Source: a virus
Reading direction: 5' to 3' (one strand)
IMG/VR virus record: IMGVR_UViG_3300044998_000129
Location: 1-60,966 of that record
DNA: 60,966 nt
The notes beneath the pieces are model-generated. The model was not told the origin of the DNA. It saw only the letters and a program-made list of their open reading frames with translations, and searched no databases. The position numbers and the translations under genes are program-made. Of the stretch, positions 1 through 60,966 are shown one piece after another (positions within the stretch are counted from its first letter, which is position 1; the number at the start of each line of letters is the position of its first letter).

Positions 1-235
1 CGCCCTAGGCCTGCCCCACGGCCCGCCCTACGGCCCGCCCTACGGCCCGCCCTAGGCCTGCCCCACGGCCCGCCCTACGGCCTGCCCCACGGCCCGCCCT
101 ACGGCCCGCCCTACGGCCCGCCCTAGGCCTGCCCCACGGCCCGCCCTACGGCCTGCCCCACGGCCCGCCCTAGGCCCGCCCCACGGCCCGCCCTCGATCT
201 CGCCCCACGGCCCGCCCTACGGCCCGCCCTTGATC
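1..235. repeat. C-rich tandem array at the left end
   Basis: Irregular 12-13 base units built from cggcccgccctac and cggcctgcccca fill the first 235 bases. Read on the minus strand the unit encodes Ala-Val-Gly-Arg/Gln in one frame, broken by TAG where the unit becomes ccctaggc, so no open frame covers the array. The unit resembles the repeat inside the gene at 20445-20813. It could be decayed coding sequence, a true genome end or an assembly artefact. Confidence 0.8.
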
Positions 236-530
236 TTTTCTAAAATTATTTCTTGCTTCAAATTCTAAATTCCAGCTTCCAACTTTAATTTCCAATTTCA
301 AAATTCAACTTTTAACTTTATCTTTTAAGTTTTAACTTCTAGTTTTACATTCTAGGTTCAAACTTTATTTTCTAACTTTTAGTTTCACTTTCTAGTTTTC
401 GGTTTTATCTTCTAACTTCACTTTTTAGTTTTATCTTTTAATTTCACTTTTTAGTTTCAGTTTTCAGCTTTTACTTTTTAGTTTCATCTTCTAACTTCAC
501 TTTCTGGCTCCAGCTTCATTCGCGGCGGCG
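236..530. repeat. Pyrimidine-strand degenerate repeat tract
   Basis: About 290 bases with almost all purines on the minus strand. It is made of degenerate 12-15 base units such as cttttagtttcac, ttctaacttcac and ttttatctt. No open frame survives on either strand. It sits between the C-rich terminal array and the 60-bp direct repeats. The function is unknown. Confidence 0.75.
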
Positions 531-539
531 AACTTTTAT

Positions 540-671
540 TATAAACGGCGAATTTCAATTCCCTTTCGAGATCACGCGTGGTCGGTCGGTCGGTCGGTTA
601 TAAACGGCGAATTTCGGTTCCCCTTTTTGGGATTGCGCCTGATCGGTCGGTCTATTCGAATATAAACGGCG
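540..671. repeat. Three direct repeats of about 60 bp
   Basis: TATAAACGGCG occurs at 540-550, 599-609 and 661-671. The first two copies are followed by similar sequence ending in runs of cggt. On the minus strand the unit resembles the coding sequence for Pro-Phe-Met-Arg-Asn-Phe-Asp-Arg-Pro inside the adjacent gene (near 890-930). The repeats therefore look like duplicated and decaying pieces of that gene's 3' part. Confidence 0.7.
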
Positions 672-1377
672 CGATGGAAGGCTTTTTCGGGTCCGCAAGA
701 TCGTTCCAGCCGTCGAAGTCGAACGGCGGCACGTCGAGCGAAAACCAGCTTGGTCTGTCAAAGTGAGCCATCAACACGTCAAAGGAGCTGTAACCCTGGC
801 CACCGTATGAATAGAAGTCCGCTGGGTGCGCGGCTCCGGCCAATATAAACCGGCCACATTCGCTCCGAATGTTGAGTGAGATTCCAAAGTCGGACGGTCG
901 GTCGAAGTTTCTCATAAACGGCGAAACCTCGCTCATTTTATGGTATAGGCGTTCCAGCCCGATCCGGTTCCATCTTCCGAGGACGGACGGATAATCGAAA
1001 CGAGGATGGTGAATCCCGATGTGGCAGTGAAGCGATTCGACCCAATCGCGATAGGTTGCCAACGGCCACCGTGTCTGCCGGAGCTTCGCCAAGTATGGGT
1101 TCATTAGGTTGTGGACCGATCTGCGAGCCACAACGATGTTAGGTTCATCGCTGTTGCTTAGCAATAGAACTGCGCCTGCGATAAACGCGATGATCGCAAC
1201 GGAAGGCTGCCAATCGGTCGGAAACCGGACCATCCGGCGGACCTCGACCGGATCGTCCGCAAACCGTTTCAAAGGCCGATAATCAGCGTCCAAACGGCCT
1301 GAAACAACCCATAAATCCTCGGGGTTCTTGCGCTTTCGAACCCTCCTTTTTCGCGGTTCAAGGTTCAAAAATTCCAT
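652..1377 (-). CDS. Hypothetical protein, basic N-terminus, one hydrophobic segment
   Basis: About 241 aa, function not recognised. The N-terminus is very basic (RKRRVRKRK near residues 9-17). One hydrophobic stretch (SVAIIAFIAGAVLLL, near 60) could span the membrane, and the C-terminal half is rich in Asp, Pro and aromatic residues. The ATG at 1377 is chosen because GGGAGA lies just upstream; that Shine-Dalgarno-like sequence is itself part of the AAGTGGGA iteron array. Longer frames start inside the repeats. Fragments resembling the 3' part of the gene are repeated downstream (540-671). Confidence 0.5.
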   Translation of the reverse strand: MEFLNLEPRKRRVRKRKNPEDLWVVSGRLDADYRPLKRFADDPVEVRRMVRFPTDWQPSVAIIAFIAGAVLLLSNSDEPNIVVARRSVHNLMNPYLAKLRQTRWPLATYRDWVESLHCHIGIHHPRFDYPSVLGRWNRIGLERLYHKMSEVSPFMRNFDRPSDFGISLNIRSECGRFILAGAAHPADFYSYGGQGYSSFDVLMAHFDRPSWFSLDVPPFDFDGWNDLADPKKPSIAPFIFE

Positions 1378-1380
1378 TTC

Positions 1381-1695
1381 TCCCACTTTCTCCCACTTTG
1401 CACCCCCTTTTAATCCCACTTTATCTATAAATAAATCAATACTTTATATGTAATTGTATGTAAAGTGGGATAAGTGGGATTGCCGACTTTCGCGTAATTT
1501 TATAGAGGGGCCTAGAACCGCCCCCAGGCCCCCGGAGGGGGATTCTCCCACTTGCCGGGATTTTTCTCCCACTTTGGCCTAACCCATTGATTTCATTAAT
1601 AAAAAAGTGGGAGAAAGTGGGTGAAAGTGGGATAATTTGGCATTGACAGGCAGTCTAACCCATTGATTTTATTACACTTTTGCTTTCTCCCACTT
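1381..1695. repeat. AAGTGGGA iteron array
   Basis: Eleven copies of AAGTGGGA or its complement TCCCACTT lie in 315 bases, at 1381, 1391, 1414, 1463, 1472, 1546, 1567, 1605, 1615 (AAGTGGGT), 1625 and 1688, in both orientations. They sit in AT-rich non-coding DNA between the primase-helicase gene and the next minus-strand gene. Such clusters are typical of initiator or repressor binding regions. The binding protein is not identified. Confidence 0.75.
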
Positions 1696-1712
1696 TGATA
1701 ACCCATTGATTT
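1580..1712. repeat. Three copies of TAACCCATTGATTT
   Basis: The 14-base sequence TAACCCATTGATTT occurs exactly at 1580-1593, 1656-1669 and 1699-1712, always on the plus strand and interleaved with the AAGTGGGA iterons. It is a second repeat family in the same 695-base gene-free stretch (1378-2072), which supports a replication origin or a complex control region. Confidence 0.75.
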
Positions 1713-1777
1713 CAAACAATTTTGCCAAAATCCTTGACCAAACGATAAGCCCTACCACAGCCAAATCAGTTCAAAAC

Positions 1778-1799
1778 TCTTAGAACCAAGCAGGTTCTT
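1778..1799. terminator. Small inverted repeat
   Basis: AGAACC, a five-base spacer and GGTTCT followed by tttt make a short hairpin on the plus strand. It could be a weak terminator or part of the palindrome-rich control region. Low certainty. Confidence 0.3.
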
Positions 1800-1842
1800 T
1801 TACACGTCAAGACTCTAAAGCCCATTAAACCCACGGTGGCCA

Positions 1843-2080
1843 AGCCAACTTCTAGCACTATCAGTTAGCACTGTTAGAAGCCAACTTCTAACACTACCAC
1901 CCATATTAGAAGTCAACTTCTAGACTTATTAGAAGCCAACTTCTAGCTTACCTAGAAGCTAGCTTCAGACAGTATCACTTATATTAGAAGCCAGCTTCTA
2001 ACGCTACTAGAAGTTCACTTTAACAGCATTAAGCCAGCTTCTAACGCTACTAGAAGTTCACCAAGTCAGCTTCTAGCCTT
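1843..2080. repeat. TAGAAG/CTTCTA palindrome cluster
   Basis: Inverted copies of TAGAAG and CTTCTA recur about every 25-40 bases from 1843 to 2080. The best formed is the 18-base palindrome at 1874-1891 (TTAGAAG, four bases, CTTCTAA). The cluster runs into the 3' end of the primase-helicase gene. The regular half-sites suggest a multimeric DNA-binding protein; origin or operator use is inferred from context only. Confidence 0.7.
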
Positions 2081-4532
2081 CCCAAGCATCGCCAAAGGTG
2101 TAGAACTTTGTTCTAACTTGACCTGCGAGGACGACTTGATATTGCATCATAATGCTCTCACGAGTAACCTCGGTAAGCACTTCTGCTTTAATTAATTCTT
2201 GCAAAGTCTTTTCGATATGATCTTGCGTTGTCTTGCCTTGCTCGCTCCCTTGGAACGCAGCATTGTTTTTCAAATACCTTAGCAAAAATCCATGCGGGAT
2301 AACATGCTTCAGATCAACAACCGATTTTGGAACTCTATACTGTAGCCTGGTCGTCGGCTTCATCTTTACATATTGCCGAACGGCATCAACCATCGTTGCA
2401 AGTCGAATCATTTCACCGCCGCCGACTTCGCCATCCTCGACCATGTTGATAATGCGCTCGATGATCTTCAAACTAAAGTCACGAGACCAGTTCCAATGTT
2501 CAAGCGTGATCTTCGGGGTGATGTGATTTTCGAAGACAGCGAGATTGCAGGCGACCTTTAGGGCGTTGATCCAGATGCGGCTTAGATACTTTGACAGCAC
2601 GTCATTTTCATTCATGCGCCTTGTCATGAGTTCGTCAAACTCTTTCATAGCCTGCTTTACTTCTGGGGCTACTTCAATATCGACGACCTGATCTGGATTC
2701 ATCCTAAAGGCTTGCCATATGTCAGCTAGCCGGTTAATGATATATTCTGGTATTGGATAATGGATCGAGTTCGTGGGTTTGATGATCCCGTTATATTCGA
2801 TAATCATTATTCGCGCTGCGAGGCCGCTGTCTCTAACATGCCGCTTGCCGAGAAATTCTTTCATGTAGGTCGGCTGCGTGTCGATTATCATTGTGAAGAC
2901 TGGCCGATGGATAGAAGGCGTGCTATCGTCCTTGCTTGCATATTCTTTGGCGGCAATGGAAAAGTTTCTGCCGCCCATGTCGAACAGGCCGAGAAGCAAT
3001 TTCTTGATCTGACCGCCTTGGCCGAGGTCTTCACCAATCAGGCGTAGAAGATCATGGGCGTCTTCTTCGCTCATCGCAACGAGGGGATAAGGTGTTCTTG
3101 TGAATAGCTGCCGGAAGCCTGATCCGGAAGCTGGTATTTGATTGTCGAAGGTCTTCGACAAGTTCGGGTCAAGGGTCTTCACCGTCAAGGCATCCTTGAC
3201 GATTTGTTCCAGCATGACTTTCCTAGCCTGGCCTTTGCCTCGACCTGTTTCAGCCGACAGGAGGAAATATAGCTGAGGGCCAATGCTTCCGCATTGATAG
3301 CGCCTTGCACATAGACCTGAAATTAAATGCAAGGTGTAGGCTATTGCAAACTGACGAATTGGCTTCTTTGACATGTGATACATATACTGAGCCAACTCGC
3401 CTGTAATACCCGGTGGCCAAGGAAAATCCCATTCACCTTGACTTAGCTTGACTTCTTTGGGTAGAACTGATTCGGCGGCTTGGAGGGCCGCCGTTGATAT
3501 TTCGTTTTGAAGGACAGGGCCGATGGGTTCGCCGTTCACGCGCATGTTTGCGTATAGTTTGGCACCGAGTTCTTCATGGGCTTTGATGATAGCTTCGGGG
3601 TCGTCGCCGATTCGCCATCCGTAAGGAATTGCGATTGCACATCGCTGGGCGTAGGGTTCATTGTTCTGACAGTCTAGGCGGCAGAAAATATCGAAGGCGT
3701 CGCCCCATTCACGACCAAGCAATTCCTTGACGGTCGTCGATAGTGTGCTCCAGCCGCCGTCATTCCATACGCGCGTTGCGTATGATCCTGTCGTTTGCGA
3801 TGCATGGTGCCAATCCCGGCCACCGTTGTTCGTTTCAAAGCCGTGGCGGGCCAGCATGTATTCAATCGGGTAAAGGTGATTGAAGTTGCCGCGTTCGCGC
3901 CCTGGCTTTAGGACGGGTCGCTTCTCTTCCTCGGTCGCTAATTTCTCAGCGACAGCTTTAGTTTCATCAGACAAACGGTGGCCTGGTCGAAATAGATACG
4001 GGCTGCCTGGTTCATAATGGTAGGCGTAGTTTCCTCGTGGGTTGGGTAGGTAGCATATTTGATTCGGGCCTTGATTAACGCGATCTATTCCAAACCCGTA
4101 AAGTTCCAGTAAATCATTTAATGCAGTTGCGGCTGCTGAATAATAGATACCTGGAATTGGATTTGCAATAGGAATCAGAACTCTGTATTTGAAATTAGTG
4201 ATGCCATCGTGACTATATGTCGTGTAGATAAGAAACTCTGACTCGGTAATAGCCCGAACGGCTGCGGCTACCTCGTCAATAGTCGGTGGCCCTTTATCAA
4301 TATCTGCCCACAGTATCGGGAAGCTACCCTTTTCGAATTGAACAGATGCAGTTCGGGCGTTGAACTGATTATAGGTGCTAGGAATAATCCAAAAGCCGTC
4401 AGACTTGTCCCCTTGATAGTAAGGGGCCTTTGCAAATTCAACGATGCTTTTGAAATCTGTTGTATGGTATTCGACACCAGAATACAATTTAGTGTCGTGC
4501 TGACCCTTACCAGCGCATACTTGCAGATTCAT
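2073..4532 (-). CDS. Primase-helicase (AEP-like primase plus DUF3987-like ATPase)
   Basis: 819 aa. The N-terminal part looks like an archaeo-eukaryotic primase: an Asp-x-Asp pair at D77/D79 (WADIDKG) followed by YTTYSHDG and RVLIPIANP, as in phage and plasmid AEP primases. The C-terminal half resembles DUF3987-type helicases, with a variant P-loop AETGRGKGQ at about 427-435, where Gly replaces the usual Ser/Thr after Lys. The frame is open to 4667, but the ATG at 4532 has AAGGG upstream and starts the conserved part. It would start replication; its 3' end lies in the palindrome and iteron cluster. Confidence 0.75.
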   Translation of the reverse strand: MNLQVCAGKGQHDTKLYSGVEYHTTDFKSIVEFAKAPYYQGDKSDGFWIIPSTYNQFNARTASVQFEKGSFPILWADIDKGPPTIDEVAAAVRAITESEFLIYTTYSHDGITNFKYRVLIPIANPIPGIYYSAAATALNDLLELYGFGIDRVNQGPNQICYLPNPRGNYAYHYEPGSPYLFRPGHRLSDETKAVAEKLATEEEKRPVLKPGRERGNFNHLYPIEYMLARHGFETNNGGRDWHHASQTTGSYATRVWNDGGWSTLSTTVKELLGREWGDAFDIFCRLDCQNNEPYAQRCAIAIPYGWRIGDDPEAIIKAHEELGAKLYANMRVNGEPIGPVLQNEISTAALQAAESVLPKEVKLSQGEWDFPWPPGITGELAQYMYHMSKKPIRQFAIAYTLHLISGLCARRYQCGSIGPQLYFLLSAETGRGKGQARKVMLEQIVKDALTVKTLDPNLSKTFDNQIPASGSGFRQLFTRTPYPLVAMSEEDAHDLLRLIGEDLGQGGQIKKLLLGLFDMGGRNFSIAAKEYASKDDSTPSIHRPVFTMIIDTQPTYMKEFLGKRHVRDSGLAARIMIIEYNGIIKPTNSIHYPIPEYIINRLADIWQAFRMNPDQVVDIEVAPEVKQAMKEFDELMTRRMNENDVLSKYLSRIWINALKVACNLAVFENHITPKITLEHWNWSRDFSLKIIERIINMVEDGEVGGGEMIRLATMVDAVRQYVKMKPTTRLQYRVPKSVVDLKHVIPHGFLLRYLKNNAAFQGSEQGKTTQDHIEKTLQELIKAEVLTEVTRESIMMQYQVVLAGQVRTKFYTFGDAWEG

Positions 4533-4673
4533 GAGTTGCCCTTGCCCACAAAGCCCGTTAGACCAGACTGACAGACTGGCACGCAAAACGCAAGCGGAAA
4601 CAAGCCGAACCGCTGGCACTAGACTAATCAGTTTAGTTATTCTAAAAATCTTTGAATATTCGCACACCTGGTC

Positions 4674-4702
4674 TTGACTGGCGACTCCCTATGTGCTAGG
4701 CG
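4674..4702 (+). promoter_or_regulatory. Sigma70-type promoter for the first early operon
   Basis: TTGACT, a 17-base spacer and TAGGCG in the divergent gap between the primase-helicase and the first plus-strand genes. The same architecture recurs at 6464, 10397 and 24746. A related GCACTAGA lies about 60 bases upstream. Confidence 0.65.
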
Positions 4703-4738
4703 GATGACGTGGGCAACACAAGGCAAAGGATATTCAGA

Positions 4739-4945
4739 ATGGCCTTCTATGAAGTATCTGTCATCGCGCAGCATCGCTTTGACGCGGTTCTGTATCATAA
4801 CTACTTTCACAACGAAGAAGAAGCGCAGGCCGAGGGTCAGCGCGCTCTGGATGACTGGAAGAAGTGGGAAGGACCGGAGTGGGAACGGTATCTGCGCCTG
4901 GAAATCAAGCGCCGCCGGTATGGTGACAATGATCGGTGTTTCTGA
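4739..4945 (+). CDS. Small early protein, possible first half of a split gene
   Basis: 68 aa, function not recognised. The N-terminus (MAFYEVSVIAQ) followed by an acidic, Trp-rich middle resembles the opening of the 107-aa protein at 5664-5987. The next frame, beginning at 4920, matches that protein's C-terminal part. The ATG at 4739 has an AAAGGA ribosome site. Either the pair is one gene broken or expressed by frameshift near 4920, or two overlapping genes. It lies first after the promoter at 4674. Confidence 0.6.
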   Translation: MAFYEVSVIAQHRFDAVLYHNYFHNEEEAQAEGQRALDDWKKWEGPEWERYLRLEIKRRRYGDNDRCF

Positions 4946-5090
4946 CATCGTTTCCACGGTCGATCTGGATTCGATCAGTCTGGAAAAGATCGACGCGGAT
5001 ATGATCAAGGACTACCTGGTCCTGAACGCAAACGAGGGTTGGGTGGTGGATTTCACCGCCGAGGAAGCAATCGGTTTGTCAGGCATCTGA
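4920..5090 (+). CDS. Small early protein, possible second half of a split gene
   Basis: 56 aa. Residues LEKIDADMIKDYLV match LKEIDAEKIKDYLI of the protein at 5664-5987, so the frame is very likely translated. It overlaps the preceding gene by 26 bases in another frame and has only a weak ribosome site, which favours a frameshift from the upstream gene over independent initiation. Molecular function is unknown. Confidence 0.5.
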   Translation: MVTMIGVSDIVSTVDLDSISLEKIDADMIKDYLVLNANEGWVVDFTAEEAIGLSGI

Positions 5091-5118
5091 AGGTGATGGC
5101 CTACATCTTGCAAGCTAA

Positions 5119-5166
5119 CAAGTGACTCGGTTCGCCGCCCTACGGGGCGGCATTCCCGGTCACTTG
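5119..5166 (+). promoter_or_regulatory. Structured RNA leader or terminator
   Basis: A nested hairpin. The outer arm CAAGTGAC (5119-5126) pairs with GTCACTTG (5159-5166) and is extended by CGG/CCG. The inner arm GCCGCCC (5134-5140) pairs with GGGCGGC (5145-5151) and closes a UACG tetraloop of the stable UNCG class. No U-run follows, and a strong ribosome site for the next gene lies just downstream, so this could be an RNA control element rather than a simple terminator. Confidence 0.6.
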
Positions 5167-5188
5167 GACCGTTAACAGGAGGAACAAA

Positions 5189-5404
5189 ATGACACTCGTT
5201 GTTCGCTATGCGACGAAAAAGGACTTGGCTGCTTCCGTGGGCAAGCGCCTTCGCTACATCGAAACGTCGATGTTTGGTCCGGAATACAAGGATGACGGAG
5301 TTCTCACGGTGGCCGGTCGGCCTCACGTTCACGGAATTCCCAAGTCGCGCGAGTTTTTCGCGCAGGTGACGATGGAGAATGGCATCATCAAGAAGGTGAG
5401 GTGA
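5189..5404 (+). CDS. Small early protein of unknown function
   Basis: 71 aa, no family recognised. Mixed charge, no membrane segment or cysteine. The start at 5189 is fixed by a perfect AGGAGG eight bases upstream. It follows the structured RNA at 5119-5166 and is coupled to the next gene, whose ATG begins one base after its stop codon. Confidence 0.7.
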   Translation: MTLVVRYATKKDLAASVGKRLRYIETSMFGPEYKDDGVLTVAGRPHVHGIPKSREFFAQVTMENGIIKKVR

Positions 5405-5405
5405 T

Positions 5406-5612
5406 ATGTATATCCAAGCCCGAATTCAGACCGGAACCGCGACCATTGAAACTTTCGAGGTGCTTTGCTCCGAGAAGTTTTGCGATGCGGTGCGGGAAGC
5501 TCGTCAGTATATCTACGAGCTGGAAAAGAAGCGCCGGAAAGGCTCCTACCCAATTCGCCTCGTGGAAGTGATGACCCTGGAAGAAGTGATGCGCCGCAAG
5601 CGCGCCCGCTGA
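5406..5612 (+). CDS. Small early protein of unknown function
   Basis: 68 aa, basic C-terminus (MRRKRAR), mostly helical in appearance, no recognised domain. It starts one base after the stop of the preceding gene, so translation is probably coupled. A terminator-like hairpin with a T-rich tail follows at 5619-5650. Confidence 0.65.
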   Translation: MYIQARIQTGTATIETFEVLCSEKFCDAVREARQYIYELEKKRRKGSYPIRLVEVMTLEEVMRRKRAR

Positions 5613-5618
5613 TTCTCT

Positions 5619-5650
5619 AGCCGCCTTGGAAACAAGGGGGCTTTCTTTTC
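5619..5650 (+). terminator. Rho-independent terminator
   Basis: AGCCGCCTT pairs with AAGGGGGCT across a six-base loop with one mismatch, followed by TTCTTTTC. It ends the unit at 5189-5612. Confidence 0.65.
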
Positions 5651-5663
5651 TGGAGGATACAAT

Positions 5664-5987
5664 ATGAAAACTTATCTTGTAACTGTAACAACTTCTTGGA
5701 CTTTTGATTGGAGCTTGAGAAGCTGTGAAACGCGCAAGATCATGACTGAAAATGTAACTGACATTTTCAAACTAATTGCTAGTGACTTTGAAAATAACAA
5801 TGATGTTATTGCCAGTAACGTTATGATCGAACCATTTATTCCTCCACTAAAAGAAATTGATGCAGAAAAAATCAAAGACTATCTAATTCGTCAACAAAAA
5901 GAAAACTGGGAAGGCTGGTATCCCGAGCAACAAAATACTCTTAATCGTTTGATCGAAAACATTCGAAAAGAAGCGATCAAAGAATGA
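5664..5987 (+). CDS. Early protein, paralogue of the split gene at 4739-5090
   Basis: 107 aa, function not recognised. Its central motif LKEIDAEKIKDYLI is shared with the frame at 4920-5090, showing a small duplicated family in this early region. Base composition is more AT-rich than its neighbours. The start has GGAGG nine bases upstream. Confidence 0.7.
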   Translation: MKTYLVTVTTSWTFDWSLRSCETRKIMTENVTDIFKLIASDFENNNDVIASNVMIEPFIPPLKEIDAEKIKDYLIRQQKENWEGWYPEQQNTLNRLIENIRKEAIKE

Positions 5988-5999
5988 TGGAGTGAAACA

Positions 6000-6224
6000 A
6001 TGGACTTGAAAGAACTTGAAAAAGCTCTCGATGCAGGACATGTCGAGATTGCCATGATAAACGGTCGCTGGTGGAAAGCTCGCCGCAACGGAAAGACACG
6101 GCGGTGGGTTCGTGATCCGATGCGTTTCGAAATCCCGATCAAGTTTGGGCTGAAGAAGTGCGCGACCTTGGATCAGACCTGGCTTTCCAAGGAAGGTATC
6201 TATTTTCGCGTCAATAAGGATTGA
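6000..6224 (+). CDS. Small basic protein of unknown function
   Basis: 74 aa, rich in Lys, Arg and Trp (RWWKARRNGKTRRW near 23-36), so it may bind nucleic acid. No family recognised. It starts 12 bases after the preceding stop and is followed directly by the gene at 6228. Confidence 0.65.
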   Translation: MDLKELEKALDAGHVEIAMINGRWWKARRNGKTRRWVRDPMRFEIPIKFGLKKCATLDQTWLSKEGIYFRVNKD

Positions 6225-6227
6225 TCC

Positions 6228-6455
6228 ATGTGGGAAATCGCCAAACTCTTTGAAATCCGCGCTGATGGTTCGCGTCGGCTTATGAATACTATCGACGGGA
6301 GAAGTCAGTTTTTCGGCACACGCTATAAAAACGGGACTCCGCCATCCAGAATCGCGATGGATCAGGCGAACGGCTGGAAACGTGCGAATCCTAAGTCCAA
6401 CTATCTCGTCCAGGTTTTTATTCGCGACGAGATTCAAAACGAGATCAAATTCTAA
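6228..6455 (+). CDS. Small basic protein of unknown function
   Basis: 75 aa, basic, no recognised domain. The start is three bases after the preceding stop, so translational coupling is likely. The promoter at 6464-6492 follows its stop. Confidence 0.6.
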   Translation: MWEIAKLFEIRADGSRRLMNTIDGRSQFFGTRYKNGTPPSRIAMDQANGWKRANPKSNYLVQVFIRDEIQNEIKF

Positions 6456-6463
6456 CATAAGGC

Positions 6464-6492
6464 TTGACTTCAGGGTAGATTTGGGCTATGCT
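6464..6492 (+). promoter_or_regulatory. Sigma70-type promoter
   Basis: TTGACT, 17 bases, TATGCT. It lies in the gap before the gene at 6524 and matches the phage consensus TTGACT-N17-TAGGCT seen at 24746. Confidence 0.7.
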
Positions 6493-6523
6493 GTCACTTA
6501 GAATTAAGAAAGGAGGACCAATA

Positions 6524-6715
6524 ATGACAATCTATGAAGGACCTGTTCCGCCTTACAAGGCAATGAAGATCGGATACGGCCCTTTTAGGAACAAGTGGGC
6601 TATTTTCGGCCGTCGGCCGAACGTTTCGGCCGCCGTTTGGGAACGCAAGGCGGACGGTATCTTTCGCACAAAGCGCGAAGCTGAGGATGCAATGCGGGCC
6701 GCTGGGCTGATCTGA
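6524..6715 (+). CDS. Small early protein of unknown function
   Basis: 63 aa with several aromatic residues, ending in a helix (TKREAEDAMRAAG). No family recognised. The ATG at 6524 is preferred over the upstream frame start at 6488 because AAGGAGG lies eight bases upstream and 6488 overlaps the promoter. Confidence 0.65.
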   Translation: MTIYEGPVPPYKAMKIGYGPFRNKWAIFGRRPNVSAAVWERKADGIFRTKREAEDAMRAAGLI

Positions 6716-6733
6716 AATCACAGGAGAACTAAA

Positions 6734-6961
6734 ATGACAATCGAATGCTTGCCAATCGGTGCTTTTCAACCGCTGCTCGATGAAGCAAAACGCATTGCCG
6801 ATCCAATGCCGATTCTGGTGTTAGACGGTCCTATTGGTTCATATGGTTTTCGTTCAGGCTGGTGGACGGTTCAGCGAGGTGACGAGGTAGCGAAGTGTTT
6901 CTCATCTGTATCGCATCATGCTGATCTTGAAACACAGCACGATCATGTTCGTCATTCGGCT
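6734..6961 (+). other. Catalytic-looking His-rich part of the next gene
   Basis: Within the gene at 6734-7024 the stretch HHADLETQHDHVRH (residues about 61-74) carries five His and several Asp/Glu, which could bind metal. This is noted as an observation only. Confidence 0.3.
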
Positions 6962-7024
6962 GCCGTGGGATTTGCGATTCGTGATTTGCGTCGCGCTGGG
7001 TTTTTGGAAGAAAAACCAAAGTGA
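6734..7024 (+). CDS. Early protein with His-rich segment, unknown function
   Basis: 96 aa. A glycine and tryptophan-rich middle (SYGFRSGWWTVQRGDE) is followed by a His/Asp-rich segment near residues 60-75 and a basic C-terminus. No family recognised. The ribosome site is AGGAG. It follows the gene at 6524 by 18 bases and belongs to the operon driven from 6464. Confidence 0.65.
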   Translation: MTIECLPIGAFQPLLDEAKRIADPMPILVLDGPIGSYGFRSGWWTVQRGDEVAKCFSSVSHHADLETQHDHVRHSAAVGFAIRDLRRAGFLEEKPK

Positions 7025-7050
7025 AGACTATACTTGAAGGAAAAACTACA

Positions 7051-7287
7051 ATGAAGATCAAGCCTGGTCTTTACCGCGACGAAGTGGCGTTCACTGACGC
7101 GGTGATTGCAATTCGGACGCGGAACTTGGAAAGGCCGACCTACTATGACAGCTATACGATTGCGCGAGCGAAAAGCATCGCGCTGGCCGAAGCGACTGCC
7201 GAAGCAATCGAAATTGCACGCGAAATCTGGCTTGACTGGTTGGAACGGTGTGAAGACCGTTTTGAACGTGGCTTGTATGATGACTGA
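7051..7287 (+). CDS. Small early protein of unknown function
   Basis: 78 aa, helical, alanine and glutamate-rich C-terminal half. No family recognised. A GTG at 7021 overlaps the previous stop, but the ATG at 7051 has GAAGGA upstream and is taken as the start. Confidence 0.6.
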   Translation: MKIKPGLYRDEVAFTDAVIAIRTRNLERPTYYDSYTIARAKSIALAEATAEAIEIAREIWLDWLERCEDRFERGLYDD

Positions 7288-7302
7288 CAAAGGAGAGACG
7301 AC

Positions 7303-7977
7303 ATGAACTTGACTGCGCTTTTCGAACGCTGGGCCACCGACGAAGGCAAGCCCTACAAAGGTCTCTTGATCGACTGGGATGCTTACAAAGCTAATCCTAA
7401 AGATGTGGGCTGCATGTGCGCGCAAGGTCAGATTCTTTATGAAGCTGGATGGACGCCCGAGAGGTTGAAAGATTTGCGTCAAGCTGAGGCTGATCTTGCG
7501 GTCGCCAAACTGCTGAACATTAGCCGCACTCATGCAGTTCTCTTGCGGATCGTTAACGATGGGACGGACGGTGCCCCCACTGTCGTTCTGACCGATCCTA
7601 GCAAAGTTCTTGGCGATCAGTGGAGTAAGATTCTCGATTTCTGGTGGCATCTGGATAGCATGACGGCGAGACAATGGGATGTTGCAGAAGCCGCCGCAGA
7701 AGCCGCCGCACTGGACACCACATGGGACTCTGTGCGGAACACCGCACAGGACGCTGTAGGAACTGCCGCACGGGATGCTGCATGGGACGCCGCAGAAGAC
7801 GCTGCACGGGTTGTCGCACGGAATGCCCCATGGGCCACCGCAGGAGCATCAAACGAAGTCCAAGGCGCTGACATTCTGCGGCGGGATGGAAAACCATTTT
7901 TCTTCCTGCCCGCGTTCGGGTTTGCCACTCCCGACAACATTCCGGCTCGTTCTGATAACTATGGTGTAGGAGGATAA
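7303..7977 (+). CDS. Protein with Ala/Trp/Asp-rich repeat region
   Basis: 224 aa. The N-terminal 120 residues contain GCMCAQGQ near 35-42, a pattern seen in small actinobacterial and proteobacterial phage proteins of unknown role. Residues about 125-180 are helical repeats with recurring DAAWDAAEDAA-type units, likewise common in phage proteins. The C-terminal 40 residues are Phe/Pro-rich. AAAGGAG precedes the start. No biochemical function can be assigned. Confidence 0.7.
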   Translation: MNLTALFERWATDEGKPYKGLLIDWDAYKANPKDVGCMCAQGQILYEAGWTPERLKDLRQAEADLAVAKLLNISRTHAVLLRIVNDGTDGAPTVVLTDPSKVLGDQWSKILDFWWHLDSMTARQWDVAEAAAEAAALDTTWDSVRNTAQDAVGTAARDAAWDAAEDAARVVARNAPWATAGASNEVQGADILRRDGKPFFFLPAFGFATPDNIPARSDNYGVGG

Positions 7978-7981
7978 TCCT

Positions 7982-8278
7982 ATGACTGAACCGCGTTTCT
8001 TCATCAATCCGAACGGTGACAAGCCCTCGGACATCCGGAATGCGTTTAACGACATGTATATCGCTGCGCTTCGTCTCCGCGAAACTTTTATGGATGTTCG
8101 CTCGATTCCTTTGCACGGACGCAATTATCAGACGCTCGGCGAACTTGCTTCGGAGGCCCGTGCTTCTGATATGACCGATCTGGCAAAGTTTGATAATTAT
8201 GTTCAGGAAATGCTGAACTGGTCGGCGGCCGGTTATCATAAGGCGATGGAGAAAAATAATGAAAATTCCACGCTATAA
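7982..8278 (+). CDS. Small early protein of unknown function
   Basis: 98 aa, helical after a short polar N-terminus; no family recognised. GGAGG lies eleven bases before the ATG. Its last 20 bases overlap the start of the next small gene. Confidence 0.65.
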   Translation: MTEPRFFINPNGDKPSDIRNAFNDMYIAALRLRETFMDVRSIPLHGRNYQTLGELASEARASDMTDLAKFDNYVQEMLNWSAAGYHKAMEKNNENSTL

Positions 8279-8438
8279 GCATAACTGCATCATTCAGAGC
8301 GGCGACATGGTGGGTAACAAATACCACTACGATGTTCCGTGGTGGGAACTTGATAATACATGTCCTTACTGTAAACAACCACTAATAACTGCAAGTCAAC
8401 TTCTTGAACATATCTATCGAGAATTGACAGAAGACTAA
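8259..8438 (+). CDS. Small zinc-ribbon-like protein
   Basis: 59 aa. It carries NTCPYCKQP (C-x2-C) near residues 33-41 and several His upstream, a half zinc-finger look. It overlaps the previous gene by 20 bases, and ends 26 bases before the next. The function is unknown; nucleic-acid binding is possible. Confidence 0.55.
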   Translation: MKIPRYKHNCIIQSGDMVGNKYHYDVPWWELDNTCPYCKQPLITASQLLEHIYRELTED

Positions 8439-8464
8439 AACAACAAACGCAGGAGACTGGTCAA

Positions 8465-8860
8465 ATGAGCCTCGACTTTGATGTTTCCAAAATCAAGGAC
8501 TATGAGAACGTAACCACGTTTGTTAACAGCGAAGGAAAAGCTGTATGGCACCCAGTAACGAACGCCCTCGTTTGGGCTTCAATTCCTTGTGGATATTGGT
8601 GCATCACTGAGAAAAATTATCAGACAGTATACGGTCGCGTGAATGCTTGGCAACGCGCCGTAGGTGGGCTAATCACCAGAGGGAAAATTTGGCTGACCTT
8701 GGATGATGTAGAAATGCACATTGGGCTGCGAACGAACGCGACCGAAAAGACTGATAGCGAGTTCTGGCGATTTATCATGAAAAAGTTTGCCGAAGATAAT
8801 GGCGAGACCAGCGCAATGAACATTATTGGCTGGAGAGGCGTGTCTGGGATTGTCGCCTGA
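8465..8860 (+). CDS. Early protein of unknown function
   Basis: 131 aa, a soluble alpha/beta-looking protein with many Trp (VWASIPCGYWCIT near 36-48). No family recognised. The AGGAG ribosome site is clear. It ends the small-gene operon, just before a perfect hairpin at 8893-8923. Confidence 0.65.
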   Translation: MSLDFDVSKIKDYENVTTFVNSEGKAVWHPVTNALVWASIPCGYWCITEKNYQTVYGRVNAWQRAVGGLITRGKIWLTLDDVEMHIGLRTNATEKTDSEFWRFIMKKFAEDNGETSAMNIIGWRGVSGIVA

Positions 8861-8892
8861 TTAGACTATTCAGTCTAGATGCCTATGTTCTT

Positions 8893-8923
8893 CCGGCTTG
8901 TCAAATTCTAGTTGACAAGCCGG
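8893..8923. terminator. 12-bp perfect hairpin between operons
   Basis: CCGGCTTGTCAA pairs perfectly with TTGACAAGCCGG across a seven-base loop. No T-run follows. The right arm contains TTGACA, which could also be the -35 box of a promoter for the gene at 8965, although no good -10 stands at 17 bases. Several CTAGT-type sequences surround it. Confidence 0.6.
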
Positions 8924-8964
8924 GTCGTCGCTGTCAGACTAGTAGAACTAACTAGGAGTGCTAT

Positions 8965-9828
8965 ATGTCTGAAGAAATCGCAAAAATACCGAATAGTAGC
9001 GAGGCCGAACTAGATTGCCTCGCTTCTGAAATCCTATACGCTACCGAAACGCTGTTCCGAGCTAAGCTAGAATATATTCGCTACGTTGGCTCTCGTTTGT
9101 CAAGGGCCAGGGCGCTGCTTCCATCTGACAAAGATTTCCATGACTGGCGGTCGCTAAACTTTGGCGACAGTCTCACAAGAGAAAGTGCATATAACTACCG
9201 AATCATTGTCGAACGCCTCGGTCATCTTAGCAATGAAGTTTGGGCTAAGATTGGATTGTCAAACTGCTACTTGCTAATGAGCAAAGATCGAGAGACAATC
9301 GACCGTGTTGTTGAGATAGCGATGGCTTCTGAGGAAAAGTCATTGCCTAACTGGAAGTTTTTGGCGCTACTTGCAGAGCCTGAGCTGCCTCCCGATTTAC
9401 CGCCAGAGCTTCGTCCGCCGCCGCCGGGGTATATTCCGCCGCCTACGGCCACGCCTACGGCCACGCCTACGCCTACGGCCACGCCTACGGCCACGCCTAC
9501 GGCCACGCCTACGGCCACGCCTACGGCCACGGCCACGCCTACGGCCACGCCTACGGCCACGCCTACGGCCACGGCCACGCCTACGGCCACGGATCAGAAC
9601 GGCACCCCAAAGATAAAGAAACTTTGGGCTGGACCTGGACCTGTTCCTTTTTATGTGGAGAATGATGATGTGTGCAAGAGAGCTGGATACATGGCTTTCA
9701 AACTAGATGCTACAAAGGAGGAAATCAAACTTGCAACAGGTCTAACAGATCGAAACTTTGATATTGCACTAGCATTTGCATACGGCTATGAAGAAGGCAG
9801 AAAAGACCCAGACTCGCTCGATGACTAA
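8965..9828 (+). CDS. DUF3102-like protein with (Pro-Thr-Ala-Thr) linker
   Basis: 287 aa in three parts. Residues 1-145 are helical and resemble the DUF3102/ParB-like HTH family of plasmid and phage proteins (LLPSDKDFHDWRSLNFGDSLTRES region). Residues about 150-215 are Pro-rich followed by PTAT repeats encoded by tandem 12-base units. The C-terminal 75 residues form a small domain (DATKEEIKLATGLTDRNFD) that looks like a second helix-turn-helix. It may be a DNA-binding regulator. AGGAG precedes the start. Confidence 0.6.
   Translation: MSEEIAKIPNSSEAELDCLASEILYATETLFRAKLEYIRYVGSRLSRARALLPSDKDFHDWRSLNFGDSLTRESAYNYRIIVERLGHLSNEVWAKIGLSNCYLLMSKDRETIDRVVEIAMASEEKSLPNWKFLALLAEPELPPDLPPELRPPPPGYIPPPTATPTATPTPTATPTATPTATPTATPTATATPTATPTATPTATATPTATDQNGTPKIKKLWAGPGPVPFYVENDDVCKRAGYMAFKLDATKEEIKLATGLTDRNFDIALAFAYGYEEGRKDPDSLDD
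9442..9590 (+). repeat. 12-base tandem repeat cctacggccacg inside a gene
   Basis: About twelve near-perfect units, occasionally shortened by six bases, encode the Pro-Thr-Ala-Thr linker. All unit changes keep the frame, so copy number could vary without breaking the protein. Confidence 0.85.
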
Positions 9829-9970
9829 ATCCCAAGTTCTTCAGCTACTCGTTAAAGAAGGTGCTTTGCGAGCAGCTCGATCTGAAGAAATCTGGGGTAT
9901 TCAACGGGCAAAAAATCTAGTCAAAGACCCAGAAACTGGGCTTTGGTATGTTCAACAAACTATACACTAG
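9821..9970 (+). CDS. Small protein overlapping the upstream gene
   Basis: 49 aa, basic N-terminal helix (TKSQVLQLLVKEGALRAARSEE). Its ATG overlaps the last codons of the preceding gene, which suggests coupled translation. The function is unknown; a helix-turn-helix is possible. Confidence 0.45.
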   Translation: MTKSQVLQLLVKEGALRAARSEEIWGIQRAKNLVKDPETGLWYVQQTIH

Positions 9971-9981
9971 CGGAGAGCTGG

Positions 9982-10404
9982 ATGAACGAGTTTGAAAAGT
10001 ATGTTGCCGAATGGGATAGCCTAGTCGGCCAGATCGAGCAAATTAAGAAACAGCTAAAACCCCTTACAGACAAAGAAATGGAAATGCGAAAGTCGATCCA
10101 TTCCTCTGTTTGTGCGGCTCTTGGGGACAATCTAAAAGAAGGAACAAACACCTATACAATGCCGAGTGGTCGTAAACTAAAAATTGTCAACAATTTTAAG
10201 CGCGAAATCGAAGTCAGCATGATCCCGACCGCACGCGAAGCATTTTCAAAGCTGAACGACACCAGCGTATCTTTCGATCAACTGCTACGAGTCAAGTATG
10301 AACTTGAAAAGCGCGCTTGGTCTTCACTTAGCGATGCAGCCAAACGGGCAGTTTCCACGATGATTTCGACGCGGCCAGATACTCCGCAAATATCCCTTGA
10401 CTAG
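9982..10404 (+). CDS. DUF7173-like phage protein
   Basis: 140 aa. A helical N-terminus (QIEQIKKQLKPLTDKEMEMRKSI), a short beta segment MPSGRKLKIVNN and a helical C-terminus resemble a conserved phage early protein (DUF7173-like) of unknown role. It usually sits beside recombination genes, as here. GGAGAG precedes the ATG at 9982; the longer frame from 9943 lacks a ribosome site. Confidence 0.55.
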   Translation: MNEFEKYVAEWDSLVGQIEQIKKQLKPLTDKEMEMRKSIHSSVCAALGDNLKEGTNTYTMPSGRKLKIVNNFKREIEVSMIPTAREAFSKLNDTSVSFDQLLRVKYELEKRAWSSLSDAAKRAVSTMISTRPDTPQISLD

Positions 10405-10425
10405 TGCGACGATATGCACTAGCCT
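10397..10425 (+). promoter_or_regulatory. Promoter with GCACTAGT operator-like sites
   Basis: TTGACT, 17 bases, TAGCCT. Three ACTAGTGC-type half-sites overlap it: ACTAGTGC at 10400-10407, GCACTAGC at 10416-10423 and GCACTAGT at 10428-10435. This layout suggests a repressed or activated promoter. Confidence 0.65.
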
Positions 10426-10469
10426 AAGCACTAGTCGCGGGCAGGCGGCTCTAGGAAAAGGACACCCCT

Positions 10470-10895
10470 ATGACAAACAAAAATGAAGACTACGACATCT
10501 TTCACGATGTCGATTTTGTCGTGAAGATCGAGCCCAACGAAGCCGATCTTGACGGCGGCTTGGAGTTTAGTGACATGAAAGCCGCTGGATTTCTGCCGAT
10601 GTTTTTCAGCGAGGACGACGAACGTCCCGCTTACGAACAACTCATCGCCAACTATCCCTACGGCATGGATTTCGATGGATTCAATCTGATGACTAGGGGA
10701 GCAGGCGGCGTTCTCGTTCCACATGTCGGACGTATGATCCTGGTTCCCGATCTTCGGCTTTGCTATCCCGGCGATCCTCCGCTCCGGCCGACTTCTTGGG
10801 CAAAACTCCGCGATGAGTGGCTCGTTTTGTTTCAATGCTCTTGGCTGGCTATCATTCAGCCTGACGGAACTTATCGCGTTCACCGCGTCGATTGA
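10470..10895 (+). CDS. Early protein of unknown function
   Basis: 141 aa, acidic N-terminal half, hydrophobic C-terminal half with Trp and Pro. No family recognised. AAAGGAC precedes the ATG. It is transcribed from the promoter at 10397 and is followed by a hairpin containing the genome-wide octamer CGGTGGCC. Confidence 0.6.
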   Translation: MTNKNEDYDIFHDVDFVVKIEPNEADLDGGLEFSDMKAAGFLPMFFSEDDERPAYEQLIANYPYGMDFDGFNLMTRGAGGVLVPHVGRMILVPDLRLCYPGDPPLRPTSWAKLRDEWLVLFQCSWLAIIQPDGTYRVHRVD

Positions 10896-10903
10896 CATTC
10901 CCA

Positions 10904-10925
10904 CGGTGGCCGGGTTAGTGCCACC
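10904..10925 (+). terminator. Octamer-containing hairpin
   Basis: GGTGGC (10905-10910, inside CGGTGGCC) pairs with GCCACC (10920-10925), followed by ATTTC. The stem is only 6 bp. Confidence 0.45.
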
Positions 10926-10946
10926 ATTTCAACAACGGAGCGGATA

Positions 10947-11108
10947 ATGACTGGACTTGATCTTCACAAACTCGATCCTCGTAAATTCTTCTTCAGTGAT
11001 CCTGATGATGTGATGGAAGTAGATTTTTACGACAGCGAATTCGACGACGAAGACTTCGGCGACGAAGATTCTGACGAAGATTTTGACGAAGACTTCGACG
11101 ACGAGTAA
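10947..11108 (+). CDS. Very acidic small protein
   Basis: 53 aa. From about residue 18 onward nearly every residue is Asp, Glu, Phe, Ser or Gly, with repeated DEDF and DEDFDDE patterns. There are only three basic residues besides the initiator region. A charge density of this kind is typical of DNA-mimic inhibitors such as anti-restriction proteins. That is an inference; there is no sequence family to support it. CGGAG precedes the ATG. Confidence 0.6.
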   Translation: MTGLDLHKLDPRKFFFSDPDDVMEVDFYDSEFDDEDFGDEDSDEDFDEDFDDE

Positions 11109-11114
11109 CAAATA

Positions 11115-11143
11115 GGCGCGGCTAAACTAGATTTAGCCGCGCC
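11115..11143. terminator. 12-bp hairpin
   Basis: GGCGCGGCTAAA pairs perfectly with TTTAGCCGCGCC across a five-base loop. No T-run follows on the plus strand. It separates the acidic protein from the recombination genes. Confidence 0.6.
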
Positions 11144-11163
11144 ATCTAAAAACAGGAGGTTTC

Positions 11164-11853
11164 ATGCCGCTTAATTGGAGCACAACAGACGTAGCTGGTT
11201 CTACGCATGGGATTAAAGCCCTTGTTTACGGAGCGGCTGGCTCTGGAAAAACGACGCTCTGCGGAACTGCACCATCACCGCTTATCATCAGCGCAGAAGC
11301 AGGTCTTTTGTCTCTTCGAAACAAGAAAATACCTGTCTTGGAAGTTAAGACAATTCAAGACGTTTGGGATGCGCTGACTTGGTGTCGTAATGAAGCAGCG
11401 AAAAACGGGATTAAAACAATCTGCCTAGATTCCGTTAGCGAAATTGTGGAAACAGTTCTTGCCAACGAAAAGAAGAAAACAAAAGATCCTAGATTGGCTT
11501 ATGGAGAGACGGCAACCCTAAGCATTGATCTAATCAAGTCGTTCCGTGATTTGGCAGGTTTTAACGTTCTAATTACTGCAAAGCAATCAAATACGACAGA
11601 TGCGATCACGGGAGTTTCTCGCGTTGGACCTACGGCTCCAGGTCAGCAAATTGGACCTGCGCTGCCGTATTTGTTCGATCTTGTGATGCACGCGGCCACC
11701 GACAAAGATTCGAACGGCAAGACTTTCCACTACCTACGAACGCACGCTTCGTTTAACGCAGAAGCTAAAGATAGAAGCGGTGCTCTGGACGAAATCGAAT
11801 TCCCTGATTTTACCGCAATCATAAATAAAATTCAGGGAGCATCAGTAAAATGA
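11164..11853 (+). CDS. Sak4-like RecA-fold ATPase
   Basis: 229 aa. Walker A GAAGSGKTT (about 23-31), a Walker B-like ICLDSVSE (about 86-93), and the length and position fit the AAA_24/Sak4 family of phage single-strand recombinases. They promote annealing together with an SSB encoded next door; here the DUF669 protein follows directly. AGGAGG precedes the ATG. The assignment rests on motif and context. Confidence 0.75.
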   Translation: MPLNWSTTDVAGSTHGIKALVYGAAGSGKTTLCGTAPSPLIISAEAGLLSLRNKKIPVLEVKTIQDVWDALTWCRNEAAKNGIKTICLDSVSEIVETVLANEKKKTKDPRLAYGETATLSIDLIKSFRDLAGFNVLITAKQSNTTDAITGVSRVGPTAPGQQIGPALPYLFDLVMHAATDKDSNGKTFHYLRTHASFNAEAKDRSGALDEIEFPDFTAIINKIQGASVK

Positions 11854-11887
11854 AAGAGTTTCTTTACACCAGAAAGGAGACTAACTT

Positions 11888-12565
11888 ATGGTTCAAATGA
11901 ACTTTAATGCGACACAATATGATCCATACCAAGCGGGTATGGACATATTTGAAACGGGGGAATACACATTTCAGATCATCGGATCGGAAGTGAAACCTAC
12001 GCGGTCAGGAAATGGACAGATGCTTGTTTTCACGCTGTCCTGTCTCGATGAAGGTCTTGTCGGTCGGCGACTGACAATTCGGCTCAACATCGTCAATGCA
12101 AACCCGCAAGCGGTCGATATTGCTTTCCGAGAGCTTTCGGCGATCTCGCATGTTTGCGGTATCTTGAATTGGCAAGACACGCAACAGCTTCATGGTCGGC
12201 CTTTCCGTGTCCGCGTCGAAAAAGTTCCTCGTTCCGACGATCCCACGAAGTTTGGAAACGAGGTCAAAGGCTATTTGGACATAAACGGTCAGCCTCCGGG
12301 CAAGAATGGAGCTTCGGCGTCTGCTGCGCCCGCCGCGCCAACGGCTCCGCCGGTTCCGCCCGCTGCGCCACCGCATTTCGCACCGCCGCAAAACGGGGCT
12401 TCTGCTCCGCCGCCCCCGGTTCCGCCCGCTGCGCCACCGGCTCCGCCGCCCTCGGCTCCGCCCGCTGCGCCCCCGGCTCCGCAACCTTGGGCGACTCCGC
12501 CGTTTGCGCAGCCTTCCGAGGCCCCGACTGCTGGAAATCCGGTTCCACCCTGGCTCCAACAATAA
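11888..12565 (+). CDS. DUF669-family single-strand DNA-binding-like protein
   Basis: 225 aa. Residues 1-135 match the DUF669 pattern (TGEYTFQIIGSE, LTIRLNIVNANPQAVDIAFRE split by loops, then HGRPFRVRVEK), a family that accompanies Sak/RecT-type recombinases and is thought to act as SSB. Residues about 145-220 are a Pro/Ala tail with PPAAPPAP-type repeats, ending in PPWLQQ. The tail probably contacts partners as SSB tails do. AAGGAG precedes the start. Confidence 0.75.
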   Translation: MVQMNFNATQYDPYQAGMDIFETGEYTFQIIGSEVKPTRSGNGQMLVFTLSCLDEGLVGRRLTIRLNIVNANPQAVDIAFRELSAISHVCGILNWQDTQQLHGRPFRVRVEKVPRSDDPTKFGNEVKGYLDINGQPPGKNGASASAAPAAPTAPPVPPAAPPHFAPPQNGASAPPPPVPPAAPPAPPPSAPPAAPPAPQPWATPPFAQPSEAPTAGNPVPPWLQQ

Positions 12566-12575
12566 TGTCAATGAA

Positions 12576-12601
12576 ACGGCCACCGTCACCCCGGTGGCCG
12601 T
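12576..12601 (+). terminator. Terminator built from an inverted octamer pair
   Basis: ACGGCCACCG (12576-12585) pairs with CGGTGGCCGT (12592-12601) across TCACCC, followed by CTTCT. Both arms contain the genome-wide octamer GGCCACCG in opposite orientation. Confidence 0.75.
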
Positions 12602-12619
12602 CTTCTAAACGGTCGTTTA

Positions 12620-13006
12620 ATGTCAATAGAAGAGCTGGAAAAAGAACTTCGATTTTTGCGTTCGATGCGCAGAACTTGTAAAACTTGTAAAGGAAACGAT
12701 CCAGAGTGCAAGGCGATTTTCTGCTCGGCTGTCCGCTGTCTTGAACAATCAATGGCCGAAACAAACAAACTCAACGCTGAACTTCTTAAGGTGCGTATGA
12801 TGATACCTAAGCCGTTTCGGTGTAGGACTCTTCACGACTCTTTGATGAGTTGGCAAAACGCCTATCGGAGTGCCTACTTGATTCTGCGTGCGCTTGATTT
12901 TCCAAGTATTGACTTTTCTAAGTATCGAAACAATGTAACCAAGTTCTATAAAGAAGATATTGACCGGGTTCGCAAGCAGATAGTATATTTTAGGGTTCGT
13001 AAATAG
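12620..13006 (+). CDS. Cys-rich small protein of unknown function
   Basis: 128 aa. A cluster CKTCKGNDPECKAIFC (about residues 20-35) could bind zinc. The rest is helical and basic. No family recognised. The start at 12620 follows the octamer terminator by 18 bases with no strong ribosome site. Confidence 0.6.
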   Translation: MSIEELEKELRFLRSMRRTCKTCKGNDPECKAIFCSAVRCLEQSMAETNKLNAELLKVRMMIPKPFRCRTLHDSLMSWQNAYRSAYLILRALDFPSIDFSKYRNNVTKFYKEDIDRVRKQIVYFRVRK

Positions 13007-13009
13007 TGC

Positions 13010-13038
13010 TTGCTTTCATAGCTAACGTCGTGTAACGT
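13010..13038 (+). promoter_or_regulatory. Sigma70-type promoter
   Basis: TTGCTT, 17 bases, TAACGT in the 59-base gap before the gene at 13066. Weaker match than the TTGACT promoters. Confidence 0.45.
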
Positions 13039-13065
13039 GGTCTTATATCAAACAGGAGGAAGAAT

Positions 13066-13770
13066 ATGACCATCGCTGAAAAGATCAGAAAGATCATTGC
13101 CAAAGCCGAGAGCACGACCAGCTCTGAAGAAGCAGCAATTTTTATGGAAAAAGCCCATCGTTTGATGGAGGAGCACAGCATCAGCCTTCTCGATCTGGGA
13201 AGACTTGATACTGATGATCCGGTCGGGATTGATCTCTATTCTTATGAGTCAAAGAAATCAACACCATGGCGTGAAACTTTGGCTGGAACGCTTGCACAAT
13301 ACTATGGTTGCCGACTTGTTACAGAAAGCACTTATAAGAACGGCAAGGTCGAAGAAATATGGCATTCCATTGCAGGAAGACAGTCAGCTAGAATTACCTA
13401 TCAACTGATGTGGCCATTTGTTCTCAAGCAAGTAATGAAAATCGCTAACGAAGATTACAAGAATGGCTACTACGACAATCCGCCGCAAGCCTATAGACAA
13501 ACGGCACTTGCTCTAGCAGTTCGAATAAATAAATTAAACAAAGAGCGCCAAAACGAGGCCGATCAGTCTTCAAACAAACTAGCACAAGTCAACGCGCTTG
13601 TTCCGGTCGATGTGATAGAGGACTTGATTGATCTCTACTTTCCAAATTCTAGGATTACCGGAGCTAAAAATGTTTCAATTAACCCTCACGCACTTCAAAG
13701 AGCTAACGAAGTTAGTCTCAATCGACAAACTTCGGGTTCTGCTAGTTCTTTGAGGATTGGGCATGACTGA
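13066..13770 (+). CDS. DUF2786-domain protein
   Basis: 234 aa. The N-terminal 45 residues (EKIRKIIAKAEST, EEAAIFMEKAHRLMEEHSI) are a clear DUF2786 helical domain. The remainder matches the DUF7168-type region that usually follows it in phage proteins. Role unknown; these genes lie in phage replication and recombination regions, as here. AGGAGG lies upstream. The stop overlaps the next gene's ATG. Confidence 0.75.
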   Translation: MTIAEKIRKIIAKAESTTSSEEAAIFMEKAHRLMEEHSISLLDLGRLDTDDPVGIDLYSYESKKSTPWRETLAGTLAQYYGCRLVTESTYKNGKVEEIWHSIAGRQSARITYQLMWPFVLKQVMKIANEDYKNGYYDNPPQAYRQTALALAVRINKLNKERQNEADQSSNKLAQVNALVPVDVIEDLIDLYFPNSRITGAKNVSINPHALQRANEVSLNRQTSGSASSLRIGHD

Positions 13771-14242
13771 AAAAGTAGTTTATGCTACTGTCATTTCTGA
13801 TGCTTCGTTTTATCGAAAAGTGAACAAGAAAGGTCGCACCCGGCGTATTCGCGCCGGGTGGGCCGCTTACATTCGCGTCGATGAAATTCCAAAACCTATC
13901 AAAGTTTTTGGAGAAATAAAAGCTAAAAAACTGACAAGCACTACTTGCGAAATGTATGCTGCCCTAAATGGAGCCTGGGTAGCTAAAAAGCATGGAGCTA
14001 ATAACATTTTAATACGAAGCGACTGTATGACAGTAGTAAACGCTATCGAGCGTAAAAACATTAGTGAAGAGCTTTTAGCTTTTTGGGATCACTGCGTAGA
14101 AGAAGCTGATCTTAAAGATGTCGTAATTAAGGCTTCGCATGTTAAAGGTCACGGAAGTATTAACAGCGCCGCAACTTGGGTAAACAATTGGTGTGATGTT
14201 CATGCACGTCTTGCAATTCAACTAGCGCCTCGGAGAATATAA
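13763..14242 (+). CDS. RNase H-like nuclease
   Basis: 159 aa. The four acidic positions of the RNase HI fold are visible: SDASF (about 12), TCEMYAA with Glu (about 67), IRSDCM (about 87) and NWCDVHAR (about 146), with SHVKGHG before the last. It would remove RNA primers during DNA replication. The ATG at 13763 overlaps the upstream stop and is preferred over a TTG six bases earlier. It abuts the nuclease at 14243. Confidence 0.75.
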   Translation: MTEKVVYATVISDASFYRKVNKKGRTRRIRAGWAAYIRVDEIPKPIKVFGEIKAKKLTSTTCEMYAALNGAWVAKKHGANNILIRSDCMTVVNAIERKNISEELLAFWDHCVEEADLKDVVIKASHVKGHGSINSAATWVNNWCDVHARLAIQLAPRRI

Positions 14243-15196
14243 ATGCGGAAAATAGCCGTCGAAGAATTAAAAAAGCGCGTTGAGGCTGCAAGCAAAGAAC
14301 TTCTTGACGGGTTAGACGCTGAAAAGAAACGCGGCCATCTTGGAGCGAGCCAAATCGGCCACCGTTGCGCAAGGCAGGCTTGGTATAGCTTCCGTTGGTT
14401 CTACCGAGGACAGCATACAGCGCGGATGCTTCGTTTGTTTAATCGAGGCCATCAAGAAGAAGAACGAATAATCCGTTGGATGCGCGCGGCTGGATACAAA
14501 GTTCGCGAGCACAGTAAACGACTTGTTTATAGTTCTCAAATAGGCTATAATCTATTGGACTGGGACGACGATCTTGATTCATATGACGATGTATCAGACG
14601 ATCCCGCTCATATACTTATGGCAAAGAAACTAGGTCTTAAACTTCAACAGTTTGGCTTCGTTGCTTGCGATGGTCATTTCTGCGGATCGTGCGACGGAAT
14701 AGTTTCTGGACCGCACTTGCCTGATGGATGGGGACTAATCGAATTCAAAACAATGAACGACAAGGCGTTCAAAGACACGGTGGCCAAAAGCGTTCTATCT
14801 GCAAAGCCGATATATTGGATTCAAATGCAGATATACATGAACATGCTTAGTCTACCGTGGGCGTTATTTATTAGCGTCAATAAGAATGACGATGATCTAT
14901 ACTTCGAGATAGTAAATCATAAGCCAGAAGTTGCCGAACAATATATTAGCCTAGCGAAGTCAATCATCGACTCAAAACAACCACCACAGCGAATAAAGGA
15001 AGATCCTTCGTGGTTTGAATGTAAATATTGTGATTTTAGAGAAATATGTCATTACGACAAGCAACCTGACAAAAACTGTCGAACATGCCAGTATAGCACA
15101 ACAGCACCAGAAAGTAACTTCTATTGCGAGCTTCATAGAAGTAACATACCATATGACTTCCAGCAAACTGGATGCGATAAATGGTTTCCTCACTGA
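14243..15196 (+). CDS. PD-(D/E)XK exonuclease (Cas4/RecB-like)
   Basis: 317 aa. RecB-family nuclease motifs: D151 in CDGI, E167-x-K169 in GLIEFKTMN, and QMQIYM at 194-199. Cys residues at the N-terminus (HRCAR, about 41) and in the C-terminal tail (CKYCDFREIC, later CRTC, with more Cys) could hold an iron-sulfur cluster as in Cas4/AddB nucleases. It probably resects DNA ends for the neighbouring Sak4/DUF669 recombination pair. It overlaps the helicase start by 16 bases. Confidence 0.75.
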   Translation: MRKIAVEELKKRVEAASKELLDGLDAEKKRGHLGASQIGHRCARQAWYSFRWFYRGQHTARMLRLFNRGHQEEERIIRWMRAAGYKVREHSKRLVYSSQIGYNLLDWDDDLDSYDDVSDDPAHILMAKKLGLKLQQFGFVACDGHFCGSCDGIVSGPHLPDGWGLIEFKTMNDKAFKDTVAKSVLSAKPIYWIQMQIYMNMLSLPWALFISVNKNDDDLYFEIVNHKPEVAEQYISLAKSIIDSKQPPQRIKEDPSWFECKYCDFREICHYDKQPDKNCRTCQYSTTAPESNFYCELHRSNIPYDFQQTGCDKWFPH

Positions 15197-17007
15197 TCCC
15201 GCGTGATTATCAAATTGCGGCTGCACAAGCCCTGTGGAATCAAGTTCATAGTCGGCCAGATCAGAACCCACTTGTCGTTATGGCGACAGGGCTTGGCAAA
15301 TCGTTGAACATTGCTATGTTTGTTCAACAAATGCTGTATGCATATCCGCATGTTAGAATCATGGTCGTTACCCACGTCAAAGAATTGATCGAGGGAAACT
15401 ATCGGGCTTTGATGAACCTATGGCCTGGCGCTCCGGCGGGCATTTATAGCGCAGGTCTAGGTGTGCGCGAAACGCGCGCACAAGTTACTTACGCCGGAAT
15501 TGCCTCGGTGGCCAAACGGCCAGAGACTTTTCAGCGTGTTGATTTTCTTGTGATTGATGAGGCACATCGTATTAGTGATAACGACTCTGCGATGTATGTC
15601 CGATTCATTAATGGGCTCAAGAAAAAGAATCCTCATCTAATTACAATCGGATTTACGGCCACCGCGTTTCGAATGGGAATGGGTATGCTGACCGATGGTG
15701 AACTATTTGATGTTGAATGTTTTAATATCGGCCACGGCGAATCTTTTGTTTGGGCTATTGAAAACGGCTACTTGATGAAGCTAGTTCCTAAGCACCCTGG
15801 CTTTCAACTTGACGATAGTTCTATTGGAATTGTCGCGGGCGACTTTGACAATAAAGCTGCTTCACAAGCCTTTAAGGATCAAGACATTCTTGAACAAGCA
15901 GTTGATACAACTATTGCTTTCGGCGAGGAACAAAATCGTCGATCATGGTTGACTTTCTGTCAATCAATCGAAGATTCTGAATTGATTGCAGATATGTTTC
16001 GGTATAAGGGCTATCCAGTTGAGCCTGTTCATAGTAAACGGGATGATCGCGACGAGGTTCTTAAAGCCTTCAAAGAAGGTAAACTTCGTGGCGTAACGAA
16101 TAAAGATGTGCTTACAACAGGATTCGATCATCCTGGAATTGATCTGATCTCAATGCTGCGACTAACGCGGTCGCCCGGCCTATGGGTTCAGATGCTTGGA
16201 AGGGGAACGCGACCTGTGTTCGCTCCGGGCTATGATATTACGACAAAGGAAGGTCGGCTTAATGCTATTCTAGCAGGTCCAAAGCAGTCTTGTCTAGTGC
16301 TAGACTTTTGCGGCAACAGCGAAAGGCTTGGGCCTATCAATTATCCAACTTTTCCAAAACGGCGAAACTCTTCTGGCTCAGAAGATACGCCTATGCGGTG
16401 CTGCCCGCAATGTGCAACTTTTATTCATATCTCTATCAAAGTTTGCACAGAGTGTGGATATGAGTTTCCAGCGCCTGAAAAAGTCCGTCCAGAACCATCC
16501 GAAGCCGAGCTTGTAAAATCTCGTAACCAAACAATAGATCTAACTAAACAACCAGAACCAAAACAATTTGAAGTGTTTCCGGTTCATAGGATGATCTGTT
16601 CTCATAATATAGGAAAACGTGGCAAGCGAGATACCATGCGTGTTGATTATTTTAGCGGTGTTAGACGATTCAGCACCTGGGTTTGCTTTGAACATGAAAT
16701 TGGTAGCTTTCCTAGGCGCAAAGCTGAAGAATGGTGGCGCGACCATTGTGATTCTAAAAGCCTGGCACCTACTTCCGTTGAAAAAGCTCTTTCGTTTAGT
16801 TTGGACTTTGTTAAACCAAAGTTCATAAAAGTTTGGATAAATACAGAATATCCAGAAATCGTTGGATACGATTTTCGAGGAACTTGCTTTGAACTTCCAC
16901 CGGAAGTCGGAGGGCCTCCTTTGCAAGAGCCTGGTCCTGATCCAACCTTACCGCCACCTGCTCCGTCCTATCAAAACTATTTCGGTGATGACGATATACC
17001 TTTTTGA
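15181..17007 (+). CDS. SF2 DNA helicase with zinc ribbon
   Basis: 608 aa. Helicase motifs I (ATGLGKSL, about 37-44), II (DEAH, about 125), III (FTAT, about 159) and VI (QMLGRGTRP, about 340). A zinc ribbon CPQC...CTEC follows near 405-425, then a conserved C-terminal domain with WVCFEHE and RRKAEEWW typical of phage DEAD/DEAH helicases. Likely role in fork or recombination intermediate processing (UvsW/RecG-like use). Confidence 0.85.
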   Translation: MVSSLIPRDYQIAAAQALWNQVHSRPDQNPLVVMATGLGKSLNIAMFVQQMLYAYPHVRIMVVTHVKELIEGNYRALMNLWPGAPAGIYSAGLGVRETRAQVTYAGIASVAKRPETFQRVDFLVIDEAHRISDNDSAMYVRFINGLKKKNPHLITIGFTATAFRMGMGMLTDGELFDVECFNIGHGESFVWAIENGYLMKLVPKHPGFQLDDSSIGIVAGDFDNKAASQAFKDQDILEQAVDTTIAFGEEQNRRSWLTFCQSIEDSELIADMFRYKGYPVEPVHSKRDDRDEVLKAFKEGKLRGVTNKDVLTTGFDHPGIDLISMLRLTRSPGLWVQMLGRGTRPVFAPGYDITTKEGRLNAILAGPKQSCLVLDFCGNSERLGPINYPTFPKRRNSSGSEDTPMRCCPQCATFIHISIKVCTECGYEFPAPEKVRPEPSEAELVKSRNQTIDLTKQPEPKQFEVFPVHRMICSHNIGKRGKRDTMRVDYFSGVRRFSTWVCFEHEIGSFPRRKAEEWWRDHCDSKSLAPTSVEKALSFSLDFVKPKFIKVWINTEYPEIVGYDFRGTCFELPPEVGGPPLQEPGPDPTLPPPAPSYQNYFGDDDIPF

Positions 17008-17064
17008 GCCTTTCTATGATAACATTTAATCGCAAAAATTCTTTAGGTCTTTTGACTTTAACGC

Positions 17065-17093
17065 TTGCAACCTGTCGCAAGGTCTGCTAAGGT
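17065..17093 (+). promoter_or_regulatory. Sigma70-type promoter
   Basis: TTGCAA, 17 bases, TAAGGT preceded by TGC. It lies in the 131-base gap before the coiled-coil gene and may also serve the preQ0 operon. Confidence 0.55.
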
Positions 17094-17138
17094 TAGTCTA
17101 CTTGGACCATTTCAAATGACCAAACCCAGGAGCCAATT

Positions 17139-17789
17139 ATGGCAAAGAAAACGAAAGCGCAGGAGACTGACGACATGACTAACGAAACCGAAGAAATCCC
17201 CGTCGATGATCTGCAAGAGCGGGCGCGGATTGCTGCCGAGAACGCTGAGCGTCAGCGGATCGCGGCTGCAAAACTCGCTGAAGAAATGCAAGCGAAAGCT
17301 GCTGCTGCGGCTGCCGAGCGCAAGCGCAAGCAGGAGGAAGCCGCCGCCCTCAAAGCAGCGAAGGCTGCTGAGCGTGAAGCTGCCAAGGCTGAGCGCGAAG
17401 CTGCTAAGGCTGTGCGAGAAGCACAAAAAGCGGCTGCTCGTGAAGCTCGCGAAGCTGCTCGTGCTGCAAAGGCTGCCGAGCGCGAAGCAGCAAAGGCGAG
17501 CAAAGCAGCAGCGCGTGTGAACCGTGTGAAGCAAAACGGTGTCACGCAACCGCTGCCCGATTCCATCTGCGGTCGTGCATGGGCTATCTTTAACGCTGTT
17601 TCCGCAGCGATGAAGGAACCCGCTCCGATTTCGGCTTGTTGGGAAATGGCCGAGGCCGAAGGCATCAATCCAGCTACGCTGAAAACGCAATACGGGCTGT
17701 GGCGTAAGTTCTACGGCATCCGCACGATTCGCGTTGCCGCCAGTCCTGTTGAAACCGCACAGCCCGAGGAAGCTGTAGCGGCAGAGTAA
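17139..17789 (+). CDS. Ala/Lys/Glu coiled-coil protein with HTH-like C-terminus
   Basis: 216 aa. Residues about 25-130 are a long charged helix of repeated AAKAEREAA-type units. The C-terminal 60 residues (ICGRAWAIFNAVSAAM, then EAEGINPATLKTQYGLWRKFYGI) match a compact domain found at the end of several phage and plasmid proteins of unknown function. The architecture resembles nucleoid-associated or KfrA-like DNA-binding proteins. AGGAG-type ribosome site; a strong double hairpin follows. Confidence 0.6.
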   Translation: MAKKTKAQETDDMTNETEEIPVDDLQERARIAAENAERQRIAAAKLAEEMQAKAAAAAAERKRKQEEAAALKAAKAAEREAAKAEREAAKAVREAQKAAAREAREAARAAKAAEREAAKASKAAARVNRVKQNGVTQPLPDSICGRAWAIFNAVSAAMKEPAPISACWEMAEAEGINPATLKTQYGLWRKFYGIRTIRVAASPVETAQPEEAVAAE

Positions 17790-17807
17790 GCTAGGCACGG
17801 CTTACTC
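17784..17807 (+). terminator. Upstream hairpin at the gene end
   Basis: GAGTAAG pairs with CTTACTC across ten bases, overlapping the stop codon region just before the main terminator. Confidence 0.5.
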
Positions 17808-17809
17808 GA

Positions 17810-17848
17810 ACGGCCCTGCGTTTTTCCTCCCGGCGCAGGGCCGTTTTC
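17810..17848 (+). terminator. Strong rho-independent terminator
   Basis: ACGGCCCTGCG pairs perfectly with CGCAGGGCCGT, followed by TTTCT. It separates the coiled-coil gene from queE, so the preQ0 genes need read-through, antitermination or a promoter not recognised here. Confidence 0.85.
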
Positions 17849-17865
17849 TGGGCAAAGAGGACAAC

Positions 17866-18606
17866 ATGCTAAATAATCAACCGATAGAAAAAGTCATCCG
17901 TGAATTTGATGGCTTTTATCAAGTTCACTCTATCTTTGAAACAATTCAAGGCGAAGGTCCATTTTGCGGAACCCCTTGTGTCTTTCTTCGTTTAGCGGGA
18001 TGTAATCTAAACTGCCCGCTCTGCGATACTGACTATACATCTTCGCGAACGAAGATGAATCTTAGTCAGATCATGCATTGGATGACTGATCTTCAACAAA
18101 AACCTGGCCTTGTTGTTGTTACCGGCGGCGAGCCTTTTCGACAACCTATTGGTCCTCTTCTCGATTCATTAACTGAGCATGGCTACTATGTTCAAGTCGA
18201 GACAAATGGAACACTTCCGCCACCAAAACTGACAGGGCGCAACGCAAACTATCAACGTGACGTTCCAAGCAGGATGACTGATCGAAAAGGCGTCTATGTA
18301 GTTTGTTCTCCAAAAACAGGCTACGTTCATCCCGACACAGTGGCCAGAGCTTGTTGCTTCAAATATGTCGTGTCTTGGTCTGATGTAGACGCTACTGATG
18401 GGCTTCCGACACGGGCGCTTAATCACGTTGCAAATCCTAAACTAGCTCGGCCACCGAAGGGCTGGGATTTGCCGATTTATCTTCAACCCGCCGATCATAA
18501 AGATGATTTTGAAAACGCAAAGAATACTTGCGTCGCTCTTGCATCTTGTGTAAAGTTTGGATATACACTTCAGCTTCAAATCCACAAACTTCTTGGTCTG
18601 CCATAG
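17866..18606 (+). CDS. queE: 7-carboxy-7-deazaguanine synthase QueE
   Basis: 246 aa radical SAM enzyme converting 6-carboxytetrahydropterin to 7-carboxy-7-deazaguanine. Cluster ligands C46-x3-C50-x2-C53 (GCNLNCPLCDT), ETIQGEG near 25-31 and TGGEP at 86-90 identify the family. Length is normal. AGAGGA precedes the ATG. It is the first of four preQ0 genes, ten bases ahead of queC. Confidence 0.93.
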   Translation: MLNNQPIEKVIREFDGFYQVHSIFETIQGEGPFCGTPCVFLRLAGCNLNCPLCDTDYTSSRTKMNLSQIMHWMTDLQQKPGLVVVTGGEPFRQPIGPLLDSLTEHGYYVQVETNGTLPPPKLTGRNANYQRDVPSRMTDRKGVYVVCSPKTGYVHPDTVARACCFKYVVSWSDVDATDGLPTRALNHVANPKLARPPKGWDLPIYLQPADHKDDFENAKNTCVALASCVKFGYTLQLQIHKLLGLP

Positions 18607-18615
18607 GAGCCAGCT

Positions 18616-19380
18616 ATGCTTAACAAAGATCGCGCCGTTGTAGTATTCAGCGGCGGACAAGACTCTACGACTTGCCTCTACTATGCAAAGCAAAACTTCA
18701 AAGAAGTTTTTGCTGTGACATTTAACTACGGCCAACGTCATCAGGCGGAGCTAAAAGCTGCAGAGACGATTGCGAAGATGGCGGGTGTCGATCACGAGAT
18801 CATTAATCTCGGCGAAGGTATTCTTAAAGGCACTAGCCCACTAGTAAACAAAAATGAAGAACTAGATCAATACGAAGATCATCATTCTTTGCCTGGCGGC
18901 TTAGAAAAAACCTTTGTTCCAATGCGCAATCAGCTTTTTCTAACAATCGCTGCAAACAGAGCTTACATCCTAGGTTGCAATAATCTTGTGACTGGTGTAT
19001 GTCAAGAAGACTACGGCGGGTATCCTGATTGTCGCAGAGAGTTTATCGACTCGCTAGAAGATACTTGCAGCTATGGCACTTTTACGGGCGAGCCTGAAAC
19101 GTTGCCAAATCTAAACATCATCACGCCTTTGATGAACTTGACTAAAGCCCAGACTGTAAAACTTGCTCAATCGCTTCCCGGATGTATGGAAGCCTTGGCT
19201 TACAGTCATACGGCATACGACGGAAAGTATCCGCCGACTGGAAAAGATCATGCCTCTCTTTTGAGGGCAAAAGGATTTGAGGAAGCTGATGTCCCTGATC
19301 CGCTAGTTGTTCGTGCTGTAAAAGAGGGTCTTATGGAATGGCCCGATACTCCTAACTACCGCAAAGAACTGAGGAGTTAA
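18616..19380 (+). CDS. queC: preQ0 synthase QueC, zinc cysteines replaced
   Basis: 254 aa. ATP-dependent conversion of 7-carboxy-7-deazaguanine to 7-cyano-7-deazaguanine (preQ0). The SGGQDS ATP loop is at 12-17 and FVPMRNQ at 100-106 is typical. In bacterial QueC a zinc site of four Cys precedes the LRAKGF motif; here the region reads PPTGKDHASLLRAKGF (206-221), with Thr, Asp and Ser where CxxCxxC is usual. The fold is otherwise intact, so the enzyme is probably active without that zinc site. Four-base gap to queD. Confidence 0.92.
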   Translation: MLNKDRAVVVFSGGQDSTTCLYYAKQNFKEVFAVTFNYGQRHQAELKAAETIAKMAGVDHEIINLGEGILKGTSPLVNKNEELDQYEDHHSLPGGLEKTFVPMRNQLFLTIAANRAYILGCNNLVTGVCQEDYGGYPDCRREFIDSLEDTCSYGTFTGEPETLPNLNIITPLMNLTKAQTVKLAQSLPGCMEALAYSHTAYDGKYPPTGKDHASLLRAKGFEEADVPDPLVVRAVKEGLMEWPDTPNYRKELRS

Positions 19381-19383
19381 CTG

Positions 19384-19830
19384 ATGTTCACCGTTACCAA
19401 AACCTACGGGCACGATCTCGGGCTTTCTTGCTGCTTCCGTCAACCATTGGCACAATCGCACTGTCGTATGCTTCATGGCTACGCGCTTTCTTTTACTATT
19501 GTTTTCATGTCAGATACGCTGAATGAAAATAATTGGGTAATCGACTTCGGATCACTTAAGCCGATCAAAGAATGGCTTACTTACATGTATGACCATACTA
19601 CGGTCATTGCAGAAGACGATCCGATGCTTGATACTTTTGTCGAATTAAACGACAAAGGTATTATAGATTTACGGATTGCAGAAACTGTTGGATGTGAAGC
19701 CTTTGCGCGTAATACTTTTGAGTTTGTAAAAGACTGGCTTGCTTCGCTAGAACTTAAAAACAATGTTTGGGTATCTTCCGTAACTGTTCGCGAACACGGC
19801 GCAAACGCCGCGACCTATGCAGAGGCTTAG
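19384..19830 (+). CDS. queD: 6-carboxytetrahydropterin synthase QueD-like
   Basis: 148 aa. It would convert dihydroneopterin triphosphate to 6-carboxytetrahydropterin. SHCRMLHGYAL (25-35) supplies the catalytic Cys27 and one zinc His31, but the usual HGH is HGY; YDHT (69-72) and E100 fit the catalytic His and Glu. It matches the divergent phage and alphaproteobacterial branch with HDLGLSCCFRQ at 10-20. Placed between queC and folE. Confidence 0.88.
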   Translation: MFTVTKTYGHDLGLSCCFRQPLAQSHCRMLHGYALSFTIVFMSDTLNENNWVIDFGSLKPIKEWLTYMYDHTTVIAEDDPMLDTFVELNDKGIIDLRIAETVGCEAFARNTFEFVKDWLASLELKNNVWVSSVTVREHGANAATYAEA

Positions 19831-19834
19831 CCTG

Positions 19835-20458
19835 ATGACAAAGAAAACGCCGAATTCTTATCAGTCGCATCATTCTTTTGAACAGTTTCAAGCGGCGGCT
19901 ACGCAAATAATCCATGCAGCAGAAGGTTATGATGACTCTAAAGAAAACGGAGTCCGTAGCGGATTGCAAGAAACTTCAACGCGCTTTGCAAAGGCTTGGG
20001 AGTTTTACACCAGCGGGTATAATAAAGACCCAGCCGAAATCTTAAAATCTTTTGAAGATGGAGCTAAAGACTACGAAGAAATGGTGATGGTAAAAGACAT
20101 CCCTTTCTATAGTCATTGCGAGCATCATCTTGCATCGATTTTTGGCAATGCAACGGTGGCCTATATTCCCGATGGCCGTATTGTAGGACTCTCAAAGCTA
20201 TCTCGGCTCGTAGATATTTTTGCCCGCCGTTTGCAAGTTCAAGAACGAATGACAGTTCAGATTGCAGATGCTTTGAATGATAACCTAGAGCCTAAAGGTT
20301 GCGGTGTTGTCGTAAAAGCGCGTCATATGTGTATGGAAGCTCGCGGTATTTGTCAACAAGGTCATTTGACTGTTACTAGTGCCTTTCGAGGTGTTCTTTA
20401 CCACGATCCTAATGCCAGAGCAGAGTTTTATAGGATCGCAAGCAATGAACACTCTTGA
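19835..20458 (+). CDS. folE: GTP cyclohydrolase I FolE
   Basis: 207 aa. Supplies dihydroneopterin triphosphate from GTP, the first step of preQ0 synthesis. Zinc ligands C95 and H98 (HCEHHLA) and C166 (RHMCMEARG) are present, plus the GLSKLSRLVD stretch. The ATG at 19835 is preferred over 19817 because the latter lies inside queD; AGAGG is just upstream. The stop overlaps the next gene. Confidence 0.93.
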   Translation: MTKKTPNSYQSHHSFEQFQAAATQIIHAAEGYDDSKENGVRSGLQETSTRFAKAWEFYTSGYNKDPAEILKSFEDGAKDYEEMVMVKDIPFYSHCEHHLASIFGNATVAYIPDGRIVGLSKLSRLVDIFARRLQVQERMTVQIADALNDNLEPKGCGVVVKARHMCMEARGICQQGHLTVTSAFRGVLYHDPNARAEFYRIASNEHS

Positions 20459-20813
20459 GATCGACCAAGCTAGAATAGGTCTGGATGAATGGCTGGCCGC
20501 TCGACGAAAGGCCACCGTGGGATCGAGCGCATGGCAGGGCGGCGCAGGGCAGGCTGTAGGGCAGGGCGCAGGGCAGGCTGTAGGGCGGGCTGTAGGGCAG
20601 GCAGGGCAGGACGCAGGGCAGGCTGTAGGGCACGCTGTAGGGCAGGGCGCAGGGCAGGACGCAGGGCAGGCTGTAGGGCACGCTGTAGGGCAGGGCGCAG
20701 GGCAGGACGCAGGGCAGGCTGTAGGGCAGGGTGTAGGGCAGGGCGCAGGGCAGGCTGTAGGGCAGGGTGTAGGGCAGGTTGTAGGGAGGCGACGTTGGCT
20801 GAACTTTTGGTGA
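20445..20813 (+). CDS. Gly-Gln-Ala-Val tandem repeat protein
   Basis: 122 aa, function not recognised. A 30-residue N-terminus (IDQARIGLDEWLAARRK) leads into about 75 residues of AGQAVGQ-type repeats, encoded by G-rich 12-base units, and a short end RRRWLNFW. The ATG overlaps the folE stop, and dpdA begins five bases after its stop, so it is embedded in the DNA modification operon. The repeat resembles both the left-end array and, more loosely, the DAAWDAA repeats of the gene at 7303. Confidence 0.65.
   Translation: MNTLEIDQARIGLDEWLAARRKATVGSSAWQGGAGQAVGQGAGQAVGRAVGQAGQDAGQAVGHAVGQGAGQDAGQAVGHAVGQGAGQDAGQAVGQGVGQGAGQAVGQGVGQVVGRRRWLNFW
20525..20795 (+). repeat. G-rich 12-base tandem array inside a gene
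   Basis: About 22 degenerate units of gcagggcaggct and gtagggcagggc. Longer blocks of about 60 bases are also repeated. All changes keep the frame. Confidence 0.85.
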
Positions 20814-20817
20814 TCCT

Positions 20818-21747
20818 ATGAAGATCTATCTTGCGGCAACGTTCTGGTTTGGCTTTGGAGAAGGTCAACGGCAATACGAAAGGTTGACTGATCCTTACTT
20901 AATAGAAATTGCCCGCAACGTTGAGAATCGCCTAGAGTCGTATCATTATCTTTTGCTCAAAAATACCCTAGCCGAACTAAAAGCTACGGGTATAAAGGTC
21001 TTTGTTGACTCAGGAGCTTTCTCGGCCTGGAATCTAGGCGCTACTATTGATTTGAATGAATATTGTAATTTTCTAAAAGAAAACATGGATATTGTTAAGT
21101 GCGAAGACGGGGTATTTATGGCCTCTGTTTTAGACGGCATTGGTGATCCGCTTCTTACTTGGCAGAATCAAATGGCTATGGAAAAACAAGGTATTTATCC
21201 TCTACCTTGTTTTCACTTTGGCGAAGACGAACAATATCTTGATTGGTATTTGAAAAACTACGAATACATTACTATTGGCGGCTGCGTTGGCCGTAGAACA
21301 GAAGAGCTTATTGGCTGGCTTGATATGATCTGGTCAAGACATATCCTAGATAAGAACGGAAAGCCAAAGCGTAAAGTTCACGGATTTGGTATTACTTCGA
21401 TTCCTATTATGGAAAGATACCCTTGGTGGTCAGTTGACTCTACGTCTTGGATTCAAATAGCATCTTTTGGCGCTATTTTAGTTCCTGGCTTTGGGACTTT
21501 GCATGTATCTAATACTTCACCAAATCGACACGAAAAAGGAGCTCATTTTAATAGCCTATCTGAATATGAGCAAAAGCACATTGCAAAAATGATTAAGCAA
21601 GAAGGTTTTGATCTTGATTATTTGAAAGATCATTATCTAGGTCGTGCCGCTTACAATCTTAAAGCGTTTCAAAGTATTCAAAATAATATCAATCGTAAAC
21701 ATCAAGAGCGAACAACAAAAATGCCAATGAGCCAGTATCTGTTTTAG
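20818..21747 (+). CDS. dpdA: DpdA-type DNA-guanine transglycosylase
   Basis: 309 aa. Resembles phage DpdA proteins, TGT-fold enzymes that replace guanine in DNA with a 7-deazaguanine. VDSGAFSAW puts a first catalytic Asp at D64, HGFGIT at 188-193 and the second Asp D207 in WWSVDSTSW fit the family. IGGCVGRR (153-160) is the substrate loop region. With FolE, QueD, QueE and QueC upstream and no QueF, ArcS or Gat-QueC partner, the expected mark is preQ0 in DNA. It is followed closely by the replication genes. Confidence 0.85.
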   Translation: MKIYLAATFWFGFGEGQRQYERLTDPYLIEIARNVENRLESYHYLLLKNTLAELKATGIKVFVDSGAFSAWNLGATIDLNEYCNFLKENMDIVKCEDGVFMASVLDGIGDPLLTWQNQMAMEKQGIYPLPCFHFGEDEQYLDWYLKNYEYITIGGCVGRRTEELIGWLDMIWSRHILDKNGKPKRKVHGFGITSIPIMERYPWWSVDSTSWIQIASFGAILVPGFGTLHVSNTSPNRHEKGAHFNSLSEYEQKHIAKMIKQEGFDLDYLKDHYLGRAAYNLKAFQSIQNNINRKHQERTTKMPMSQYLF

Positions 21748-21755
21748 GGGCTGAC

Positions 21756-22718
21756 ATGGATGTGCTTGAAACGATGCGGTTTGTTCGGGGAGGTATCTCG
21801 CCAAAGAGCTTACTTCCTGAAATGAAACACTTTTCTATTAAGGAAGGTGTAATAAAGAGCTTTAACGGAATTATTGCACTTTCAAGTCCAATCGACTTTC
21901 ACGTTGAATGTATGCCCCTAGCAATACCGCTTGTGAACGCTATTGCGCGCTGTAACGATGTGATGTCTATTGGAATGACAGATAAAGGTAGATTGCGAGT
22001 AGAGTCTGGACCTTTTAGAACGTTTGTTGAGTGCGCAGATATAGAAATACATAAGATCGAACCCGCAGGAGCAATAGTTCCTATTAACGGGCAAGACCTT
22101 TTAGATGCCGTTAAGAATGTCATGCCATTTATCGGGACCGACGCCGTTCGGCCCTGGTCCAATGGTATGCTTTTGAAAGGCAGTAGTGCTTTTGCTACAA
22201 ATAACGTTTGTCTTGTAGAATATTGGATCGGGACACCTTTTCCGGTGGTCGCCAACATCCCTATTGAAGCCTTGCGAGAACTATTGAGGATTGAAAAGCC
22301 GCCTGTCGCCATTCAGATGGATGAAAATTCAATAACATTTCATTATGAAAATAATAGATGGTTAAGATCGCAGCTTTACACTACAGAGTGGCCTAATGTA
22401 GAGCCAATTTTGAATCAACCTGACAATAACCTAGTGCCTGTGCCGGATAACTTTGTCGAGGCACTAGAGACGATCAAAGTTTTCTTAGAAAAAGACCTTA
22501 CGGTATATTTGCGAGAAGGATATATACATACACAAGAATTTGATGGCTTAGGAGCAAGCTATAAGATAAATAACTTGACGAGCAATGGAATATATAAATA
22601 TGATATGCTTCGCATGGCTATCGAGGCAAGCGAGCAGATAGACCTAAGCGCCTATCCAAACCCCTGTCCTTTTCGTAAAGGAAGACTTCGTGGGGTGGTG
22701 CTCGGAATGCGTCCATGA
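21756..22718 (+). CDS. Possible DNA polymerase sliding clamp
   Basis: 320 aa. The segments WSNGMLLKGSSAFATNNVC (about 129-147), IPIEALRELLRI and the end LRGVVLGMRP resemble the beta-clamp fold of DnaN in pattern and length. It overlaps the start of the family A polymerase by four bases, which suits a processivity factor. Similarity is weak by eye; a structure comparison would settle it. Confidence 0.5.
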   Translation: MDVLETMRFVRGGISPKSLLPEMKHFSIKEGVIKSFNGIIALSSPIDFHVECMPLAIPLVNAIARCNDVMSIGMTDKGRLRVESGPFRTFVECADIEIHKIEPAGAIVPINGQDLLDAVKNVMPFIGTDAVRPWSNGMLLKGSSAFATNNVCLVEYWIGTPFPVVANIPIEALRELLRIEKPPVAIQMDENSITFHYENNRWLRSQLYTTEWPNVEPILNQPDNNLVPVPDNFVEALETIKVFLEKDLTVYLREGYIHTQEFDGLGASYKINNLTSNGIYKYDMLRMAIEASEQIDLSAYPNPCPFRKGRLRGVVLGMRP

Positions 22719-24742
22719 GAACAGATTCAGTTGGTCTTTTCTGGCAAGATTTGCCCAAAGGTAAAACAGGCTATAAGAAGCAGCTTAGGCCATGCCCTCC
22801 GATTCCCGACACTGGATGGAAGCCTGTTACAGAATGGCCTAACCTCTCGTCGGCCAACGTAATCGGTTTCGACATAGAAGCTAAAGACCCGGAACTGACT
22901 GTCGCGGGGCCGGGATGGGCGCGAAATCGCGGCAATCTGATAGGCTTTTCATGCGCCGTCGAAGATGGCTCTAGCTGGTATTTTCCAGTAGCGCACGAGA
23001 CACAACCTGAAATGAATATGGACCTAGACGCTGTTCTCGGTTTTATGAAATACTGGCTAGAGAAACCTACGGCTAAAGTTGGAGCAAATCTGATCTATGA
23101 TGTCGGTTGGTGCAAACAGTATGGAATCAACGTTGGCGGCAAGCTATATGACATACAGTTTGCAGAAGCGTTACTTGACTCTGAGTCTCCAGATGTGTCT
23201 CTTGAAGCCCTTGGTCAGAAATATCTCGGGATGGGCAAAGAAAGTAGTATTCTTTACGATTGGCTGGCTAGTTGGCTTGGTGGATTGCCAACAGAAAAGC
23301 AGCGCAAGAATCTTTATTTAGCGCCGCCATCGCTTGTTGGTCCTTACGCTGAGACCGACGCGGCGCTTCCGCTTGCGATAATAAAACATCAATGGGAAGC
23401 AATGCATCGTCGCGGTGTTCTTGAAGTCTTTGATTTAGAATGCCGATTAATCCGACTTCTTGTTGACATGCGATTTAGAGGCGCTCCTGTTGATCTAGTT
23501 TATGCAAACAAACTTTACGATGAACTCGGGGCTGATCTTGATAAAGCTGAAAAAACCTTAAAGGAAATTGCAGGTCAACCCGTCAACCCGAATTCATCCG
23601 AATCGGTGGCCAGCGCCTTTAAGCGGAATGGACTAGATCTTCCAAAACTAGTTGATCGTAAAACCGGCAAAGAGCGCGTAAGTTTTTCTGTTGATACGCT
23701 TGAAGCTATGGATCATCCTATTGCGGACGCGATCCTAGAATATCGTCGAATCGAAAAAGTTCGTAATACCTTTGTCAAGTCATATATTCTCGATAAGAAT
23801 ATTAATGGTAGGCTACATTGTAGTTTTCATCCGTTAAAAGGATCAGAGCGCGGGGCTAGGTCAGGACGATTTGCTTCGTCTGATCCTAACTTGCAAAATA
23901 TTCCTGTTCGAACTGATATTGGTAAGAAAGTTCGCAAGGCTTTTACGAATAAAAAGCTATGGATTAAGGGCGACTACAATCAAATTGAATACAGAATGCT
24001 CGCACATCATGCAGTCGGTCCTGGTGCTGATGATCTGCGAATGAACTATAACACTAACCCTGATCTAGACTATCATGTCTTTACTCAAGAGCTTATTCGG
24101 ACAAAAACTTCTATTGAGCTCGAGCGACGCCCTGTGAAGAATATTAACTTTGGACTTATCTATGGAATGGGTAAAGCAAAGCTCATTTCCGATTTGATTA
24201 AGTTTAGCAAAGGTGCAAAACTAAATCGTAAAGACGGGGAGCTAATGTATAGCAGTTATCACGAAGCTCTGCCATTTGCAAAGGCTACAATGGAAGCTGC
24301 CGCCGAAGAGGTTAATCGACATGGCTATGTGGAAACTATTTTGGGTAGAAAGTCTGACTTTAACGGATGGACAGCGAAAGAGTTTGACGATAAAGGAACG
24401 GTTCTTAGCTATGAGGCAGCGTGTCAAAAGTATGGACCTTTCAATATCCAACGCGCCTTTACCCATAAGGCTTTGAACAGAAAACTTCAAGGCGGTGCCG
24501 CAGATGTAATGAAAGCTGCGATGGTGAAAGCCTATGAAGCTGGACTTTTCGCAGATGACGCTTGCGGTATGCCGTGCCTAACGGTTCACGACGAACTAGA
24601 TTTTGATTATGAAAACGGTAATGATCTATCGGCACCGTGCTGGAAGGAGTTCAAGCATGTCATGGAAACAGCGGTGCCACAAATTCTTGTGCCTGTTCGA
24701 TTTGACATTAGCTTCGGGCCATCCTGGGGAGATATAGACTAG
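22715..24742 (+). CDS. DNA polymerase I (family A) with 3'-5' exonuclease
   Basis: 675 aa. Exonuclease motifs FDIEA (D/E near 51-53), NLIYDVG (near 128) and YAETDAAL (near 211). Polymerase motif A GDYNQIEYR (near 418), motif B KNINFGLIYGMG (near 475) and motif C VHDELD (near 627). There is no 5' nuclease domain. This is the replicative polymerase of the phage. The ATG overlaps the preceding stop. Confidence 0.95.
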   Translation: MRTDSVGLFWQDLPKGKTGYKKQLRPCPPIPDTGWKPVTEWPNLSSANVIGFDIEAKDPELTVAGPGWARNRGNLIGFSCAVEDGSSWYFPVAHETQPEMNMDLDAVLGFMKYWLEKPTAKVGANLIYDVGWCKQYGINVGGKLYDIQFAEALLDSESPDVSLEALGQKYLGMGKESSILYDWLASWLGGLPTEKQRKNLYLAPPSLVGPYAETDAALPLAIIKHQWEAMHRRGVLEVFDLECRLIRLLVDMRFRGAPVDLVYANKLYDELGADLDKAEKTLKEIAGQPVNPNSSESVASAFKRNGLDLPKLVDRKTGKERVSFSVDTLEAMDHPIADAILEYRRIEKVRNTFVKSYILDKNINGRLHCSFHPLKGSERGARSGRFASSDPNLQNIPVRTDIGKKVRKAFTNKKLWIKGDYNQIEYRMLAHHAVGPGADDLRMNYNTNPDLDYHVFTQELIRTKTSIELERRPVKNINFGLIYGMGKAKLISDLIKFSKGAKLNRKDGELMYSSYHEALPFAKATMEAAAEEVNRHGYVETILGRKSDFNGWTAKEFDDKGTVLSYEAACQKYGPFNIQRAFTHKALNRKLQGGAADVMKAAMVKAYEAGLFADDACGMPCLTVHDELDFDYENGNDLSAPCWKEFKHVMETAVPQILVPVRFDISFGPSWGDID

Positions 24743-24745
24743 TGC

Positions 24746-24774
24746 TTGACTTCTGGCCTACTATCTGCTAGGCT
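24746..24774 (+). promoter_or_regulatory. Sigma70-type promoter, best phage consensus
   Basis: TTGACT, 17 bases, TAGGCT with TGC ahead of the -10 box. ACTAGTGC lies directly upstream (24738-24745), as at the 10397 promoter. It drives the exported protein gene. Confidence 0.75.
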
Positions 24775-24841
24775 TGGAGAATAGGGCAAACAGGGCATGA
24801 ATACAAGGCCCTTAAGAAACCGTAGCACAAGGAGAATACCT

Positions 24842-25195
24842 ATGTTTCGCAAAGCAATCCTCGCCACCGCTTTCGCATCGGTGGCCAACGTTTCTGTCGC
24901 CATGCCTTCGCTTGGTGAAATTGTTCGTCTAATGGGCGGTGTTGCAGCTATCGCTGATATTTGCGACAAAGACGTTAGTTCTGACTTTACCGATCTAGTT
25001 GCGCTCTTTGGTAAAGAAATTAACGACGCCTATACTGACGAAGAACTTGCTTTGATTTTGGCCTTGTCAATGTATGCAATAGAAACTGAGGTAATGCAGG
25101 CCAACGAAAAAGGTGTAAGCACTGAAGACTACTGTCTTTTTGCAATTAAAGAATTGCACGCGGCTTCTGGAATTCAAGTTTTTCTCGAGCGTTAA
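24842..25195 (+). CDS. Small exported protein
   Basis: 117 aa. A signal peptide (MFRKAILATAFASVANVSVA, cleavage after Ala20) is followed by a helical acidic domain with two Cys (DICDK and EDYCLF) that could form one disulfide. Its likely place is the periplasm. It has its own promoter and AAGGAG site, unlike its neighbours. Such early exported proteins often alter the envelope or exclude other phages; that role is inferred. A longer frame from 24797 lacks the signal-peptide start. Confidence 0.65.
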   Translation: MFRKAILATAFASVANVSVAMPSLGEIVRLMGGVAAIADICDKDVSSDFTDLVALFGKEINDAYTDEELALILALSMYAIETEVMQANEKGVSTEDYCLFAIKELHAASGIQVFLER

Positions 25196-25196
25196 A

Positions 25197-25355
25197 ATGA
25201 GTTGGTTCTGGTGGTCAGTATATCTAATCTTCCTAATAGGATTAAGTCATGGACTGGTTCTGGCCTTTCTTAATGTGGCCGCAAATTCAGGAGCAGTTTG
25301 TCCCGGAAAACCGGACGGATGGGAAGGATGGTGCTATGAAAGCAATGACCGCTAA
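25197..25355 (+). CDS. Small membrane protein
   Basis: 52 aa. One hydrophobic segment (WWSVYLIFLIGLSHGLVLAF, residues 5-24) then a short polar tail with two Cys and Trp. It starts one base after the exported protein's stop and overlaps the MazG-like gene. Function unknown; it may act with the exported protein. Confidence 0.5.
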   Translation: MSWFWWSVYLIFLIGLSHGLVLAFLNVAANSGAVCPGKPDGWEGWCYESNDR

Positions 25356-25635
25356 GAATCGCGCAAGTTTTGCTCGCGTTATTCACGATGGTATCGAAAA
25401 AGCTATCGCTGCTGCGGAAACTTTTCCGCAGCCAAACTACACGCTAACTAAGTTTGCAGAAGAAGCCGGTGAACTAGTCAGGGCTGGAGTTCATGCGTCG
25501 GAAGGTCGAGACTCTGTTGTTCACGTTCGTCAAGAAATGGTCGATGTCGTCGCAGCAATGTTCAGACTTTGGTGCGAAGGTGATGAGATACATGGACTAC
25601 CTTCGGTGGCAGAGTCGGATAACGACGAGTTCTAA
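25336..25635 (+). CDS. MazG-like nucleotide pyrophosphohydrolase
   Basis: 99 aa. KFAEEAGELVRAG and RQEMVDVVAAMFRL give the EExxE...ExxD pattern of the all-alpha NTP-PPase fold. It would hydrolyse non-canonical NTPs or alter the nucleotide pool or ppGpp. The ATG at 25336 has GGAAGGA upstream; the frame is open to 25249. Confidence 0.7.
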   Translation: MKAMTAKNRASFARVIHDGIEKAIAAAETFPQPNYTLTKFAEEAGELVRAGVHASEGRDSVVHVRQEMVDVVAAMFRLWCEGDEIHGLPSVAESDNDEF

Positions 25636-25703
25636 TCAGACTGGATACGAAATATTCACGGCGATTGCTGCTCAGGTCGCGGACAATCTAAAGAGGAAGT
25701 TAC

Positions 25704-26642
25704 ATGAAACCGATGCTGGCTACAGACTGGGAACCAAACAAGCTAAAGTTCCCGGTAATGGCTCAACCCAAGATTGACGGAGTTCGGGCGCTAAATCTTA
25801 GCGGGGTTTTCACGGGTCGAAGCCTAAAGACCTTTGGTAATCGCTATATTACAGAATATTTCAGTCAAGAAATATTCCGCGGCTTTGATGGTGAACTTGC
25901 CGCCGAGCGGCGAACACATCCTGATCTGTGCCGATTGACAACGAGCGCGGTTTCTTCACATGAAGGGCAACCCTGGCTGCTCTGGCACATTTTTGACTAT
26001 GTGACGCCAGAAACACAGCATCTTCCATATGCGCGGCGATTTGAACAAGCCTATGGTCGTATTCTTCAAATCAATCGCGATTATCCCGAGCACGGAAAAC
26101 ATCTTTCAATAGTTCCAACTACAGACGAAATTAACGATCTGGCCACCGTTGAAAGGTTGGATGATCGCTGGCTTGCCGAAGGCTATGAAGGAACTATTCT
26201 TCGCGATCCGAAAGGGCACTACAAGTATGGACGCTGCACCGTCCGAGAAGGTTTGATGCTGCGAATTAAACGGTTTGCTGACGCCGAGGGCGTTGTCGAA
26301 TCGGTGGCCGAGGGACAGCACAACGCTAACGAGGCGACGACAAATCCGCTCGGTTACACGGAGCGAAGCACGCATCAAGAGAATATGATTCCAAACGGGA
26401 TGATCGGGACTATGGATGTTCGCTTGTTGCAATCAATCAAGATAGGCGACAAAACAATTTCAGAAGGTTCCATTGTAACGATCAGCGCCGGTCGCATGAC
26501 TGCTGATCTTCGTAAATACTATCTTGAAAATCAAGATCAAATCATTGGGAAGGTCGCTAAGTTTCAATACTTTCCAAAAGGTGTCAAAGACAAACTTAGG
26601 TTTCCAACCTTTCAATCATTCCGAGCACCGGAGGATATGTAA
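25704..26642 (+). CDS. ATP-dependent DNA ligase
   Basis: 312 aa, close to T7-type ligases. The adenylated lysine K23 sits in PKIDGVRA, FDGEL near 56 and EGTILRDP near 153 are further nucleotidyltransferase motifs, followed by the C-terminal OB fold. It seals nicks in replication. GAGGAAG precedes the ATG. Its stop overlaps the next start. Confidence 0.9.
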   Translation: MKPMLATDWEPNKLKFPVMAQPKIDGVRALNLSGVFTGRSLKTFGNRYITEYFSQEIFRGFDGELAAERRTHPDLCRLTTSAVSSHEGQPWLLWHIFDYVTPETQHLPYARRFEQAYGRILQINRDYPEHGKHLSIVPTTDEINDLATVERLDDRWLAEGYEGTILRDPKGHYKYGRCTVREGLMLRIKRFADAEGVVESVAEGQHNANEATTNPLGYTERSTHQENMIPNGMIGTMDVRLLQSIKIGDKTISEGSIVTISAGRMTADLRKYYLENQDQIIGKVAKFQYFPKGVKDKLRFPTFQSFRAPEDM

Positions 26643-26980
26643 TGGCAATAGACCTACGGCTTCTCTGCCCCATTCCAGACGACTGCTATCCAACCGAGGA
26701 AGATGTTCGCAACCTTGCCTACGAACTTCGCTATGAAAACATAGACTTTAACGAGTCTTCAGTATTGCACATAGCGACGTTATTGGAAAAGATGGCGGAT
26801 CTAATCAACGAACTTGTCATCTTGTCAGAGAAAAAACGAGAGCCGTTGCAGCTCTATATGGAAGTAAAAACTGACGACAAAGGAACGTATCCTGTCTTTA
26901 ATTACAAAGGTCGCGGAGAAGAAACTGATCTAGAAATGGTTAACCGCGCTCTTCAATATTTCAGGAATCAAACAGCGTAA
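26642..26980 (+). CDS. Hypothetical protein
   Basis: 112 aa, helical and acidic, no family recognised. The ATG overlaps the ligase stop (TAATG). The middle (HIATLLEKMADLINELVILSEK) may be a coiled coil. Confidence 0.65.
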   Translation: MAIDLRLLCPIPDDCYPTEEDVRNLAYELRYENIDFNESSVLHIATLLEKMADLINELVILSEKKREPLQLYMEVKTDDKGTYPVFNYKGRGEETDLEMVNRALQYFRNQTA

Positions 26981-26994
26981 AGTGGAGGAGACTT

Positions 26995-27243
26995 ATGAGA
27001 GACCCATATGAAGAATATGATCGCTTAACCGCCTTGGAGGTCGAGCGACAGCTTGGTGAAAATCCACCGATTCCTAGCTGCTATCTTTTCTACGGCAAAA
27101 CAACTAAAGAGGCCGTAGAAGAACTTCGGGCCTGGTGGAACAGACCCGAAAATGAAAACCTGTTTGGAACCGTTCACGTCGAACGATTGCCTACGGGTAT
27201 GGTAGAAGTAGCATTTCGCGTTAAAGGTAGATGCGAAAACTAG
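26995..27243 (+). CDS. Hypothetical protein
   Basis: 82 aa, acidic, no family recognised. GGAGGAG lies upstream. It is the last gene of the plus-strand early region, and its stop overlaps the endolysin stop from the other strand by four bases, with no terminator visible between them. Confidence 0.65.
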   Translation: MRDPYEEYDRLTALEVERQLGENPPIPSCYLFYGKTTKEAVEELRAWWNRPENENLFGTVHVERLPTGMVEVAFRVKGRCEN

Positions 27244-27977
27244 GCTTCGTTGGTGCTAATGACGCCACCTGACATCTGAACTCTTCGGCCGGTTGGTTTT
27301 GGAACTTTGGGGCCGACCGGCCACCGCGATGAAACAAGTCGTCGCTTAGAAATCGGCACGATTGAAACTTGGTCGTTTTGATTTGCTCCAAGAGCATAGT
27401 AATTATTTTTAGACTCCCCGGCATAGAATGCAAGATGCCCTTTCCAGCTTGTAGGCGATTCGCGCCAAAAGCGGAGAATTGATCCTCGCTGTGGCGGAAC
27501 TGCTGTCCCCCAACGATCCCAATTAGCAGATAGGAAAGGATTGTCCGGCATATCCATTTCTGGATAGACCCGGAGCAATGCTGTCTGCACAAAGTCAGCG
27601 CACCAAGGAACTTCGGCCGGATCACCTACAGTTGATCCGTCACTTTTAAGCCACAGCGACAACTCTCGATTATGTTTCTTTTCATGCTTACCGATCATCG
27701 CCAAGGCTTCTTTATACCACGGCGGATCAGCACCTGGCTCGTGCAAGATTGCAGTCTTAATCCCAGATGTATCACCTGTTAGTTTTGCCCATGTAACAGG
27801 TCCAACATTATCGTTAGGGGAAAGACCAACTGATCTTTTGAATGCGATTACAGCGGTGCTGGTGTTGAGACCAAAAATTCCATCTTCTTTCAAAGGCTTT
27901 CCGTTGTAGCCTTTGAATTCGCGCTTGTTTAGTTCAGCTTGTAGCCGCAGAACTTGTTCTGTTGTCAAAGCTGTCAT
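27240..27977 (-). CDS. Endolysin with peptidoglycan-binding domain
   Basis: 245 aa. Residues 5-70 are a PGB_1-type wall-binding domain (DGIFGLNTSTAVIAFKRS). The catalytic part resembles TIGR02594-type cysteine hydrolases: EVPWCADFVQTAL near 124 carries the Cys and KGHLAFYAG near 184 the His. GGAGG precedes the ATG at 27977. It overlaps the holin-like gene by four bases. Confidence 0.85.
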   Translation of the reverse strand: MTALTTEQVLRLQAELNKREFKGYNGKPLKEDGIFGLNTSTAVIAFKRSVGLSPNDNVGPVTWAKLTGDTSGIKTAILHEPGADPPWYKEALAMIGKHEKKHNRELSLWLKSDGSTVGDPAEVPWCADFVQTALLRVYPEMDMPDNPFLSANWDRWGTAVPPQRGSILRFWRESPTSWKGHLAFYAGESKNNYYALGANQNDQVSIVPISKRRLVSSRWPVGPKVPKPTGRRVQMSGGVISTNEA

Positions 27978-28279
27978 GGCTGGCCTCCGTGGGGCGGATA
28001 GGCGTTGACGCGATGGAAAACAACCTTCTTCTTTCCGAAGATGCGTTCTAGGTAAGCCCAAATGCCAAAGATCGCCGTAATCATCGGGCCGATTGCTTCA
28101 AAAAACGGCATCAAGGTCGAGACAAACTCATCTGCGTTTGGAATCAAACCAAACAGCTCCAACACGGTGGCCAGAGGAATAAGAAAGTTTGCATTCTGGG
28201 TTTGGGCAAGACCTGTCAAGCCAGCAAGCAGCGCAGCCCAAAACGAGCGCGTTTCAAGAAAATAGATCTCTTCTTTCAT
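27974..28279 (-). CDS. Holin-like membrane protein
   Basis: 101 aa with about three hydrophobic segments (SFWAALLAGLTGL, FLIPLATVLELFGLI, MITAIFGIWAYL) and a basic tail. It sits directly upstream of the endolysin with a four-base overlap, the usual place for a holin. The ATG at 28279 has GGAGG in front. Confidence 0.7.
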   Translation of the reverse strand: MKEEIYFLETRSFWAALLAGLTGLAQTQNANFLIPLATVLELFGLIPNADEFVSTLMPFFEAIGPMITAIFGIWAYLERIFGKKKVVFHRVNAYPPHGGQP

Positions 28280-28280
28280 A

Positions 28281-28565
28281 TCAAGCCTCCACGAAAGATT
28301 GATTGAACAGTTCATCTGAGTAAACAGTGATTAATTCACTGTCAAGCTGAACAATCCAGTCTCCGTTAGAGAACGGATAGGATATGACAGTATCGTGGTT
28401 TTCGTGATCTTGGGAGCAGCGGGTGTGTTTAATATAGACTTTGTTCTCTTCAAAAGAAAGTCTACCCGCATTGATGTGATCTTTAAGCCAGTTTGGCGGT
28501 TCTTTTCGAACAGCATTATTGACTTTAACAGCTTCGTATACTGTTGGTTTCTGGATATAAGGCAT
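28281..28565 (-). CDS. Hypothetical protein next to the lysis genes
   Basis: 94 aa, soluble, no recognised family (KPTVYEAVKVN, later SNGDWIVQLDSELI). It starts at 28565 with AGGAG upstream; the frame is open to 28607. It lies between the tail fibre and the holin. Confidence 0.65.
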   Translation of the reverse strand: MPYIQKPTVYEAVKVNNAVRKEPPNWLKDHINAGRLSFEENKVYIKHTRCSQDHENHDTVISYPFSNGDWIVQLDSELITVYSDELFNQSFVEA

Positions 28566-28579
28566 CTTTAAGACTCCTA

Positions 28580-29878
28580 CTACGGGATTAGACCAACTCC
28601 GTGCCACGAAACATTAAGATTATTGTCAATAATGTTCGTGTTTGGGTTAACCGGCGGATTGATACCGAGAAATGCACGATAAGAGTGCTGAATCGTTACG
28701 TTGCCGAGTGCAGGAAGAAGAACAAACTGCCTGAGTATCAAGTCAGTTGTATCGACAATTATTCTTGCACCGTTTGGACCTGATGCTAAAGCATGAGCGA
28801 GAGGCCCACCGCCACCGTTAACAGATATTTGGCCTTCAAAACGAATAGTATCGTTATCGGCAGCCTGCATCTGTATGTGGTATCGGTATAGCATATCGAG
28901 AACGATTGGAACTGGATGCGGGTTATTAATAGTGATGATGCCTGGGCCTGGAGTAAACGCAGGCGGAACAATGGGTATCGCGTTAATGTCAGGGAATGGC
29001 AAGTTGCCCTGACCTTGAACGCTTACCAAGTTTGGAATAACCGCGTCAATATCCAAACGCCGAACCTGACCGTTTCGACAAATTAGAACATAGTCGTTCG
29101 GATCAGAAGTATTAACGATTGGTTCGGTGCATGGCGTGAACGCAGGGCCGGGTGGGCCGGGCGGGCCAGCGGGGCCGGGGTCGCCTTGCGGGCCTTGGGG
29201 GCCAGCGGGGCCGGGGTCGCCTTGGGGGCCTTGCGGGCCAGCGGGGCCTTGGGGACCGGGCGGCCCAGCGGGGCCGGGGTCGCCTTGGGGGCCTTGGGGG
29301 CCTTGCGGGCCAGCGGGGCCGGGGTCGCCTTGGGGGCCTTGGGGACCGGGCGGCCCAGCGGGTCCGGGCGGGCCGGGCGGCCCAGCGGGTCCGGGCGGGC
29401 CGGGCGGCCCAGCGGGTCCGGGCGGTCCGGGCGGGCCGTTACCGCCAATCGGCCCCCTAATAATGTTTCCGTTTCCATCACAAAGAATTGCTGTAGAGAG
29501 TGGAAAGTTTGTTGCTGGATCAGGGTCGAAAGGTCGATTGCAGAGATGTGTCTGAATCCAATCAAGCAGCGAATCTTCATAGCTGCCAGCGAGCCATTGC
29601 TGGAACATTTGGGAAAGGTTGCACACCGCTCCGCAGTTCCAGTTACCATTAGGATTAAGCGTTTCAGCAAGGCAGAGGAGTTCTGCCTCGATTGCGTTAA
29701 TCTGTGCGGCTGTAATTCTAGCTGAACATCCTTCTGGAAGATAATAGATCGCGCACGACGAAGTGAAATTCGGCGATGGGCAATAGTAGTTTTGAACGTT
29801 GAGTGGATTGAGGCAGTTACCTAGCGGATCGCGAGTTTGAACTGCCCCCGAGCTGGGCTCAGGAATAATGCCGGGCAT
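28580..29878 (-). CDS. Collagen-like tail fibre protein
   Basis: 432 aa. A Cys-rich N-terminal 140 residues, then about 105 residues of Gly-x-y triplets ([19 protein letters not shown] pattern) predicted to form a triple helix, then a 150-residue C-terminal domain also present in the next fibre gene ([15 protein letters not shown], then SWHGVGL). It is probably a trimeric host-contact fibre. It ends the tail operon before the lysis genes. Confidence 0.8.
29144..29455 (-). repeat. Collagen Gly-x-y coding repeat
   Basis: About 100 codons of 9- and 18-base tandem units encoding GPP, GPA, GPQ and GDP triplets. Unit changes keep the frame. Confidence 0.9.
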
Positions 29879-29890
29879 ATCTAGCTCCTA

Positions 29891-30751
29891 TTAAACAAGT
29901 TCCAGACCGACACCATACCAAGACGCTTGGAGAGCTGCAAATTGCATTGCGGACAGAGGATCGACAGGTGCGCCTGCTTGAACAAAAACGCGATAGCTAT
30001 GTGTAATAGTTCGAGAACCGAGCGCAGGGACATTAATAAACTGTCGCAAGTTCATCTGAAAGAAATCATGTAGACTTTCGGGACGAAGCGGACCCGTAGT
30101 TGTTGCATTCATCACACCAGATGGAACGCCATCAATGAAAATATTTGCTTCAAATCTGACGCCATCATTTCCGCCCGCCGTAAGCTGCATAATGTATTTC
30201 ATTTCTAGATCAACAACAATCGGAATATTAAATGGATTGTTGATGACAATAGAACCAGGACCAGGCTGAAACGGAGCGATCAGCGGAAGCGGCTGCACGT
30301 CGGCCATGTTCAAACTACCTTGACCGCTAAGCCGCCGAAGAACAGGTGTAAGGGCTGCCGGAGCGGTGCGAAATGCACCGCATCCGTTTGAATCGACTTC
30401 GTAAACAACTTGAAGAGCGTCATCTGGATTAGACGCCGCTGTAGGAACATAGTGTCCGCCGACGATCATTCGACGAGCAATTTCAACAACAGCCCGACGA
30501 GCGTTGTCAAGCCGGGAACAGTCATAGTCAAGACCAGAGCCAGAAACGCACGGGTCAGACGGATCATCTCCCGCAACAAGATTAAGGATTTCCGACATAA
30601 TCGCATTTGCGGCTGCCGGGTCAAATCGAGGTTGACAACGTGAGGTAGAATGGAATAGTTCTCCATTCGGTCCGCAGTTAACGGTATCGACATTCACAGT
30701 GTTCAGTGCATCCGAAGCAGGAACACCGCTGTTTGGAAAAATTCCGGACAT
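29891..30751 (-). CDS. Tail fibre or tip protein, paralogue of the collagen fibre
   Basis: 286 aa. Its C-terminal half (SIVINNPFNIPIVVDLEMKY, then ASWYGVGLEL) matches the C-terminal domain of the collagen fibre. The N-terminus is distinct and has a few Cys. Probably a virion tip or chaperone-like fibre, translated just before it. Confidence 0.7.
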   Translation of the reverse strand: MSGIFPNSGVPASDALNTVNVDTVNCGPNGELFHSTSRCQPRFDPAAANAIMSEILNLVAGDDPSDPCVSGSGLDYDCSRLDNARRAVVEIARRMIVGGHYVPTAASNPDDALQVVYEVDSNGCGAFRTAPAALTPVLRRLSGQGSLNMADVQPLPLIAPFQPGPGSIVINNPFNIPIVVDLEMKYIMQLTAGGNDGVRFEANIFIDGVPSGVMNATTTGPLRPESLHDFFQMNLRQFINVPALGSRTITHSYRVFVQAGAPVDPLSAMQFAALQASWYGVGLELV

Positions 30752-30760
30752 TTCGCTCTC

Positions 30761-31684
30761 CTAGGTTCCGCAGCGATAGAGAATGTTAGGGCACTGTTTC
30801 TTCAGCAACGAACGGGCAATACATTCGGCTGCAAGGACAGCCGGATACACAACGATAACAGGATCACCTTGCTCGCATTGATAGTTCTGAGCCATAGCAA
30901 CATCAGGGCTTCGCTCTTGGCAAGCGTCCAAGGGAGGACAGCCGGGGAGCCATTCGCTTGTTTGACATATCTCAAACTCGACTTCATCACAAAAGCATGG
31001 GTATTCGTCAGCATCACAGTTACCTTGCAGATAGTCGAGCACTTCTTGCGGGTATGGAATTCTTGGTCTTACGGAAGCCCGAAGTGGCTCCAATACCCAA
31101 TTAATTCCGTCAAGAGTCTTTATGACTCCTCGTCTAGCCCTAGCTAGTGACATGAGGATTGCATGTTTAAGCGCACAATTGAACTCGTCGCTAAACGTTG
31201 GCTCGCAATAGATCGGTCCGCAATCACCTGGACGTTCAAAAGGCGATAATCCAAAAGAGGCCAAAGTCCTACAATGTGTCCTGTAGCAATCTTCCCAACC
31301 AAATCGTTCTAGCCAATCGTCTATAGTTGTAACGGCAGTTGCTGGATTAGCTTCGCGAATTGCAGGCCAAAGGATCGTCCTTGTCATTTCATTTAGGACT
31401 AGGCCACCGTAGACGCCATACCAAACCATCGAAAGGCATTCTGGCTCGAAGGGGCCTTCGCAATTAGGTGCGGTTTGTTGAATTATTTGACGAGCTTCCA
31501 GTTTTGCAAAATCCCACATCGGACCTGAAGGAAGCAGATCAATAAAAGAACATATTGTGTCACAAAGCGGAACGCAAAGGGGGTCGGGACAGCAGAAGTC
31601 GCCAGCTATACGACCGACAGGCGCCGCTCCCTCTGAGGTTAACCTTAATCCGCTTATTCCATAGTATAGCGCCGCCGTTGACAT
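30761..31684 (-). CDS. Baseplate protein, Mu gp48 / P2 gpI-like
   Basis: 307 aa. Position after the J-like protein, the LLPSGPMWDFAKLEARQI start and the ARRGVIKTLDG segment fit DUF2313 / tail protein I. It is unusually rich in Cys (CCPDPLCVPLCDTIC near 31-45 and many later). It overlaps the J-like stop by one base. Confidence 0.75.
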   Translation of the reverse strand: MSTAALYYGISGLRLTSEGAAPVGRIAGDFCCPDPLCVPLCDTICSFIDLLPSGPMWDFAKLEARQIIQQTAPNCEGPFEPECLSMVWYGVYGGLVLNEMTRTILWPAIREANPATAVTTIDDWLERFGWEDCYRTHCRTLASFGLSPFERPGDCGPIYCEPTFSDEFNCALKHAILMSLARARRGVIKTLDGINWVLEPLRASVRPRIPYPQEVLDYLQGNCDADEYPCFCDEVEFEICQTSEWLPGCPPLDACQERSPDVAMAQNYQCEQGDPVIVVYPAVLAAECIARSLLKKQCPNILYRCGT

Positions 31685-32895
31685 TAGCAGAACCCTACAT
31701 CCTCCGGGCGAACGATTGTCAATTCGTTAAGGCATGGAAGATAGTCGCAGTCTGGCTCGATTCCACATCCATCAACGTAAGCGTTCTCTCGGTCAGAGTC
31801 GTTGACTAGCTCAAAACGAACTGCAAAGTTAGTCTGTGCGCCAAGAGCCTGAACAAGAAGCGCGTCTAGTGTTCGAGTCCACAGCGGCTGCGACGGCTCG
31901 ATAGTCGTAAAGAATTCGCGAATCAAGGAATCAACGGCTTTGAGCTGAGATGTTGATACGCAGTCCGAAATGTCGAGAAAAACGTTGATCGGTATTGGAC
32001 GAACCGGAACGATAGCGCCGCAAATACCGACCTCAACTTGACCGAGCCCGTATCCCTGCGGCGAGCCGAACATCCAGAGATTAATCTCGTCGATCACCGA
32101 CTGCGGAGCAATCCCGCATGGAAAAGTGTTATCAAACATTACATAAAATTCAAGTTTTCCACCGCAGTCTCGACAACCGCACTCACCAGCCGGTTCGCAG
32201 TCAGAACACTTGCAGCAAGAACCCGCGCGTTGAAGAGCCCGCGTTGCACAAGGCCATTCCAACAGCTTATCCCTTATCCACGCATTTGTAGCACGCGGTT
32301 GATAGCGAAGTCGTCTCAAATAACGTGCGCGAAAAGCCTCACAAGACTCGGCGGGAGCACCATTGCAAAACGAAGCACCACAAACTTCGACAGGTTTATT
32401 GACACCCGGAAGATTTTGATTTAACGTTCCAGTTTGCAATGCCTGATTACCAATTTCACCAGCGGTCAAAGATCGAACCCTAATTACAGCGGTTCCATCT
32501 GGGCCTATTTGATTCGGTTGCTGAGAAGGCGCTGCGGTAACGTAGGTTAGCGAACCGACAATGAATTCAAGCGGGGCTGGCAAAGCGGCTCCCGGAGTTC
32601 CTGTAACTTTGATGAAACCTTGCGCGAACGAAGCAGGTAGCGGATAAACTCCATCCGCCGCCGCAAGAGCGATGAGATTCTCGCAGCACGCGGTTCTGGG
32701 GTCACGTTCCTTCCATGCTTGTTCGGAAATCGCATAAAACTCCTCAGCAATAGCGTAGTTTACAGAAGCTGCATACCATTCGTTACTTTCTGGAATAATT
32801 GTAGCACCGCCGAGGACGGTGTTTGAAAATAGTTCCAAGTAACGGTTAAAAAGCGTCTGCGGGTCTGGCCGTTCAATCTTGCAACAGGTCGTCAT
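31684..32895 (-). CDS. Baseplate J-like protein (Mu gp47)
   Basis: 403 aa. Baseplate_J pattern: AIAEEFYAISEQAWKERDP near the start, FIVGSLTYVT, LTAGEIGNQALQ and the FRARYLRRLR helix. A Cys-rich insert (CCKCSDCEPAGECGCRDC near 227-244) is not usual for the family and could bind metal or form disulfides. The ATG at 32895 overlaps the upstream stop (ATGA). Confidence 0.85.
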   Translation of the reverse strand: MTTCCKIERPDPQTLFNRYLELFSNTVLGGATIIPESNEWYAASVNYAIAEEFYAISEQAWKERDPRTACCENLIALAAADGVYPLPASFAQGFIKVTGTPGAALPAPLEFIVGSLTYVTAAPSQQPNQIGPDGTAVIRVRSLTAGEIGNQALQTGTLNQNLPGVNKPVEVCGASFCNGAPAESCEAFRARYLRRLRYQPRATNAWIRDKLLEWPCATRALQRAGSCCKCSDCEPAGECGCRDCGGKLEFYVMFDNTFPCGIAPQSVIDEINLWMFGSPQGYGLGQVEVGICGAIVPVRPIPINVFLDISDCVSTSQLKAVDSLIREFFTTIEPSQPLWTRTLDALLVQALGAQTNFAVRFELVNDSDRENAYVDGCGIEPDCDYLPCLNELTIVRPEDVGFC

Positions 32896-33485
32896 TGCCA
32901 AACCCATCCGTTCGAGAGACGAGCGCCAGCTATACCGACGCGTGCGGTTACATTTTGCCTTCCGACAACAGTAATGTCAAGCTGCATCCGACTTCCGCCA
33001 ATATAAGAACCTTTGACATCAACAGAAACAGCAACGCCTCGCTCGATCAAACGCTCAACGGTGGCCTGAGCATAAGCAACAATTAAATTGATGTTTTCCT
33101 GAATTCGTCCAGTTGCTGGAATTGTTCTAAGCAGCGTTCCGATTGCTGTGGGACCACTGGTGATATAGCTCTCTGACCAATGCCCGCCTTGCGAACCCGG
33201 ACGATAACCGCAAGGTGTATCGGGGTTTCGACCGTCTGTCATCAGCATATTAATTATAATACCGCGAAGCCAATTTGTTGTTGAAATATTACTTTCATTT
33301 TCATTTGGAGACGGACAACCTTCAGGTATTGTAATATTACAACCCAAGTCGTCGCATGTATTGCGAATTGAAAGACCAGGCTTGCCGCATTCATATCCAC
33401 AAACTTCGTTCGATCCGCAAGCATCTGGCTGAGTTGCCCAGAATAAGCGGCGTCGATCTGGAACAGGCGATACGCACTTTATCAT
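32892..33485 (-). CDS. Baseplate protein, Mu gp46-like
   Basis: 197 aa. NWLRGIIINMLMTDGR, GGHWSESY and a terminal VDVKGSYIGGSRMQLDITV fit the GP46/gp25-like wedge family. The N-terminal 60 residues carry many Cys. It overlaps neighbours by four bases on both sides. Confidence 0.75.
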   Translation of the reverse strand: MIKCVSPVPDRRRLFWATQPDACGSNEVCGYECGKPGLSIRNTCDDLGCNITIPEGCPSPNENESNISTTNWLRGIIINMLMTDGRNPDTPCGYRPGSQGGHWSESYITSGPTAIGTLLRTIPATGRIQENINLIVAYAQATVERLIERGVAVSVDVKGSYIGGSRMQLDITVVGRQNVTARVGIAGARLSNGWVWQ

Positions 33486-34078
33486 TGCGGGCCTCCGGTG
33501 TTACCAGTGCCGACTTGAACACCGCTATGGGTATGATTGTCACCAACGTTTGTTCCGTTGTGAGTAAGCGTTGTAGACTGAATATCAACAGACGGCGCTT
33601 GAATTGTCATAGGGCCGGAAGATTGAAAGACAATGTTTCCAGATAGCTGTATAGAAATATTGCCACCAGAAACGCTTATGAGAATCTCACTGTTTGGGCC
33701 GATTGCAAAGTTACCATCAGTAAGATGAGTAACCTGCTGATTGAATTCTAAGCGACGAGAAGGATCGGTCGGGTGCTGAACACCGCCGGTTCCCTCGGCC
33801 CACGGATGCTGAAGATTGCGAGGAATCGAAGCCAGCACCATTTTGTCGTTAACATCGCTGTTAAGAGACAACATAATCATTTCAGCATTGGCATCAGCCG
33901 GAAGATTAAAGCCGTAGCCAATGTTAAAGAGCGGAACTTCTTGGTCAAGTGTTCCGGTGCCGCGAACAGTCATGCTCGCACCAGCACCTGGAATATATTC
34001 AAGCGATCCCCAAATCCCGCGTTCAACAAGGTCTTGAATATCTCGACTTCTTGAACGGGGTCGCGTGAAGCTAGTCAT
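33482..34078 (-). CDS. Tail spike, Mu gp45 / P2 gpV-like
   Basis: 198 aa. Beta-rich, with the end motif DNHTHSGVQVGTGNTGGP that in Mu-like spikes holds iron at the membrane-piercing tip (His-x-His). This sits under the hub. Overlaps both neighbours. Confidence 0.85.
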   Translation of the reverse strand: MTSFTRPRSRSRDIQDLVERGIWGSLEYIPGAGASMTVRGTGTLDQEVPLFNIGYGFNLPADANAEMIMLSLNSDVNDKMVLASIPRNLQHPWAEGTGGVQHPTDPSRRLEFNQQVTHLTDGNFAIGPNSEILISVSGGNISIQLSGNIVFQSSGPMTIQAPSVDIQSTTLTHNGTNVGDNHTHSGVQVGTGNTGGPQ

Positions 34079-35418
34079 TGAGCACCCGTAAACCCTGGGT
34101 CTAATACTAGTGGCGGGTTGCTGTTTTGTCCATCTATTTCTGACAAGAAACGGTTGCCTCGACCTGGACCAACGGAGTTAACAGGTTCGCCTAGCGAGGC
34201 TAAAGGTTCTAGATCAGGACCATACCAATACCAGTCTTGCGTTCCTTGCGGAGGTCTATCCCGCTCGCTATTTTCAGGAACATCAGAGAGAAAGTCAGAA
34301 CCAGAGTTTGAAAAAGCTGATTCAATCCTCGCCGGTTGGTTAGCCAGAGTTAGTGTCGTAAACACATTATCTGGCGAGCAAACGTATTCAAGAGAGATCA
34401 CTTCAAACTCTCCATATATTCCCGCTGGTGGAATTTCAACGTAGTGCTTAACACCAATGTCCCAAAAAGAGCCACTAGGCTGTTGAAGATAAAACACCTG
34501 AAGCTGGATTTGTTTTTCTTCGCCAGCACGCATATTAGCTTCGTATTCAGCTCTCTTTTGCAAAAGCTGGTCTGTTCCATCGCCATAAAGATGAACAGTT
34601 GTAGGTATAAATGCCGCAACCGCTTTATTAGCAACACTTTGGAGCGTCGGGAGAACAGCAGGAATACCCCACTGTCCTCTCTCGATGCGCTGCCCCTTAA
34701 CAGTAATCAAACTAGCTGAAGCGTCTAGTGCTTGTTCAGCTTGAAATTGAGTAATGTTAACTCCCAAAACAAGAGGATCGCCGGTAGTGGCCACCGAGCG
34801 GGAATCGGTCACGCGAAGCCGTCCGTCTCTCGTTTCGTAAGTGTAAAGGCTTGACATTTCACTAATACGTTGAAGCTCGTCGCTGACTGCTGCACCATCA
34901 CGAAGGCGAACTTTATCGAGACCAATTGTTTCTGCCTGCCAATCAAGTTCAACACGCCAAGGTGCGATAAGACGCTCAAAAACTTCACGGTTAGTGACGC
35001 GCAAAAACGTTCCAGTTTCGTCTTGGTGAGAGCTATCAATTAAATACTTTGTTTTCCCTCGACAAGTAAACGACACCCGATAGCTATTAGGGCCTGCATT
35101 AATTCCGACCGCTCCTTCGGCTATCGAAAGAGCATTGCTATTGAACTGACCGTCTGGATCGCGACCTTGCAAAGTTACCCTGTCTGTTTCATCTGTTCGA
35201 CGATCAAGATAGCCTGTGAACGCTAAATGGCCGCCGATATAGATTAAAACTTCACGACCAGTCTGCGCGTCATAAAGAACGGGTTCAGTTGGTATCCAGC
35301 CCATGAATATTTCAATAGTTGCCGAACCCGTCAGTTCGGCTTTATCTCGTCGTAGCCGAAGCGAAGTCCAACCGATTAGTTGCTTACGCTCAATGAATAT
35401 GACAACAGGCGGGATCAA
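34075..35418 (-). CDS. Baseplate hub, Mu gp44 / P2 gpD-like
   Basis: 447 aa. Late-control-D type hub: VLIYIGGHLAFTGYLDRR and VTLQGRD near residues 60-85, then a long beta-rich body; the C-terminal 80 residues are Pro/Gly-rich and look disordered. Lies between the gp43-like protein and spike in the order of Mu. Confidence 0.8.
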   Translation of the reverse strand: MIPPVVIFIERKQLIGWTSLRLRRDKAELTGSATIEIFMGWIPTEPVLYDAQTGREVLIYIGGHLAFTGYLDRRTDETDRVTLQGRDPDGQFNSNALSIAEGAVGINAGPNSYRVSFTCRGKTKYLIDSSHQDETGTFLRVTNREVFERLIAPWRVELDWQAETIGLDKVRLRDGAAVSDELQRISEMSSLYTYETRDGRLRVTDSRSVATTGDPLVLGVNITQFQAEQALDASASLITVKGQRIERGQWGIPAVLPTLQSVANKAVAAFIPTTVHLYGDGTDQLLQKRAEYEANMRAGEEKQIQLQVFYLQQPSGSFWDIGVKHYVEIPPAGIYGEFEVISLEYVCSPDNVFTTLTLANQPARIESAFSNSGSDFLSDVPENSERDRPPQGTQDWYWYGPDLEPLASLGEPVNSVGPGRGNRFLSEIDGQNSNPPLVLDPGFTGAQ

Positions 35419-36615
35419 TTAGATTCCTCCAATCGCAGCGGCTACTTGAGGACCAATTCGACCATTATTTGCGATCAGGTTGAAGACTTCGAGCTGTCGA
35501 TGCTTCTTTCCGTCAGCGTAGATTGAATACGCTGCGACGAGCGGATGGACTGGCCCGTTGAAATTATATTGGATAAGAGTAGGCGCATTGTATGCTTTGC
35601 GATGAAGCTGCGTGGCAACATCATTCCGGAACTTCGTAAGTTCAAGGAAGAGGCAGTTGTTGCAATTTTCTCGGGCAATGGAAATCTCCTGGCTTAGCAG
35701 AGTATCAATCACATCAAGATACTCAAAGATAGTATCTAGACGAACGTCTTGCGCTTCAAACGCGCCTTGCGCCATATAGGCAGCAGCTATGATACGAACA
35801 TTTGAATATACTACATCCTCCATGCTTTTAGCGGGGTTTAGAAAAGTCGAAGTCTTTGCAGCCCCGTTAGCTAAAGCACGGAATACTTCAAATTGACGCT
35901 GCCCGCTAATGTTTAGCGCCACGGCGTTCATACCAAGCGCGATCCCTTTATCCATTATCTGCGTATCAGAAGCCATTATGTCGTCGTTAGCCAACATTTC
36001 CAAATCATACAAAATGCGATTTCTCGCAGTTTGATCTGCAACGGTGGCCGTTACTTCGGCATATGCCGAAGCGATAGCGACTATTTGATCTTGGGCCGCG
36101 TTAATTACAGCTTCTTTTCGAAATGGTTGTGCATTTGTGGGAGCATATGTTGCACTAAAGTTTGTTCGGCTGGTCGCAATTATTGGCGAAATAGCCAAAC
36201 CCAGAAGTTGACTGACGAGGCTTAGACCGTTCGGCCAGTTATTCGCCTCGACAAACTCCATATCAACGTATGTAACACCGCCTTCATCTTCAATGCGGTC
36301 GGAAACTTTAAGACTTACACAAGCAGCCGAAGCAATAACGCCGCGTGTAGGATGAACTAAAACACCCGGTCCTGGAAACTCGACAGCCGCGATAAGCGCC
36401 GCCGCTTCAAGGACATGATTATTGCTATCAAATCTTGCACGAATAGTATAGCGCCTAAGTTTTCGACCAAGGTCTGCATACGCCGTATTTTCACCAAAAG
36501 GAAATTCGCCCTCGGCCCCACGGCGTCCGTGTTGAGATTCAACGCTGATTGCCTTAAAGGGCACCAGCTTGTAACTTGCCGGGAGATAAGGTTCACGATA
36601 ACAGGCTTCAGCCAT
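35419..36615 (-). CDS. DNA_circ_N protein, Mu gp43-like
   Basis: 398 aa. The N-terminal 120 residues (RGAEGEFPFGENTAYADLGR, RYTIRARF, FPGPGVLVHPTRG) match the DNA circularisation N-terminal family, found in Mu-type tails as gp43. The rest is helical. The ATG at 36615 overlaps the tape measure stop and is preferred over 36648. It has a role in baseplate assembly. Confidence 0.8.
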   Translation of the reverse strand: MAEACYREPYLPASYKLVPFKAISVESQHGRRGAEGEFPFGENTAYADLGRKLRRYTIRARFDSNNHVLEAAALIAAVEFPGPGVLVHPTRGVIASAACVSLKVSDRIEDEGGVTYVDMEFVEANNWPNGLSLVSQLLGLAISPIIATSRTNFSATYAPTNAQPFRKEAVINAAQDQIVAIASAYAEVTATVADQTARNRILYDLEMLANDDIMASDTQIMDKGIALGMNAVALNISGQRQFEVFRALANGAAKTSTFLNPAKSMEDVVYSNVRIIAAAYMAQGAFEAQDVRLDTIFEYLDVIDTLLSQEISIARENCNNCLFLELTKFRNDVATQLHRKAYNAPTLIQYNFNGPVHPLVAAYSIYADGKKHRQLEVFNLIANNGRIGPQVAAAIGGI

Positions 36616-39600
36616 TTCCTCTACCCCTTCCGGGTCCGCCAGTATCAATCATTCGCGGAGCTTGTTGAGAGCTTACTGTTGCGCGTAGGTTTACATTAGC
36701 GCGTTGAATTTGTTCTGCGGCTGCCAATCCGATTGCATTTCCAATCTCTGGCGCTACAGCAAGAAGTCCATCGGCCACCGCAGGGCCGAAAACTTCGGCC
36801 GCCGTTTCAATAGACGTTCCCATTGTAGTCGCACTAGTTGAAAAAGTTTCACGCAGCATATCGACGTTCGTATTAAGAACGTCTTCGAGTCGAGCAGTTG
36901 CATTAGAGCCGCCCATCAACGAATCAAGGCCAGGTGTCGAACCAAACCACCGCCGCCACCAAGATTCATCAGGAGGACTGGGCAACTCAATATTTGGCGG
37001 TGTAAAGTTTTCCATCATCAACGCAGGATTTGCCGCGATACGTTCCATATCAGTTTGAAACCTGATGATAGAAGCGGCAAGATCGAGACTAGCCTGAATC
37101 ACAGCTTGAGGAAGTTCAGGTGGAAACAGGGCTTGTTGCTCCCTTGCTAATCTTTCAGCAAGAATGCTAAATTCATCTGTAGGTTCATTTAGCATTCCTC
37201 CGTAAAAAGAAGTGTTTCCAAATCCAAATTGATTGTATTCAATACTAGCTTGAACTTGATCTTTTAGGTTATCCCAGATAGTGTTGAAAAACTTGGCTAC
37301 ATCAAACCCTGTATCAGACAAAGTTTGTTCAAGGGGCAATGGAACACGGGGTGGACCGACGACGGGGATCGGGCCAAATAGATACTCGTAAGTATTTGTT
37401 ACAAGTTCACGAGCAAAGTAGTTAGCTACACGATCTAGACCGTTTAGCTGTTCTTGCGCCACTACAGCCGGGTCTTTCATTCCAATGGCTAGACCAGAGT
37501 ATGGCGGAATTTGCTCCATTGGACGAGAAAAGAGTAGCTGCCAAAAAGCCCGCATACTTTTTAAGCCATAAGGATCATCAATTGAAACCGCACCAAGCTC
37601 AGTGCTAACTACTCGCGTTTTTGTTAGTTCGTTTGCAGCACTCTCTCTAATCCGATCCAGCAAGCTAGCGAACGGATTTTGAACATTATTATTTAGAAGG
37701 TCTTGGATAAAATATCCAATACCTAGTCCTGATTTCAAAAGTTGATCCCGCACCCAATCGCCTGCATCCATAACAGAGCGAGTTAGTGAGTCAAACTGCG
37801 GATATTGTGTAGAGGAACGCGGTGCATCAATTTGGGCTTGCATTCTTTCAGCAGCAGTAGAAAGCTCGCTAGATAGTCTGTTCCAATGCCCACGCCAAGC
37901 TGCTATTAGTTCCTCTTGAGTCCTTAGATCTTTGTTAAGAGCATCTTCGACTTCTTGCTGCGGAAAGAAAGACAGCCGTATATTACCGAAGTCAGACGGC
38001 CAAGCTATTTCGCCGCTTGACGGTGGCCTAGCTTGAATAGACGGACTAAACGAGAGCTGTCCAGAAGCAGGAAAATCGCCCATAGGCGTAAAAAGAGAAT
38101 ATCCTTCTGCATTTGGATTTATTACGGGAGGATTGAAAAGCCCATGCAACCCACTGTAGAGCGATTGCCCTTTCTTATAAAGATTATCAAAAATATCAGC
38201 AAGAACACCGCCGATAGTTTCTTCTGTCGAAAGCTCTGGATTTTCTAACCGCCTACGAAAATACTCTTGATAGGCAGAAAAACCTACAGTTCCTACGACT
38301 AATGGACCAGAAATTGTTTTTAGAAAATTAGCAATCCGCGAAAGTCGCCCGCCCTGAGAAACATTAGGAGTCGCTTGATTGAGAATCCTATTTGCACCAA
38401 CGCCCGCACCAGCAAGACCAAGTGCAGCAAGCGCCTTGCCTACCCAAGATTGGCGTCTATTATTTCGGCCACCGAAGCTATCGTCGGCAAACTCGCCAAC
38501 TGCTTGAGCCGCTGCGGCGCGCGTAAGAGCTGCGGCGGCCCCGGTCAGAGCACCCGCCGATCCCGTAAGAGCACTTGCGCTTCCAGTAAGCGCCGTTGCG
38601 GGTCCAAGTAGACCAAGAGCTCGGGCTCCTCCTTCAAGAGCCTTAAACGTAGCGTAGATAGCCCCTGCGATAATACCAACGGTATCAAAAGCACTTAGTC
38701 CTTCAGCAGCAACGGCAAGTTGTTTTGTAAAATCTGCCAGTCCGTTAAGAATTGGCGCCATCGCTTCAAACAAGGGCGTCAAAACATTAGTAGTAAACGT
38801 GTTCATTTGTGCGGCAAAGTTTCTAAACGCCGCAGCCAAGTTCTTATCGGTGGCCTGTTTTGGAGTAGCTGTTACACCTAGAACTTCTTTATATTTGTTT
38901 GCTGCTTCTGTAATACCAGAAATAATGTTAGCAAGCGTTCTTGACTCTCTCGAAATAAATCCAAGTCCTTCGAGAGCCGCTTTCACAGCTATGTTATCAT
39001 TAAGATCAACGCCCTGCTCACGCAAAAGCGGAACAATAACGCTTTCGGCCCATAGACCTGGATTTTCAAATAGTAGCTCGCGCTGCCGGAAGCCACCGTC
39101 TTCTTCGGTAATACCGGCTTCTGCAAGCATTTCAAGTTGTGACTTAGAAACGCCGGGAACGTTAAGTCCTCGTGACAAAGCAATTAGTCGGTTAATATCA
39201 CCACCGATAGGGCGACGCAGATCGTCAAAAGCTGCTGCGAGACGGAAAAGACCCTCGCCGTCAATCGTGGTAGCAAGACCAGATTGAATAAGAGCAGACA
39301 AGAAAGCATTAGAATTAAATTCTGGGCCAGCTACTCGTAGGGCATTTAGGAAGCCCTGTGCTAGATCTTCACCGCGCGCTGGATCATTAGAGATTTGAGC
39401 AGATTCAATAATACCAACAAGAGCATCAGCGTCTTGTTCAGCAAATCGAGGCCGAATTAGTTTAGCCTCGGCCAACGCGGAAGTAATCGAGAAAGCAATT
39501 CTTTCAAAGTTAGGTGAGTCAGCAGGAATAGCTCCAGCAAGGTCCGTCATGATTTGACGGACCTCTGTCTGAGACATCGACCTAACTTCTGTTCCTCTTA

Positions 39601-41191
39601 GAAAATCTCTGGCTACCTGATTAATGATAGCGATGTTACCCGGAGTTCGGGTAAGCATTTGAGTTGTTGTTAGGTCTTGACCTTCAAGCGTTACTTGAGC
39701 AGCGTGAATAACTGCATATTGTAGACCGAACGATATTTCGCCCAACACCATATAGGTGAGCAGCGTTCCTACGCGCATACCGAGGCGACCGGGGTTTGTA
39801 AAGTTCTCGTCAAACCCTTCTTCAAAAGTTGACAAGTAACCGGAGCCCTTATTGTAACGCCAGTTATTCGAAGAAGGGGGAGCATAATGTCTCCCGCTAA
39901 GATCGGGAACAAAATAGCTGCTGCGCATTCCCCGAAAATCGGGAAATTGACTAAACAACCTAGCAGATTGATTTTGTAGCAGTCGAAGTCGCAGTTGAAG
40001 AGATCGTGCTCTATTAAGTGCCGTCAGAAGATCTTGACTATTAAGATTAATTTTGAAAGTTTTAAGATTTAGAAAATTCAGTGTAGAAGACAGCAGATTA
40101 GTATTGTTAAGAGCATTAACAATTTGCGAAGAGTTAACAGTTGCCGTAATCGAAGCACTACGACTTGCTGCCAAACGGTCAAGATCGGCTCTTGCTTTTG
40201 CAAGACCGATAAGTTTAACAACAATTTCTGCGTTACGCTGAGTTTCAACTTGCTTAAGTTGAGCTAAAGCATCTGTAATATTACTAACACCAACATCAAC
40301 GTAAACTTTTCGCTGACGCTCTAGATTTTTAAGCCTAGCTTCAGCATCAGTAATACCAGTCAGGGCAACGTTTATATAGACAGTTCGTTGCCGTTCTAAA
40401 TACTTAAGCCTAGCTTCAGCATCGCTAATTCCAGTAAGAGCAACATCAACATAAAGATCACGCTGCTGCTCTAGCCGACGAAGTTGTCCTTCGGCTAGGG
40501 TAGCTCCATGAACAATAGCCGTAATATTAACATGACGGGCGCGCGTCAAACGCTCTAGCGTAACTTCAATTTCAGCAGCACCAGTCAAAGAAGCGTTAAT
40601 ACGAACATTACGATTTCGCTCAAGACGCTGAAGTTGTCCCTCCGCTAAAGTAGCGCCATTAAGAATAGTCGTGATATTAACATGACGAGCGCGAGTTAGA
40701 CGTTCTACAGCCGCTTCTACTTCAGCAGCTCCAAAAAGATCTGCATTTACACGAACGCTACGCTGACGCTCTAAAGCCTTAAGTCTGGCTTCTGCATCAC
40801 TAACGCCAGTCAGACCAACGTCGATATAAGAATCGCGTTGACGCGCTAAATGTTCTAGTCTAGCGGTAACTTCTGTTACGCCAAGTAGATCAAGATCAAT
40901 TTCAGCTTTACGAAGCCGCGTAATAGCTTGCAGCTTTTCAGCTACTGCTTCTTCACCGACAAGACCGACCGCCATGTTAATTCGGCGGTCGTTGAAGTTT
41001 GCTAGTCTTTTAAGAGTATCAGAGACAGTATCGCCGCCAATTAGGGCAACCCGAAAACGGATTTGCTTATAATTGATCGAATCAATAGTTGCCCTAAGTT
41101 TTTGAAGAGCCGCGTTGACAGCAGAAATCCGGGCTCGGCTATTGCCGGTCGTTACGTTTAAGACTGCTTGTTCAACGAAACTAATCGGCAT
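36608..41191 (-). CDS. Tail tape measure protein
   Basis: 1527 aa, the longest gene, which sets tail length. Residues about 45-345 are some twelve 25-residue repeats, each a beta-like VxVxLxG strand plus a DAEARLKxLERQR helix. The centre (about 450-950) has helical and hydrophobic segments, with a TGSAxALTGAAAAL repeat. The C-terminal region is polar. It follows the tail chaperone pair as usual. Confidence 0.9.
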   Translation of the reverse strand: MPISFVEQAVLNVTTGNSRARISAVNAALQKLRATIDSINYKQIRFRVALIGGDTVSDTLKRLANFNDRRINMAVGLVGEEAVAEKLQAITRLRKAEIDLDLLGVTEVTARLEHLARQRDSYIDVGLTGVSDAEARLKALERQRSVRVNADLFGAAEVEAAVERLTRARHVNITTILNGATLAEGQLQRLERNRNVRINASLTGAAEIEVTLERLTRARHVNITAIVHGATLAEGQLRRLEQQRDLYVDVALTGISDAEARLKYLERQRTVYINVALTGITDAEARLKNLERQRKVYVDVGVSNITDALAQLKQVETQRNAEIVVKLIGLAKARADLDRLAASRSASITATVNSSQIVNALNNTNLLSSTLNFLNLKTFKINLNSQDLLTALNRARSLQLRLRLLQNQSARLFSQFPDFRGMRSSYFVPDLSGRHYAPPSSNNWRYNKGSGYLSTFEEGFDENFTNPGRLGMRVGTLLTYMVLGEISFGLQYAVIHAAQVTLEGQDLTTTQMLTRTPGNIAIINQVARDFLRGTEVRSMSQTEVRQIMTDLAGAIPADSPNFERIAFSITSALAEAKLIRPRFAEQDADALVGIIESAQISNDPARGEDLAQGFLNALRVAGPEFNSNAFLSALIQSGLATTIDGEGLFRLAAAFDDLRRPIGGDINRLIALSRGLNVPGVSKSQLEMLAEAGITEEDGGFRQRELLFENPGLWAESVIVPLLREQGVDLNDNIAVKAALEGLGFISRESRTLANIISGITEAANKYKEVLGVTATPKQATDKNLAAAFRNFAAQMNTFTTNVLTPLFEAMAPILNGLADFTKQLAVAAEGLSAFDTVGIIAGAIYATFKALEGGARALGLLGPATALTGSASALTGSAGALTGAAAALTRAAAAQAVGEFADDSFGGRNNRRQSWVGKALAALGLAGAGVGANRILNQATPNVSQGGRLSRIANFLKTISGPLVVGTVGFSAYQEYFRRRLENPELSTEETIGGVLADIFDNLYKKGQSLYSGLHGLFNPPVINPNAEGYSLFTPMGDFPASGQLSFSPSIQARPPSSGEIAWPSDFGNIRLSFFPQQEVEDALNKDLRTQEELIAAWRGHWNRLSSELSTAAERMQAQIDAPRSSTQYPQFDSLTRSVMDAGDWVRDQLLKSGLGIGYFIQDLLNNNVQNPFASLLDRIRESAANELTKTRVVSTELGAVSIDDPYGLKSMRAFWQLLFSRPMEQIPPYSGLAIGMKDPAVVAQEQLNGLDRVANYFARELVTNTYEYLFGPIPVVGPPRVPLPLEQTLSDTGFDVAKFFNTIWDNLKDQVQASIEYNQFGFGNTSFYGGMLNEPTDEFSILAERLAREQQALFPPELPQAVIQASLDLAASIIRFQTDMERIAANPALMMENFTPPNIELPSPPDESWWRRWFGSTPGLDSLMGGSNATARLEDVLNTNVDMLRETFSTSATTMGTSIETAAEVFGPAVADGLLAVAPEIGNAIGLAAAEQIQRANVNLRATVSSQQAPRMIDTGGPGRGRGNG

Positions 41192-41385
41192 CAGCGATAC
41201 TTCCTTCGTCCCTTAGCTCCTTGCGACCCGCCTATAGCCGCCTTGCTCGCCTGCTTATGAACCTTGTGGAACGCAGCAATTCGTAGGGCTAATTGTGACA
41301 GGCGAAGCGGTCTAACGTCACCGATGCTTCCTGAGAAATAACGATATTCTTCAACGCGGTCGATGACGCTAGAGGCGCTTTTCAA
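41191..41385 (-). CDS. Tail assembly chaperone, frameshift extension
   Basis: 64 aa, basic. Its frame starts with TTG overlapping the stop of the upstream chaperone. The junction reads CGT TTT TGA, so tRNA-Phe slipping back one base on TTTT at the stop would join the two proteins. Position between chaperone and tape measure is where -1 frameshift products occur in contractile-tailed phages. It may not be made as a free protein. Confidence 0.6.
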   Translation of the reverse strand: MKSASSVIDRVEEYRYFSGSIGDVRPLRLSQLALRIAAFHKVHKQASKAAIGGSQGAKGRRKYR

Positions 41386-41975
41386 AAACGGGGCAGAACT
41401 TTCAGCATGATCGTAACGCCGTCGGCCACCGTTAGCTTGTCAACCGCCCATGCTGGAAGCTGGGTCAGCTTTGAGCCGACAGGTCTTGCAAGACGGCGGA
41501 TCAGTTCAAGAGTTCGCTGCATGTCATTATCGGCGGCCAAAATATCTTCAACCTCGCCGTATGTCGAAGCCTGAAATTCTAGGCTTTTAATGGTCTGATC
41601 TTCGCCTTTGGAAGTTTTCATACCAATAGGCGTTCCAAGATCATAGATAACAGACGATGTTACGCCGTCGCCATCGTTAGCGACAGTCCCGGCGGTTCCT
41701 TGTCCAATGTCCAAAGCGGCGATGATGCTTTTCGCCACAGGGATCGGGAGGCGGGCTAGGCTTGTGTCGTCGATCTGGATTCGCTTTCCACCAGATTCAA
41801 AATGCGTTTGATACGCAATGCGGGCTCTTTGGAGAGCCGTTTGTGGCTTGAGTTTGCTACTGACCGCCGTCATCCACAAGTCGCACATTTCGACGAAAGT
41901 CAGCGGATGAACAGTAATAGTGTCGATGACAGTTTCGCCGATCTTCACTTCATGTTCAAATTCGATCTTTTCCAT
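41382..41975 (-). CDS. Tail assembly chaperone (Mu gp41-like)
   Basis: 197 aa. The opening FEHEVKIGETVIDTITVHPLTFVEMCDLW has the beta-hairpin start of gp41-like tail chaperones. It bridges tube and tape measure during assembly. It ends at a T-run that could cause frameshifting into the next frame. Confidence 0.7.
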   Translation of the reverse strand: MEKIEFEHEVKIGETVIDTITVHPLTFVEMCDLWMTAVSSKLKPQTALQRARIAYQTHFESGGKRIQIDDTSLARLPIPVAKSIIAALDIGQGTAGTVANDGDGVTSSVIYDLGTPIGMKTSKGEDQTIKSLEFQASTYGEVEDILAADNDMQRTLELIRRLARPVGSKLTQLPAWAVDKLTVADGVTIMLKVLPRF

Positions 41976-42011
41976 ATTAGATTCCTACGCTACCTGCGCT
42001 TCAAAGGGCGC

Positions 42012-42042
42012 CGCCCTCTCCCGCGCAGGTAAGGAGAGGGCG
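42012..42042 (-). terminator. 10-bp hairpin between tube and chaperone genes
   Basis: CGCCCTCTCC pairs perfectly with GGAGAGGGCG across eleven bases. With the hairpin at 42053 it would reduce read-through from the highly expressed tube gene to the chaperone. Confidence 0.6.
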
Positions 42043-42052
42043 ACTATTCCTA

Positions 42053-42073
42053 CCGATAGGAGCCAGCTATCGG
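42053..42073 (-). terminator. 7-bp hairpin
   Basis: CCGATAG pairs with CTATCGG across seven bases, just downstream of the tube gene. No U-run. Confidence 0.45.
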
Positions 42074-42084
42074 AAGGCGTTTCG

Positions 42085-42486
42085 TTACGCCGCAGCAGGC
42101 AGAAGTTCGTCAATCTCGCGGAAGGTTGCGGTGATTGTAACTTCGTGTCCATCGCTGGAAGCATCCCCGGTCGAAGTGCCAGAAATGCCGGTATAGACAA
42201 GCCCATTGTAGTGTTCAATGGTGATGTCAAGAGCGCCACAACCCTGATAGAGGGCCAGGGGAACACCAAGATTACGAATGACAGTCAACTCGATCTGATT
42301 GTTCATACGAGCGCGGCGAACGTAACCACCAGGCAACGGCTCGTTATTAAACTCGCAGAGACGATATTGAGGTTGCTGGTCGTTCGCAAGTTCGTGCGAA
42401 AAAGGACCGTAAACGTCGCCCGTATCACAGTCACGAAACGTGATAAGGATGTTCCGAACGCCTACTTGATTGCCGCAGTCTGCCAT
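42085..42486 (-). CDS. Tail tube protein
   Basis: 133 aa. Directly after the sheath gene and of the size of Mu/P2-type tube proteins, beta-rich with a long central loop (LPGGYVRRARMNNQIELTV). It forms the inner tube inside the sheath. It has five Cys, more than usual. Flanked by hairpins on both sides. Confidence 0.75.
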   Translation of the reverse strand: MADCGNQVGVRNILITFRDCDTGDVYGPFSHELANDQQPQYRLCEFNNEPLPGGYVRRARMNNQIELTVIRNLGVPLALYQGCGALDITIEHYNGLVYTGISGTSTGDASSDGHEVTITATFREIDELLPAAA

Positions 42487-42516
42487 AGCAGTTCTCCTTC
42501 AATAGCGGTGATGGAA

Positions 42517-42540
42517 GATAAGCCGCCTAAGCGGCTTATC
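42517..42540 (-). terminator. 10-bp palindromic hairpin
   Basis: GATAAGCCGC and GCGGCTTATC flank a four-base loop between sheath and tube genes. No U-run; it may be a processing or attenuation site. Confidence 0.6.
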
Positions 42541-42543
42541 AAA

Positions 42544-44052
42544 TTAGCAGTTCGTAAGAAGTTGCGGAGTTGCATTGACCACGATCTGACGAATCCGAAC
42601 AGGCGGACGATAGATCATGTTCAAATACAGCTTGCCGGGGACACCATTGCATCGAGGCGAGACAGCAAAGTCATCTGTAACTTCGATGTCTTTGTTGATG
42701 TCCTCAAACTCGCTAAAGAGCGTTCCAACCTTCGACTTGGCCCAAGCGCGCGTCGAGCCAAGGATAGCCCGACGATTCGTCCCGCGAGCACCCTCACGAA
42801 TGTTCGTAGCATCGCTGTAGTAGCCGAGACCATTGAATTGCTGAAGATGTTTTGCAAGCTCCGTAGCAGTCACCGTAGCGAGACGACGAGAAGCAACCGA
42901 CTGGAAAGTCAAGTTTTCTCGACCTTCTGCATCGTAGCGATTGTTCGTAATATCAGCCACGATCTGAGGCGAAGTCAGCGAGCCTTGGCCACCGGAAACG
43001 GGGACCGTAGGAACAAAGCCAGCTTCAACAAGCTGCTGCATTTCGTCGAAGGTGAAGCAGGACGAGCAGGTTTCCGGGAACGACAGGCAGTCAAGAACAC
43101 CGAATTGCGGTCCTTGAATGCTAAGTTCCGGATTATCAACTGTCAAGCAGCAAGATTTCGCCGCATAAGCAGCAACTTTCAGCCACGGGAAGTTCGGATC
43201 GGTGAGGCAATGTGCCATGCGCGAGACAACAGCCGAGTTTGTATCTTGGGCAAGAATCTGCCCAAGCGCACCCGCATTGTAAGTGTAGCCGTGTCCGAAA
43301 CACTGAGGCTTATCGCAAGACCAAGCATCTTCAAGATAGTTGATCGCACCATTTTGCCAAGCTACATTTCCGTAGAGCATGGCAAAGCAGCAAACGCAGC
43401 AATCGCCGAACACCGTATTGTAGTTCAGCGGAGCTGGATCGTTTGCACCGACCACCGTTTGAGTTGTTGTGATCGTCACACCCGTGGGGAAGTAATTATT
43501 CAATCCATGCCAGTTGACATTCGGATTGAGGAAGTTTCCAACAGTCCCCGCGTTGCGAGCCGTGAGCGTGACAACGCCGAGGGCTGCAACTGCCGTATAG
43601 GGAAAGTCAGGCGGAACAGCGGCAGCAATCGCGGCAGCAATTGCGGTGGCCGTATCACCCGTTGAAACAGGAACGCTGATATTCCAGCGACCGTCGCCCC
43701 AATAGATGTCAATACGACCGTCAGAAGTTGCCGGACCTGTAACCGTCAAAGTGTAGACAGCAGCAACGCCAGTCGGAGCGTCTTGACGCGGAAGAGCAAA
43801 AATCTCGATCCGTCGATCACCGCAGCAATTAATTGCGGTTTTAAGAGATTCGGCGAGAACCGAACCAGCACCAAACTGAGAGTCGATGTCTTTGATAGAA
43901 GTAACCTTTGTCAAGACATTAGGAACAATCGTGCTGGAGCCAGGATCGTAATACTGACCTTCCAGAACAACACGGCAAACTTCGCCGAGAATATTCTTGC
44001 TCGGATCGAAGCAAAGACGGATAAAACCGTCACGAAGCGAGTCGATTGCCAT
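42544..44052 (-). CDS. Tail sheath protein
   Basis: 502 aa. Mu gpL-type sheath by position, size and domains: an N-terminal SLRDGFIRLCFDPS strand, a central insertion domain and a C-terminal domain ending IRQIVVNATPQLL. It is unusual in having about twenty Cys, for example CCVCCF near 221 and ETCSSCF near 335. The ATG at 44052 has AAGGAG upstream. Confidence 0.85.
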   Translation of the reverse strand: MAIDSLRDGFIRLCFDPSKNILGEVCRVVLEGQYYDPGSSTIVPNVLTKVTSIKDIDSQFGAGSVLAESLKTAINCCGDRRIEIFALPRQDAPTGVAAVYTLTVTGPATSDGRIDIYWGDGRWNISVPVSTGDTATAIAAAIAAAVPPDFPYTAVAALGVVTLTARNAGTVGNFLNPNVNWHGLNNYFPTGVTITTTQTVVGANDPAPLNYNTVFGDCCVCCFAMLYGNVAWQNGAINYLEDAWSCDKPQCFGHGYTYNAGALGQILAQDTNSAVVSRMAHCLTDPNFPWLKVAAYAAKSCCLTVDNPELSIQGPQFGVLDCLSFPETCSSCFTFDEMQQLVEAGFVPTVPVSGGQGSLTSPQIVADITNNRYDAEGRENLTFQSVASRRLATVTATELAKHLQQFNGLGYYSDATNIREGARGTNRRAILGSTRAWAKSKVGTLFSEFEDINKDIEVTDDFAVSPRCNGVPGKLYLNMIYRPPVRIRQIVVNATPQLLTNC

Positions 44053-44058
44053 ATTCAA

Positions 44059-44280
44059 TTACTCCTTGGCAGAGGGGGCAGGGGCTACCTTCGGGGCAGC
44101 TTGGCGGGCGGTGTCCGGTTCCACGATCAAATCGTTATGAACTTCAATCAAGCGCATGATATAGGGCGTGCGCTGAACGGTTACAAAGCGGTCTTCAGGG
44201 ATCATATCGCCGCGAGGCGAGGTCCGTGCGACCCGACCGGGAGCGGCTTTGACCCGGATATTTCGAGAGTCCATTGCCAT
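44059..44280 (-). CDS. DUF2635-like protein
   Basis: 73 aa, with the KAAPGRVARTSPRGDMIPE and MRLIEVHNDL pattern of DUF2635, a small protein found just before the sheath in Mu-like phages. AAAGGA fixes the ATG at 44280. Confidence 0.65.
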   Translation of the reverse strand: MAMDSRNIRVKAAPGRVARTSPRGDMIPEDRFVTVQRTPYIMRLIEVHNDLIVEPDTARQAAPKVAPAPSAKE

Positions 44281-44291
44281 GACAGTTCCTT

Positions 44292-44882
44292 TCAAATTCT
44301 TGCAAAATCGCAAGGGTCAGGTTCGACGCATTCCTCACAAGGATCGCACGGGCGATTAGACCTTGCTCGAAGCACACGTCCGATGATCTGTATTTCAAAC
44401 GGTTCCTTCGCCAGATCATCACACGAAGGATCGTCGGGTTCGCGACACCAGACTTCGGAGGCGCGAAATCGAAAGGTGATGACGACAGCAAACTCATTGC
44501 TCTCGACATCGAGAGATAGATAAGATACTCCGCCGTTGTTTGGAGTTCTATAGCTATGCATGAACGTCAACAAACGATTGCGGAGGCTTTCGTAGTTATA
44601 GAAAGCGTAGAAAGGAGTAACAGTTCCATCGGCCCTATTGTATTTAACAGGCTCATACATAAACTGTATAATGAAATCGCTTGTAATTGTAATTTTTCCG
44701 CCACCGTTAGTAGGTTGAGCTCCAGTTTCGCTTATTAGAGCTGTAAACGCAAGCGGCAAAGTTGGAATATTTGTTTTGTTATCAAAAGGATCAACTTCGC
44801 TAACAGCAATAGAACGACCACCAAGGTCTGGAAACCAGACCCCAATTTTCTCAGCTACATCGAGAATTAGAGGGATCGCCAT
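44292..44882 (-). CDS. Probable tail terminator (Mu gp37-like)
   Basis: 196 aa, placed where Mu-like phages carry the tail terminator. Contains ITSDFIIQFMYEPVKY and VVITFRFRASEVWC; the C-terminus has four Cys (CDPCEECVEPDPC). Assigned from context only. Confidence 0.55.
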   Translation of the reverse strand: MAIPLILDVAEKIGVWFPDLGGRSIAVSEVDPFDNKTNIPTLPLAFTALISETGAQPTNGGGKITITSDFIIQFMYEPVKYNRADGTVTPFYAFYNYESLRNRLLTFMHSYRTPNNGGVSYLSLDVESNEFAVVITFRFRASEVWCREPDDPSCDDLAKEPFEIQIIGRVLRARSNRPCDPCEECVEPDPCDFARI

Positions 44883-45304
44883 TTCACATAACCCGTCAAA
44901 GGTCTACCGCGTTCAAGACTTTCTCGCAACGCAGTATCAGACATTTTTCGACGTTCCATATAGCGGGTGCCTTGCCGAAGGTATTTTGCGTAGGAAGTAT
45001 TTGTTCCAATTATTCCGCTAAAGCGAGCCGGGGTAAATCGAATACCGATGCTTTTAACTAGCTTGCCAGTGTCGATCGCAGGATATTCTTCTTCAGGAAC
45101 ATTTACTGAGCGGCGAAACCAAACCTTACTAATTTTGCGACGAGCAAGAACTCCGGTGTGTGGTCCTTTTAACATACCTCTATAGAGGATTATATCAGCT
45201 CGTCGAATAACCCCTTCAACCCAAAGACGAATTGCCGATTCGTCTAAAACCGCTTCAAAAGCACCTGATCGACTTGTGTTAAAATCTATAACTACGTCAG
45301 TCAT
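44867..45304 (-). CDS. Neck or minor tail protein (HK97 gp10-like)
   Basis: 145 aa, basic. VDTGKLVKSIG-like DTGKLVKSIGIRF and GTNTSYAKYLRQGTRYM are hallmarks of HK97 gp10 / Mu gpG-type neck proteins. Overlaps its neighbours by 16 and 4 bases. Confidence 0.75.
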   Translation of the reverse strand: MTDVVIDFNTSRSGAFEAVLDESAIRLWVEGVIRRADIILYRGMLKGPHTGVLARRKISKVWFRRSVNVPEEEYPAIDTGKLVKSIGIRFTPARFSGIIGTNTSYAKYLRQGTRYMERRKMSDTALRESLERGRPLTGYVKWRSL

Positions 45305-45720
45305 AGGTGCACACCTTTCGGCAGAGAAGCGACCACCGTTGGAGTTTCGGGCTTTTGCGCCTCATCGCTTCGTTCGACAAGACGGCACCCGAATTCGTAG
45401 CAGGGGGAACAGCCGTCTTCCGTTTGATCCACTGTCAAAATCTTAAACCAGCGCGGCGGGGAGATTCTGCGCTCCTCATATATCCACGCATAGCTTGAAA
45501 CTTCAAGGTCTGGACGATACCGAATCTTTATGATGTGAGTTCTTTCGTTTCGGTTGTCCATCATAGCTTGCCCATTCGGGCTAAACATACTCCCTCGTTT
45601 AGCTTCAATAGAAGCCCAAGTAGCCATGACTTCTTTGCGAACAAGCGTCAAACTACCATGAGACGTGATAACGTCTTTCTGGCTACAAAGAACGACGCGA
45701 TGCCGCAAAGCAGAAATCAT
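45301..45720 (-). CDS. Head-tail joining protein (SPP1 gp16-like)
   Basis: 139 aa. Begins with the LRHRVVLCSQ start common in head-closure proteins, followed by beta strands ATWASIEAKRG and RPDLEVSSYAWIY. Overlaps both neighbours by four bases. Confidence 0.7.
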   Translation of the reverse strand: MISALRHRVVLCSQKDVITSHGSLTLVRKEVMATWASIEAKRGSMFSPNGQAMMDNRNERTHIIKIRYRPDLEVSSYAWIYEERRISPPRWFKILTVDQTEDGCSPCYEFGCRLVERSDEAQKPETPTVVASLPKGVHL

Positions 45721-46388
45721 ACGGCATTATCCTTCAACGTTCGCCATATGTCAATCGCCCCCGATGCTAGAGCCGGATTATTGGCGTCCAAATTCAATGC
45801 CAAGGCTTGAGTAGAATTAGAACGACGAATAGCGTCACCGGGATTTTCGATCAAATGAGCAATATATTTAAGTGCACCTATTGCCAGTCCGGCTGGAAGA
45901 TCACTTTCCGTGCTATATCCAGCAACATATTGAATCTGAAGTTGTGCTTTGTCGCGGCACGGATTACAGCAACCAATTCCCATATCGCCGGGATGATATG
46001 CAATTCGGGCTTCGTTAGTTCCGACAACAACTGGAAGTCGTTCAATAGCCCGCGATGGATCGCCAAACAAATAGGCAAATGGCTCTGCAAATGGAAATCG
46101 TGTTTTATGAGTAAAATACCTTCCAGGCATCTCCCAGAACGAAAATGGTTGCTTTACAGGTTCAACAAGAACACGTTGGCCACCGAAGAACAAGCCGGTA
46201 TATTTCTCGGCTGCTTGAATGGCGGCTGCCCGGTAAAGCGAGAGTTGTTCATCTGTCACCGTAATGACATCTTCGGTTTTAGTATGCGTTCGAATGAGAC
46301 TTAGCGGCAATATCTTCTCAAAGTCGAAGCAACGACCTTTCATCGACGCCATATCATTCGTATCGGTGCGAGTGATTTCTCTAAGCAT
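45717..46388 (-). CDS. Head-tail connector (HK97 gp6-like)
   Basis: 223 aa. Helical connector pattern: LSLYRAAAIQAAEKYTG near 60 and QIQYVAGYSTESDLPAGLAIGALKYIAHL near 155-183 (with the usual LP..L..A). It binds under the portal. Confidence 0.8.
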   Translation of the reverse strand: MLREITRTDTNDMASMKGRCFDFEKILPLSLIRTHTKTEDVITVTDEQLSLYRAAAIQAAEKYTGLFFGGQRVLVEPVKQPFSFWEMPGRYFTHKTRFPFAEPFAYLFGDPSRAIERLPVVVGTNEARIAYHPGDMGIGCCNPCRDKAQLQIQYVAGYSTESDLPAGLAIGALKYIAHLIENPGDAIRRSNSTQALALNLDANNPALASGAIDIWRTLKDNAV

Positions 46389-47131
46389 CAGCTACAATCC
46401 CGGCACCGAATATCGAAGCACGATATGTGAAAATATCTATTCCGATCACAGTCGTTTGCAGGTTGCTTAATAGTAAGTCGATACTCGTCGCAAGGACGAC
46501 ACGACATTGGCATTGTAATCGGAAAACGAACTGTTTGCATTCGTTGATCCGTAATGACCTTTCCTAGGTCAATAAAAGGAACAAGCGACGTGTATTCGCG
46601 AGGAGGCAAACCGATAGTAGTGCCTACGCTCCAAACAATCGAACGAACAATCCAACGGCCTTGAGCATCAGTGATCTTAACCCAAGTTACATCCCATCCT
46701 TCAAATCCATTATTTGGAAAATATTGAACAGAAGGATTGTATTGACCACCGGGTTGCGTTACTACTCCATGATAAGGACCAGAAAGCGGCAAAATCTCAA
46801 ACTTGAAACTGTTTCCAGACGGTGTCAAGTTAACACCGATGTTAACACCAGAGCTAGTATTAACTGGAGTATTTGGAGCCTGATAGTTCGTATTCTGCGG
46901 TGGAGGAAAGCCATCAATATCGCCAGATGGACAATTCTCTTCGTTAGCGACAATATCAAAGTCAAACGTCGGAACAATTCCGGGGCTGCCAATCGGGAGA
47001 GACCATGGCGCGTAATTGATCTGCATGAGATTCGTCTCGCCCGGTCGAAGGCTAACTGGCAAGCAACAGCACGCATCGCAAACAGCACCGGAAGGGCCAC
47101 CGTCGCGAGGATCAACAGAGAAGTAGAGCAT
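46388..47131 (-). CDS. Cys-rich virion protein of unknown function
   Basis: 247 aa, not recognised. Cys clusters at both ends (CDACCCLP near 19-26; SCRPCDE, SCFDIRCRDC at the C-terminus) flank a beta-rich body. Lies between head and neck genes, so it is probably part of the virion. Confidence 0.6.
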   Translation of the reverse strand: MLYFSVDPRDGGPSGAVCDACCCLPVSLRPGETNLMQINYAPWSLPIGSPGIVPTFDFDIVANEENCPSGDIDGFPPPQNTNYQAPNTPVNTSSGVNIGVNLTPSGNSFKFEILPLSGPYHGVVTQPGGQYNPSVQYFPNNGFEGWDVTWVKITDAQGRWIVRSIVWSVGTTIGLPPREYTSLVPFIDLGKVITDQRMQTVRFPITMPMSCRPCDEYRLTIKQPANDCDRNRYFHISCFDIRCRDCS

Positions 47132-47154
47132 GACTAATTCCTTCCGGTTAGAGT

Positions 47155-47179
47155 AGGCGGCCCTTTGTGAGGACCGCCT
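47155..47179 (-). terminator. Hairpin after the 29-aa gene
   Basis: AGGCGG-C-CCT pairs with AGG-A-CCGCCT across five bases, with one mismatch. Minus-strand context between two structural genes. Confidence 0.5.
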
Positions 47180-47185
47180 GAATGT

Positions 47186-47275
47186 TTACTGCTCGCGGCA
47201 GACGAAGCACGGAGCGGAAACCCGGACGACCGGCGGATTGACCGGACAGGCGGGAACGCAGTTGAGACGACCCAT
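47186..47275 (-). CDS. 29-aa Cys-containing microprotein
   Basis: MGRLNCVPACPVNPPV... with Cys at 6, 10, 23 and 26 (C-x3-C and C-x2-C). AGAGGAG lies about ten bases ahead of the ATG and a hairpin follows, so translation is plausible despite the length. Four Cys could bind zinc or make two disulfides. It lies among Cys-rich virion genes. Function unknown. Confidence 0.45.
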   Translation of the reverse strand: MGRLNCVPACPVNPPVVRVSAPCFVCREQ

Positions 47276-47333
47276 CGGTTTATTCTCCTCTTTCAGTTAC
47301 ATCTGATCGGATGAATCAGACGATGACTTAACG

Positions 47334-47762
47334 TCATTTCTTTGTCGAACTTGAATCAGCCCAAGGCGGCACAACCGGCGCATCAGGGGCAGCGTCAGGG
47401 GCAGCGTCAGCGGGCGCGTCAGGGGCAGCGTCAGCACCCACGGGCGGATCAGCGGGCGCGTCAGGGGCAGCGTCAGCGGGCGCGTTATAGCGGTCCATCG
47501 CCCATTCTAGCGCAGCATCATCCGGGACGGTTGCATAGTTCAAGTTCAGCAACAATGTCCCAATACTCGATTCAAAAAGGCAAAGTTTGTCATCTTGATT
47601 CCATTCTACCTTAATCGAATCGGCTGTGACGTAAGGACGAAATGTAAAATACTTTCTACCCTCGAGAGTCATCCCCGTAAAATACTTCATTGTGACGCCG
47701 ATGTCGCCGTCCAAAGATTCGACGTATCCATCTGCACGCCTGTAGATATAGGGCATTTCCAT
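47334..47762 (-). CDS. Structural-region protein with Ala/Asp/Pro tail
   Basis: 142 aa. An N-terminal beta-rich 100 residues (EMPYIYRRADGYVESLDG) followed by a low-complexity DAAPDAPAD tail encoded by short tandem repeats. AAGGA precedes the ATG at 47762. It overlaps the C-terminal end of the upstream frame by 107 bases. Confidence 0.6.
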   Translation of the reverse strand: MEMPYIYRRADGYVESLDGDIGVTMKYFTGMTLEGRKYFTFRPYVTADSIKVEWNQDDKLCLFESSIGTLLLNLNYATVPDDAALEWAMDRYNAPADAAPDAPADPPVGADAAPDAPADAAPDAAPDAPVVPPWADSSSTKK

Positions 47763-48087
47763 GGGCTCTGATCCTTGCTTTAACAAGCGGAGCATTCCGC
47801 ATGTCTAAGTCCTGCATGATGTAAAGCTGACAATCTTCTTCGACATCAAGCGTTATTGTTCGCTTCGGCATCGCTTGTGACAAACGAATTGTTGTTGGAG
47901 TTAGTAACTGCGGTTCATCCTGTTTAAGCATCAATTTTGAAGGCGGGATGTAAGGTGAAGGCTCGTAGTCACCAACCGATGAAAATACTTCGCAAAAAGC
48001 TGATTTCATACCTTTGCGAAGTGAAACAGTGAGTCGCGCAGTCTGGCCTCTGCGGACTCGATAAGGCCCTGCTACCTTTTGCCTCAT
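47656..48087 (-). CDS. Structural-region protein of unknown function
   Basis: 143 aa, Cys-containing beta-like body (VRRGQTARLTVSLRKGMKSA). Its ATG overlaps the upstream stop (ATGA). The last 36 residues are Arg-rich and overlap the next gene in another frame, so the true C-terminus is doubtful; a frameshift joining the two genes is possible. Confidence 0.5.
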   Translation of the reverse strand: MRQKVAGPYRVRRGQTARLTVSLRKGMKSAFCEVFSSVGDYEPSPYIPPSKLMLKQDEPQLLTPTTIRLSQAMPKRTITLDVEEDCQLYIMQDLDMRNAPLVKARIRAHGNALYLQACRWIRRIFGRRHRRHNEVFYGDDSRG

Positions 48088-48503
48088 GGCATCTTCGGAC
48101 CTTGCCGAAGCATTACGGCTCGAATACTTGAGGTAGAGCCCGAAATCGGAACAATCCGAACGAACGCATTCGGCCGACAGGGGATCGTGCCACCGCAAAT
48201 CGTGCGAACCGCAGTCCCGGCAGGAATTGTCACGCGAGCAGGTTCTGACGGTGCATTTGTAAAAGCCGGTTGAGAGCAAAGAGCGATTTCGGCTACCGGA
48301 GAAAACTGACCCGGAACGCAAGGGTCTTGCGTAGAAGGCGGAGCCGCTTCAAAACCGAACACAGCATTAACTGTAATCGGCCCGACGACTTCGAAAGACC
48401 ACGCAAACCGCGTGAACTTTCGGATGTCAAAAGAAAAGCTCTGCGCACCATCCCACGCAAGAGTTCCGACATTTTGAATGGCGATATTGGAGTTAACAGG
48501 CAT
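48084..48503 (-). CDS. Possible head decoration protein
   Basis: 139 aa, beta-rich, with a few Cys. It lies just downstream of the capsid gene, where decoration or head-completion proteins sit. No family recognised. GGAG precedes the ATG. Confidence 0.5.
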   Translation of the reverse strand: MPVNSNIAIQNVGTLAWDGAQSFSFDIRKFTRFAWSFEVVGPITVNAVFGFEAAPPSTQDPCVPGQFSPVAEIALCSQPAFTNAPSEPARVTIPAGTAVRTICGGTIPCRPNAFVRIVPISGSTSSIRAVMLRQGPKMP

Positions 48504-48530
48504 CGAAGGTATCTCCTTCAGGGGTTGCGG

Positions 48531-48558
48531 AAACTAGTGCTTTGATCTAGTCGGTCAA
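48531..48558 (-). promoter_or_regulatory. Possible late promoter with ACTAGTGC
   Basis: On the minus strand: TTGACC, 16 bases, TAGTTT, with GCACTAGT overlapping the -10 box as at 10397. It could feed the genes below the capsid terminator. Confidence 0.45.
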
Positions 48559-48611
48559 TCTTGCGTGAAAGACCTGATTCCGTAGTTCTCTACTCGATTT
48601 TTGACCTCAGA

Positions 48612-48633
48612 ACGGTGGCCCGAAGGCCACCGT
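48612..48633 (-). terminator. Capsid terminator made of inverted octamers
   Basis: On the minus strand ACGGTGGCC and GGCCACCGT form a perfect 9-bp stem closed by a C(UUCG)G tetraloop. Both arms contain the genome-wide octamer. It lies directly after the capsid stop codon. Confidence 0.8.
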
Positions 48634-48641
48634 CAATCTTA

Positions 48642-50096
48642 TCAGTTCGCGCCAGCGACGAGAATTCGGGCAGCAGGGCAGCACATGACAAACCCGCCGT
48701 CTTTCGCCCCGAATTGATACTTGACGCACCAAGCTGTCGAACCGCCTTCATACTGTTCCATGAACATCGGGCGATGGTCAACAGCCGCAAAAGCCATGTT
48801 CCAAACGCCAGCCGCCATGATGAAGGAACCTGCCGCGAAAGGTTGAGCGGTAGAACCGAGCGTGCCACCTTCGGTCGGGTCAGGCAAGCAGTTCGAAATA
48901 CGAATCCGCTCACGAACGTCATCCGGCGAGAACGACATCAGACCGTCGCCAAACAGGAAGCGTCCGTCATTGTCCACCATCGAAGCGAAGTAGGCAAACA
49001 CGTTTTGGTGCATCACCGCGATGACGGGACCACCGTATTCAACAGGATGCGAAGCCCAGAATTGGCGCAAATCTTGATGAGTCGGGTTTTGCGCAGGCGT
49101 AGCAACCTTTGTGAAGCAGTCTTGCGTGAGCCAGCCCATCGGTTCGTTGATACCATCGCCGGTAATCAGAGCCTGGTTGCGGTTAATCCGATAGGACCGA
49201 GCCGCCGCCCGCATCATGAAGCCAAGCAGGTCGTAGTTTGCTTCGCGCAGGGTATCACGTTGGAAGCAGAACACGCCGCGATAGTCATAGGTGTGGCCGT
49301 TCTTCCAAGTGATGTTGCCTTCGGGACCATATTCAGCGTCGCATTTCGCATCGCAATCATACTTCCCAATGTCGCCGTAGCTTTGAACATGCGGAAACAT
49401 GAATGTCGAGCGAGACACCGACACTTGAGCGTAAAGGTCAAGCATCGAAGCACATTCGATCTCGCAGTCGATCTCAATTCCGAGCATTTCGGGCGAGAAG
49501 AACGCAGCGTCGAGAGAAGCCGCATCAAACGCTTTACGTTCTGCTTCCGTAAAATCACGAATGATCTTGGCTTTTGATTCCAAACCAACGCGCATCAGCT
49601 TGCGAACCGCGGAGCGGTAATCCGAAGGCGTAACAAGATCATCAAGATTTTCACGAAAATCTTCGTGCGAGCCACCCTTGTAGATATGAACCCGACGCTG
49701 AAGTTCGATTGCCGCACGGCGGTCAGAATCTTCAAGGTCTTTGCCACCCCGATAGAGCGGACTGTCCATTTCCTTCTTGATAGTATTGACAGCTTCCTCG
49801 CAAGCCTGAAGTTTTGCCATTGCGTCAGCGACGGCATCAGACATTTTCGACAGCTTGTCGCGGGTTTCACCGTCGGCCCTGGAAATGTCGCCAATGGACT
49901 TTTTCAGATTCGACAGCTCTGTTGCATTGGATTCGAAATCGCCCTTAAACTTCTTGACCAAGGACACAGCATCGCTAAGTTCTTTGGTAAGAACTTCAAG
50001 CCCTTCGTCACGCAGCTTGTGATCCGCAGGGGCATCTTTCTTGATAAATGCTCCGCGAAGCGGCGTCAACGCAGTTGAATTCTTAGTATCGTGCAT
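48642..50096 (-). CDS. Major capsid protein (HK97-like)
   Basis: 484 aa. The N-terminal 120 residues are a coiled coil (VLTKELSDAVSLVKKFKGDFES) like the HK97 delta scaffold domain, removed by the protease. The body has ITGDGINEPMGWL near 305-317, typical of HK97-fold capsids. It contains several Cys. GGAG fixes the ATG at 50096. Confidence 0.92.
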   Translation of the reverse strand: MHDTKNSTALTPLRGAFIKKDAPADHKLRDEGLEVLTKELSDAVSLVKKFKGDFESNATELSNLKKSIGDISRADGETRDKLSKMSDAVADAMAKLQACEEAVNTIKKEMDSPLYRGGKDLEDSDRRAAIELQRRVHIYKGGSHEDFRENLDDLVTPSDYRSAVRKLMRVGLESKAKIIRDFTEAERKAFDAASLDAAFFSPEMLGIEIDCEIECASMLDLYAQVSVSRSTFMFPHVQSYGDIGKYDCDAKCDAEYGPEGNITWKNGHTYDYRGVFCFQRDTLREANYDLLGFMMRAAARSYRINRNQALITGDGINEPMGWLTQDCFTKVATPAQNPTHQDLRQFWASHPVEYGGPVIAVMHQNVFAYFASMVDNDGRFLFGDGLMSFSPDDVRERIRISNCLPDPTEGGTLGSTAQPFAAGSFIMAAGVWNMAFAAVDHRPMFMEQYEGGSTAWCVKYQFGAKDGGFVMCCPAARILVAGAN

Positions 50097-50119
50097 ATCT
50101 ATTCTCCGCAACGATGGTT

Positions 50120-50893
50120 TCAGAAAAGCCCTTTTAGTTCACCAATCAAGGTGTTAAGAGCGTTTATTTTCTCCTTCGCCACCTGGGCGGGTTGAGGCGT
50201 TTCCGCCGAAGCCGGTTTGAACAGCTCTAGGTTCTTCTTAACTACCTGAGTCAAGCGTGCTGCAACATTCCGACTTTTGACAAGCCCTTCGCGAACCAGC
50301 GCCTTTTCGAGCTCGGCAATAGAGGCAAACACCATATCTTCGTCATCGGTGTTTGATTCTTTTAGATAGGTCATTATTGCTTCCGGATTTCCAGGAAACA
50401 CGACCAACGAGATTTCTTCGAGTTCTCCTTTGTTGATCTGAAGATACTCGGTCTTATCAGGCGTTTGTTTGAATTCGTATTCTTCTAGATAGAAACCAAC
50501 CGAAAAGCTAAAGCCACCAACCATTTTAGCGGCTTCGTAAGCATCCCGAACATAGCTAATATTCAAATTCAATTGGGCTTCGATCCAAAGACGCTCGCCG
50601 CGCGTTTCCAAAATGCGAATAGCTCCGGCAGGCTTGTCTCGATCATGTCCGATGAGCAACTTAATTCCCTTTGGACCATTCAAGCCTTTACGCGCAATAG
50701 ACTCAGCAAAAGCGTTAACCATGACCACATGATTATAATAGTCAAGATCAGGCGTCGAAGCCCATCCCGCTATATAGCCGTCCGGCTTTTCGCCAAGCTC
50801 TTTCAGTTCAAAATCGGTGGCCGGAACATATTTCAGGTCCAGCCATTGCCGCCGAGCAGGGGCTTCCTTCTCAATTTGCCGTTTGCTGGTCAT
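50120..50893 (-). CDS. Prohead protease (S21 / HK97-like)
   Basis: 257 aa. LLIGHDRDKPAG carries the catalytic His (near 80) and GGFSFSVGF the Ser (near 127), followed by ELEEISLVVFPGNPEA as in HK97 proteases. AGGAG precedes the ATG at 50893. It overlaps the portal stop. Confidence 0.9.
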   Translation of the reverse strand: MTSKRQIEKEAPARRQWLDLKYVPATDFELKELGEKPDGYIAGWASTPDLDYYNHVVMVNAFAESIARKGLNGPKGIKLLIGHDRDKPAGAIRILETRGERLWIEAQLNLNISYVRDAYEAAKMVGGFSFSVGFYLEEYEFKQTPDKTEYLQINKGELEEISLVVFPGNPEAIMTYLKESNTDDEDMVFASIAELEKALVREGLVKSRNVAARLTQVVKKNLELFKPASAETPQPAQVAKEKINALNTLIGELKGLF

Positions 50894-52214
50894 GCTGGTT
50901 CTCCTGATTTGGAGCGCCGTTTTCATCCGTAGCTCCAGCTTCTGCTCCTTCTGCCGCACCTACCTTAAACGGGGTGGCCGGAAGTTCCGTTGTGGCAGGC
51001 CATCCGAACATAGCCCGTTTCTCGTTAGTTGTCAAGAAAGACACAAATGACATGGCGCGCATTGCTTCAGTCCGGGCTTCTACCATAGTCGGGATCGACT
51101 CCATGTCAGGGAAGATACGAACGCCCGGAGGGCACAAAGCCCGAGTTAATCCTTCAAACAAAGGTTCGATATACGAAGGCAAGAGCGTATCTTGCCAAAA
51201 CGAAAGTCGGCTATCTTTGAAATTACCCGTAAACTTCGCAGCATCAGCCGCCCCGAGGCCGCTAATTGCTAGCGGGATACCGAAAGCCCCAAAAATGAGC
51301 CGGGCCATGTCGTCGCTCGGTAGCTTGCTGTGAATGTCAGACAGGTCGTTATCCAATTTGTGGATTTCAATTTCGCCTGCATTTTGTAGAACAGGGACTG
51401 TCCCCGATCCAGCACCACCGGAGGCTGATTCTTGCCCAAGATGCTCTTTTAGTGCTTCAAGCTGAGGAACAGTAAGTGTTTTAGAGCAAGTCACCATATA
51501 ACGAACATTCGGATGGCCCGAAGCAGCTTTAACAGCACGCTTCAAAAGCTCGGTGATAACTTGCGCCGGAAGACCGATTGCTTGAAGCGGATTATTAATG
51601 TCCTCTCGATTTTGGTATCCCTTGAGACCAGGACGCCAGATTTGTGTCACAAAGCCTTTCGAGTCACGACCATTTCGTTCCCAAGAATACTTTGACTGAA
51701 AAGTTTGCTTAGGCGATGTCCCATAGACATACTCAACCACAATACCACGCTCGTTCAAAACAGCTTGGACGTGGCGAGTTTCCAATGGATAAATTCCGTT
51801 TGGTCTTTCACGATCAGTCGCCATATAGGAAATTCGCAACGGAACTCGACCGTAGCCCGCGAAATTCAGTGTCATCCAATAGCGAAGCTGAGCCGGAGTC
51901 ATATCTGGATTCGGGTAATCCAGCAAAGCCTGAATATTCTTAACCACCGATGCCTTGTTCTGCTGATCGGCTTTTGGTGCTCGCGAATCAACATCAGCAA
52001 TCCAACGAACTTGCTGAACAGATTCTGAAATCTTAACAAGGGCTCGGTAAACGATGGGATGTCGAAGTGCCATCTCTAGAGAGATGTAATCCGACATTTT
52101 AATGACAGCAACACCAATACCAGAATTCAAATAGAAAACTTGCGGTTGAAGCGGTGCATCAACCGGGCTTTGAGGTGGAGCAGCTTTAGGTGCAAATAAC
52201 CTCGGAAGCCTCAT
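50871..52214 (-). CDS. Portal protein (HK97-like)
   Basis: 447 aa. YISLEMALRHPIVYRALVKISESV, then GTVPVLQNAGEIEIH and IFGIP-type FGAFGIPLAISG identify a Phage_portal family protein. It forms the DNA entry ring. The C-terminus is low-complexity and acidic. Confidence 0.92.
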   Translation of the reverse strand: MRLPRLFAPKAAPPQSPVDAPLQPQVFYLNSGIGVAVIKMSDYISLEMALRHPIVYRALVKISESVQQVRWIADVDSRAPKADQQNKASVVKNIQALLDYPNPDMTPAQLRYWMTLNFAGYGRVPLRISYMATDRERPNGIYPLETRHVQAVLNERGIVVEYVYGTSPKQTFQSKYSWERNGRDSKGFVTQIWRPGLKGYQNREDINNPLQAIGLPAQVITELLKRAVKAASGHPNVRYMVTCSKTLTVPQLEALKEHLGQESASGGAGSGTVPVLQNAGEIEIHKLDNDLSDIHSKLPSDDMARLIFGAFGIPLAISGLGAADAAKFTGNFKDSRLSFWQDTLLPSYIEPLFEGLTRALCPPGVRIFPDMESIPTMVEARTEAMRAMSFVSFLTTNEKRAMFGWPATTELPATPFKVGAAEGAEAGATDENGAPNQENQHDQQTAN

Positions 52215-52223
52215 AGCAGACCC

Positions 52224-53447
52224 TTAGATATACAAGACATCGGCGGCCTGTTCACCAGAGTAGGAAATTGTCAAATCTTCAACCGCATATCTTATGGCAT
52301 CAATACAATGATCGTTCTGATTAGGAGCCGGAAGAGGCAGCGGTTTTCCGTTAGGGTCTGTATGCCATTTATAGTCTCGGATTTCATCAGCTGTCACCGG
52401 ACAATCGGGCGAAATAACAAGCTCAAAACCTTGCAACCAGTTAATTCCATTTTTGACTGAACCAGCACCTTTTCTTGCACTGTGAATACTGAATCCCTTG
52501 GATTGTAGGTATTCAATTGTTTCAGGTCTTGCACTATCTGCGGTAATCGGCCAGTCACGAATTTCAGTAATGGTGTCCATCAGCGCGGGCAGGTCGCGGT
52601 TAGAAACTTTATAGCCTACAGCTTCTTCCGCAATATAGACAATACCCTCGTCTTCAAGCACATAGAGTTTAATGATGACGTTTGGGTCCGAGCCGTATCC
52701 AAAATCTTCACCAAAGCGAGGACGAATCTTTGGAGGAACATCAATTCGACCGACACGCCAGTTATCGAAGATCGCGACATCGGGATTTTCGTCGTAACCA
52801 CCTTCCCAGATATGAACATGCCGTTTTGGATTCTTCAGCGACCGGCGATATTCCGAGGGCATCCGGGTCTGCATGAAGTAGGGGTTATCTCGCCAGCTTA
52901 CTTTTCGGATATACGACCGTTCCGGAATATTAGCTCCACGAAAAAGATTATCAACTGGGTCTGTGCGATAGCGCGGATTCCACGACCAAATCATTCGCGA
53001 CCCTAGCGTCCGAACAGTCGGGATAATAATTTCAACCGACTTAGCCGTAAACATATGCGCTTCTTCGCCCCAGAAGATAGTGCAACCTTCCAAAGACTTT
53101 GCACTGTCGGGGTTACGATCCATACCAATGAAAGAGAATCTTGATCCAGTCGAAACGTTAACAAGTTCTCTTTCTGTTTCAGTAAAGAACGCTGACATAT
53201 TCATTTTCTTGATTTTAATTTGCAGCAGTTCTTTCACTGAGTCTTTGATCGAGTTTTGAAACTGACGACCGCAGACAATCCGCTCCTCTTTCTTACACGA
53301 AGCACCAATGATCGCTTCCCCAATACTATGTGACTTTGCGCCTCCACGGCCACCGTAGAAGGCGTAGTGCTCGATAGGTTCTTGGGTATCTGGAAACTTA
53401 CCAGTCCAAAGCGGTAGGTAAACTTCCGGAACGATCAAGTTATCCAT
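52224..53447 (-). CDS. Terminase large subunit
   Basis: 407 aa. Walker A GGRGGAKS at 33-40, Walker B TIFWGEEAHM near 124, and nuclease residues in DFGYGSDPN near 243, ITADSARPE near 303 and DHCIDAIRYA near 386. Belongs to the PBSX/Terminase_3 type. It pumps and cuts DNA. It is 5 kb away from the small subunit. Confidence 0.93.
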   Translation of the reverse strand: MDNLIVPEVYLPLWTGKFPDTQEPIEHYAFYGGRGGAKSHSIGEAIIGASCKKEERIVCGRQFQNSIKDSVKELLQIKIKKMNMSAFFTETERELVNVSTGSRFSFIGMDRNPDSAKSLEGCTIFWGEEAHMFTAKSVEIIIPTVRTLGSRMIWSWNPRYRTDPVDNLFRGANIPERSYIRKVSWRDNPYFMQTRMPSEYRRSLKNPKRHVHIWEGGYDENPDVAIFDNWRVGRIDVPPKIRPRFGEDFGYGSDPNVIIKLYVLEDEGIVYIAEEAVGYKVSNRDLPALMDTITEIRDWPITADSARPETIEYLQSKGFSIHSARKGAGSVKNGINWLQGFELVISPDCPVTADEIRDYKWHTDPNGKPLPLPAPNQNDHCIDAIRYAVEDLTISYSGEQAADVLYI

Positions 53448-53448
53448 G

Positions 53449-53625
53449 TCACACAGTTCGGCGAACTATTGGCGTTCGGGGCGCTCGCGTGATAGTCGCA
53501 CTTTGGTATGTTTTGGCGACTTGAGCTTGACTGTTGCTTGATTGAATATTTGGATTAACGACTACCGATGCTTGTCGGTTTCCGCTTTGACGACTGATTT
53601 TCTTACCACCGCATCCGCAACCCAT
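53449..53625 (-). CDS. Small protein with MGCGCGGKK start
   Basis: 58 aa. Begins MGCGCGGKKI and continues as a polar Gln/Ser/Arg-rich chain. The N-terminal CxC could bind metal. AAGGAG lies seven bases upstream and the stop falls one base before the terL start, so it is well supported although short. Function unknown. Confidence 0.65.
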   Translation of the reverse strand: MGCGCGGKKISRQSGNRQASVVVNPNIQSSNSQAQVAKTYQSATITRAPRTPIVRRTV

Positions 53626-53635
53626 ATTTGGCTCC

Positions 53636-53920
53636 TTAGAAGATCGAGTTGATAATACCCATGAAAGCGAGGGCCAACGTGGCTCCGATCACAATTCCGC
53701 GGAACAACAAGCAGCAGCCGCAGGAAGTCCAAAAGTAGTTAGAAAACTTTGAAGTCCAATGTGACGGAGTAGCGCACCAAGTCGGCATAAGTTTCTGGCT
53801 TACCCAAGCCATAGCATTTGAAATCCAATTATCTTCCCACTCGACTTCATCATTAACAACGCCGTAGTCAAGTTCGGAAGGATAATTTGTCTTAGGTCGA
53901 AAGAAAAAAGGGTTTGTCAT
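53636..53920 (-). CDS. Small membrane protein
   Basis: 94 aa. A polar N-terminal half and a C-terminal hydrophobic segment (GIVIGATLALAFMGIINSIF), preceded by CGCC. Possibly a late membrane or lysis accessory protein. Overlaps the next gene by four bases. Confidence 0.6.
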   Translation of the reverse strand: MTNPFFFRPKTNYPSELDYGVVNDEVEWEDNWISNAMAWVSQKLMPTWCATPSHWTSKFSNYFWTSCGCCLLFRGIVIGATLALAFMGIINSIF

Positions 53921-54162
53921 AGTTCCGGCGGCTCCTCAACCGACATCATGACCGGGGGATGACTTGTCCCTAAAATTGACAAACGAACAGAGCCGCCACG
54001 AAGCAATACAGAGAGTTCAGCGGGCGTAGGTTCCCATGCCGAAGTCATCACGTTGATAGGGCAACCGTCAAGAACCATAACTTCATCGCGAATCGCAAGC
54101 GGTCGATGCTCTTTACCGCCTGATAGAACTCTGGTTGTATCCTTGACTCGAAGCGGTAGCAT
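53917..54162 (-). CDS. Hypothetical protein
   Basis: 81 aa, beta-like, no Cys cluster or membrane segment, no family recognised. Overlaps both neighbours, so it belongs to the same transcript. Confidence 0.6.
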   Translation of the reverse strand: MLPLRVKDTTRVLSGGKEHRPLAIRDEVMVLDGCPINVMTSAWEPTPAELSVLLRGGSVRLSILGTSHPPVMMSVEEPPEL

Positions 54163-54383
54163 TACTTTTGCCCTGTCATTTCAACAAGTTGGCGAAGAAG
54201 TGGAAATGTCTGAATAAAAATCATGACACCAGAGACCATCCAGATAATTCGCTCTAAAATGGTCAATCTTTGTGTATGAGAATCAAGACGTTCAGCATGT
54301 GATTTTGTAATTTGCTGTAACATCTTAACTTCTCCTTCCAAAAGACCATCCTCGTAAGTCTTTGGCGCCATCATATTCTCCAT
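54162..54383 (-). CDS. XhlA-like coiled-coil membrane protein
   Basis: 73 aa. A helical stretch with heptads (LLEGEVKMLQQITKSHAERLDSHTQRL) followed by a transmembrane segment (IIWMVSGVMIFIQTFPLL). This resembles haemolysin XhlA-type phage membrane proteins that help lysis. The tandem hairpin repeats at 54414 precede it. Confidence 0.55.
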   Translation of the reverse strand: MENMMAPKTYEDGLLEGEVKMLQQITKSHAERLDSHTQRLTILERIIWMVSGVMIFIQTFPLLRQLVEMTGQK

Positions 54384-54413
54384 GGTCTTTCGAAGTAGTC
54401 CAGCAGGGAGGCT

Positions 54414-54490
54414 CTAAGAACACATGCTCTCCGCGCACGGAGACCCTAAGAACACATGCTCTCCGCGCACGGAGACCCTAAGAACAAAGA
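54414..54490 (-). repeat. 32-bp tandem repeats with hairpins
   Basis: Two exact 32-base copies (54414-54445 and 54446-54477) and a partial third. Each contains CTCCG-cgca-CGGAG, so the transcript has two tandem identical hairpins between the genes at 54510 and 54162. Not a CRISPR: there are no spacers. Confidence 0.8.
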
Positions 54491-54509
54491 ACCTCCCAGC
54501 AAGGCCACC

Positions 54510-55310
54510 TCACCTTCCTCGCACAAATTGAAAATACAAGTAATCTCCGTCTCCAACGATTTGCGGCTGGTTATTATTTCCATAGCTAATAGGAAACGAA
54601 TTACTTGCTGTTTTAGCAGTAGCTTTGATAATTTTTGACAAAGGACCTACAATTCTGTCTCCAGGATGTGAAGCATTTGGATCTTTTACAGAAAAGGCAA
54701 AGGCAAAGTAAGTGTTTTCATATCCATGATATTTAGGAACTTTTGAAAGCGGATTAAAAATGCTAAGCGAAAAAGATTGAGCATATCGTCGATCTTCGAG
54801 AAACGTAGGACGAAGCATTTTTATAAAAGTATGGTTAAGAGAAAAACTAAAAACTCTAATAAGACCACGCCGAAAATAATGCTCTAGTTGTATCCGGCCG
54901 CCAGTCGCAAATTCGCCATCAACAGGCGTAATTGCCCATTTGGAGCGGCGAATTGCCGTGCCGTCTGGATTGTTTTGAGTGCCGTTGCCGATACCACCAC
55001 CTGTCTTTAATACAGGATCATCAGGAAATGACCATCTTCTAGTATGTCGCTCTCGCGTGTTTGGGCGACCTAGCGGGTCTTTTCGAGTATGTCGGCACCA
55101 AGCAAGCTCCAGCCAAGGGTCTTCGGCAGCCTTAAAACTCTCCGGAACGGTTTGAAATCTAACGTAGACTTCATGAAACCAATTAACCGGATCGTTAGAA
55201 AAGTTCGAAATACCAGAGCCGCTGCGCTTAACAAGAACAACGTTTGGAACTGGAATGTCAATCCCAGCGTTTTTAGCTTGACGAACGTTATAGGTGTTGA
55301 CGCCGATCAT
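54510..55310 (-). CDS. Virion protein of unknown function
   Basis: 266 aa, basic, beta-rich, many aromatic residues, no Cys cluster. Not recognised. It overlaps the upstream gene by one base and lies in the cluster between terS and terL. Head fibre or receptor-binding use is possible. Confidence 0.6.
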   Translation of the reverse strand: MIGVNTYNVRQAKNAGIDIPVPNVVLVKRSGSGISNFSNDPVNWFHEVYVRFQTVPESFKAAEDPWLELAWCRHTRKDPLGRPNTRERHTRRWSFPDDPVLKTGGGIGNGTQNNPDGTAIRRSKWAITPVDGEFATGGRIQLEHYFRRGLIRVFSFSLNHTFIKMLRPTFLEDRRYAQSFSLSIFNPLSKVPKYHGYENTYFAFAFSVKDPNASHPGDRIVGPLSKIIKATAKTASNSFPISYGNNNQPQIVGDGDYLYFQFVRGR

Positions 55311-56737
55311 TACACTCGCCTCAGCAAGGTTATCCGAACACCAACGCTCGGACCAATGACAACAACCTGAAGACTATCATTTAGAACAGCTTTTTCCTCA
55401 TTAACGCCACCCGAAGACATCGTTTCGTTTCCGTCCATCAGGAAGTTGACACCGTTAACAGTTAGCGCCGCAGAACCATCATTTGGGTCTCGATTTCGAA
55501 CTGTCCAAGAAACAAGGCCAGGAGTCGAAGAGATATTGATCTGAGCAGGTCCAGGGCCAAGCAGATCAATTACTTCGGTGCGAAAAGCAGGTGTCCTATT
55601 TTGCGTAGGATTGACAAAACTATCGCACGGACCGACTTCCGAATCTTCCGGTAGGGTAATAGCGTCGCCTGTGACGTAATCATGATCTTGAATAGTCACA
55701 AAGTCGCTGTTGAAGTCCTTGTGGAAGTAACGCCGAAACTTTGTTGGCCCTTGGAAAACACTACGAAGCAGTTCAAAGTTATTCTGGCCAACGAAGCCGC
55801 CGTAGGTTCCAATCGGAGTGATCGTTTGCGGCAAGCCCGGATTGATTACATAGGTCTCAATCGTGTTGGTGCCGTAGTTAGCAATGTGCAGAACGTCATT
55901 TTCGTCAAACGACATTCCAGCCCGGTTATTCCAGAAATTAGCCGGAAGCGTGATCGTGTCGAGCACATTACCGCTATTCGGATCACACTCGACAATCGTA
56001 TTAGAAGTGACTTCATCACGCATATAGAGGCGACCTTGGCTATTGAAAGCGGCACCGCCACCGCCAAGGTTCATATTAAACGAGCTAACCCAACGCAGCG
56101 TCAAGAAGCCAGTTGTCGGATTAAGCGTGTAAGCCTCAATCGTGAAGCCTGGACCTAGCGAACCAAAAGCCCAGATTTCGCCAGTCACAGGATTGAATGC
56201 AGAAGCCCGCCAAAATGTCGGGAAAGGAAGGCCACCGGAGAGCGGCAGAACCGATACGACCGCTGGCACACTCGGATCAACAACGGTGGCCTGCGATTGC
56301 GGAACCGTCTCTAGAAAATAGACAAGACCTGTGTCGTAGTCTTGAACGGCCGAATTAAGAGCTGAATCAAGTGTCGGTAAAACACCGGCCGTAAAGAATA
56401 CGTTGCCGCTGCTATCTCGAAGAGTTTCGCCAGTTACATAGCCATACACGCGGGCAGGAACTATGTATTCAAGGCATTGCACATCCGTGAAGTCGCCATC
56501 GCAGCTTCCCGGAGTCCAGACCCCGCCACCCGGAACAAGGGTGGCGAGGTCAATAGTGAACACAGCCGGCCGAACTCCATCCAGCGTGTAGCCAAGAAGA
56601 TAATCTTCGACTCCAACTTGGACTAGATAGTGGGCATACAGCGTTTGAGAAGGCAAAAGAATGTTATTGGGCGTGTAACACCCAAGAACAACTTTTTCCT
56701 CGCCTCTATCAGAACGCTGACCTGACGTAATACCCAT
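55310..56737 (-). CDS. Beta-propeller-like virion protein
   Basis: 475 aa. Repeated motifs such as FNPVTGEIWAFG, LNPTTGFL, FNSQGRLYM, CDPNSGNVLDTI and FDENDVLHIANYG, each about 45-50 residues apart, are typical of beta-propeller blades. The C-terminal 120 residues form a separate beta domain. Possibly receptor binding or a head appendage. Confidence 0.65.
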   Translation of the reverse strand: MGITSGQRSDRGEEKVVLGCYTPNNILLPSQTLYAHYLVQVGVEDYLLGYTLDGVRPAVFTIDLATLVPGGGVWTPGSCDGDFTDVQCLEYIVPARVYGYVTGETLRDSSGNVFFTAGVLPTLDSALNSAVQDYDTGLVYFLETVPQSQATVVDPSVPAVVSVLPLSGGLPFPTFWRASAFNPVTGEIWAFGSLGPGFTIEAYTLNPTTGFLTLRWVSSFNMNLGGGGAAFNSQGRLYMRDEVTSNTIVECDPNSGNVLDTITLPANFWNNRAGMSFDENDVLHIANYGTNTIETYVINPGLPQTITPIGTYGGFVGQNNFELLRSVFQGPTKFRRYFHKDFNSDFVTIQDHDYVTGDAITLPEDSEVGPCDSFVNPTQNRTPAFRTEVIDLLGPGPAQINISSTPGLVSWTVRNRDPNDGSAALTVNGVNFLMDGNETMSSGGVNEEKAVLNDSLQVVVIGPSVGVRITLLRRV

Positions 56738-56778
56738 AGCCTAAGTCCTTGCTGATTTGGAATTCGACCATCAGCCGA

Positions 56779-57213
56779 TTAGTCGGAGGCAAAGTTCACA
56801 TAAAGGTAGCCGGGCTGAACAGCAGAACCGGGCGCGGCTGGCAAAGTAGACGTTTCTTGGAATGTCGGACCTGCCGGTTGACTCACAACTTCAAACTGAA
56901 GTGCGGCAATAGCTGCGTAATCACCTGTGTCATCATCAGAAAGATCAACCGAGAAGACACCACCTGCGGGAATCAAGAACGCTTGAGTCGGCGGAGGACC
57001 GTTGAAAACAGTGCCCGCAACATAAACCATCGTGGCACGAACCAAATTGCCCGAGACGTTATAGACTGTCACGCCTTGCTGAGGGTTAGCCGAGCCAAGA
57101 ATATAGGTCTGCGAGTAAGGCGAACCTGCGACGATCTCCGACGAAGCCGAGTGCAGACCTTTGATCCGGTCTGCAATCAGGCTAGAATTAAACATACCGT
57201 TTGTGAGCGACAT
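56779..57213 (-). CDS. Virion-region protein of unknown function
   Basis: 144 aa, beta-rich, Thr/Val/Pro-rich, no Cys. Not recognised; likely a structural accessory protein. AAGGAG precedes the ATG. Confidence 0.6.
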   Translation of the reverse strand: MSLTNGMFNSSLIADRIKGLHSASSEIVAGSPYSQTYILGSANPQQGVTVYNVSGNLVRATMVYVAGTVFNGPPPTQAFLIPAGGVFSVDLSDDDTGDYAAIAALQFEVVSQPAGPTFQETSTLPAAPGSAVQPGYLYVNFASD

Positions 57214-57227
57214 CTTAGTCTCCTTGT

Positions 57228-58013
57228 TTACGAACGTTCAGTCCAATGGACATAGAACGATCCAGTGCTCGTGATGTTGGTCGGGAGGTTTGTAATCTCT
57301 TGGCCTTGCTCTGCGCTCCAAGTCCAAGAACCGGGCGGGGTTACAACCCCATCAATCGAGCCAAAATCATTGATGAAGCTAACTGTGAAGCTAACAACAT
57401 CAGTAGTCCCTGCGGCAAGGGCTAGATTGAATACGTTATTTGCTGGAAGAACGCCGGAAGCCCGCCACTGATTAGTTCGAACAACTGGGCAAACCCCGCG
57501 CACCAGATTAGGACCAGACGGCGGCGGAATAACAATTCCGTTTGCATCAGTCCAGTAAACAGTTCCGTTAGGTTGACCGTTTGACTTTACGATCCATTGC
57601 GTAACGTTCTGACCGTTATCGCACCAAGGAAGCGGATCACTTTCTAGATCAGCGTCAGGACATTGAACTAGATCGCTAAGCAGGCCACCGTAGGGCGAAC
57701 CGTCCAGATTGTAGGCCGTAGCCGTTGGAACACCCGCTGTCGAGTATGAAACGACGACAATGATACTATCGCCGGTGTTAGGATCGCAGCGGATGAACGA
57801 ATCAAACTCGTCAGTGCCTGGATCGCAGGGTCGCGTGCGAACGATCATGCCTTCCGGCCAAAGGACTTCAACAGTTTGGGTTGCCTGCCGAACCTGCGGG
57901 CCGTCGCACTCTTCGATAGTTACATTGAACGGAGTAGTGCCGCCTGTCGGACGAACCGGGAGCGAATTCGGGTCATTTGGTCCGCAAGGAGGATTGCAGG
58001 TGAGGTCAGACAT
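57228..58013 (-). CDS. Virion-region protein of unknown function
   Basis: 261 aa, Cys-containing N-terminus (CNPPCGPN) and a long beta-rich body with a terminal immunoglobulin-like stretch. Not recognised. The ATG overlaps the upstream stop. Confidence 0.6.
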   Translation of the reverse strand: MSDLTCNPPCGPNDPNSLPVRPTGGTTPFNVTIEECDGPQVRQATQTVEVLWPEGMIVRTRPCDPGTDEFDSFIRCDPNTGDSIIVVVSYSTAGVPTATAYNLDGSPYGGLLSDLVQCPDADLESDPLPWCDNGQNVTQWIVKSNGQPNGTVYWTDANGIVIPPPSGPNLVRGVCPVVRTNQWRASGVLPANNVFNLALAAGTTDVVSFTVSFINDFGSIDGVVTPPGSWTWSAEQGQEITNLPTNITSTGSFYVHWTERS

Positions 58014-58387
58014 TACATCCCCACGCTTTTGTCGGAATAGATGTAAAGGAGCCCCGCTTCTCCTTCGCCCAATGAAAGTGAGTCCGGGTAAGCGATGTAG
58101 CCTTCCGGAACAGTAACTTCAATCAAGTCAGCACCGCTGGTCCAAGTGAACATGACCTGAATTGTCAAACCATTGTGAGTTAGCTCGAAAGTGCCGTTAT
58201 CGCACATATAGTTGACCGAGCGGTTATCATATTGAAGCTCAGCAACAGCGCCCGGCTTTGTGGTATCAGTTAGCGTCAAAGACGTTAGCGTTATTTCGCC
58301 TATGCCGACCTTACAGCCAAAAGAAACCGTGTTCTCAGCGAACACGGTCGTTGGCATGAGCATCAATGCAAGCAACAATCGTCTCAT
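58013..58387 (-). CDS. Exported protein in the terminase cluster
   Basis: 124 aa. Signal peptide MRRLLLALMLMPTTVFA (cleavage near 17), then a beta-rich domain with two Cys (FGCKVG and YMCDNG). AGGAG fixes the ATG at 58387. An exported late protein among virion genes is unusual; it may act in the periplasm during lysis or exclusion. The role is unknown. Confidence 0.6.
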   Translation of the reverse strand: MRRLLLALMLMPTTVFAENTVSFGCKVGIGEITLTSLTLTDTTKPGAVAELQYDNRSVNYMCDNGTFELTHNGLTIQVMFTWTSGADLIEVTVPEGYIAYPDSLSLGEGEAGLLYIYSDKSVGM

Positions 58388-58486
58388 CGCTAACTCCTCT
58401 TGAAAGGAGCGAGGGACCGGGCGGGAAAACCGTGGGCAGCGGCAACCCGGCCCCTCTGAGCGCCGGAGACGCACAACCTCAAGGAC

Positions 58487-58969
58487 TCAGGTGGCGTCTG
58501 CTTCCGGGGCTTTTTCTTCGACAGGTTCCACAAAAGTCCCTGCCTTAATCGGGGTAATGTTGAATGCGACAGGCGGCGCATCAACAATTCCACCAAGCTC
58601 TTGCTTTTCAGCAAGGCCAAGATCACGAGCAATGATCGTCGAGTTCAACAATCCAGCCGCAGCGTTTTCGAACTTTTGCGTGTAGATCGCCTGCTCGACG
58701 AGTTCAACAGCTTCCGCCCAATCCTCACCACGTTCCCGATACTTTTCAAGCCGCGAAACCGGAATCGAGAGATATTGGGCTAGACCCGTTTTCGTGAAAG
58801 GACGAACTTTTGCACGATAGCCGCGAACGATGCTCCCTTTGTATTGAAAGATGTTTTCTTCTTCCAGGGGCGTATCAACGCACCACTGAAAGTAAGAAAC
58901 GCAGGCTTCCAAAAACTCTTGCGCAGTCAGAAAGATTCGTTTTTCTTTTAGCGTCAGATGGGAAAACAT
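58487..58969 (-). CDS. Terminase small subunit (P22 gp3-like)
   Basis: 160 aa. YFQWCVDTPLEE, RPFTKTGLAQYLSI and IYTQKFENAAAGLLNSTIIARDLGL match the P22 gp3 / GP3_package family. It recognises phage DNA for packaging. GAGG precedes the ATG at 58969; a GTG lies upstream. Its own strong promoter is at 59054-59081. Confidence 0.85.
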   Translation of the reverse strand: MFSHLTLKEKRIFLTAQEFLEACVSYFQWCVDTPLEEENIFQYKGSIVRGYRAKVRPFTKTGLAQYLSIPVSRLEKYRERGEDWAEAVELVEQAIYTQKFENAAAGLLNSTIIARDLGLAEKQELGGIVDAPPVAFNITPIKAGTFVEPVEEKAPEADAT

Positions 58970-59053
58970 CGTTGCCTCATTGCGTAGCACTTAGCGTCCC
59001 GCAAGACGCTTTGAAAAGCCTAGATTGAGGGCAACCCAATCCATCGACAGCAA

Positions 59054-59081
59054 CATATAGCGATTCGGAATTATGTGTCAA
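59054..59081 (-). promoter_or_regulatory. Strong minus-strand promoter for terS
   Basis: TTGACA, 16 bases, TATATG on the minus strand, about 85 bases before the terS ATG. It probably starts the main late transcript. Confidence 0.75.
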
Positions 59082-59083
59082 GC

Positions 59084-59509
59084 CTAAAGTTGACGTAAAA
59101 GCTGGATCGGCAGGTTGATATAGTGATTTCCTAGCAAAACGCGGGCTTCGCCATCGCGTATTTTAACAATTCGCCCCAAAAGTTGCCGATACGGACCTGC
59201 TAAAACTTCGATAAAATCACCAATTTTGAACTGATTTTCGTCTCTAGATTCGTTAAGTAATATCTGAAGTTGTGAAAGCTCTTCACTACTAACAGTCTTT
59301 GGTTTATAGTCAGAACTGTATTCAAGAACTCGAGCCATAAAGCGCGAAGGACAAACCCTTCGCAATGATGGCCACCGTTGTGGCGGGATGAAAGCGTAGC
59401 CGGGCATCGCGGCTGCGCCGTCTTTTAGAGGAATCCATAGTTTATGATCGTCACGACCCCATATAAAGAAGTCGTATGTCATTCGACATCGAAGAACAGC
59501 GTAATCCAT
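59084..59509 (-). CDS. NusG-like KOW-domain protein
   Basis: 141 aa. Start DYAVLRCRM and AAMPGYAFIPPQ fit the NusG N-terminal domain; FKIGDFIEVLAGPYRQLLGRI near 97-117 is a KOW motif. NusG and RfaH relatives bind RNA polymerase and suppress termination. Located just ahead of the long late transcription unit, it may be its antiterminator. The ATG at 59509 overlaps the upstream stop by one base. Confidence 0.7.
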   Translation of the reverse strand: MDYAVLRCRMTYDFFIWGRDDHKLWIPLKDGAAAMPGYAFIPPQRWPSLRRVCPSRFMARVLEYSSDYKPKTVSSEELSQLQILLNESRDENQFKIGDFIEVLAGPYRQLLGRIVKIRDGEARVLLGNHYINLPIQLLRQL

Positions 59510-59829
59510 CAAGTTTCCCAAGGTGGCTTAATAACAGAATCTCCCGCAACCAGAACCGTTTTGACCGGAGCCTTAGCGGGAGCCGGAGCTCTTACAGGAG
59601 CTCTTACAGGAGCCTTAGTAGGAGCCAACCGGGGCGTCAACCGCCGCCCTGTAACAGGATCGCGCACTTCAAAACGGTCACCGTATTCCGTCAAATCGTA
59701 GAATTTTGGGAAGATGACGACACACCAGCCATTACCCGGTTCTAATTCAACCTTGGTATGCGCAATTCGTGTGTCGTCTAGCGCATCGGCCACCGTTTGT
59801 GCTTCTTGGCGTGTCTTGTAGAAGGTCAA
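59509..59829 (-). CDS. Hypothetical protein with Pro/Ala/Lys linker
   Basis: 106 aa. A 65-residue alpha/beta N-terminus (TRQEAQTVADALDDTR, GWCVVIFPK) followed by a repeat of APVRAP/APAKAP units. Function unknown. Overlaps the next gene. Confidence 0.6.
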   Translation of the reverse strand: MTFYKTRQEAQTVADALDDTRIAHTKVELEPGNGWCVVIFPKFYDLTEYGDRFEVRDPVTGRRLTPRLAPTKAPVRAPVRAPAPAKAPVKTVLVAGDSVIKPPWET

Positions 59830-60155
59830 TGCATGTGTCTCGAAACGATTTCACCAGCCTTGCGACCGACCAGCCAAGGCATGACGAAAGCCAGCCAGAG
59901 AATGAAGTATAGCCATGTGAAGATCACAAAGACCGCAACAAGCAGGCTGTCTGGAAAGTTGTCAGCCAAAAAGATGCCAAAAATAAGAAGAATCCAAGGT
60001 TGGTGATTCAACCGCCAAGCGCGTTCTTTTTTGAGGATAGCCTGCTCGCGATCGTAGGCTTCCAAAGCGGCTAAAAAGTTAGCACGAGCCTCAGGCGTTG
60101 CGGTGTGCCAGTGCTTCCGCGCGATGCGGATGTGTTTCTCTCTGAATTTGTCCAT
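59826..60155 (-). CDS. Membrane protein with two hydrophobic segments
   Basis: 109 aa. A polar helical N-terminus and two transmembrane stretches (WILLIFGIFLADNF, then LLVAVFVIFTWLYFILWLAFVM), ending in a basic loop. Function unknown. GGAG fixes the ATG at 60155. First gene behind the 60184 promoter. Confidence 0.6.
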   Translation of the reverse strand: MDKFREKHIRIARKHWHTATPEARANFLAALEAYDREQAILKKERAWRLNHQPWILLIFGIFLADNFPDSLLVAVFVIFTWLYFILWLAFVMPWLVGRKAGEIVSRHMH

Positions 60156-60183
60156 GATAGTTCTCCGTTGCCCACTATTGCCT

Positions 60184-60212
60184 AAGATAGCAAGGCTTGC
60201 GCCCCGTGTCAA
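60184..60212 (-). promoter_or_regulatory. Strong minus-strand promoter
   Basis: TTGACA, 17 bases, TATCTT on the minus strand, for the 59826-60155 and NusG-like genes. It overlaps a plus-strand promoter. Confidence 0.8.
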
Positions 60213-60225
60213 GCCGTGTTAAAAT
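60197..60225 (+). promoter_or_regulatory. Plus-strand promoter for the nuclease gene
   Basis: TTGCGC, 17 bases, TAAAAT. It overlaps the divergent minus-strand promoter almost fully, so only one side can be used at a time. Confidence 0.6.
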
Positions 60226-60250
60226 GCGCTATTGGCAGCGGAGTTGGAAC

Positions 60251-60673
60251 ATGGTCTTAAATTCAAAAGTAAAAGGCGCTAACGGCGAACGCGAGCTCGC
60301 ACAACTTCTTACAAGTTGGGCTCGAGAAATCGGGATTGAACTTGATCTGATTAGAAACCTCGAACAGGTTCGCTCCGGTGGCCACGATTTACTTGGTGTT
60401 CCGGGGCTGGCCACCGAGTGTAAGCGCGTTGAAGCCCTTGCCGTGAGCACTTGGTGGGGTCAAGCTCAGCGCCAAGCTAGAGAAGTAGGACTTCAGCCGC
60501 TATTGGCTTATCGACAAAATCGCAAGAAATGGCAATTTATCACTGAAACTTGGGTCTGGCCTTGCAAAACACGTCCGATTGTGATTTATATGGACGAAGA
60601 AGAAGCTAGAATTTGGTTTCACGGCCATTTAGTGCATCATTTTACTTTGCAGCAACAACCTAGCCGAGAGTAA
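60251..60673 (+). CDS. PD-(D/E)XK nuclease, Holliday-junction resolvase-like
   Basis: 140 aa. KGANGERELAQLL (about 8-20), GHDLLGVPG with Asp (about 45) and ECKRVE with E-x-K (about 56-61) match archaeal Hjc and related phage resolvase-like endonucleases. It may cut branched DNA before packaging. GGAGT precedes the ATG. Confidence 0.7.
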   Translation: MVLNSKVKGANGERELAQLLTSWAREIGIELDLIRNLEQVRSGGHDLLGVPGLATECKRVEALAVSTWWGQAQRQAREVGLQPLLAYRQNRKKWQFITETWVWPCKTRPIVIYMDEEEARIWFHGHLVHHFTLQQQPSRE

Positions 60674-60722
60674 AAGAAAGTTTTGGCAAAAATATCGGCG
60701 CCGCTAAAAGCGACCTAGCACT

Positions 60723-60801
60723 AGAGCTTCAGACGATATTTTGGAAAATTACGTCTGACTAACTGCAGAGCTTCAGGAGATATTTTGAAAAATTATCGCT
60801 G
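60723..60801. repeat. Direct repeat near the right end
   Basis: AGAGCTTCAG-(2)-GATATTTT and a similar tail appear twice, starting at 60723 and 60767 (44-base offset), with about 80% identity over 31 bases. Non-coding; lies before the G-rich end. Confidence 0.6.
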
Positions 60802-60868
60802 GCTGGAGAGATGGTGCGTCCGTCCTTGTGCCTAGGTCGCGCCATAGATTAGCGCCGAGGGGTCGATC

Positions 60869-60966
60869 TGGGGCTGGGCTGGGGCTGGGTCGAGGGCTGG
60901 GGCTGGGGCTGGGGCTGGGGCTGGGGTGGGGCGGGGGGGGGGGGTGGGGTGGGTCGGGGGGTGGGG
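60869..60966. repeat. G-rich simple repeat at the right end
   Basis: Units of ggggct run for about 65 bases and decay into a nearly pure G and T tract. It may be a true terminal feature or a sequencing or assembly artefact. G runs of this type could form quadruplexes. Confidence 0.75.

Follow-up and report, generated by a model that had tools for sequence, protein, structure and literature searches.

Among the closest described systems is phage NrS-1, whose PrimPol recognises the template sequence 5'-TTTGGTTA-3' and, better, 5'-GTGG-3' (PMC8718748). The helix-bundle domain of this primase has been reported as the binder of the recognition site, and the enzyme recognises the site alone, on single-stranded templates (PMC8718748). 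Only two copies of its own 8-nt site have been reported in the NrS-1 genome, at the genome centre (PMC7102993). In the ORF904 primase of the archaeal plasmid pRN1, a helix-bundle domain reads 5'-GTG-3' (PMC8718748). The gene 4 primase of T7 has the sites 5'-GTC-3' and (G/T)2GTC; GTC occurs 504 times in the T7 lagging-strand region, and the start sites of Okazaki fragments lie 1-6 kb apart.

The window considered here is a stretch of viral DNA of 60,966 nt, analysed at its full length, throughout which one octamer, GGCCACCG, is dispersed. As in NrS-1, where the site is read by a phage AEP primase, the octamer gives an 8-nt template word with a GTGG core. However, NrS-1 is reported to have its two central copies, whereas the window and related phages have roughly 20–80 evenly spaced ones, and the window primase domain belongs to a different AEP branch. 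The T7 sites are likewise primase starts for Okazaki fragments, the role proposed here, but the T7 primase is of the DnaG type and its words are short, with no long word evenly spaced over the genome. ORF904 shares the fusion of an AEP primase to a helicase and differs by its three-base site, which forms no regular array. Short words strongly over-represented genome-wide also include Chi sites, DNA uptake sequences and HIP1; these are set by the host cell, whereas the word described here goes with a phage gene and keeps an even spacing on each strand. The octamers are most probably sites, spread over the whole genome, that the phage's own primase-helicase of AEP type recognises on the template for lagging-strand priming.

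GGCCACCG is the top 8-mer of the window, by frequency as well as by enrichment. The original prediction had counted 50 exact copies on both strands with about two expected; we count 51 (28 on the plus and 23 on the minus strand), while Markov models of order 0, 3 and 4 expect 1.5, 2.6 and 6.9. A fitted order-5 model expects 26, which is too high a value, as the motif copies were themselves part of the training sequence. With the sites masked, the chains expect 1.45 (order 3) and 3.4 (order 5) copies and 40 simulations reach a maximum of 7, so that tens of copies are not predicted and a Markov artefact is ruled out. One-mismatch variants occur only 0–9 times each; every one of the eight positions counts. 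The copies lie, as had been stated, in all codon phases, in both orientations and between genes, 45 of them within predicted genes and 6 intergenic in a window that is 91 % coding. Coding bias, which had been discounted from the start, is ruled out by permutation of synonymous codons within genes, which leaves 9.3 ± 1.8 of the 51 copies, including the 6 untouched intergenic ones. Tandem repeats are not the cause either, the arrays at 19-228 and 9442-9590 being separate words. A simple EM motif search fell onto codon periodicity and was discarded. The sites, taken as exact matches on both strands and given in whole-window coordinates, are the following copies of GGCCACCG:

798..805, plus strand, site
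1064..1071, plus strand, site
1834..1841, minus strand, intergenic site
3411..3418, minus strand, site
3818..3825, plus strand, site
3976..3983, minus strand, site
4284..4291, minus strand, site
5307..5314, minus strand, site
7332..7339, plus strand, site
7833..7840, plus strand, site
10904..10911, minus strand, intergenic site
11694..11701, plus strand, site
12578..12585, plus strand, intergenic site, inverted pair with 12592
12592..12599, minus strand, intergenic site, inverted pair with 12578
14357..14364, plus strand, site
14778..14785, minus strand, site
15506..15513, minus strand, site
15657..15664, plus strand, site
18449..18456, plus strand, site
20154..20161, minus strand, site
20510..20517, plus strand, site
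23604..23611, minus strand, site
24879..24886, minus strand, site
26141..26148, plus strand, site
26302..26309, minus strand, site
27319..27326, plus strand, site
28165..28172, minus strand, site
31402..31409, plus strand, site
33059..33066, minus strand, site
34789..34796, plus strand, site
36042..36049, minus strand, site
36773..36780, plus strand, site
38021..38028, minus strand, site
38467..38474, plus strand, site
38848..38855, minus strand, site
41424..41431, plus strand, site
42987..42994, plus strand, site
43644..43651, minus strand, site
46178..46185, plus strand, site
47095..47102, plus strand, site
48613..48620, minus strand, intergenic site, inverted pair with 48625
48625..48632, plus strand, intergenic site, inverted pair with 48613
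50815..50822, minus strand, site
53348..53355, plus strand, site
56230..56237, plus strand, site
56284..56291, minus strand, site
57683..57690, plus strand, site
59370..59377, plus strand, site
59788..59795, plus strand, site
60376..60383, minus strand, site
60409..60416, plus strand, site

Placement is strand-specific and occurs at Okazaki-like intervals, the mean same-strand gaps in the window being 2.2 and 2.7 kb. The CV of these gaps is 0.62 on the plus strand (p 0.004) and 0.65 on the minus strand (p 0.019), and successive sites switch strand 36 times against 25.3 expected (p 0.001). In the genomes that carry the motif family, the per-strand gap CV is mostly 0.25–0.65, compared with 0.95 for random placement; it is 0.25 and 0.28 in VpKK5 and 0.17 on the plus strand of Halfdan. 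Over 20 genomes, the combined p for even spacing is about 1e-17 (plus) and 3e-21 (minus), the exceptions being G004 and the minus strand of G006. Control 6-mers from the same genomes (25,647 words) give a mean z of +0.30 versus -2.32 for the motif, and permutation of the strand labels yields a z of -4.7, which makes evenness a property of each strand by itself. Moreover, imperfect copies tend to fall in same-strand gaps (p 0.004 in the window), a tendency shared by all 9 genomes tested, with p below 0.05 in 5 of them.

Enrichment in related phages, on which the original prediction had also staked its claim, is found: these genomes are enriched in words of one motif family, of which GGCCACCG is one dialect, and which belongs to phages with a PrimPol-like primase-helicase. 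Related phages carry their own versions about every 2 kb per strand. The word is GGCC[ACT]CCG in 7 of 7 genomes with a clade I primase, T[GA]NCCACA in 13 of 13 with a clade II primase (weak in Me-ZS1 and G023) and TGCCACAG in both of those with a clade III primase; dialect and clade are concordant in 22/22 genomes having a classified primase. For the first genomes, the dialect patterns were picked after the enriched words had been seen, spacing not being used in the choice. In a prospective test, four isolates chosen solely by their clade II primase all carried T[GA]NCCACA, with 18 copies of a word of this type against 0.4 expected in Kharn and 17 against 0.3 in Epa40. Halfdan contains 20 copies of TGCCCACA (0.2 expected) and CA8 40 copies of TGACCACA (2.5 expected).

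The word T[GA]NCCACA is common to phages of E. coli, Vibrio, Pseudomonas, Stenotrophomonas and Sphingomonas, and tracks the primase rather than the host. The primase of G006 is 28 % identical to that of the window in the AEP domain and 39 % in the linker, with a helicase half diverged at 15 %, and the dialect is kept. Inheritance of the site positions by descent is rejected by the same pair of genomes: only 5 of 15 alignable GGCCACCG sites are identical (9 % for similar words), so that positions mostly turn over. No array is present in G026, G027, G028 and G030, phages without such a primase, nor in Milano or two Milano-type records, G038 and G039. G038 does have a dispersed word, GCCCCAAG, but its 42 copies lack even spacing and belong to something else. 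An array was also looked for and not found in G033, which has a clade-I-like primase (linker 21 % identical) and stands as an unexplained exception. With this exception, the word appears tied to the primase rather than to the host or to other genes.

The replication genes considered are:

2073..4532, minus strand, primase-helicase, the proposed reader of the octamer (PHROG 3022 DNA primase, Pfam DUF3987)
21756..22718, plus strand, processivity factor resembling a sliding clamp, in the same replication module (PHROG 947, 1e-57)
22715..24742, plus strand, family A DNA polymerase (Pfam DNA_pol_A 1.8e-67, PHROG 17)

The primase-helicase comprises an N-terminal AEP/PrimPol-like domain (residues ~1-235), a linker and a C-terminal AAA+ helicase half (~346-819). 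In Foldseek searches its AlphaFold model matches MCM-type helicases and the AEP domain of S-2L PrimPol. The latter (6zp9) is the best match of the N-terminal half alone (residues 1-350, mean pLDDT 83), with a probability of 1.00 and a TM of 0.57 by target length for what is a remote match at 11 % identity; the LigD polymerase domain comes next. On this model the catalytic domain is predicted to have an AEP fold. Motif A (hhhDhD) reads LWADID at residues 74-79, both Asp of the DhD motif being invariant across the clade, while motif B (SxH) is clear only in clade II proteins.

A clade I profile finds no match in the PDB by sequence and none to the NrS-1 primase; sequence similarity between the window primase domain and that of NrS-1 was likewise not found, and in hhalign clades I and II join only over the helicase half. 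The clade II primases, in comparison, are homologous to NrS-1 over the primase and helix-bundle domains (PDB 6a9w, E 3e-38; blastp to 1e-25), and PF22763 is found in that of the Stenotrophomonas phage. Judged by sequence, the NrS-1-type family would thus include clade II but not the window or clade I, and the window domain is of another AEP branch. Since it lacks sequence similarity to NrS-1, the NrS-1 biochemistry is transferred to it through fold and genome pattern instead of homology. On the strand carrying GTGG, the words of Halfdan, 9g and the window are TGTGGGCA, TGTGGTCA and CGGTGGCC; as templates, clade II words read 5'-TGTGGN[CT]A-3' and that of 9g 5'-TGTGGT[CT]A-3', and the 9g word TGTGGTTA is one base away from TTTGGTTA. 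That GTGG rather than CCAC is the strand read is suggested by analogy to NrS-1 and ORF904.

We infer three things: recognition of the site by the primase itself, priming at that place, and a role in Okazaki synthesis. The fork would expose the lagging-strand template, on which the primase domain would stop at 5'-CGGTGGCC-3' and synthesise a primer immediately 5' to it. Template bases at this place are enriched in C, which agrees with primers starting with G. The phage DNA polymerase, presumably the family A enzyme, would then extend the primer into an Okazaki fragment. A long stretch free of sites would leave long single-stranded DNA, and selection would therefore hold the sites at intervals of about 2 kb per strand, wherever the proteins tolerate them. 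Since the array occupies both strands, forks probably travel both ways along the genome. The site sequence would drift with the primase, so that each phage lineage would have its own dialect.

The alternative that survives best, though we consider it unlikely, is that a small DNA-binding protein encoded beside the primase reads the sites as double-stranded DNA and afterwards brings in or loads the primase-helicase. Directly adjoining their primase, Me-ZS1, the Stenotrophomonas phage and Epa40 do have a product of 62-69 aa named 'DNA-binding domain protein' or 'transcriptional regulator', and Halfdan has an unnamed 67 aa gene there. However, such a gene was not located in the window, a strand-blind mark would not need even spacing on each strand, and the published NrS-1 enzyme needs no partner to recognise its site on single-stranded templates (PMC8718748). 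Somewhat less likely again is a Chi-like function in protecting or recombining broken ends, exerted by a phage exonuclease-helicase pair encoded in one module:

14243-15196, Cas4/RecB-type exonuclease
15181-17007, ResIII helicase

Chi sites are indeed GC-rich, asymmetric and strand-specific, but the dialect tracks the primase clade, NrS-1 provides an independent biochemical match for the sequence, and an even 2 kb spacing per strand better suits priming.

Among the roles offered by the original prediction, that of a replication mark is the one supported, whereas a host-matched uptake or Chi signal and a modification context are not. The window does encode QueE, QueC, QueD, FolE and DpdA-like genes (17866-21747), and a context preference of DpdA, the enzyme for deazaguanine DNA modification, might have accounted for the octamer. 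This is highly improbable and was rejected because motif and dpdA occur apart both ways: G018 has the motif without dpdA, Halfdan, Kharn and Epa40 have it with no annotated deazaguanine or modification genes, and the four array-free phages without such a primase have dpdA.

A host-matched signal, be it an uptake sequence, a host Chi or a HIP1-like word, is just as improbable, even though the density of GGCCACCG resembles that of uptake sequences and the method, applied to L081 and L088, picks out the uptake word known from Pasteurellaceae. The E. coli phages 9g (T[GA]ACCACA) and Halfdan (TGCCCACA) carry words that differ from each other and from the published E. coli Chi, GCTGGTGG (PMC8022716), and neither is enriched in 50 kb of E. 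coli K-12; the clade II word follows the primase through phages of five host genera. PCC 7002 is listed as the host of Yong-L2-223, a phage matched identically to JY38, and 40 kb of its plasmid pAQ7 lack the JY38 word. HIP1-like words are palindromic and linked to host methyltransferases; GGCCACCG is not palindromic, and no methyltransferase was found among the subset of window proteins scanned. The host tests cover hosts of relatives; for the window phage itself no host emerged, its TerL having relatives in bacterial genomes of no more than 42 % identity across the matched part. Marks for programmed nicking or for packaging are very improbable too: motif-linked single-strand breaks are known in other phages, but in the best-mapped case the motif occupies a single strand and its distribution over the genome is uneven (PMC11780129), unlike the even arrays on two strands seen here.

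The lagging-strand priming reading may be taken one step further, and it seems rather more probable than its opposite that these genomes hold a written-in Okazaki map, in which start sites at near-constant intervals on each strand independently would let the genome, not chance, fix the fragment boundaries, and which would be rewritten as a new dialect whenever primase specificity changes. No paper describing such arrays was found in a limited search of the open-licence literature, and none on GGCCACCG, Ssp-JY38 or Yong-L2-223. Studies of how primases choose their starts and of what sets Okazaki fragment length have generally relied on short words (GTC, CTG), of which far more copies exist than serve as starts. 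The present word, at 8 nt, has about the frequency of the expected fragments and is even on each strand, and priming positions would thus be predictable base by base. The predictions can be checked in easy phages, Halfdan or 9g in E. coli. A primase relative is present in 455 phage records; 266 named phage records contain one spanning 80 % or more of the clade II primase, which offers a paired protein-DNA dataset for the evolution of specificity. If the proposal is true, the specificity of an uncharacterised phage primase could be read straight from the genome.

The octamer GGCCACCG occurs 51 times in the window, a complete virus record of 60,966 bases (28 copies on the plus strand, 23 on the minus strand), so that the original count of 50 copies was off by only one. 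It is the most frequent 8-mer of the window, while models of order 0 to 4 predict between 1.5 and 6.9 copies. With the sites masked, the expectation is 1.45 (order-3 chain) or 3.4 (order-5), with a maximum of 7 in 40 simulations. One-base variants are present in 0–9 copies each, and shuffling of synonymous codons leaves 9.3 copies, including six unaltered intergenic ones. The genic share of the sites is close to the coding share of the window, and placement relative to genes confirms that copies lie in both orientations and all codon phases, as first proposed; genic sites favour tolerant peptides, e.g., AT, GG and VA. Two intergenic inverted octamer pairs (12578-12599 and 48613-48632, loops of 4–6 bases) resemble uptake words doubling as terminators. 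Overlapping pairs (CGGTGGCCACCG) occur in two of the compared virus genomes, G006 and G004.

No close named phage was found among the terminase and polymerase matches, the best of which reach 48% each (Synechococcus phage Ssp-JY38 and Microcystis phage Me-ZS1, respectively). The window encodes RNase H, a Cas4-type exonuclease, a helicase, a clamp, a family A polymerase, large terminase, portal and capsid, together with:

2073-4532: primase-helicase
17866-21747: deazaguanine DNA-modification module (QueE-like radical SAM protein, QueC, QueD-like protein, FolE, DpdA-like transglycosylase)

Other GC-rich words form tandem repeat arrays near the left end (19-228, CGGCCCGCCCTA) and within gene 8965-9828 (9442-9590, CCTACGGCCACG). 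Direct repeats rich in G and C (CGGACCCGCTGGGCCGCC) run along the coding strand of the structural gene 28580-29878, a stretch that is perhaps collagen-like.

Where this module recurs in less closely related virus records, the octamer is retained or slightly altered: G006 has 47 copies and G010 30, and G011 combines 26 copies of GGCCCCCG with 23 of GGCCACCG; the clade word is therefore written GGCC[ACT]CCG. Scanning polymerase relatives for their most enriched dispersed 8-mer yielded recurrent CCAC-containing words (TGTCCACA, TGACCACA, TGGCCACA, TAACCACA, CCACAGGG); as a positive control, the Pasteurellaceae uptake word, already known, came up by the same procedure in two bacterial loci. In the well-studied E. 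coli phage 9g, T[GA]ACCACA occurs 47 times in 50 kb. In G038 (L341-L344), which has a Milano-type primase, a different dispersed word, GCCCCAAG, is found 42 times against 3.5 expected, unevenly spaced. In G024 (L318-L320), CAGCAACA is found 33 times against 4.1 expected, evenly on both strands; its primase is only a weak relative of the motif-linked family, and the word is possibly a further dialect.

Motif-bearing genomes with a locatable primase share one fast-evolving primase-helicase family, and all 22 genomes with a classified primase contain only the word of their own clade. In the same comparison, none of the clade words turned up in phages that lack such a primase, in phages of the Milano type or in 50 kb of E. 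coli K-12. A context preference of the DNA modification enzyme, the earlier alternative, fails in both directions, words occurring without dpdA and dpdA without words. In a test of the predicted word, four named, previously unexamined phages from a primase search (Halfdan, Kharn, Epa40 and CA8) all contain T[GA]NCCACA at 3.6 to 15.6 times expectation (Halfdan's preferred octamer, 20 copies versus 0.2), and no deazaguanine genes are annotated in three of them. The sole clear exception is G033, with a clade-I-like primase (L331:13602-16334), in which no octamer array was detected. G006 is informative here: it uses the window's dialect, and its primase half is window-like while its helicase half is not. 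This helicase half (protein at L029:3002-5506) is strongly diverged, with 15% identity to that of the window, possibly reflecting a domain swap.

The catalytic and helix-bundle domains of clade II primases are homologous to those of the NrS-1 primase-polymerase. The latter enzyme recognises template sites 5'-TTTGGTTA-3' and, with higher efficiency, 5'-GTGG-3', and site binding is reported for a helix-bundle domain of this kind (PMC8718748). Read as template, clade II words become 5'-TGTGGN[CT]A-3' and the window word 5'-CGGTGGCC-3'. C is enriched immediately 5' of the site, consistent with G-starting primers. The window primase domain has no homology to the NrS-1 enzyme recognisable by sequence; its predicted fold is that of an AEP domain. 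In NrS-1 itself, two TGTGGTTA and one TGTGGTCA cluster directly downstream of the primase gene (L349:17205-17440), besides TTTGGTTA, and are perhaps part of the origin.

In most genomes, same-strand sites are far more even than random (combined p ~1e-17 and 3e-21), a few genomes or strands being uneven; in VpKK5, same-strand gaps are confined to 1.3-4.0 kb. Permutation of strand labels (z -4.7) assigns the evenness to the strand instead of the pooled positions; control words from these genomes are, by contrast, slightly clustered. Imperfect sites in the window favour same-strand gaps (p 0.004). Such evenness fits a process acting on single strands and intolerant of long gaps, whereas a double-stranded mark would not need it. 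One strand is site-free over 12 kb in 9g (L328:24739-37128), as is the plus strand over 17 kb in G018 (27165-44277), the other strand being regular in each; these stretches may reveal fork direction there.

From the homology of clade II primases to NrS-1 and the site match, the 5' C enrichment and the predicted AEP fold, we read the octamers as probable primase recognition sites, which lie ~2 kb apart on either strand and at which Okazaki fragments would begin. The primase may read the site by itself or with help from a small DNA-binding protein encoded nearby. Site studies found in the open-licence literature concern T7, ORF904 and NrS-1, and no description of a genome-wide, evenly spaced primase-site array was found there. 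The array is proposed to function like the T7 and NrS-1 primase sites; it differs from them in the length of the word, in its number of copies, in its lineage-specific dialects and in the regular placement of sites along both strands.

Follow-up and report, generated by a model that had tools for sequence, protein, structure and literature searches.

The gene-free stretch at positions 1378-2072 of the DNA analysed here (the window, 60,966 bases) is likely, as judged from sequence comparison, a phage origin of replication that is bound by the product of the bordering primase-helicase gene. The enzyme probably binds the origin via its C-terminal domain, predicted to be winged-helix-like. The window comprises a whole IMG/VR virus record, classed as linear, and its gene set is that of a contractile-tailed phage (terminase, portal, major head protein, tail sheath, tape measure, baseplate hub, and tail fibre), with the terminase gene at 52224-53447. 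Replication-type genes (DNA polymerase A, processivity factor, SSB, ligase, Cas4-type exonuclease, and DNA helicase) and a queuosine-pathway cluster are also encoded, and with this combination of virion, replication, and queuosine genes the phage looks lytic. A search for tRNA genes found none. The DNA polymerase A is closest to those of Microcystis phage Me-ZS1 and the Baskent/VPv64 group (~47% identity); in Me-ZS1, replication and queuosine genes are arranged in a similar order, with the primase-helicase at one end. Searches of phages and of plasmids gave no DNA-level relatives of region 1378-2072.

The stretch is located directly downstream (3') of the primase-helicase gene, between the stop codon of that gene (ending at 2073) and the ATG (1377) of gene 652-1377, both genes being encoded on the minus strand. 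It contains three repeat families, which occur far above chance and are essentially limited to it within the 61-kb record (Table 1). The heptamer AAGTGGG is present in 11 copies in 1381-1696 and in 3 copies in the rest of the window. The iterons read AAGTGGGA in ten cases and AAGTGGGT in one (at 1615); AAGTGGGA is the commonest 8-mer of the region (dinucleotide shuffles gave a mean maximum of 2.2), and all 8 copies of the longer form AAAGTGGGA are found inside the array. Three minus-strand iterons (1381-1422) and two plus-strand iterons enclose an AT-rich core, which overlaps a 13-bp repeat pair, ACTTTATCTATAA/ACTTTATATGTAA. In a second opposed set, two minus-strand and three plus-strand iterons enclose the first of three exact copies of the box TAACCCATTGATTT, a sequence with zero copies elsewhere in the window. 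The initial annotation had described eleven iterons, three exact boxes, and a run of TAGAAG/CTTCTA palindromes in gene-free, AT-rich DNA beside the primase-helicase. The gene limits, boxes, and palindromes stand as described, and the position can be made precise as downstream of the gene. The count of eleven holds for the heptamer, whereas the exact 8-mer is repeated only ten times; the stretch as a whole is only modestly AT-rich (about 40-42% GC in its core vs about 48% in the genome), although the segment between the opposed iterons is the window's joint most AT-rich 42-mer. Rfam matches within the gap (plant miRNAs, a Listeria sRNA) were below gathering scores and biologically implausible, and were rejected.

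Table 1. Features of the candidate origin and the adjoining primase-helicase gene (window coordinates).
Feature	Position	Strand	Remarks
Candidate replication origin, entire gene-free stretch	1378-2072		
Iterons 1-2, AAAGTGGGA x2	1381-1399	-	Starts 1381 and 1391, 10 bp apart; abut/overlap Shine-Dalgarno-like GGGAG before ATG 1377
Iteron 3, left edge of AT-rich core	1414-1422	-	Start 1414
AT-rich core, candidate unwinding element	1423-1464		86% AT; holds IHF-consensus match
IHF-consensus match AATCAATACTTTA (consensus WATCARNNNNTTR)	1434-1446	+	
Iterons 4-5, right edge of AT-rich core	1462-1479	+	Starts 1462 and 1471; opposed to iterons 1-3
Iterons 6-7	1546-1575	-	Starts 1546 and 1567
Box 1 TAACCCATTGATTT	1580-1593	+	IHF consensus AATCAATGGGTTA on minus strand; A6 tract follows
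Iterons 8-10	1604-1632	+	Starts 1604, 1614, and 1624; 10-bp period
Box 2 TAACCCATTGATTT	1656-1669	+	
Iteron 11	1688-1696	-	Start 1688
Box 3 TAACCCATTGATTT	1699-1712	+	
Nine 16-bp dyads TAGAAGYCARCTTCTA, four perfect	1839-2075		Starts 1839, 1875, 1907, 1930, 1953, 1985, 2008, 2028, and 2060 (perfect: 1875, 1907, 1930, and 1985), 20-36 bp apart; reaches primase-helicase stop codon
Primase-helicase gene (phrog_3022, DUF3987), proposed initiator	2073-4667	-	
Primase-helicase C-terminal domain, modelled as winged-helix-like; proposed iteron-binding domain	2073-2420	-	

The third repeat family consists of four perfect TAGAAG-N4-CTTCTA dyads and five degenerate ones. When at most 3 mismatches were allowed, the dyad consensus gave 15 matches in the window vs 1.64 expected, 14 of them inside the array, and 0/100 shuffles reached 15. 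Single-strand folding is better than in shuffles in both parts of the gap (z of -7.1 for the dyad part and -5.1 for the other), because the gap contains many inverted repeats and not one large stem. The likeliest candidate function of the dyads is that of a binding array for a dimeric regulator of copy control or transcription, the alternatives being a second initiator site or extruded hairpins. The search for a regulator matching the array found none, and no counterpart of the array was seen in the relatives examined. A further array-like dyad, TAGAACTTTGTTCTA, is present at 2100-2120, within the 3' end of the primase-helicase gene.

On the minus strand, the box fits the IHF consensus without a mismatch. 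The published consensus was used as an independent test, a family-box consensus read by eye being partly circular. Of its 10 matches in the whole 61 kb, 4 are inside the gap, namely the three boxes and the one in the AT-rich core; shuffles of the gap gave a mean of 0.06 and 0/1000 reached 4. The A6 tract after box 1 is as in strong IHF sites, with lambda H' as the comparison. Among relatives, the 400 bases 3' of the primase-helicase contain 22 matches to the IHF consensus vs 3.7 expected, at 13 of 82 loci. The TAACCC box also resembles a box repeated in the putative origins of relatives; in Escherichia coli phage Halfdan (CTAACCCCCTGATTTCATTGA) and Stenotrophomonas phage Bhz54 (TTAACCTATTGATTCTAAAG) it is recognisably the window's CTAACCCATTGATTTCATTAA. 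For the family box GCTAAGTCATTGATTTC (14/17 matches or more), 18 copies were counted in 49 kb after the gene vs 11 in 511 kb elsewhere, a figure that is supportive only, because the window is among the loci counted and the consensus had been read by eye from part of the loci to which it was then applied.

The GC-skew check suggested in the initial annotation was run on the whole record. Cumulative skew has its minimum at 2494, near the gap, and its maximum at 30949, nearly opposite if the genome circularises. The minimum fits an origin at 1378-2072, weakly, because gene direction also changes along the genome and partly confounds the signal. Skew within minus-strand genes differs between the two arms (p=0.0006), which we likewise treat as weak support, because the arms were delimited with these very data and the ORFs include spurious ones.

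Relatives of the primase-helicase are detectable in 322 phage records. The family profile, compared with solved primases, best matches 7ola/7om0 over its N-terminal part (E 1e-57), followed by the 6k9a/6a9w group; we take these to be SaPI5 PriRep1 and NrS-1 polymerase, respectively. The Pfam model of the NrS-1 HBD matches 50 of 53 relatives and has no match in the window's enzyme, where the N-terminal part has diverged and its model is poor. The model of the helicase part matches MCM-type AAA+ helicases (best E 1.6e-4), with PriRep1 in complex with double-stranded DNA (7pds) among the matches (E 0.015); by its DUF3987 domain and the MCM-type fold match, the proposed initiator is predicted to be an AAA+ helicase of the ring-forming type. 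In the AlphaFold model, the C-terminal 115 residues (pLDDT 84) are arranged as helix, short strand, helix, helix, strand, and strand with an inserted helix, and this domain is modelled as winged-helix-like. A Foldseek search of the PDB with this model returned mostly winged-helix proteins, all of them weak or not significant (best E 0.38), and no sequence-profile match was found for the domain. In the 20 phages whose iterons could be read, the more alike the enzymes, the more alike the iterons (Spearman 0.58-0.66), a covariation not specific to any enzyme domain, the C-terminal one included. A partial Mantel test for recognition of the iterons by the C-terminal domain was suggestive (0.31, p=0.0055), but this assignment was abandoned, since the helicase part gave a similar score.

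Comparison with relatives supplies the strongest evidence, and five phages of different hosts were examined. In Vibrio phage VpKK5, Pseudomonas phage Baskent_P4_1, E. coli phage Halfdan, Sphingomonas phage Lucius, and Achromobacter phage ART, whose enzymes are ~21-24% identical to the window's over the alignment, a gap of 240-430 bases directly after the primase-helicase contains opposed 8-10-bp iterons around an AT-rich stretch. The letters of the iterons vary between phages: AAAGGGAAA in VpKK5, GGGGGATAG in Baskent, TATAAGGG in Halfdan, TTGTATG in Lucius, and GGGGCAGATG in ART. The gap of Me-ZS1 carries AAAAGGAA blocks on both sides of an AT-rich core and two GTGGGA near the stop codon. A wide alignment of the enzymes proved too divergent, and a tighter one was used for the relatives. 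For the survey, 80 primase-helicase relatives from viral contigs were taken, and the 435 bases after the gene were scored for short iterons (8-mers, at most 1 mismatch, excess over shuffles), with equal stretches after other genes of the same contigs as controls. An excess of at least 4 was found in 13/75 phages vs 4/261 control gene ends (odds ratio 13.5, p=1.6e-6). This score replaced a generic 7-mer repeat score, on which low-complexity repeats in coding DNA had an overriding influence and which, with window numbers taken into account, gave no separation of downstream from upstream non-coding DNA. Scanning viral contigs for exact AAAGTGGGAGAAAGTGGG and TAGAAGCCAACTTCTA gave mostly single isolated matches and no contig with an array, and a single-protein search of viral contigs found no relative. 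The architecture is not universal: many relatives examined have no clear iterons directly downstream of the primase-helicase, the same search found no clear iteron gap after this gene in Nipunavirus NP1, RcSpartan, and BA3, and in several phages an iteron or box region is located 0.7-3.6 kb further downstream. Loci L087-L089, like that of Rhodobacter phage RcSpartan (L063), have no iterons directly 3' of the primase-helicase. Two family boxes are found ~3.2-3.6 kb downstream in L087-L089, where the origin may have moved to them.

A closer comparison is offered by Stenotrophomonas phages ply2008005c and Bhz54, whose primase-helicases are 99% identical over 702 aligned residues. In the alignment of their gaps (L150:2112-2540 and L148:2112-2500), iteron columns are 94% identical vs 62% for other columns (p=3e-8), and CTTGGTGGCTAAGGC is replaced by TAACCTATTGATTC/TAACTTATTGGTTTT at both box positions. 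Where the enzyme is kept, the iterons are thus kept too and the box is not, which points to the enzyme as the iteron partner and to a different, exchangeable factor as the partner of the box. As Stenotrophomonas is the host of both phages, the swap also argues against a simple reading in which host IHF is essential, and host IHF may not be the indispensable partner of the boxes. The gap of Bhz54 has an apparent duplicated stretch after a T run, possibly an assembly error.

Repeats at this position could also serve gene regulation. It might be assumed that the stretch is no origin and that it is an operator or leader region whose repeats bind repressors or activators of gene 652-1377, end transcription of the replication genes, or both. 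Iterons 1-2 overlap the ribosome-binding region of gene 652-1377, and dyad arrays are typical of dimeric regulators. However, a search of the gap found no terminator and no sigma-70-type promoter (0 vs 2.0 in shuffles), gene 652-1377 is without detectable relatives while the architecture recurs in phages with other downstream genes, and regulation does not need opposed iterons around an AT-rich core; we consider this explanation unlikely. A related issue is whether the boxes, the iterons, or both act mainly as primase template signals and not as double-strand binding sites, the stretch still being an origin. NrS-1 polymerase starts primers at 5'-TTTGGTTA, with 5'-GTGG as its most efficient site (PMC8718748). 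The window's repeats resemble these motifs: GTGG is part of the iteron, and CAATGGGTTA is the reading of the box. The N-terminal part of the family is also related to the NrS-1 PrimPol. This possibility appears quite unlikely when it is considered that the iterons of most relatives are without GTGG, that the window's protein does not match the NrS-1 HBD model, and that opposed paired blocks are better suited to ring assembly.

The initial annotation had left the choice between an origin and a partition site. In the second case, a ParB/ParR-like protein on the dyad array would segregate a plasmid-like prophage from a centromere-like site, and nine dyads in 237 bp, several spaced at roughly helical-repeat multiples (23, 32, 32 bp), could be read in this way. 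The window proteins scanned (a subset of the ORFs) contain no ParA, ParB, ParM, TubZ, or integrase family, though, and the gene set looks lytic; moreover, the dyads are seen in no relative, and the iterons, boxes, and AT-rich core would be left unexplained. With nothing specific in its favour, a partition function is very improbable, and an origin is preferred because of the conserved position after the same initiator-type gene, the conserved architecture of opposed iterons and AT-rich core, the iterons being kept where their flanks diverge, and the IHF-consensus boxes. Short repeated motifs are also found at packaging sites, but a pac/cos site or another structural recognition region is hardly credible here, as the terminase gene is far off in the linear record and in relatives the repeats follow the primase-helicase and not the terminase.

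The preferred reading, an origin recognised by the primase-helicase, has parallels among known replicons. For SaPI Rep and SCCmec Cch2, the origin is placed immediately 3' of the gene of the initiator-helicase, which binds the iterons there through its C-terminal domain, possibly as two hexamers (PMC7581432). The proposed likeness extends to a hexameric initiator helicase, short iterons (AAGTG in SCCmec), an origin downstream of the initiator's own gene, and the matches of the family's helicase model to PriRep1 (7pds) and of its primase part to 7ola/7om0. The window, in contrast, belongs to a tailed phage that encodes its own DNA polymerase A, a DUF3987 AAA+ domain is part of the primase-helicase fusion, and eleven iterons occur alongside IHF-type boxes and a dyad array. 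In phage P4 alpha, one polypeptide comprises primase, helicase, and a C-terminal winged-helix domain for binding short repeats of the origin (PMC4234260). This combination, acting on ori/crr, is the proposed point of likeness to the window's enzyme, whereas the P4 primase is of bacterial (Toprim) type. The P4 origin is also arranged differently, ori and crr being separate. Features of SaPI/SCCmec/P4-like origins, iterons directly downstream of the initiator gene and an AT-rich region flanked by iterons, are both present in the window. In pRN1, ORF904 has an archaeo-eukaryotic primase, a helicase, and a C-terminal winged helix with the origin directly downstream of the gene, and the same arrangement was suggested by the authors for some phages (BIP-1) (PMC4234260). 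The pRN1/BIP-1 type, one large stem-loop without iterons, was rejected as a model for the gap, which has iterons and many inverted repeats. NrS-1 primase-polymerase shares a related N-terminal primase part, a C-terminal ring helicase, and a sequence-specific start; the available parts of the sources deal with single-strand priming sites and describe no downstream iteron origin (PMC8718748, PMC7102993). Iteron plasmid and lambda-type origins also combine iterons, an AT-rich unwinding element, and IHF-type bends, but there a separate Rep or O protein loads host DnaB, while the initiator proposed for the window is the replicative helicase itself. By likeness to SaPI Rep/SCCmec Cch2, P4 alpha, and pRN1, we propose iteron binding by the C-terminal domain and two opposed rings for the window.

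From the repeats and their arrangement, the position and architecture conserved in relatives, the preferential conservation of the iterons, and the family and domain composition of the enzyme (by sequence or model), we infer origin use, initiator binding, ring assembly, melting, and a box-binding protein. In the proposed mechanism, the C-terminal winged-helix-like domain would bind the AAAGTGGGA iterons, and two oppositely oriented rings would assemble on the opposed iteron blocks. Bending of DNA at the TAACCCATTGATTT boxes, by IHF or a phage protein, would aid melting of the AT-rich core. The helicase would next load on the opened strands, the primase domain would make primers, and DNA polymerase A would extend them. 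A broader and more tentative suggestion, which may well prove too general, is that a recurrent and apparently undescribed class of origin is common to phages with DUF3987-type primase-helicases. It would consist of an AT-rich core, opposed iterons whose letters co-evolve with the initiator, and a modular box of the TAAC/TAAGnnATTGATTT type, replaceable at both positions while initiator and iterons stay, i.e., with a second factor exchanged independently; the window would add the dyad array. No published origin for phages with this enzyme was found in the openly accessible literature searched. A shared architecture beside the initiator gene would make origins predictable from sequence, offer a simple test system for initiator-iteron recognition (the initiator gene and a few hundred bases), and link phage replicons to those of SaPI/SCCmec satellites and islands.

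Several other features of the record were also observed. Genes for QueE, QueC, QueD, GTP cyclohydrolase, and a tRNA-guanine transglycosylase-like protein are located at 17866-21747, between replication genes as in Me-ZS1, which suggests 7-deazaguanine modification of the phage DNA. GC-rich tandem arrays of short units (CGCCCTACGGCC, CGCCTACGGCCA, AGGGCAGGCTGT, and CTGGGG) are present at both contig ends and in the interior (1-230, 9440-9592, 20546-20790, 29146-29438, and 60868-60966); the end arrays may be the reason why assembly stopped, and the record may not be the full genome. The C-rich array is adjoined at 230-500 by imperfect, strongly T-rich AACTTTTAGTTTCACTTTCTA-like repeats, and an intergenic 32-bp repeat, GCACGGAGACCCTAAGAACACATGCTCTCCGC, is present in 2.6 copies at 54403-54486.
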